From: Baffinella frigidus
Taxonomy: Eukaryota > Cryptophyceae > Cryptomonadales > Baffinellaceae
NCBI GenBank assembly: GCA_026770585.1
Contig: MU646573.1
Location: forward strand, 215,703-237,837
Length of the DNA: 22,135 nucleotides
Direction: 5' to 3'
The position numbers and the translations under genes are program-made. Each line of letters begins with the position of its first letter. The stretch's first letter is position 1. Below, piece by piece: positions 1 to 22,135 of the stretch. The notes under the pieces were generated by a model. The model did no database searches. It was not told the DNA's origin and saw only the letters and a list, made by a program, of their open reading frames with translations.

Positions 1-839
1 AGCGCGGGTGGTCTTCGGTGAAGAGGCCGCTGATGCTGCCGGTGCCCTCGCTTGAGTCTACGCCGGAGCCTCTGGGTATCGCCTAAATCATAAACCTTTG
101 ACCCTACACCCTGCACCCTTAACCCCAAACACTCAACACTAAATCATAAACCCTAAAACCTAAACCCTAAACCCTAAACCCTAAACACTAAATCCGACAC
201 CCTAAACACTAAACTGTGAACCCTAAACCTGATGAGATCTGGTCCTCCCTGCCCAAAATGCGCGCAGCTGGTACCCAACGGGGTATCATGCACGCCATGT
301 CCAATGCGCCTCACCCCTGCACGCACGCATAGAGCCCCAACGTCTCGTCCTGCCTCTCCACGTGGCGTGCAGCGGTCGTGTGTGTCAACACAACAAACCT
401 GCTTCCCCACACAGATTCCACGGCGCTGGTTGTCAACACAACAAACCTGCTTTCCCACACAGATTCCTCGGCGCCAGCGCCCTCGCACCCGCCAACGATC
501 GACGCGAGCAGCTCACCCGTCTCCACGCGCGGGGCTTCTCACCTCTCAGCGCGGGGGGCGTCAGACAGCTCGGCGGCCGGGGGGGCCTCACACGTCTCGG
601 TGCGGAGCGCGTCAGACGTCGCTGCGTCGGGGGCGTCAGACGGCGGTGCGACCGCGGGGATGGTGGGGGCGGCGAGCCCCTTCGGAAACTGGGACTACGC
701 GCTGCCGGTCGACGCTGCGGAGAGGCGCGACCTAGCTGCGAACGCGTCGCGCGTGCGCGCTGCTTCGAGTCTGTCTGGGTCGGCGGCTGGCTCCATGGTG
801 CGTTCTAGCTCTTTTTTTTTGAGCCCACGAATTTGGTGA
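1..839 (+). CDS. 3' part of a hypothetical Ser/Ala-rich protein gene, two exons seen
   Basis: Partial gene that enters from the left edge. The proposed exons are 1-75 and 463-839. The first reads in frame 3 and ends in a phase-1 donor (CTGG|GTATCG). The second starts after CCCACACAG (ending at 462), so the split codon becomes Asp, and it ends at a TGA at 837-839. An alternative end is the possible donor ATG|GTGCGT at 797/798. The second exon encodes degenerate Ser/Ala/Gly-rich repeats (RGASHLS, RGASDSS, GGASHVS, RSASDVA, SGASDGG), then a less repetitive segment with SPFGNWDYALPVDAAERRDL. I do not recognise a family. Other frames are also open here because the DNA is GC-rich, so the evidence is the phase-consistent splice and the plausible non-repetitive tail. 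No start codon is in the window. Confidence 0.4.
76..462 (+). repeat. Intron of the first gene, left part telomere-like CCCTAAA repeat
   Basis: About 90-230 is a degenerate array of CCCTAAA, CCCTACA, CACTAAA and CCCTGCA units. 230-382 is unique GC-rich sequence, and 383-478 is the tandem duplication described separately. The sense strand of the gene carries the C-rich strand. Intron status rests on the inferred GT donor at 76 and AG acceptor at 461-462. Confidence 0.45.
383..478 (+). repeat. 48-bp tandem duplication carrying a splice acceptor twice
   Basis: 383-430 and 431-478 are two copies of a 48-bp unit beginning TGTCAACACAACAAACCTGC, differing at a few positions. Each copy contains CCCACACAG|ATTCC, a good acceptor, ending at 414 and 462. 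Because 48 is a multiple of three, either acceptor keeps the downstream frame. Confidence 0.85.
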
Positions 840-1039
840 GCCCGGGAGGCTCTTTTCTGCTGCAATGTTGACGTTTGTTTGTTAAAAAACCTAGCATGTC
901 AACGTGAGAATAGAAGGTCGACCCGAGTGAGGCAGAGCGCGGGGTTGCATCCAGTGCGGATGCTGCTGGGGGTTGCCAGACGCTCTATATAACTATATAT
1001 GACTATATCTATAAAGTCATATATATTTGGTCATATGCG
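840..1039. other. Spacer without recognised gene
   Basis: No coding evidence. It contains an AT-rich stretch at about 985-1035 (ATATA and TATAT runs with GTCATATATA) that stands out from the GC-rich surroundings. Confidence 0.5.
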
Positions 1040-1044
1040 CGGCT

Positions 1045-1146
1045 TATCCCCTAAGTGGCGGACTGGCGAACATTCGCCCTAACTCGCCCTAGGCAGGTCC
1101 TAGGGCCCTACCGTAGGGCGTATGAGCCCACTGGCCACTTATGAGC
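1045..1146. mobile_element. MITE family M2, copy 1
   Basis: The left end TATCCCCTAAGTGGC is the inverted-repeat end of family M2 (consensus TA-TCCCTTAAGTGGCCA). The core holds CCTAGGCAGGTCCTAGGGCC and CCCTACCGTAGGGCGTATGA, and the right end CTGGCCACTTATG is degenerate. There is no coding capacity. Confidence 0.75.
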
Positions 1147-1275
1147 ATACTCGGTTGCCCAACGCTCTCAACGGCTTTTACCGCCCATCCACTCGGCTTT
1201 CTGGCTATTTCCATACTGCACGTTGACTGTGTACCACAACCCCGAGGTGTCAACCTCCGGGCGCTCTGCGCGGCT

Positions 1276-1379
1276 TATCCCTTAAGTGGTGGACGGGCGA
1301 ATATTCGCCCCAACTCGCCCTGGGCAGGTCCTAGGGCCCTACCGTAGGGCGTATGAGCATACTTGCCACTTAAGGGATG
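1276..1379. mobile_element. MITE family M2, copy 2
   Basis: The ends are TATCCCTTAAGTGG and CCACTTAAGGGATG, with the M2 core between. It is about 100 bp long. The left flanking dinucleotide is TA and the right is TG, a decayed TA duplication. Confidence 0.8.
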
Positions 1380-1433
1380 CCGCTAATCCACCTGGGTTTC
1401 TGACTATTTCCATACCGAACGGTGACTGATGCG

Positions 1434-1635
1434 CCACACGAGGCTATCCATGCGAACAGATTCATAAGTCAATCATTGAATTAGTGCCCAGGAAACACGC
1501 CAAAAGTCAGCAAATGATCACGTTTCCGCCCGCTTAGCGGTCGGACGTGTGTAAAGTATCAAGGCTTTCATCTGAAAATTACTACACACGTTTACAATCG
1601 ACATTTATTCTGTTCGCATAGGTAGCCTCGTGTGG
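1434..1635. mobile_element. Inverted-repeat element M8
   Basis: The terminal inverted repeats are about 27 bp with roughly two mismatches: CCACACGAGGCTATCCATGC at the left, matched by TAGCCTCGTGTGG at the right end. It is 202 bp long and non-coding. It lies inside the second unit of the tandem duplication and is absent from unit 1 near 1232, so it inserted after or during the duplication. Confidence 0.8.
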
Positions 1636-1696
1636 TGTACCGCAACCCCGAGAACTTAACCTCCGGGCTCGCCCAGGTCCTATGTACAGGGGGGCC

Positions 1697-1790
1697 TGAT
1701 GCGATCCGAAAGGAAGCATGGCCTTTCTACAGAACCAGTTCCGGTGTCCGCCTATGGTGGGAGTTAAAATAACCTAAAGGACATCGATGG
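1697..1790 (+). repeat. Dispersed repeat family D, short form
   Basis: It contains GATGCGATCCGAAAGGAAGC, then CTACAGAACCAGTTCCGG and TCCGCCTATGGTGGGAG, then ACCTAAAGGAC. The same ordered blocks recur at least ten times in the window on both strands. Confidence 0.8.
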
Positions 1791-1855
1791 AGAGCCCAGA
1801 TCTCTCTGCGGGTCCTCGCACTGCCTCATGGAGAGCTAAAAGTTCATAGTTCACA

Positions 1856-2031
1856 ACGTCTTCGCGGAGCAATAATGGCTCCAAGCCCTGGTATAAACTT
1901 TGTACCAAACATTGGACACGACCCCAAAATACCCTTAATGGACATTTAAACGACTTCACGGTCTTGTCCATGGTCTTGTCCCGTACAAAATTTGTACGGG
2001 GCTTGGAGCCATTATTGCTTCGCGAAGGCGT
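1856..2031. mobile_element. Inverted-repeat element M7
   Basis: The arms of about 30 bp are nearly perfect inverted repeats: ACGTCTTCGCGGAGCAATAA with TGGCTCCAAGCCC at the left, and GGGGCTTGGAGCCATTATTG with CTTCGCGAAGGCGT at the right. An inner GTACAAAATTTGTAC palindrome lies next to the right arm. It is 176 bp, non-coding, and no clear target duplication is seen. Confidence 0.8.
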
Positions 2032-2089
2032 CGGAATCTGTGAAAGTTGGGCGTGGCCGGTCGCTCTCAGCCCTTGCTGGCTGACGCCT

Positions 2090-2229
2090 TTATCCGGGGA
2101 AATATATTTTTCTTTCATTTGATGGCAACGAAAATTACTACACAATTCGTTCTTATTAGTAATATAAAATAATCTGTGTAGTAATTTTGATTGCCATCAA
2201 ATGAAAGAAAAATAGATTTCCCCGGATAA
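2090..2229. mobile_element. MITE family M3, copy 1
   Basis: 140 bp, almost entirely an inverted repeat, from TTATCCGGGGAAATATATTT to its complement ending CCCCGGATAA. The arms include TTTCATTTGATGGCAA and AAAATTACTAC. The flanks carry GCCT on both sides, a candidate 4-bp target duplication. A second copy is at 20279-20418. Confidence 0.9.
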
Positions 2230-2289
2230 GCCTGTCGTGTGAACGTGGCTGTTTCCTGTCATGTGTGCGTGGCTGACGCCTGGCGTGTT

Positions 2290-2372
2290 TCCGTTAGGTC
2301 CTGGAGGTTCTTTCAACTCCCACCATAGGCGGACACTGGAACTGGTTCTGAGTAGAAACTCCATGCGTGCTG
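2290..2372 (-). repeat. Dispersed repeat family D, short form, minus strand
   Basis: The complement shows CAGAACCAGTTCCAGTGTCC, GCCTATGGTGGGAGTT and GAACCTCCAGGACCTAA, the ordered blocks of family D. Confidence 0.75.
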
Positions 2373-2388
2373 TGTGCGTCGCTGACGG

Positions 2389-2484
2389 CTGTCTTGCGTG
2401 CGGGGCTGACGCTGGTTGGCTGAATCCTGTCTTGCGTGCGGGGTTGACGCTGGTTGGCTGAATCCTGTCCTGCGTGCGGGGCTG
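2389..2484 (+). repeat. 38-bp tandem repeat, about 2.5 copies
   Basis: The unit begins CTGTCTTGCGTGCGGGGCTG and continues ACGCTGGTTGGCTGAATC. Copies are at 2389-2426 and 2427-2464, with a partial copy at 2465-2484. Confidence 0.9.
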
Positions 2485-2588
2485 CAGCAAAACACGCCGC
2501 GGCAACGCATGACGCCTCGGGAGTTGGAGCTCATGACGCGCGAGACCGTGCCAACTCTGTTCCACAACGGGAAGCCCGTTGCATAAGG

Positions 2589-2694
2589 CCTATCCCTTAA
2601 GTGGCCAGTAGGCGTATACGCACAACCGTAGGGCCCTAGGACCTGCCTAGGAACTCTTGGGGGTCGAATTCGACCCTCTGGCCACTTAAGCCAT
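2589..2694. mobile_element. MITE family M2, copy 3
   Basis: The left end is TATCCCTTAAGTGGCCAGTA and the right end CTGGCCACTTAAGCCATA, a decayed complement. The core CCGTAGGGCCCTAGGACCTG is typical of M2. It is followed almost at once by an M1 element. Confidence 0.8.
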
Positions 2695-2701
2695 ACATGT
2701 T

Positions 2702-2820
2702 GGGGTACCTCGCTCATAAGAAGCAGCCCCCCCCCTAGGACCCTACAGTAGGCCTATGCCTAGGGCCCTGTGGTGGTCCTGGGGGGGGGGGGGTGCTTTT
2801 TTATGAGCGAGGTACCCCTG
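2702..2820. mobile_element. MITE family M1, copy a (damaged left tip)
   Basis: The left arm is GGGGTACCTCGCTCATAAGA and the right arm TTTATGAGCGAGGTACCCCT, with an internal CCTAGGACCCTACAGTAGGC core and G/C homopolymers. The outermost left bases are changed; the right tip abuts TA, which is also the first base pair of the next element. Confidence 0.85.
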
Positions 2821-2939
2821 TAGCTCTGCCTGAGTTTTATTCTGGCTCGTCCTTAAAACTATATAAGAGCAGAACACCAGTACAAACGGGCGGATATAAT
2901 GCCTCTAGGACGAGCCAGGACAAAACTCAGGCAGAGCTA
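2821..2939. mobile_element. Inverted-repeat element M5
   Basis: TAGCTCTGCCTGAGTTTTAT with CTGGCTCGTCC at the left is matched by CGAGCCAGGACAAAACTCAG and GCAGAGCTA at the right. The arms are about 32 bp and the total 119 bp. TA at both tips suggests a TA target duplication shared with the neighbouring M1 copy. Confidence 0.85.
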
Positions 2940-2965
2940 GGAAGCCGCCGCTCGAAGCCGGCAAC

Positions 2966-3073
2966 TCTGGGGATATTACCCCGTGTAGGATGGCCGGAGT
3001 GACTTTACACAGTCACGTCCAATAAGGAGTGTAAAGTTACTCCGGTCATCCTACACGGGGTAGTATCCCCAGA
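2966..3073. mobile_element. Inverted-repeat element M6, complete copy
   Basis: A long hairpin whose arms of about 45 bp begin TCTGGGGATATTACCCCGTG and end with the complement CCCCAGA. GCAAC flanks both sides (2961-2965 and 3074-3078), a candidate 5-bp target duplication. It is 108 bp and non-coding. Confidence 0.85.
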
Positions 3074-3118
3074 GCAACGCCGTCGGGGAAGGTGACCGTG
3101 GCGGGTATTGCGCAATAA

Positions 3119-3186
3119 TCTGGGGATACAGTCCCGTGTAGGATGGCCGGAGTGACTTAACACGAGGCTGTACATGTATCCCCAGA
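3119..3186. mobile_element. M6 derivative with one arm shortened
   Basis: It starts TCTGGGGATACAGTCCCGTG, continues like the left arm of M6 (TAGGATGGCCGGAGTGACTT), and then jumps to a right tip TGTATCCCCAGA. The second arm is mostly deleted. Confidence 0.75.
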
Positions 3187-4080
3187 AAAATGACGTCGGG
3201 GGAGATTGTGGCCACAGGCGTGTACAGGGGTTACTCGGCGTAATGAAGAATGAATACAGATGTGTTGTTACATGTGAAGGGTGGGTGGTGAATGTATCTG
3301 CAGCTGTAGGGACATATGCAGAGCAGTGACTCGTCGCTCAGGACAACGGGGTGGGGTGGTGGTCAAAGGACTTATTTGCCGACCGGAGCTCCACCTTTCT
3401 GATAGGAAGTGTGTGGGCATCTAGGCTCTAAGGGTGCACGAAGTGCCCTTAGAGCCTAGATACCCACACGCACGCAGACAGCCGAGCAGGAAAGGTCGTG
3501 GGATGACAACGAAATTGCTGGCTGCTCGATCCTGGACACTGGAACCCCCCTCGATCCTGCATCCTGGAATCTCCGCCCGGAAGTACTCCTGTATGGAACC
3601 TCGTTCCTCATCATTTTTGACCCAAAACTTTGAAAAAACAGAACTAGTTTGAAAACTGGTGCCACGCACGCTAGCCAGTTTCAGGGGTTCGCAACAAAAC
3701 ACATGGCTGTTATGTTAGAGTACAGGAGAAGACACTCTCTACCCTCCCACCATACATTAGTGAAGTAACGACGTACATTGGTGAGGTAACGACGTAACCG
3801 TGAAGAGGCATTCCTAGTTGGCTATTTCACGTCTACGTATGACCACTGAGAGGACCTCTCAGGTGGTCCACGTTCATTATGAGACTGGTTGATGGGTACA
3901 TCCCCAATGCAATCCCCATCAAAGGCTATCCGTCGCCTCCAACAATGCGTCGTTACTAGGAAGCCACGAACGAGAGTCGCCCCGCCAGCCAGGAGCGAAA
4001 TGTTATTGTCGAAGATCTTTTCGATTTTATTTACAAAAATTTCACACGCTGTGAGTCGTGAAGGTAAGTGCACACGTGAT
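3187..4080. other. Spacer without recognised gene
   Basis: No reading frame here looks coding. It holds the 3410-3471 hairpin and two direct copies of a short motif (AGTGAAGTAACGACGTACAT and GGTGAGGTAACGACGTAACC near 3760-3800). Confidence 0.5.
3410..3471. repeat. Near-perfect 62-bp hairpin
   Basis: GTGTGGGCATCTAGGCTCTA with AGGGTGCAC faces GTGCCCTTAGAGCCTAGATA with CCCACACGC across a tiny loop. The stem is about 29 bp with a couple of mismatches. It may be a remnant of a MITE or a functional fold. Confidence 0.8.
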
Positions 4081-4186
4081 TATCCTATAAGTGGCCATGC
4101 CCACAAATTTGAGGGCCTAGAGGTCCTAGGCAGGTCCTAGGGCCCTACCGTAGAACGTATGAGCCTACTGGGCACTTACGGGATAG
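4081..4186. mobile_element. MITE family M2, copy 4
   Basis: The left end is TATCCTATAAGTGGCCA and the right end GGGCACTTACGGGATA, with the M2 core (CCTAGGCAGGTCCTAGGGCC) between. It lies 35 bp past the stop codon of the CDC14-like gene. Confidence 0.8.
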
Positions 4187-4221
4187 CGAGCGACAGCCCC
4201 AAGGCCCTCTACTGGCGCCTC

Positions 4222-6292
4222 CTACACGGCGCCGAACCCCCACAAAGCCCTCGGGGAGGCCCTCCCCTTGGGGGAGCAGGGGGTCCTAGGAGACCGCCCC
4301 GCGCGGGGAGAGCACCGCTGCGCCAGCCGCGAAAAGCCGGAGCACTGCGGGACTTGCGAGGACGAAAGCGCGGGGCGCGCGTGGCGCGCGTGGCGCGGGG
4401 GGGGCGGGGGGGGCGGGGGGGGCTCGAGGGGGGATCCGTCGCGGAGCGCGAGGGTGCGGATGCGTGCGGCGATGGCGGCGCTGCCGGCATCCGCGGCCCG
4501 GACGCTCTGTGCAAGATCGGCGCTGACGCGCGCCATCCTATCGCGGGCGTTGCGCCGCGCGAGCGCGTCAGCGACCTGCGTTGCGTTGTTCCTGGCCAGC
4601 GCCCGCGCGGCATGCTCATCCCCGGGGCGCGCAAACGCGCGGAAAACCGAGCCCAGCCCGCCGCCTCCCGGGGCCGAGGCGCGCTCGCACGCTAAGAGGA
4701 AGTGCTGCTGCTGCCCGATGACCGAGCCGGGCCGCGCGATGCGAAGCCTGGTTTCGGGTGTGGGGGTTAGGGTTTGAGGTTTGGGGTTGGTGGTTTGGGT
4801 TTTTTTGGGGGGGGGGGGGGTTTGGGGTCTGGGGTTTGGGGGTTGGGGTTTGGAGTTTGGGGTGTGGGGGTTGGGGTGTGGGGTTTAGGGTTGGGGGTCG
4901 GGTTTAAGGTTTAGTGTTTGGTGTTTAGTGTTTGGGTTTTGGTTTTTTGGGGTGTAGGGTGTAGGGTGTAGGGTGTAGGATTTCAGGGTGTAGGGTGCAG
5001 GGTGTAGGGTGTAGGATTTCAGGGTGGGGGTGTCACCACGCAATGGTCTCCCGCGCACTCCAGCCCTTCATGACCATGATCCAAAGCGCGATGAGCGTCC
5101 CGGTGCGCCCGAGGCCCGCCTTGCAATGCACCGCGATGGCCCCGAACGGGTTCCGGTCGCAGATCGCGAAAAACGCCTGTTTGCGGGGTTAGGGTTTAGA
5201 GCTTTGGGCTGTGGGGTTCAGAAGTTGGGGGTTAGGGTTTAGGGTCAGGGTTTAGGTGTTGGGGTTTAAGGTTGAGGGTTTGGGGTTCAGGGTTTAGGGT
5301 TTAGGGTTAAGGGTTGAGGGTTTAGCCTTGAGAGTTGAGGGTTTAGGGCTCAGGTCTGAGGGTTTAGGGTTCAGGTTTTAGGGGTTCGGGTTTAAGGTGT
5401 AGGGTTTAGGGTTTAGGGATTAGGGTTTAGGGATGAGGTTTTATGGTTTGGGGGTTGCCTTGACAACAGCGGCGCTCGGAACCGTGCAGTCCTCGAACTC
5501 GAGGTCGTACAGCGCGATCCCCGCGTCGCTGAACTCCCGAGGGTCGTACAGGCTCGCCTCGTTGAGCCTCACCACGGCGGTCACATCGGTGCCGCGGCGA
5601 GCCGAGCGTTGGAACGCTGCGAGGAAGTGCGCGGGGGGGTGCGCCCAGGTGGGGCGCGCGCGCGCGCGCGCGGCGACGGGCCCCTGGAACGCGATGAAGC
5701 GTGGGCACACGGTGGTGTACCCGTCGCGCGTCTGCTCCCTGTAGATGGCGCGGTCGAAGCTGTCGATGTTGAGCCAGCCCTCGTGGGCTGCGCGATTCAG
5801 GCCCGCGAGGCAGTCGCGGATCGGCAGCTCAAAGTCGCTGGGCGCGTCCGTCGCATCTCGGAAGTGTGCCCACGGCGACGGAACGATCCTCTCGAACGGC
5901 GCAGCCGCCTTCTCTGGGGACCAGCCCTCGTGAAGGACGAGGTAGGCCCCCAGCAGGTACGCGGCGTTTGTCCGGAATTCGCTGTTGAGAGCCTCGGCGT
6001 AGAAGACTACTTCGCGCCCGCTGATGCGGGGGTCGCACAGCACGGCGCGAATCTTGCGGCAGAAGGTGACTGTCCGGTCCAGGTCCACAGGCCCAAAGTC
6101 GGAGCAGTACGGGACATACTTGGTGTGCTCAAAGGTCGAGCAGAAGAACTTGTCAGGATGCTCGTCGATCGCTCTGCGCGTCGCGGCCTCGTCCGCATGG
6201 AACGTAAAGGCAAATTTGCCCGGGGTCACGCTGTAGATCGCTCCAGCCTCCCACGCCACGGTATGCAGTCGGTCTGCCTGCTCGGGCGGCAT
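4222..6292 (-). CDS. CDC14: CDC14-type dual-specificity protein phosphatase, 3 exons
   Basis: Cys-based phosphatase of the CDC14 family, which removes phosphate from CDK-site Ser-Pro in cell-cycle proteins (cilia-linked in some protists). Exons read down the minus strand: 6292-5459, 5176-5037, 4747-4222; 499 residues. Seen: N-terminal domain with [11 protein letters not shown] (residues 62-72) and [17 protein letters not shown] (108-124); catalytic-domain start TAVVRLNE (238-245); acid loop FEDCTVPS with Asp268; P-loop [11 protein letters not shown] (Cys296, Arg302); [14 protein letters not shown] (329-342), a CDC14 hallmark. Frame and family identity agree across both junctions. The first donor is GC (AAG|GCAACC), the second GT; both acceptors are CAG|G. 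The start chosen is the first in-frame ATG before DRLHTV; the frame stays open upstream, so an earlier exon is possible. After residue 345 the tail is low complexity with a run of nine Pro (G runs at 4399-4425). A (GC)n run at 5657 encodes RARARAR. All catalytic residues are present. Confidence 0.93.
4748..5036 (-). repeat. CDC14 intron 2: degenerate telomere-like repeat
   Basis: 289 bp, GT-AG, phase 2 (TG|G = Trp325). The plus strand holds TTTGGGG, GGTGTAGGGTGTAGG and TTTAGTG units and a 14-base G run at about 4807-4820. The sense strand is again the C-rich one. Confidence 0.88.
5177..5458 (-). repeat. CDC14 intron 1: degenerate telomere-like repeat, GC-AG ends
   Basis: 282 bp. The plus strand reads TTTAGGG, TTTAAGG, TTCAGGG and TTGAGGG units, so the gene's sense strand is CCCTAAA-like. 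The donor GCAACC gives a gap-free match to CDC14 proteins (SAAVVK joined to AFFAIC); GT alternatives nearby would shift the frame or delete conserved residues. The acceptor is CAAACAG|G. Confidence 0.85.
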
Positions 6293-6354
6293 TGCTTGCT
6301 CGCGTTTGCAAGGGGGGAGGAATAGGAGAGATTCCTCGAACTCGAGGTCGTACA
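5490..6354 (-). repeat. 22-bp identical repeat at both ends of CDC14 exon 1
   Basis: The same 22 bp (containing CCTCGAACTCGAGGTCGTAC on the plus strand) lie at 5490-5511 and 6333-6354. The first encodes YDLEFED around the acid loop. The second lies upstream of the chosen ATG and would read VYDLEFEE in the same open frame. Confidence 0.9.
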
Positions 6355-6595
6355 CAGTGAGCGGGACGCGGAGGCCGATTGATGAGGAACACACCGTGCG
6401 GTGTGTACGCGCGGAATTGACGAGTGTGGGGTGGAGAAACTTCCGTGGAGATTCTTCGGTTCCTCTTAATTTTTTTTGGTTTGTGGAAGAGGCACGCTAA
6501 ATTTAGCACGTTTTTGCTAAATTTAGGGGTTGAGGCGAACCAAAAGTTGACAATTGACTCTTGCCAGATTTTTTTATTCTCTGGACGGGCCCGCC
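6293..6595. other. Upstream region of the CDC14 gene
   Basis: The CDC14 frame remains open leftwards on the minus strand for some distance, so part may be 5' UTR or an unseen exon. It becomes AT-richer at 6460-6590, with GCTAAATTTAGC (6497-6508) and a related TGCTAAATTTAGG. No promoter can be assigned from sequence alone. Confidence 0.4.
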
Positions 6596-6820
6596 TCGGT
6601 AGAGCGCTTGCCTGAAGGACCTATCTCCATAAGCTCCATAAAACTTGTCGGATTTCAGTCAGATTTCACGAGAAATATTTTCAGAAATTCAGAACTTTTG
6701 TACCAGGACGTGACATGAAACCGGTCCATCTAAACGATTCTGGTACAAACTCTCTGAAATTCTCAAAACATTTCTCGTTGAAATCCGACCCGACAAGTTT
6801 TCCCGCAAGCGCTCTACCGA
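6596..6820. mobile_element. Large inverted-repeat element M9
   Basis: The tips TCGGTAGAGCGCTTGC (6596-6611) and GCAAGCGCTCTACCGA (6805-6820) are exact complements. Inner arms also pair: AAAACTTGTCGGATTTCA, CACGAGAAAT and TTTTGTACCAG at the left match the complement at the right. The left arm has about 28 unpaired bases after the tip. No coding sequence is present. Confidence 0.85.
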
Positions 6821-6834
6821 TTTACAACAGAGCC

Positions 6835-6975
6835 ACCCTGTATCCCCTCTTCACGAGCCTCTGCACTGGAGAGCTAAACGCGATCCGAAAGCAAAAATGC
6901 TTTCTCTGCAGTCCTTGCTACGGAAGGGCGTGGCGTTGGGCTACGGTGGGAGCATTCAAAACCTTCAGGACCTAA
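6835..6975 (+). repeat. Family D repeat, long form copy 1
   Basis: Blocks in order: CCCTCTTCACGAGCCTCTGC, ACTGGAGAGCTAAACGCGAT, CCGAAAGCAAAAATGCTTTC, GGCTACGGTGGGAGC, CCTTCAGGACCTAAA. Diverged, but the same order as the copies at 7303 and 8087. Confidence 0.7.
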
Positions 6976-7141
6976 ATTCATTTAGAGGTGTTTCCCCACT
7001 CCACACTTTTGGGTATAGGGGATGGAATACTTGGTTTTTCAAGGGCTACAACTTTGAACCGAGGAGCAAAAAGTGTAGCATGGGGGATAAACATGGTCTA
7101 GGCTAAATCGACCGCTTAGTGAAGCACCCTCAAATTTGATT

Positions 7142-7290
7142 TGCGAGCGCGTTTCTCTTTGGGATAACTCAAACGCCTGATGAGAAAACCCTTTAGCCGG
7201 TTCTGCCGCGTGATGTGATCCGAAAGGAAGCATGGTCTTTCTACAGAACAAGTTCCGGTGTCCGCCTATGTTGGGAGCTCGAAGAAATTT
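7142..7290 (+). repeat. Family D repeat, long form copy 2
   Basis: It begins GCGAGCGCGTTTC, continues AACTCAAACGCCTGATGAG and CCCTTTAGCCGGTTCTG, then GATGTGATCCGAAAGGAAGC and CCGCCTATGTTGGGAGCTC. Confidence 0.7.
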
Positions 7291-7302
7291 GGTTTGGCAT
7301 GT

Positions 7303-7747
7303 AGGAGAGCGCGATCCTCTGGATCAACTCAAGCACCCCAAGAAAACCACCCTTTAGCCGCTCGTCACTAGTCTCTGCACTGGAGAGCTCACCACGCCAG
7401 ATTGTTGACAGGGGTTGCCCAAAGACGATTTCACCTTAAGGCAGTGGTGCTTTGGTGCTTTGGTGCTTTTATTTACACTCACATCGAAGGCCACAGCCCA
7501 CCTCACTCTTGAGGAGATGGGAGTAATCTACGGGTGAGCTCCCCGACCCGACCCATTCGAGTCCAGCCGAGCCCCCTTAGTGGTTTTCAAAAGTCAACAA
7601 ACACATCCTGTCGTGCTTTAAAAAATTCAACCCCTGCCTCCAATCTGGCGTGGCAATGCGATCCGAAAGCAAATTTTTGATCTTTTCTACGGCAAGGCGT
7701 GATGTTCTCCTATGTTGGGAGAAATCAAAACCTCAAGGACCTAAAAG
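7303..7747 (+). repeat. Family D repeat, long form copy 3, split by a nested element
   Basis: The left part 7303-7391 (GAGCGCGATCCTCTGGATCA ... CTCTGCACTGGAGAGCTCA) and right part 7654-7747 (CAATGCGATCCGAAAGCAAA ... CTATGTTGGGAG ... CTCAAGGACCTAAA) join across the 262-bp M10 insertion into an arrangement like the copy at 8087. Confidence 0.75.
7392..7653. mobile_element. Inverted-repeat element M10 nested in a D repeat
   Basis: CCACGCCAGATTGTTGACAG with GGGTTG at the left faces CAACCCCTGCCTCCAATCTG with GCGTGG at the right, about 26 bp of terminal inverted repeat. CA is present on both sides (7390-7391 and 7654-7655), while the related unoccupied sequence near 8170 has it once. M10-like end motifs recur near 16815 and as a head-to-head ACGCCAGATCTGGCGT at 21766-21781. 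Confidence 0.8.
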
Positions 7748-8086
7748 TGAGCCGCTCGAGCGAGGACTGAAAACATTTTTAAAAGATTTTAACAACTTTA
7801 ATCCGCATCCTGAAGGAAAAGGACCTTCAAGACTTTACAGTCTGACGCTTAGATTGGCCTTCAACTTTGCTGACTTCCACACATTGAGGGGAATCTTGAC
7901 ACATCCACCGTTGTTTGCTTTCATCAATGGTATCTGACTGATCTCACCTCACCCTCACACACAATCCCTTTTACTTTTTGAAATCATGTTTCCTCCTGAC
8001 AGCTGGGGTATCCGTGGTTGGAGCTCCTATGCTCTTGACCATTGGATACCATATGGGCCTTCTGCCGACTTGAAATCTGGTGTGTG
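7748..8086. other. Spacer between D repeats, no gene seen
   Basis: No coding signal, strong hairpin or tandem repeat is seen here. Confidence 0.45.
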
Positions 8087-8277
8087 TGCGAGCGCGATCC
8101 TACTTGAAAGCAATCAAACACCCCGTGGGGAAACCCCTTTATTCCCTCTTCACGAGCCTCAGCACAGGAGAGCTCAATACGATCCGAAAGAACCAATTTT
8201 TTTCTGCAGACCCTTTAAACGGAAGGGCGTGTCGTTGGGCTATGTTGAACGAAATTAAAATCTCAACGGCCTAAAGG
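8087..8277 (+). repeat. Family D repeat, long form copy 4 (best full-length example)
   Basis: It runs from GTGTGTGCGAGCGCGATCCT through CAAACACCCCGTGGGGAAAC, CCCTCTTCACGAGCCTCAGC, GAGAGCTCAATACGATCCGA and GGCTATGTTGAACG to CTCAACGGCCTAAAGG. It is the uninterrupted counterpart of the M10-split copy. Confidence 0.7.
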
Positions 8278-9149
8278 ACAGTCAGGTCCGGATTCAGGAC
8301 CTTGCTTTTAAAATCGTGCTTCTCTTGTTCGATAGGCCTTTGGTCGGGTCACATCTTTACCGGTACCCCTAGCGTGAGCCGTCGTCTTTGTCAACTTATT
8401 AAATTTCGCTTTTCCCCCGTTGCCGCTATCGAGCGACCTCAGCAAGTTTTGAAAAGCGGAGGCAGGAAATCCGGTCCTTGCCTTTTCATTTTAAAAGTCC
8501 AGTTTTTTTAGGATTCAGGTAAAAGTTTTTGAAATTCTGTAAAATTATATCACGTCCTCGCTCGGCAGCGGTTTACACACGCAAAACCACTCCAAAAAGG
8601 CCAGCATAGCAAAACGACACGCCCTGAAACCAGGATCTACAAGACTCGAAAATGTTGAATGATTTCTAACGGGATAGGAATTTACAATCTCGCGCTTGGC
8701 CAATATATGGCCAATACATTACATGATCAACCGCCTATGTTGGGAGCTTCAAGAACCTCAAAGACCTGAACAAGTGTATCGTACCTTAATACCCACTGGT
8801 CTGATTTCAGAAGTGAAATCGTGGTGCAAGTGCAATTGAGGATGGGACTTGAGCCATTTCCTGCCTGTAGCGGTTTGAAATCGATCCAAGCGTGCTTCAA
8901 AATCAAAAATATAAAATCGATGTTTAGTCCACTTCCAAGTTGATGGAGACGTGCTAAATTTAGCTTGTTTTCGGGCAAGCCCGTCAAATTCATTGGAGCC
9001 ATACTAAGAAAATTGAAGCCATTCTAAACTCGAATCCTTCGAAAGAACTGGATTTCTGTAACTTTGAAACTTATGCATCCACACAGCGAACGTTGGAGGG
9101 ATTTTGAATAACCTCTAAGCGATAAAAATAGGACCCTATCGAAGGCAAT
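8278..9149. other. AT-richer spacer, no gene recognised
   Basis: Reading frames are short. 8735-8775 is a fragment of the 3' end of family D (GCCTATGTTGGGAGCTTCAA, then GAACCTCAAAGACC). Nothing else is identifiable. Confidence 0.5.
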
Positions 9150-9529
9150 GTGAGCCTCGGTCGGACAGGTGATGAGCCTCAATGGTTGACTAATGAAGGT
9201 AAGTTATCTCTCGCTTGTGTGTGGGCCTTGGCCGGCGCGGCCTCTCTCCTCCTAAGCGGGGTCTCATCTGGTAGCGAAGGTCGTTCGGGGGCTCTGTTCC
9301 CCGGAACGATCAACGGACGGCGCCGGCCTCTCTCCTCTCAAGCGGGGTCTCAGGCAACCCGTAGGGATATATGGGGTTTCCTACGAATAAGGTAACAGAA
9401 AGGTGGCCCGAAATTGGCCGAAAATCCCTTCGTAGCCCGCTGTGTGATTCAACTGATTGAGTTTTGGTGGGCACGCCGTGTGGTGGGCACGAACAAAAAT
9501 CTGCACCAATTTGTCGAACATTTTGGGCT
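9150..9529. other. Spacer with a 36-bp direct repeat
   Basis: The segment at about 9233-9270 (CGGCGCGGCCTCTCTCCTCC, then AAGCGGGGTCTCA) is repeated at about 9319-9353 (GGCGCCGGCCTCTCTCCTCT, then CAAGCGGGGTCTCA). A strong donor-like AAG|GTAAGT occurs at about 9197, but no matching exon is found. Confidence 0.5.
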
Positions 9530-9625
9530 TGATGTGATCCGAAAGAAAGCATGGCCTTTCTACAGAACAAGTTCCGGTGTCCGCCTATGTTGGGAGCTCG
9601 AAGAACCTAAAGGACCTAAAGGATG
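9530..9625 (+). repeat. Family D repeat, short form
   Basis: TTGATGTGATCCGAAAGAAA, then CTACAGAACAAGTTCCGGTG, TCCGCCTATGTTGGGAGCTC, and a 3' end of two ACCTAAAGG units. Confidence 0.85.
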
Positions 9626-9687
9626 AAAGGTTTTTGGGAGGACGTGCTTTCACTTGTCCGATATTGGGAAGGGCCCTTTCAAAAGGG

Positions 9688-9780
9688 CTTGGGGTTTAGG
9701 GTTTAGGGTTTGTGTTTTAGGATTTACAGTTTAAGGTTCAAAGTTTGACGGTTTAGGGTTTAGGGTTCGGAGTTTAGGGG
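9688..9780. repeat. Interstitial telomere-like tract
   Basis: Degenerate TTTAGGG units (GGGTTTAGGGTTTAGGGTTT, TTTAAGG, TTTGACGG, TTCGGAG). It is not next to an exon I recognise. Confidence 0.85.
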
Positions 9781-9879
9781 GTATCCGGGGATAACCCCCA
9801 AAAGTATTGCCGCTCTCATATGCCTACTTCAGCCTGCGTTATGCCCCTCTAGAGCGCGAAAATGGCTAACTTGAGGGGG

Positions 9880-9921
9880 GGGGTGATTAATCACCCCTGT
9901 TGGCTGGTCACTTAAGGGATA
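9880..9921. mobile_element. Truncated right end of an M2 element
   Basis: GATTAATCACCCCTGTTGGC followed by TGGTCACTTAAGGGATA matches the right half of the M2 copy ending at 21327 (GATTATTCACCCGTTGGTCA, CTTGAGGGATA). Confidence 0.65.
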
Positions 9922-9946
9922 GAATCCGCTGTGCATCTCTGTGCTT

Positions 9947-10000
9947 CTGGGGATAAATCCCCCCTAGGAGTAGTCGGAGTGACTATACACAAGTCACGTC
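9947..10000. mobile_element. Truncated M6 element
   Basis: TCTGGGGATAAATCCCCCCT, then GGAGTGACTATACAC and AGTCACGTCCA, match the left arm and centre of the complete M6 copy at 2966. The right arm is missing. Confidence 0.6.
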
Positions 10001-10103
10001 CACTTTGGAGCGCAGACTGCTCGCGCGGGAAACCTGTCACGCACCCAGTGAATCAATCATCCCTTTGGCCGGTTTCTGACGCGATCCTTCTGCACTGGGG
10101 GGG

Positions 10104-10197
10104 CTGATGTGATCCGAGAAAAAGCATGGCCTTTCGCAGGATAAGTTCCGGTGCCCGCCTATGTTGGGAGCTCGAAGAACCTAAAGGACCTACAGGA
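10104..10197 (+). repeat. Family D repeat, short form
   Basis: CTGATGTGATCCGAGAAAAA, then CCGCCTATGTTGGGAGCTCG and AACCTAAAGGACCTACAGG. The CTGCACTGG block just upstream suggests an internally deleted long form. Confidence 0.8.
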
Positions 10198-10324
10198 TCT
10201 ACAGACACGCATCCTCTGTCCGCGTGCCCCCCCTTCTAGCCAGCGCCATGCTACATAATTTCTGAGTCCTCGTTCCTCTAGCGAGGCAGCTGGCGACTTC
10301 CCGGCACCAGGCGACCCGCCATGC

Positions 10325-10405
10325 CCCTTTAGGTCCTTTAGGTTCTTCGAGCTGCCAACATAGGCGGACACCGGAACCTGTTCTGTAGAAAGGCCGTGCC
10401 CCAGA
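10325..10405 (-). repeat. Family D repeat, short form, minus strand
   Basis: The complement reads GGCCTTTCTACAGAACAGGT, TCCGCCTATGTTGGCAGC, GAACCTAAAGGACCTAAAGG. Confidence 0.85.
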
Positions 10406-10484
10406 TTCCAAGGTCGACGAGCCGCCCGACTCGAACCCGGCAGCCACTGATGCTTGGCATTGCCCGCTTTGGCGCAGAAGTTCC

Positions 10485-10588
10485 TATCCCTTAAGTGGCC
10501 AGTAGGCTCATACGCCCTACCGTAGGGCCCTAGGACCGGCCTAGGACCTCAGGCCCCCAAATTTGGAGGCCTGGTAACTTAAGGGATA
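10485..10588. mobile_element. MITE family M2, copy 5 (well preserved)
   Basis: TATCCCTTAAGTGGCCAGTA at the left and CCTGGTAACTTAAGGGATA at the right, with the core GCCCTACCGTAGGGCCCTAG and a CCAAATTTGG palindrome. Confidence 0.88.
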
Positions 10589-10685
10589 GGAGCAGCGAGC
10601 CGCTTCACCATGTTGGAAATACTGTTGCAACCTGACAGTGAACTAGTGGAGAGTTGGCCACTTATGAATTCGCTAGCTTGGCAGA

Positions 10686-10713
10686 ACCCTAAACCCCTAC
10701 TCCCTAAACCCTA
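10686..10713. repeat. Short CCCTAAA tract
   Basis: AACCCTAAACCCCTACTCCC and CCCTAAACT directly precede the hydrolase-like pseudogene segment, with the C-rich strand on its sense strand. Confidence 0.7.
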
Positions 10714-10716
10714 AAC

Positions 10717-11050
10717 TTGCCCGCCCACACGGGGTGCCCAGAAATCTCGAGCAGGAGATGTGCAAGAGCTTCCGTGGAATGGTACCGGACACGCAGGGCG
10801 CCAGTCTGCGCTACAGGGGTACCTCGCTCATAAGAAACGCCCACCTCCCTAGGACCACCATAGGGCCCTAGGCATAGGTCTACTGTAGGGTCCTAGGGGG
10901 GGTTGGTGTTGGTTTTTTATGAGCGAGGTACCCCTGTACGGGTCACGCAGGGCGCCAGCCTGCGTTACGACTGTAACTTCCCAACCCCCCACGGCCTTGC
11001 ACCCACCGAAGTGACAGCTTGCAACGGTTTGACCAGGTCTGAGCTCGCGG
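10717..11050 (+). pseudogene. Broken copy of the exon-1 end of the ABHD10-like gene
   Basis: 10717-10813 and 10938-11050 resemble 13885-14080 of the hydrolase gene. Shared runs include CCGCCCACA, GTGGAATGGT, CGACTGTAACTTCCCAACCC and CACCGAAGTGACNGCTTGCA. The copy still encodes RYDCNFPTPHGLAPTEVTAC, like the intact gene. It is cut by an M1 MITE, and the roughly 27 bp next to the insertion (CACGCAGGGCGCCAG plus flanks) occur on both sides. A D repeat follows where the parent has intron sequence. No downstream hydrolase exons are seen, so this is a gene fragment, not a working paralogue. Confidence 0.8.
10814..10936. mobile_element. MITE family M1, copy b
   Basis: CAGGGGTACCTCGCTCATAA at the left and TTATGAGCGAGGTACCCCTG at the right, with TA on both sides (10812-10813 and 10937-10938). 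It interrupts the pseudogene. Confidence 0.92.
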
Positions 11051-11052
11051 GA

Positions 11053-11141
11053 TCTCTTTAGGTCCTTTAGGTTCTTCGAGCTCCCAACATAGGCGGACAC
11101 CGGAACTGGTTCTGCAGAAAGACCATGCTTCCTTTTTAGTT
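11053..11141 (-). repeat. Family D repeat, short form, minus strand, inserted in the pseudogene context
   Basis: The complement reads AAAAAGGAAGCATGGTCTTT, then GAACCAGTTCCGGTGTCCGC, GTTGGGAGCTCGAAGAACC, TAAAGGACCTAAAG. The parent gene reads GGGATCTCTCAGTTCTG without it, so the insertion lies between GGGATCTCT and AGTTCTG. Confidence 0.85.
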
Positions 11142-11472
11142 CTGTCGCAAACGGGTCTACACAGACCCCCCCCCAACACCTGCCCATCAGTGGAATGCTC
11201 CAACACCCGCCTTGCGACTCAGATGCTGCTTTACACACTTTATGTACACACACCCCACCGCTCCAAGTCGAAGCGACACTCCTCTCTCACAAGGATCATT
11301 CATGCAAAAAGCCTTCACGTCTGAGCCCCTTAAGGAGGTCACGCGGGGGCATCTTTGCCCCTCTAAAAGAAATTTAAAAGAAATTTCAGGGGAGTCACGT
11401 CCGGAAGGAGCTCACGGGTGAGCTCCTTTTCAGGGCTGGAAAGGTGCTCACCCGTGAAGACTTGAGGTGATA
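11142..11472. other. Spacer with a perfect 24-bp hairpin
   Basis: 11405-11428 is AAGGAGCTCAC-GG-GTGAGCTCCTT, an 11-bp perfect stem with a 2-base loop, about 45 bp past the stop codon of the minus-strand gene. 11140-11165 holds TCGCAAACGGGTCTACACA, which in the parent gene (14094-14116) lies in the opposite orientation. No gene is seen. Confidence 0.6.
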
Positions 11473-13431
11473 TCATGCATCAGCCAGCGTGGTGAGCAGC
11501 GCGTGCTCCGACAGCCACAGCTCCTCTGCCTTGGTCAGCCCCCGCGCGCTCTCCCACATCACCTCCTCCAGCAAGCCTGCCGCCGCCGGCACGTCTCAGT
11601 TGCTTAGTTTAGGGGTTTAGGGGTGAAAGTTTAGTTTAGGGGTGAAGGTTTGGGGATCAGGGTGTGGAATTTGGGGATTGGGGTTGAGGTTTGAGGTGTG
11701 AGTGTTTAGGGTCTGAGGTTTAGGGTTCGGGGGTTGGGGAGTAGGGGGTAGGGTTTAGGGTTTAGAAGTTCGGGTTTAGGGTTCAGGGTTTTACGGTTGA
11801 GGGTTTGATGTTCAGGGTTTGGATTCAGAGTTGAGAGTTTTGGGTTTTGGGTTTTGGGTTTAGAGTTTTGAGGTTTCAGGGTTTGGGGTTTAGAGTTTAG
11901 AGTTTAGAGTTTAGAGTTTAAGGTTAAGGGTTGAGGGTTTAGGGTTTAGGGTTTAGGGTTTAGGTTTTAGGGTTTAGAGTTTAGATTTTGGGGGTTGGGG
12001 TTTAGGGTCTGGGGACTAGGGTCTTTTTCTACGGTCTAGAGTCTAGGGTTTAGGGTTTAAGGTTCAGGGTTTAGTGTTTGTGGTTGAGGGTTTAGGGTTT
12101 AGGGTTGATCAAGGTTTTAGGGTGTTGGGTTTAGGGTTCAGTGTTTAGGGTTCAGAATTTCGGGTTTGGGGTTTGGGGTTCAGGGTTCAGGGTTCAGGGT
12201 TTAGGTTTTAGGGTTTAGTGTTCAGGATTCAGGGTTTAGGGTTCAGGGATCAAGGTTGAGGATTCAGGGGTTAGGTTTTAGGGTTAGGGTTTAGGGTTTT
12301 CGGATTAGCGGTTGGGATTTAGTGTTTAGTGTTTACGACTCAGGCTTCAGTGTTCAGGGTTCACGGTTTAGGGTTTATGGTTTATGGTTCATGGTTTAAG
12401 GTTTAGGGTTTAGGGTTCATGGTTTAAGGTTCAGGGTTCAGAGTTCAGGGTTTAGGGTGTAGGGTTTAGGATTCAGGTTCTGGTGCATAGACGACACGCG
12501 CAGGGTCGCCCTCCTCAGAGGGCACACACCTTGCTCAGACAGGAACATCTTCCTTCCACACGCAGCACTCGGCGTCACGGACCGGTGCTCGAAGTTCGAC
12601 TCGAGGTCGCGTGGCCCCACACACACTTCATCCTCGCCCCTCCTCATCGTGATCCCCATCTCCGCCATCCTCTCGTCAAGCCGACTTCGCGCCGCTTGCC
12701 CTCCCACCTAGGGTTTAGGGTTTAGGGTTTAGGGTTTAGGGTTTAGGGTTTAGGGTTTAGGGGTTAGGGTTTAGGGTTTAGGGTTTAGGGTTCAGGGTTC
12801 AGGGTTCAGGATCTCCCTCCCACCTACCCCAGTGCGTGGCTCGTCAGAAGAAACAGCACGCCACCTTCTACCCGCTACATGCCCGGAAGATGCCGGGGGT
12901 TCTAGCCACGCGGGCGCTGGGCTAGAAGACCCCCCCCACGCAGCCTCCCCCCACCCCTACCGATCCTTCTTTTCTGATTCCCCGCGTTCAACTACACGAC
13001 CCCGCACTCGCTCCATCCGCATCTATAGAAGAAATCTAGCGACCTTGCCTCAGCCAGCAGGACTGGTTTGAAATCCCAGCATGGAAGCGCTGCTCGCCTC
13101 AGAGCCCTGCCACCTTCAGGGCGCTGTCATGTCGGGGGGTCCACACCCTTCAGGGCGCTGCCATGTTGGGGGGTCCACACCCTTCTCCTGATCCTGAGTT
13201 GACTCCTCCACAACCTACTTTCACAGTGGAAAAGCGCGCAGCGTTGAAAGTGGCCAGTGATCTAGGGGAGGATTGCTCCTTACACAGTCCCTGCTGGGGA
13301 GCCGAGCGCTTTGGGATGGCTGTTGCAAGCTGAGAAGTTGGAGAGCTCAGCTCACCTCGCCGCGGTCGTAGGCTGCCATCAATGCCCGCACGCTGTGGGC
13401 GTCTGTGAGCGCCTGCGACGAGCACATCTGG
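11473..13431 (-). CDS. Unrecognised protein, last three exons; start probably near 13612
   Basis: The proposed exons, down the minus strand, are 13431-13356, 12707-12530 and 11594-11473. Junction evidence: GAG|GTGAGC to CCCTAG|GTGGGA in phase 0, and CAAG|GTGTGT to ACTGAG|ACGTGC in phase 1 (Asp). It ends in TGA at 11475-11473. The protein reads QMCSSQALTDAHSVRALMAA ... YDRGE, then VGGQAARSRLDERMAEMGIT ... CVGPRDLESNFEHRSVTPSA ... MFLSEQ, then DVPAAAGLLEEVMWESARGL ... LSEHALLTTLADA. It is soluble-looking, with Ala/Leu/Glu-rich likely helices and no membrane segment. An ATG at 13612 opens MAPMPNIKNPFALLDWK, which could be the first exon, but the link to 13431 is unclear. I recognise no family. 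It is divergent to the hydrolase gene starting at 13721. Confidence 0.55.
11595..12529 (-). repeat. 935-bp intron of almost pure degenerate telomere repeat
   Basis: The plus strand is TTTAGGG with many variants (TTCAGGG, TTTGGGG, TTGAGGG, TTTAGAG, TTTATGG). The sense strand of the host gene is CCCTAAA. The donor is AAG|GTGTGT and the acceptor ACTGAG|AC. It is the longest such tract in the window. Confidence 0.75.
12699..12826 (-). repeat. Telomere-repeat tract between 12-bp direct repeats
   Basis: CCCTCCCACCTA occurs at 12699-12710 and again at 12815-12826, flanking 104 bp of mostly perfect GGGTTTA repeat (12711-12810). On the sense (minus) strand each copy reads TAG|GTGGGAGGG, and the downstream one is the proposed exon start. 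This looks like an insertion with target duplication at a splice acceptor. Confidence 0.85.
12827..13355. other. Remainder of the minus-strand gene's intron
   Basis: No exon needed. It contains the 34-bp tandem duplication and a tRNA T-arm-like GGTTTGAAATCCC at 13065-13077 without a complete tRNA. A frame open through about 12827-12990 on the minus strand is G-rich and phase-incompatible. Confidence 0.45.
13113..13185 (+). repeat. 34-bp tandem duplication
   Basis: The unit CCTTCAGGGCGCTGTCATGT with CGGGGGGTCCACAC occurs at 13113-13146 and, with two changes, at 13147-13180, followed by a partial third start. Confidence 0.9.
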
Positions 13432-13612
13432 CTGCACGAAAGGACAACCACGACACACACCGACGCACAGACCCTCCACGCACGCATCGCAGCCTCTTGG
13501 CACACGTTGAGACCCTGATCCTCTCCCCCCTGTCCAGCCGAGACAGGAATTCGACCTAACTTTTCCAATCCAACAACGCAAACGGATTCTTGATATTGGG
13601 CATTGGAGCCAT

Positions 13613-13720
13613 AAGCCTCAGATTTGAAGGAAACTGCGTACCCGAGTTTTAAAAAGCAAAATATCGATGGTGAGCTCCCAATATGTTGCAGCATTTGTTG
13701 CAGGGACAAGAGAATCCCAA
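13613..13720. promoter_or_regulatory. Candidate shared divergent 5' region
   Basis: 108 bp separate the possible ATG of the minus-strand gene (13612) from the first ATG of the hydrolase gene (13721). No TATA box or other motif stands out. The inference rests only on gene orientation and spacing. Confidence 0.3.
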
Positions 13721-16700
13721 ATGATGCGCCCCTCCCAATTGGTGGGCGGCGCCCTGGCGCTTGCCCTTTCTCTGTTTTGCTTCACCCCGACGGGGGCGTT
13801 CCTCCCCCCGTCGCCCGCGGCCCTGTTCCACGCCCGCCCGCAGAGCGCCCGGGCCCTCCGCCCCTCCGTCCTCACCCTGCGCTCGCAAACCCGCCCGCCC
13901 ACATCGGTGGTGCCCGGAAACATCGAGCAGCCGGAGATTCGCAACAGCGTCAGTGGAATGGTGCCGGTCACGGAGGGCGCCTGCCTGCGCTACGACTGTA
14001 ACTTCCCAACCCCCCACGGCCTGGCACCCACCGAAGTGACCGCTTGCATCGGTTTGACCAGGTCTTAGTTTGCGGGATCTCTCAGTTCTGCGGAGTGTGT
14101 AGACCCGTTTGCGACGCTCTGACCAGACGGACCTTGCGCTGGGGCGTTGTGCGTCTGTAGACCGGTCTGACCTCGTTCCGGGGCGGTGGGTGTGCGCAGA
14201 CCTTCCGGGGAGCTCTCCCACGATCCTGTTCCTCCCGGCGTTGAACACGACGCGCCATGGAACCAAGAGCGCGGCGCTCAAGACATGGTGCCGACGGAAC
14301 GGGCGCAGCTACATGGTCGCCGACTTCTTCGGTCTGTTCATCCCTCAACCTGGAATCCCCTCTCGGCGCCTTGTTCCCCGGCACATATTTCGATGCGCCA
14401 ATTTCGATGCAGGACGCACGACTGAGAGGCTGTAGCACCGCCCACCAGCCATCCCAAGTGGCTCAAATAGTGCCCTGGAATGTCTTCAATTTTACCTTGG
14501 ATCGGGGTTGGATCGGATGTCGATCCAAGGTAAATCAAAAATGCCCCAGAGCACTATTTGAGTCACCTCCAAGGACCAGTGGGCAGGCGGGGCGGGCGGG
14601 GCGCCACCAGCCACCAGAAGTGAACCAAACCGAACGATCGCAAAAGTTGATTTCCTCTGCAGACTAAAGGTAAATCGAACAAGCCCCGATGAGCCACATC
14701 CAAGGGCCAGTAGGAGACTGCACTGTCGCGCTCGCCACCCGCACACACTCCTTCTTCTTCTTCTTTTTATGACCCTCATAAAACACCTCGAGATGTCCCT
14801 CAGCCTTTTGACACATGATGAACTTACTACTACTCCAACACGACTCGCCCAGGCCGCATTGAAGCACGAATCAGAGGCGGGCTCTAGCACCGAGACGGCA
14901 CTACCGCGCTCGCCACAGGCACACACATGAAACCTAACTCTGTGGATTTGGCAGGCACGGGGCAGAGCGACGGAGACTACAAGGATGCGACTATCACGCG
15001 GTGCGGAATCCCGAACCCTAGACCCTGGACCCTAAACTCTAAAACCTAAAAATGAGACCCTACGCCCTGCACCCTACACCCTGCACCCTACACCCTACAC
15101 CCTACACCCTACACCCTAAACCCTAAACCCTAAACCCTAAACCATGAACCCTAAATCCTCAACCCTGATCCCTCAACCCTGAACCCTAAACCCTGAACCC
15201 TGAACCCTAAATCCTGAACCCTGAACCCTAAATCCTGAACCCTGATCCCTAAACCCTCAATCCTCAACCCTACACCCTCAACCTTAAACCCTCAACCCCA
15301 AACCCTCAAAGCGAAACACTAAACCCTCAACCCTGCACCCTCAACCCTCAACCCCAAACCCTAAACCCCACACCCTAGGTGGGCGGAGGACACGGCAGCT
15401 GTGATCGACTGGCTTGCCAAGGAGCACGGGCAGGACAAGGTACACTCTCTCCAGCTCTGCAGCCACATGTTGGGGTTGCCAAACCAAAATCCCTCACCTG
15501 TAGAGCGAGAACGAGCCCGGGCTCACCAAATTTGCTCGGAGGGCCTGCCCACCTTGCAGGACAAGGTTGGCAGGCCCTCCGCCCCTCCAGCCTCAACCTC
15601 CGGCACGTGCGTGATGATGCACTACACTCTCCAGCTCTGCCGATTCTATCGCTGCGTTGGACGATGCACTGTCACCGTTGGTAAGTGTCTTCCTCGTCGG
15701 AGCTCGAGCACTCGCCGAACACGACGAAATTTCTCAGACCACTTGTGGGAGCCAGCCACGAGCAGTGGGCGGCTGCCAGCGGGGCGGGACACGCCACTCC
15801 CCTCTGGCAGTTGCCCGGTAAGCAACGCCCTAGAGCTGAAAGACTTCTCTCCTTGATGGTGGCAGGTGATCATCGTAGGAGCGGGAGTGGGCGGGTGGGT
15901 CATGCTCCACACGGCGCAGGTCCCCGCCCCCCCCACCCCCCCACCCCCAGGCTCCCCGTCTCGCTACCCACGTTGGCCAGCTGAAGGATTTTTCTCGTTT
16001 TTATTTAGACGGGTTCTGGGATCGATTTCCCTTCCCGCCTTGAGTGAGGATATGGCGCTCCAAAATGAATGAATTCACGGCCGTGAATTCGCCCGAAAAT
16101 GATTGAATCACCGACGATTCACCCTGGATCGGCGCGTGCGACAGATGCGGGCAAACGCAGTGCTGGGTCTCGTGGGCTTCCATGGGAACCAATTCACACG
16201 GAAGCCGCGCGTGCGTGAGGATACCGACGATTCACACGGAATCACGACACCGACGATTCACCCGGGATCGGCGGTGGCCATTTTAGTTGCGATCAGAATC
16301 CACTCGTCGTTTCTCCCAGCCGACGATTCACCCGGGATCGGCGCGGGCGGCAGATGCGCCCGGACGCAGTGCTGGGCCTCGTGGGCGTCGCGGCGGACCC
16401 AGACTTCACGGAGACGCTCATCCGCCCGGCCCTCTCGCCCGAGACCCTCGCGGAGATCGAGGCTAAAGGCATCGCGGACTTCCAGTGGTCCCGCCCGTCA
16501 CCCTACACCCTACATCCTAAACACTGCACCCTAAACCCACACCCTTAAACCTACACCCTAAACAAGGAACCCCAAACCCCAAACCCCAAACCCTAAACCC
16601 TAGACCCTAGACCCCATACCCTTAACCATAAGCCCCACACCCCAAACCCTAAACCCTCCTGTTCTGGAGTTGTCAAGCGTTGAGTGCACCGCCCTGAGGT

Positions 16701-17211
16701 TTTGTGCCAGATTCCAGGAAGGTGTCGGCAAAAGTCAATTTATCCTGAAGGCAGTTGTTTTCAAAAGTCAATACCGTACCAGGGTACGGTATTAAGACAG
16801 TCACCACCCTGTTCTAATCTGGCGTGATAGCGATCGAGGGGGATTCGCCTCTGAGCAACCGCTGGGGATGGGCAAACCCCAAACCCCAACCCCAAAGCCC
16901 GCACCCCGCACCCCGCACCCCAACCCCCAACCCCCAACCCCCAACCCCCAACCCCCAACCCCCAACCCCCAACCCCCAACCCCCAACCCCCAACCCCCAA
17001 CCCCCAACCCCCAACCCCCAACCCCCACCCCCCACCCCCCAAACCGCACACCCTCAACAGGGGCGGATGCAACTACGCGATGACGAAGAAGATGCTGGCA
17101 GACGGCAAGGAGATGATGGTGCTGAACAAGGGGCCTGCCTCGATCGAGATCTTCTGCCCCGTGCGCCTCATCCAGGTGCAGCCCCCGTACAGGTTATGGA
17201 TGGTGAGGTGT

Positions 17212-17245
<34 letters not shown>

Positions 17246-17248
17246 ACA

Positions 17249-17288
<40 letters not shown>

Positions 17289-19717
17289 CTCTGTCTCTCT
17301 GGTTGATACCAGCCATGTGCACCCTCGCCTCACCCGAGCGCCTGCTGCGCGCTCATCCAGGTTCGGCACGTCGGAGTTCCCCACTAGCTAGCTTTGCCCC
17401 AGTCGGGTTGACTGGTCGTTTTCACTCCAAAAGTTATAATGATGAGACCAAATCGTGTGGGACAGAGCTGCACGCCACCGAACCTACCCTCACTACCAGC
17501 GCCACTGAGACCTTGCCTGACACCACCATGACCACAATGCCCCCCCCCTCCCCTCTCAGAAAAGAATATATTAACAGGATTAAGAGGAAGATAAGTAAGA
17601 TAAGGAAGATTAAGAGGAAGATAAGTAAGACATGGCCACAATGCCCCCCCCCCCGCGGAGGCAAGGGTTCCACACGATAATGCTAGAGGGGCCGATTTAA
17701 AACCAATTTTCTTTTAAAAGTGGGCATTTGTGTAGTAACTTTCGTTGGTTTGTCACGTCACTAGCCATATATTGGCCAGGTGCGAGGTTGGAACACCTTA
17801 TCCTGGTATGAATATTTACAACCCCACATATAAATAGGATCCTCTAGTATTCTCGAGTGGTTCCGCAGGACCTGCACCCCGTGGATTTGAACGCTCTTGC
17901 TTTTCGTGCTCCGACCAGTATCAACTTGTTCAGCGACGGAAAGGAAGCAAGGAGGTGTGGGGCGTGAAGCAATCGAACGACATGAATCGAATGAAATGGT
18001 GCAGGGGCTGGGAGATGAAGAGATCCCGCCCGAGAGCGCTCTCAAGATCTCCGAGTGCCTCAGCGGCAAAGACGTACTCCCCTAACTCCTAGCTCTGTCC
18101 GAGTAAAGTTGGGCACCTAGATATTTCGCCCCTCCCCCGAAATTTCACAGGTGAATTTTGAACCCCCCCCGTGAAATTCACCTGTGAAATTTCGAGGGGG
18201 GGTGCGAAATATCTACTTGCCCTTCTTTACTCGGACACATCTAGAACTCCGTAACCACGCAAGGCCCTTCGAGGGTTATCCCAGGCCCGTTCTAGGAGCC
18301 ATTGGGACATCTTCGGTGCTATTTTCTTCTAAAACTCAACTTTTGAATACCATTTCCCCTTGAACATTGACTTTCAAATACCCCCCCCCCTCCGTGGCCC
18401 ACCTCCGTTTGTCTGATAATTTTCACACAAATAGGGTGCCCGCCCGTGACTGGTAGACATTTTAACAACCCCATATGTAAAATATTCCCTCTTGCAGCCT
18501 CGAGTGGTTTCATGGGGAGAGTCGCCTAGTCACCCCTCGGGGAGTTCTTCAAAAAGTCAATGTTTAAGAGAAAATGGTATTCAGAAGTCGATGTTCAGGA
18601 GAAAATGGCACCAAAGATGTCCCAATGACGTTCAGGAGAAAATGGCAGACACGGCAGACACGTTTACGGACCCCATTGATCTGGGGAGAGAGGCTTAGGG
18701 GTTCTTGAAGGGGGCTGTCGGGGCGGCATCAACTTATTCGTGTCAACTTATGCTTGTCAACTTTTTCTTGTTCGATCATCGGTGACTGGGATGCGCGTGC
18801 ATTCGAAACGTTTCGCGTCGTTGACGCTGGCAAACGTTTCGGGAAAAGTTGACCCTGGCAAACGTTTCGGAAAAAGTTGACGCTGGGCACAGCTGTGTGC
18901 TGACCCGCCTCGCGTTGGGACAAACAGGTTGTGATCACGTACGTCAAGTACGGCCGCCACGCGCTCGAGGTCGTTGCCCCATCCCGTGTAGGATGGGTCG
19001 TTGCCCCATCCCGTGTAGGATGGGTCGTTGCCCCACCCCGTGTAGGATGGGCCGTGGCCACATTCCTCATAACCTGTTTGTACCAATCCGTGGCCCCATC
19101 CCGCATGCGTGTAGAGCATCCACACGGTGGGCTACGAAGGTTTCGTCAGGGCTGGAATTCAGGGTGTCACGTGACCGAACTGCACCATAAATCGGTTTCT
19201 TATGAGCGAGGTACCCCTGTAGACTCTGGCGAGAGCCTCCTGGTTTGACGCGTCCGTGTTTGCCGAGGAGGATGCGACGAGCGTCCACTAAGCAGCGCCC
19301 GAGTTCTTTTTTGCCTTGAAATCACGGCGAAGTTCCGGTTGGAATCCAGGGCAATGGATAAGATTCTGGTACAAATCGTTGAGATGGACTATCCGTGAAG
19401 CCCCCCGTTGCTTCAGTCTGCTTTACAGTACTGCTCTCTCACTCTCTCACTCTCTCACTCTCTCACTCTCTCACTCTCCCACTCTCCCACTCTCTCACTC
19501 GCTCACTCTCTCACCCCCCCACTCTCTCACTCGCTCACTCTCTCACTCTCTCACTCTCTCACTCGCTCACTCTCTCACTCTCCCTGATGCTGAGGGTGTG
19601 TTATCGCGGGGACAGGAGGACGACGGGGACTTCAAGCGCATCTACACATCCATCGAAGACCTCGAGCGCTCTGTGCAGAAGACCAACTACATGATCGATA
19701 TGATCCGCCCTGTCTAG
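13721..19717 (+). CDS. ABHD10-type alpha/beta-hydrolase with plastid presequence, catalytic Ser and His lost, 9 exons
   Basis: Exons: 13721-14061, 14213-14331, 14955-15000, 15379-15439, 15866-15919, 16354-16487 (or -16496), 17061-17175, 18005-18073, 19595-19717; about 353 residues, all phases agree. Residues 1-26 are a signal peptide (ALALALSLFCFTPTGA), then FLPP and a Ser/Arg/Pro-rich stretch, the layout of red-type complex-plastid presequences. Fold motifs in order: PTILFLPALN, GTKSAALKTWC, GTGQSDGDYKDATITRW, VIIVGAGVGGW, LGLVGVAADPDFTETLI, CPVRLIQGLGDEEIP, EDDGDFKRIYTSIEDLE. ABHD10-family enzymes (thioesterases in animals) have GSSMGG and DGDHR; here the nucleophile is Gly196 and the His is Phe326, while the Asp (near 294) remains. 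It should therefore be non-hydrolytic unless a paralogue or assembly issue explains this. The exon 1/2 junction (ACCAG|GTCTTA, GGGGAG|CTCTCC) and the end of exon 6 are the least certain. Introns carry MITEs, microsatellites and telomere repeat. Confidence 0.87.
14332..14954 (+). other. Hydrolase intron 2
   Basis: GTCTGT donor, TTTGGCAG acceptor. It contains an inverted pair, GTCGATCCAAGGTAAAT at about 14519-14535 against TTTACCTTGGATCG at 14492-14505, with GGCTCAAATAGTGCCCTGG (14460-14478) against CCCAGAGCACTATTTGAGTC (14544-14563); together these make a hairpin element of about 105 bp. A CTT microsatellite is at 14750-14767. Confidence 0.6.
15001..15378 (+). repeat. Hydrolase intron 3: telomere-like CCCTAAA repeat
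   Basis: 378 bp, with CCCTAAA, CCCTACA, CCCTGAA and CCCTCAA units on the sense strand. The donor is CG|GTGCGG and the acceptor CCCTAG|GTGGGC, the acceptor AG apparently formed within a repeat unit. Phase 2 joins ATITR to WAEDTAAV. Confidence 0.92.
15440..15865 (+). other. Hydrolase intron 4
   Basis: GTACAC donor, GGTGGCAG acceptor. A hairpin is at about 15538-15579 (GGAGGGCCTGCCCACCTTG facing CAAGGTTGGCAGGCCCTCC). TACACTCTCTCCAGCTCTGC next to the donor recurs at 15621-15638 (TACACTCTCCAGCTCTGC). Confidence 0.65.
15920..16353 (+). repeat. Hydrolase intron 5 with repeats and a partial exon-6 duplicate
   Basis: CCGACGATTCAC-type motifs lie at 16111, 16224, 16250 and 16320, three of them followed by GGATCGGCG. 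16111-16200 duplicates the intron end plus the first part of exon 6 (GGCAAACGCAGTGCTGGGTC like CGGACGCAGTGCTGGGCCTC at 16361-16380) and still encodes VLGLVG. 16071-16090 is a perfect palindrome, GAATTCACGGCCGTGAATTC. Confidence 0.8.
16488..17060 (+). repeat. Hydrolase intron 6: telomere-like and CCCCAA repeats
   Basis: The left part holds CCCTAAA, CCCTACA and CCCCAAA units, and 16918-17022 is a nearly pure (CCCCCAA)n array. A perfect hairpin AATACCGTACC-AG-GGTACGGTATT lies at 16770-16793, with AAAGTCAAT on its left. The acceptor is CCCTCAACAG|GG. The donor is either TG|GTCCCG (16488) or CC|GTCACC (16497), both phase 2. Confidence 0.8.
17176..18004 (+). other. Hydrolase intron 7 with CT microsatellite
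   Basis: The donor is CAG|GTGCAG and the acceptor GGTGCAG|GGGCTG, phase 0, joining CPVRLIQ to GLGDEEIP. 17212-17300 is a (CT)n tract. 17571-17630 has an imperfect purine-rich duplication (GGATTAAGAGGAAGATAAGT twice). 17818-17868 resembles 18472-18515. Confidence 0.7.
18096..18237. mobile_element. Inverted-repeat element M4 in hydrolase intron 8
   Basis: The tips TGTCCGAGTAAAG and CTTTACTCGGACA are exact complements. The inner arms TAGATATTTCGC, GAAATTTCACAGGTGAATTT and their complements make it an almost continuous hairpin of 142 bp. Confidence 0.88.
18300..18627. mobile_element. Long inverted-repeat element M11 in hydrolase intron 8
   Basis: The tip CATTGGGACATCTT at 18300 pairs with AAGATGTCCCAATG at 18627. 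Arms of about 80 bp pair imperfectly (GAATACCATTT, GAACATTGACTTT against AAAGTCAATGTTTAAGAG and AAAATGGTATTC). It has a C-rich centre and no coding sequence. Confidence 0.8.
18820..18888 (+). repeat. 28-bp tandem repeat, about 2.5 copies
   Basis: The unit GTTGACGCTGGCAAACGTTT with CGGGAAAA starts at 18820, 18848 and 18876 (partial). A CGAAACGTTTCG palindrome (18804-18815) precedes it. Confidence 0.85.
18971..19051 (+). repeat. 27-bp tandem repeat, three copies, each a mini-hairpin
   Basis: Each unit reads TCGTTGCCCCATCCCGTGTA then GGATGGG; CCCATCC and GGATGGG form a 7-bp stem around CGTGTA. CCCCGTGTAGGATGG also occurs in the arms of element M6. Confidence 0.9.
19197..19221 (+). mobile_element. 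Solo right end of an M1 MITE
   Basis: TTCTTATGAGCGAGGTACCC ending CTGTA is the right terminal repeat of M1, with no left half upstream. Confidence 0.85.
19287..19405 (+). repeat. Dispersed repeat family F, copy 1
   Basis: AGCAGCGCCCGAG ... GGCGAAGTTCCGGTTGGAAT ... AAGATTCTGGTACAAATCGT ... GAGATGGACT ... CCGTGAAGCC. It recurs at 20148-20262 and shares ATTCTGGTACAAA with element M9. Confidence 0.8.
19434..19582 (+). repeat. (CTCTCACT)n microsatellite before hydrolase exon 9
   Basis: About 150 bp of CTCTCACTCTCTCACT with C interruptions. The first AG after it is at 19593-19594, the acceptor used in the model, so the microsatellite would act as the polypyrimidine tract. Confidence 0.9.
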
Positions 19718-19744
19718 ATTCATCGACATCATTCGCCCTGTGTA

Positions 19745-19861
19745 CAGGGGTACCTCGCTCATAAGAAAGCGCCCCCCCCCCTGGACAACCACAGGACCCT
19801 AGGCATAGGCCTACTGTAGGCTCCTAGGGGGGGTTGGTTTCTTATGGGTGAGGTACCCCTG
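19745..19861. mobile_element. MITE family M1, copy c
   Basis: 117 bp with both terminal repeats (CAGGGGTACCTCGCTCATAA; TTATGGGTGAGGTACCCCTG) and TA at each side. It starts 28 bp past the hydrolase stop codon, directly after a second copy of the last coding segment. Confidence 0.92.
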
Positions 19862-20025
19862 TAGAGGCCTACGCCTCGCACGGTCACGACCTTACAAGGC
19901 TTAGGTGTCAGTTCGGGTGCGAGGAGTGTGAGGTTGCGGTGTGCGGAAAGGTGACATGCCAGTGGGCGGCTCACGTTGCGAGCAGAGAGGTGGGAGGAGA
20001 GGTGTGAGGGACGCACGCCCGGATG

Positions 20026-20108
20026 CGGGCAATATGTGGTAAGGTTGGGCGTTTTGTAGTAAAACACCTTTCTTGCTCGGAATGCGTAGGAGCGTCCTTC
20101 GATAGATT
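20026..20108 (+). repeat. Duplicated segment, copy 1 (second copy 20499-20575)
   Basis: GCGGGCAATATGTGGTAAGG, TGTAGTAAAACA and CTTTCTTGCTCGGAATGCGT occur in order here and again at 20499-20575. Confidence 0.85.
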
Positions 20109-20147
20109 GCAGGGGCCGCACGGCTCGGCCACTTAGCAAGCTCGGCC

Positions 20148-20262
20148 ACTTAGCAGCGACCGAGGCCCTTTTCGACCTAGATTCAAGGCGAAACGCAGTT
20201 GGAATCCATAAGATTCTAGTACAAATGGTTTAGATGGACTGCATCCGTGAAGCCCGGTGGCT
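20148..20262 (+). repeat. Dispersed repeat family F, copy 2
   Basis: TAGCAGCGACCGAG ... GTTGGAATCCATAAGATTCT ... GTACAAATGGTTTAGATGGA ... CCGTGAAGCC, matching 19287-19405 with small indels. Confidence 0.8.
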
Positions 20263-20278
20263 TCTAAGTGGTTGGATT

Positions 20279-20418
20279 TTATCCGGGGAAACCTATTTTT
20301 CTTTCATTTGATGGCAACGAAAATTACTACACAATTTGTTCTTATTAGTAATATAAAAGAATCTCTGTAGTAATTTTCATTGCCATCAAATGAAAGAAAA
20401 ATAGATTTCCCCGGATAA
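20279..20418. mobile_element. MITE family M3, copy 2
   Basis: 140 bp, close to the copy at 2090, with tips TTATCCGGGGAAACCTATTT and CCCCGGATAA. GATT flanks both sides. The related sequence at 20597-20612 (TTGGATTCCTCGGGTG) lacks the element. Confidence 0.92.
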
Positions 20419-20646
20419 GATTCCTCGGGTGAAAACACACCCGAGAGCGCGCAACGGGAGGGGTGACGCGGGCAATATGTTGGGCAATATGTTGCGGACG
20501 CGGGCAATATGTGGTAAGGTTCTGTAGTAAAACATCTTTCTTGCTCGGAATGCGTCGGTCCCTCGATACGTTGCAGGTTCCCTGCAAGGCTCGGCTTGGA
20601 TTCCTCGGGTGAAAGCACACCCGACAGCGCGGAGCGGGAGGGGTGG
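20419..20646 (+). repeat. Direct repeat of about 48 bp around a spacer
   Basis: GATTCCTCGGGTGAAAACAC with ACCCGAGAGCGCGCAACGGG at 20419 is repeated with few changes from 20599 (GATTCCTCGGGTGAAAGCAC, ACCCGACAGCGCGGAGCGGG). Confidence 0.85.
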
Positions 20647-21014
20647 CGTGAAGCTGTACATGCAGGCCATCTATCCCATCTATCCCCGTTCCTGTGCTGT
20701 GTCCATCTATCCCCGCTCCTGTGCTGTATCCCTCAAGGACAAGACCAGGGAAATAGTCTTATACAGTATTGTATCTCTGAAGTGGCGGACGAGCGAATAT
20801 TCGCCCTAACTCGCCCTAGGCAGGTCCTGGGGCCCTACCGTAGAGCGTATGCGCCTACTCGCCAAGGGGTAATTCATATTATGCTAAATGCACAATATAA
20901 ATTAAGTGACCAGTAGGCTCGGCGCGAGACAGGAGGGGTGGCGTGAAGCTGTACATGCAGGCCTCGCGTCCATCTATCCCCGTTCCTGTGCACGTGCCAT
21001 TCCGGCAGACTGTA

Positions 21015-21131
21015 CAGGGGTACCTCGCAGATAAGAAACCGCCCCCCCCTAGGACCCTACAGTAGGCCTACGCGTAGGGCCCTATGGTGGACCTGGGGGG
21101 ATAGCGCTTTCTTATGAACGAGGTACCCCTG
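21015..21131. mobile_element. MITE family M1, copy d
   Basis: 117 bp. The ends are CAGGGGTACCTCGCAGATAA and TTATGAACGAGGTACCCCTG, with TA each side. The preceding roughly 67 bp (CATGCAGGCC to CGGCAGACTG) are repeated directly after the element. Confidence 0.92.
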
Positions 21132-21227
21132 TACATGCAGGCCTGGCGTCCATCTATCCCCGTTCCTGTGCACATGCCATTCCGGCAGACTGTATCCCTC
21201 AAGGACAAGACCAGGGAAATAGTGTTA

Positions 21228-21327
21228 TCCCTTAAGTGACCAGTAGGCTCATACGCCCTACCGTGGGGCCCTAGGACCTGCCTAGGGCTTCCACGGGCGA
21301 TTATTCACCCGTTGGTCACTTGAGGGA
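21228..21327. mobile_element. MITE family M2, copy 6, with an unoccupied counterpart in the window
   Basis: 100 bp from TCCCTTAAGTGACCAGTAGG to GTTGGTCACTTGAGGGA, flanked by TA (21226-21227 and 21328-21329). The other duplication unit reads AATAGTCTTATACAGTATTG near 20752-20771, without the element. Confidence 0.93.
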
Positions 21328-21536
21328 TATATAGTATTGTATCTCTGAAGTGGCGGACGAGCGAATATTCGCCCTAACTCGCCCTAGGCAGGTCCTGGGG
21401 CCCTACTGTAGAGCGTATGCGCCTACTCGCCAAGGGGTGATTGATATTATGCTAAATGTACAATATAAATGCAACACACACCAAATGCTGCGAAATGCGG
21501 GTGGTTTTCGACACGAGCGAGCGTCTCCCCTCTATC

Positions 21537-21640
21537 TATCCCTCAAGTGCCCAGTAGGCTCATACGCCCTACGGTAGGGCCCTAGGACCAGCCTAGGACC
21601 TCAGCCCCCCAAATTTGGAGGCCTGGTCACTTAAGGGATA
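21537..21640. mobile_element. MITE family M2, copy 7
   Basis: TATCCCTCAAGTGCCCAGTA at the left and CTGGTCACTTAAGGGATA at the right, with the CCAAATTTGG palindrome inside. The core is very similar to the copy at 10485. Confidence 0.88.
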
Positions 21641-21818
21641 CATTTATTCAGAACTGCTGCGCCGGACACATCGAGGCACCCCTCCTGCGTCCCCACGCCG
21701 GAGGGCGCGAAACATCCACTTTTGACATCTTTCAGGGGAAACCCCCTAAATACTTGAGTCAACGACGCCAGATCTGGCGTGGATAAGGCGTCGGTTTCCC
21801 TGGAGCCCTCTGGCGTGG

Positions 21819-21962
21819 TCATCCTTCCATGCGTGAGGAATCAGATGAAATACGCATGTGCATGGACTGCCCGTGCCGGAGGATTTTCGGCTGCAGGCCA
21901 GCCCTCTCATCGTTGGCCTTCTTCACCTCATCTCGGATCCTGCGGCACACACCCCACTTCAG
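21819..21962 (-). CDS. Possible terminal exon of an unrecognised gene, truncated by an M1 MITE
   Basis: Minus-strand frame open from the MITE border (21962) to a TGA at 21821-21819. It encodes CRRIRDEVKKANDERAGLQP, then KILRHGQSMHMRIS and a short tail. The charged, helix-like first half reads as protein and the rest less so. There is an acceptor-like GTGTGCCGCAG inside. No family is recognised, and either the MITE or the window edge removes the upstream part. Confidence 0.35.
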   Translation of the reverse strand: MKWGVCRRIRDEVKKANDERAGLQPKILRHGQSMHMRISSDSSRMEG

Positions 21963-21964
21963 TA

Positions 21965-22081
21965 CAGGGGTACCTCACTCATAAGAAAACGCACCCCCCC
22001 TAAGACTACCATAGGGCCCCACGCGTAGGCCTACTGTAGGGTCGCGGGGGGAGGCGTTTTCTTATGCGCGAGGTATCCCTG
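21965..22081. mobile_element. MITE family M1, copy f
   Basis: 117 bp. The ends are CAGGGGTACCTCACTCATAA and TTATGCGCGAGGTATCCCTG, with TA at 21963-21964 and 22082-22083. Confidence 0.92.
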
Positions 22082-22106
22082 TATCGATACAATACGAGCG
22101 AGCAAG

Positions 22107-22135
22107 CCCCCCCCCCCCCCCCCCCCCCCCCCCCC
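22107..22135. other. Poly-C run at the end of the window
   Basis: 29 consecutive C to the last base. Such runs at a sequence end are often assembly artefacts or the stopping point of sequencing, although long G/C homopolymers also occur inside this window. Confidence 0.9.

Follow-up and report, generated by a model that had tools for sequence, protein, structure and literature searches.

As far as is known, new introns arise en masse mainly from transposon-like introners, with examples in Micromonas and Aureococcus. In Daphnia, introns are reportedly gained at breaks, with short direct repeats. Introner elements have also been described in dinoflagellates, including Amoebophrya, in the excerpts available of two reports (PMC7789003, PMC11453091). 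Among human interstitial telomeric sequences, 31% lie in introns and none in exons, a distribution compatible with random insertion; the accessible part of that study views these sequences as inserted during break repair and names the splicing effect of intronic telomeric repeats as worth testing (PMC7215372). The plant telo boxes are short TTTAGGG-type motifs that, according to the portion of the source at hand, are enriched in the 5' regions of genes (PMC3022908). No paper among the matches listed from the open-licence literature, a body that leaves most subscription papers outside its scope, describes telomere repeats as strand-biased introns.

The whole stretch of DNA analysed here, 22,135 bases long and hereafter the window, contains degenerate tracts of such a repeat, detected by scanning for the CCCTAAA dimer (a match of 11/14 or better) and with Tandem Repeats Finder. 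The dimer scan marked 806 bases of the plus strand as C-rich and 1578 as G-rich; when the sequence without tracts was mononucleotide-shuffled ten times, the means were 33 and 28. Nine introns called in the window cover 4343 of its 22,135 bases and hold 2400 of the 2542 tract bases, and eight of the ten tracts lie largely within introns (p = 0.0001 against random placement). Two intergenic tracts, G-rich on the plus strand at 9683-9783 and C-rich at 10681-10719, emerged from the dimer scan and were absent from the list in an earlier note on this DNA. The dimer scan, Tandem Repeats Finder and splice coordinates bear out its placement of seven further tracts in introns or predicted introns; the one given as 16488-17060 is intronic but was started nine bases early, the splice coordinate being 16497. 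Its claim that CCCTAAA always lies on the sense strand, with genes on both strands, also stands: the sense strand is C-rich in 7/7 tract introns (some of them predicted) and 4/4 genes, two on each strand. The window observation, strand included, is confirmed and real, and the sampled genes extend it to sequence outside the window.

Gapless protein alignments span three of these tract-intron junctions, and GT/GC-AG boundaries restore a conserved reading frame in the introns of a Cdc14-type gene, an ABHD10-like gene and the kinesin gene L043. The first, a Cdc14-type dual-specificity phosphatase gene (4222-6292, minus strand; exons 5459-6292, 5037-5176 and 4222-4747), encodes a protein matching PDB 1ohc (E 4.2e-54) and Pfam PF14671 and PF00782. 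Its alignment with 1ohc runs without gaps over the junction AAVVK/AFFAICD of intron 1 (5177-5458, minus strand, GC-AG) and over that of intron 2 (4748-5036, minus strand, GT-AG), and both introns are tract nearly end to end, C-rich in sense. The third junction belongs to the ABHD10-like alpha/beta hydrolase gene (14900-17175, plus strand; five exons seen, both ends uncertain), where alignments with 8trf and 6ny9 are gapless over TITR/WAED and intron 1 (15001-15378, plus strand) is nearly all tract, with a GT donor and a CCCTAG acceptor. Intron 4 of this gene (16497-17060, plus strand) restores one frame within the aligned region, where the alignment has small gaps close by, and is made of a C-rich tract at 16498-16660, an unrelated insert and a CAACCCC array up to 17058. 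Intron 2 (15440-15865, plus strand), a tract-free comparison, and intron 3 (15920-16353, plus strand) are without tract; by eye, intron 3 contains a decayed copy of the start of the following exon.

In two other genes the introns are predicted. That of gene 1 (76-462, plus strand), placed by frame only in a low-complexity protein, comprises a C-rich tract at 81-233, a stretch of other sequence and, at 383-474, a 48-bp tandem repeat with two CACACAG acceptors. Gene 3, whose introns are placed by frame and phase only, specifies a small protein with a signal-peptide-like start, for which a Pfam search gave nothing above the cut-off (best E 0.025). Its predicted intron 1 (12708-13355, minus strand; frame only) has a tract limited to the acceptor side, up to about 12814, the final ~107 nt being near-perfect CCCTAAA with a CCCTAG acceptor, while predicted intron 2 (11595-12529, minus strand), where both sides are in phase 1 and a single frame is restored, holds an 873-nt tract at 11607-12479, C-rich in sense.

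Outside the window, we sampled stretches from 15 kinesin loci and one myosin locus, which represent two gene families. The sense strands of these 16 genes carry 72 C-rich vs 4 G-rich tracts (8063 vs 288 nt), a count in which the tracts of the tandem exon-tract arrays C123 and C506 are not independent; the ratio becomes 91:7 at a looser threshold and 54:2 at a stricter one. All 14 tract-bearing genes have a C-rich majority (sign p 0.00012). The four G-rich tracts inside genes are those of L046, L049, L054 and L061, two of which match the telomere repeat weakly (mean match 0.55 and 0.63). The sense-strand bias outside the window, which the earlier note set as its test, is seen in this two-family sample of tracts inside genes, and the note's interpretation is supported in part.

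The two orientations differ strongly in splice signals. Over 2390 nt of window tracts, read as they are and then flipped, AG rises from 24 to 248 and GT from 7 to 348, or about ten and fifty times the counts of the C-rich strand, while G-quadruplex motifs go from 0 to 31 and TT(T)AGG from 0 to 157. Stop codons occur in all frames and both orientations in 5/5 tract introns tested. The repeat had been proposed to supply a branchpoint and a CCCTAG acceptor; of the seven window introns, two have CCCTAG at the 3' end, two have AAAC(C)AG, one has CTCAACAG, and the ends of the other two lie outside the tract proper. What holds of this proposal, the asymmetry, is better put as an absence of decoys than as a supply of signals. 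That only one orientation would be spliceable is a hypothesis that fits these counts, against which stand the four G-rich tracts inside genes. Selection against AG inside introns (window p 0.0012) was considered and rejected, since AG-making variants are just as depleted in tracts whose gene context is unknown (p 0.64), which makes the depletion a property of the repeat and no sign of selection.

We consider it probable that insertions with the C-rich strand in sense persist by clean splicing and that those with the G-rich strand in sense are mostly lost. The tracts, several homology-supported boundaries, the sampled strand bias and the signal asymmetry are observed. Degenerate TTTAGGG/CCCTAAA DNA occupies many thousands of internal sites in the genome; according to this explanation, it would persist within genes almost only C-rich in sense, forming all or part of a spliceosomal intron. 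Because that strand presents no UUAGGG, no G-quadruplex and almost no donor or acceptor dinucleotide, the spliceosome would see a single donor and a single acceptor, at the tract edges. In a reversed tract, nearly every unit would offer a GT, a GGG run and an acceptor-like TTTAG, and such insertions would mostly disappear. Because both orientations bring stop codons, an insertion into an exon would survive only if spliced out. Many tracts may have arrived along with their intron by break repair, sometimes duplicating their flanks. This joint arrival, like splicing itself, symmetric insertion and the selective removal of G-rich copies, is what we infer.

A broader proposal is more tentative, and we give it somewhat less than an even chance: telomere-type DNA would be a mass source of introns, an introner without a transposon, whose copies are pasted into exons by break repair and are instantly spliceable when C-rich in sense. 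Several kinesin introns with frame-restoring junctions are mostly or wholly repeat, namely intron 2 of L043 (132 nt) and those of L048 (235 nt), L049 (149 nt) and L050 (42 nt); spliced in silico, L043 aligns with kinesin 3h4s along 350 residues (E 8e-71). Flanking direct duplications exceed the 99% control level at 14 of 68 merged tracts and at 0/7 window introns. The L048 tract has the 10-bp direct repeat GGCACGAGCC at both junctions. Junction repeats measure 5, 5, 4, 3, 2, 2 and 2 bases at seven other kinesin junctions, 5, 4, 4, 2, 2, 1 and 1 in the seven window tract introns, and 4 in each of the two tract-free hydrolase introns; lengths of 1-5 bases, that is all but L048, are what the splice consensus alone would give. 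The spreading of telomere-type repeat as ready-made introns, raised in the earlier note, is suggested by the repeat-only introns and by the flanking duplications at some tracts.

Tracts could also have invaded introns that already existed, where only the C-rich-sense orientation would leave splicing undisturbed. We find this somewhat unlikely, even though the tract makes up only part of the introns at 12708-13355 and 76-462, tract-free introns are present within the same gene, junction repeats fall mostly inside the splice consensus and no intron is dated by the present data. Several introns are repeat from one edge to the other, one of them of only 42 nt, and the 10-bp repeat at the L048 junctions likewise speaks against invasion. 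Kinesin paralogues moreover differ at the P-loop, in what we take to be its location within the kinesin profile: the intron of L043 splits a Gly codon after base 2 and that of L047 after base 1 (by eye), and the kinesins C131 and C2 match this part as a single exon.

Orientation might instead have been fixed at insertion rather than by later selection, for example if C-rich telomeric RNA or cDNA entered in the sense of transcription, or if break repair was coupled to the transcribed strand. The most intact tracts, where selection had the least time, are equally biased (19 of the 20 most intact unique tracts are C-rich), as such a mechanism would have it. None has been seen, however, G-rich tracts are present in genes, and if arrays are homogenised, intactness says little about age; we therefore doubt this scenario.

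The unit found most often in the repeat is the plant-type TTTAGGG, letter for letter. The 382 Mb genome (1364 contigs) holds 53,120 exact 21-base matches to (CCCTAAA)3, of which 27,288 are on one strand and 25,832 on the other, and 27 to the reversed control. The tracts fetched lie inside contigs and resemble, as telomere-type repeat at internal sites, interstitial telomeric sequences. The heptamer could be the unit of a minisatellite or introner that merely resembles the telomere repeat, and none of the nine contig ends examined carries a terminal array that is both clean and of the polarity expected; given the exact unit and the number of exact matches, we judge this quite improbable.

The non-tract sequence of the kinesin and myosin stretches has a C-G skew of 0.02, or 0.015 when Pfam-matched exons are masked (unmatched exons remaining in it), and with the two strands so nearly balanced outside the tracts, the bias is one of the repeat itself. 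Chance, or the strand composition of this genome's introns in general, is already disfavoured and highly implausible as its cause: the exon-masked non-tract sequence has 23 C runs of at least 8 and 9 such G runs, but the skew there is slight and the C-rich lean holds in every tract-bearing gene outside the window and in 4/4 inside. A general tolerance of (AG)n runs in these introns (23 to 2) was rejected, as 20 of the 23 come from one stretch, L056.

The internal structure of the tracts and other candidate identities were also considered. Of 28 pairs of window tracts, 24 align better forward than unit-reversed, by a modest margin, and nearly all pairs, intergenic included, score above unit shuffles, which shows local homogeneity only. 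A shared polar element, proposed from the clustering of CCCT[AG]CA at the 5' end of window introns (rotation p 0.00075), was discarded, the clustering being absent from 37 kinesin and myosin tracts of at least 80 nt (38 units, p 0.55). No terminal inverted repeats were seen by eye at the tract edges of window introns, and the inverted repeats of the window (25 of 36 pairs listed) are MITE-like elements separate from the tracts, with a terminus that has no match among viral contigs. The sequence (CCCTAAA)3CCC matches 17 viral contigs, and the best 40 alignments of these to the window fall within the repeat; the viral contigs L003 (in its first 6.5 kb) and L008 have a phage-like appearance. The dinoflagellate spliced-leader signal, searched with what we take to be its motif, did not exceed chance, Rfam gave nothing at gathering score and ARAGORN (bacterial code) returned no tRNA.

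If true, the proposed origin would provide a second source of new introns besides introners and a natural experiment on the sequences that the spliceosome accepts. It may show how chromosome-end DNA becomes introns, and it bears on the question of whether intronic telomeric repeats affect splicing in humans, as posed in the available part of PMC7215372. The present tracts share with introners, as far as the accessible descriptions go, the occurrence of repeated DNA in many introns within one genome; they differ by their telomere-type unit, by their lengths (tens of bases for the shortest, more than a thousand for the longest) and in that neither terminal inverted repeats nor a consensus longer than the heptamer has been seen. 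The junction direct repeat of the L048 intron is Daphnia-like, whereas the junction repeats elsewhere are no longer than the splice consensus gives. Tandem exon-edge copies next to introns occur in several kinesin genes here and in the system of PMC3087553, judging from its accessible part, with the difference that some copies here bracket telomere-type tract. Plant telo boxes likewise place TTTAGGG-type motifs within genes, but as short motifs in the portion of PMC3022908 at hand, and the introns here are made of arrays. Vertebrate interstitial telomeric sequences, as presented in the available text of PMC7215372, are also internal telomere-type repeats, some of them intronic; in contrast to these, the tracts described here have a strong strand bias in the sampled genes and can form whole introns.

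Repeat finding and a dimer scan reproduced the positions reported by the earlier note for the degenerate CCCTAAA/TTTAGGG tracts, with a signal far above that of shuffled sequence; the dimer scan also lists two small intergenic tracts of opposite orientations, one each (9683-9783 and 10681-10719). Gene models rebuilt from reading frame and homology comprise a Cdc14-type phosphatase gene on the minus strand (4222-6292; PDB 1ohc, E 4.2e-54; Pfam DSPn and DSPc), an alpha/beta hydrolase gene on the plus strand (14900-17175; near 8trf, E 4.4e-17, and 6ny9, E 1.5e-16), and a minus-strand gene at ~11.5-13.5 kb, read from its frame, for a small protein whose start resembles a signal peptide and in which a Pfam search found nothing above cut-off. 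The 6ny9 protein is the mycophenolic acid acyl-glucuronide esterase, presumably ABHD10. The window's first gene is a low-complexity edge, where a 48-bp tandem repeat (383-474) doubles the putative acceptor of its intron (76-462).

Frame and homology together suggest that the tracts inside these genes lie in introns. With the tract removed, alignment is gapless across both Cdc14 tract introns (5177-5458 and 4748-5036; 1ohc) and hydrolase intron 1 (15001-15378; 8trf/6ny9), and at hydrolase intron 4 (16497-17060) a single frame is restored within the aligned region, with small gaps close by. The two predicted introns of the small-protein gene (11595-12529 and 12708-13355) are phase-consistent. 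Every predicted window intron ends in AG and starts with GT, except Cdc14 intron 1, which has a GC donor; retention of any of the five tract introns tested would bring stops in all three frames, in either orientation. The window also carries a 29-C run at its end (22107-22135) and dense MITE-like inverted repeats (for instance 2702-2818, 10812-10938, 19743-19863, 21011-21135 and 21963-22083), one family of which starts near TACAGGGGTACCTCGCTCATAAGAAA and by eye resembles termini in two other stretches of the genome (L018 and L034).

The C-rich strand is sense in all seven predicted window introns, as the earlier note claimed, and the bias holds beyond the window in a sample of kinesin and myosin genes from the same genome (382,457,362 bases, 1364 contigs), which contains 27,288 + 25,832 exact (CCCTAAA)3 matches vs 14 + 13 for a backwards-pattern control. 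Stranded exon matches on its contigs numbered 45 for kinesin and 4 for myosin. The stretches sampled, from 15 loci for kinesin and one for myosin, were picked by match coordinates before their sequence was seen; kinesin matches on contigs C289, C197, C834, C657, C391 and C632 and the second match on C82 lie outside the sample. The stretches mostly lie between matched exons, some outer matches (C249, C739, C50) being under the family cut-off; two (L062 and L063) extend beyond matched exons, and L062 contains the sole tract of the C62 gene, which lies downstream of the final matched exon. The sense strand of these 62,996 readable bases holds 72 C-rich tracts (8063 nt), one found in two overlapping stretches being entered once, vs 4 G-rich tracts (288 nt); the ratio is 91:7 at a looser threshold and 54:2 at a stricter one. 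Tracts of the same gene, as in the tandem arrays on C123 and C506, are not independent, so the gene count is safer: 14 of the 16 sampled genes bear tracts (the exceptions are on C112 and C82), each of the 14 with a C-rich majority (sign p 0.00012), and with the window included the figure is 18 of 18 tract-bearing genes. Among the 20 most intact unique tracts, 19 are C-rich and one is G-rich.

Outside the tracts, C-G skew in the sampled stretches is 0.02 with exons included and 0.015 with Pfam-matched exons masked, a figure that still contains exons beyond the Pfam matches. Non-tract runs of at least 8 (23 C vs 9 G) point the same way as the tract bias, more weakly. (AG)n runs also lean to the sense strand (23 vs 5), but this was rejected as a general rule, since 20 separate sense-orientation (AG)n-type runs come from a single 4-kb kinesin stretch (L056). 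A common internal polarity of the tracts, suggested in the window, disappeared in the larger sample. AG-avoiding variants were rejected as an intron-specific feature because tracts of unknown gene context show the same, making them a property of the repeat. The organism's telomere repeat was not found at the readable contig ends, so the label 'telomere-type' is owed to the motif. In a phage-like viral contig (L003), CCCTAAACCC-type repeats stand directly ahead of a number of small genes' start codons, oriented as the gene is (for example 2580-2607, 3019-3053 and 5584-5642).

Over 2390 nt, AG occurs 24 times and GT 7 times on the sense strand of the window tracts, which lacks both quadruplex motifs and TTAGG; turned round, the same tracts would have 248 AG, 348 GT, 31 quadruplex motifs and 157 TTAGG, so that a G-rich-sense tract has sites resembling donors and acceptors in almost every unit. 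It would also carry GGG runs and UUAGGG, the repeat used in studies of human hnRNP A1 (PMC7192615). A C-rich-sense tract would be a desert of splice signals, with functional sites at its edges. Which feature counts (donor- and acceptor-like sites, GGG runs or UUAGGG), we can so far only infer.

The tracts may have expanded inside older introns. Direct duplications scoring higher than 99% of mismatched pairs bracket none of the seven window introns, and junction repeats of the scored tract introns are 1-5 bases, within what the AG/GT consensus would give, apart from a 10-base direct repeat in one kinesin intron (L048); at each of the two hydrolase introns free of tract the junction repeat is 4 bases. 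For part of the set, insertion with duplication, as in break repair, is the reading that the L048 repeat and the following features together favour. Repeat occupies all or almost all of both Cdc14 introns, of hydrolase intron 1 and of kinesin introns in L043 (intron 2, 132 nt), L048 (235 nt), L049 (149 nt) and L050 (42 nt). Duplications bracket 14 of 68 merged tracts (61 from kinesin stretches and the 7 window introns, each with at least 60 bases of flank, myosin set aside), with fewer than one expected; kinesin genes account for all 14, of which several belong to the same arrays and one or more are low-complexity matches. Intron presence and phase also vary by eye among kinesin paralogues in the P-loop region. 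Decayed tandem exon-like copies occur beside or inside introns, with or without tracts, in eight stretches (L046, L049, L050, L051, L052, L054, L055, L057), and by eye one lies in hydrolase intron 3 (16140-16180).

Among the matches listed, we found no description of strand-biased introns of telomere repeat in open-licence literature. Human interstitial telomeric repeats, in one study, are 31% intronic and never exonic, a distribution judged compatible with random insertion, and their effect on splicing is posed there as a question (PMC7215372); in yeast, another study reports that orientation affects replication and stability of interstitial repeats, using an intron-split reporter (PMC6410037). 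The duplicated flanks here, by eye largely exon-like, resemble the mirages of amphioxus (PMC3087553). Among known systems introners come closest in effect, but no terminal inverted repeats were seen by eye at the tract edges in the window introns. The pattern is strong, and it may represent a new form of known intron gain and of interstitial telomeric sequence.
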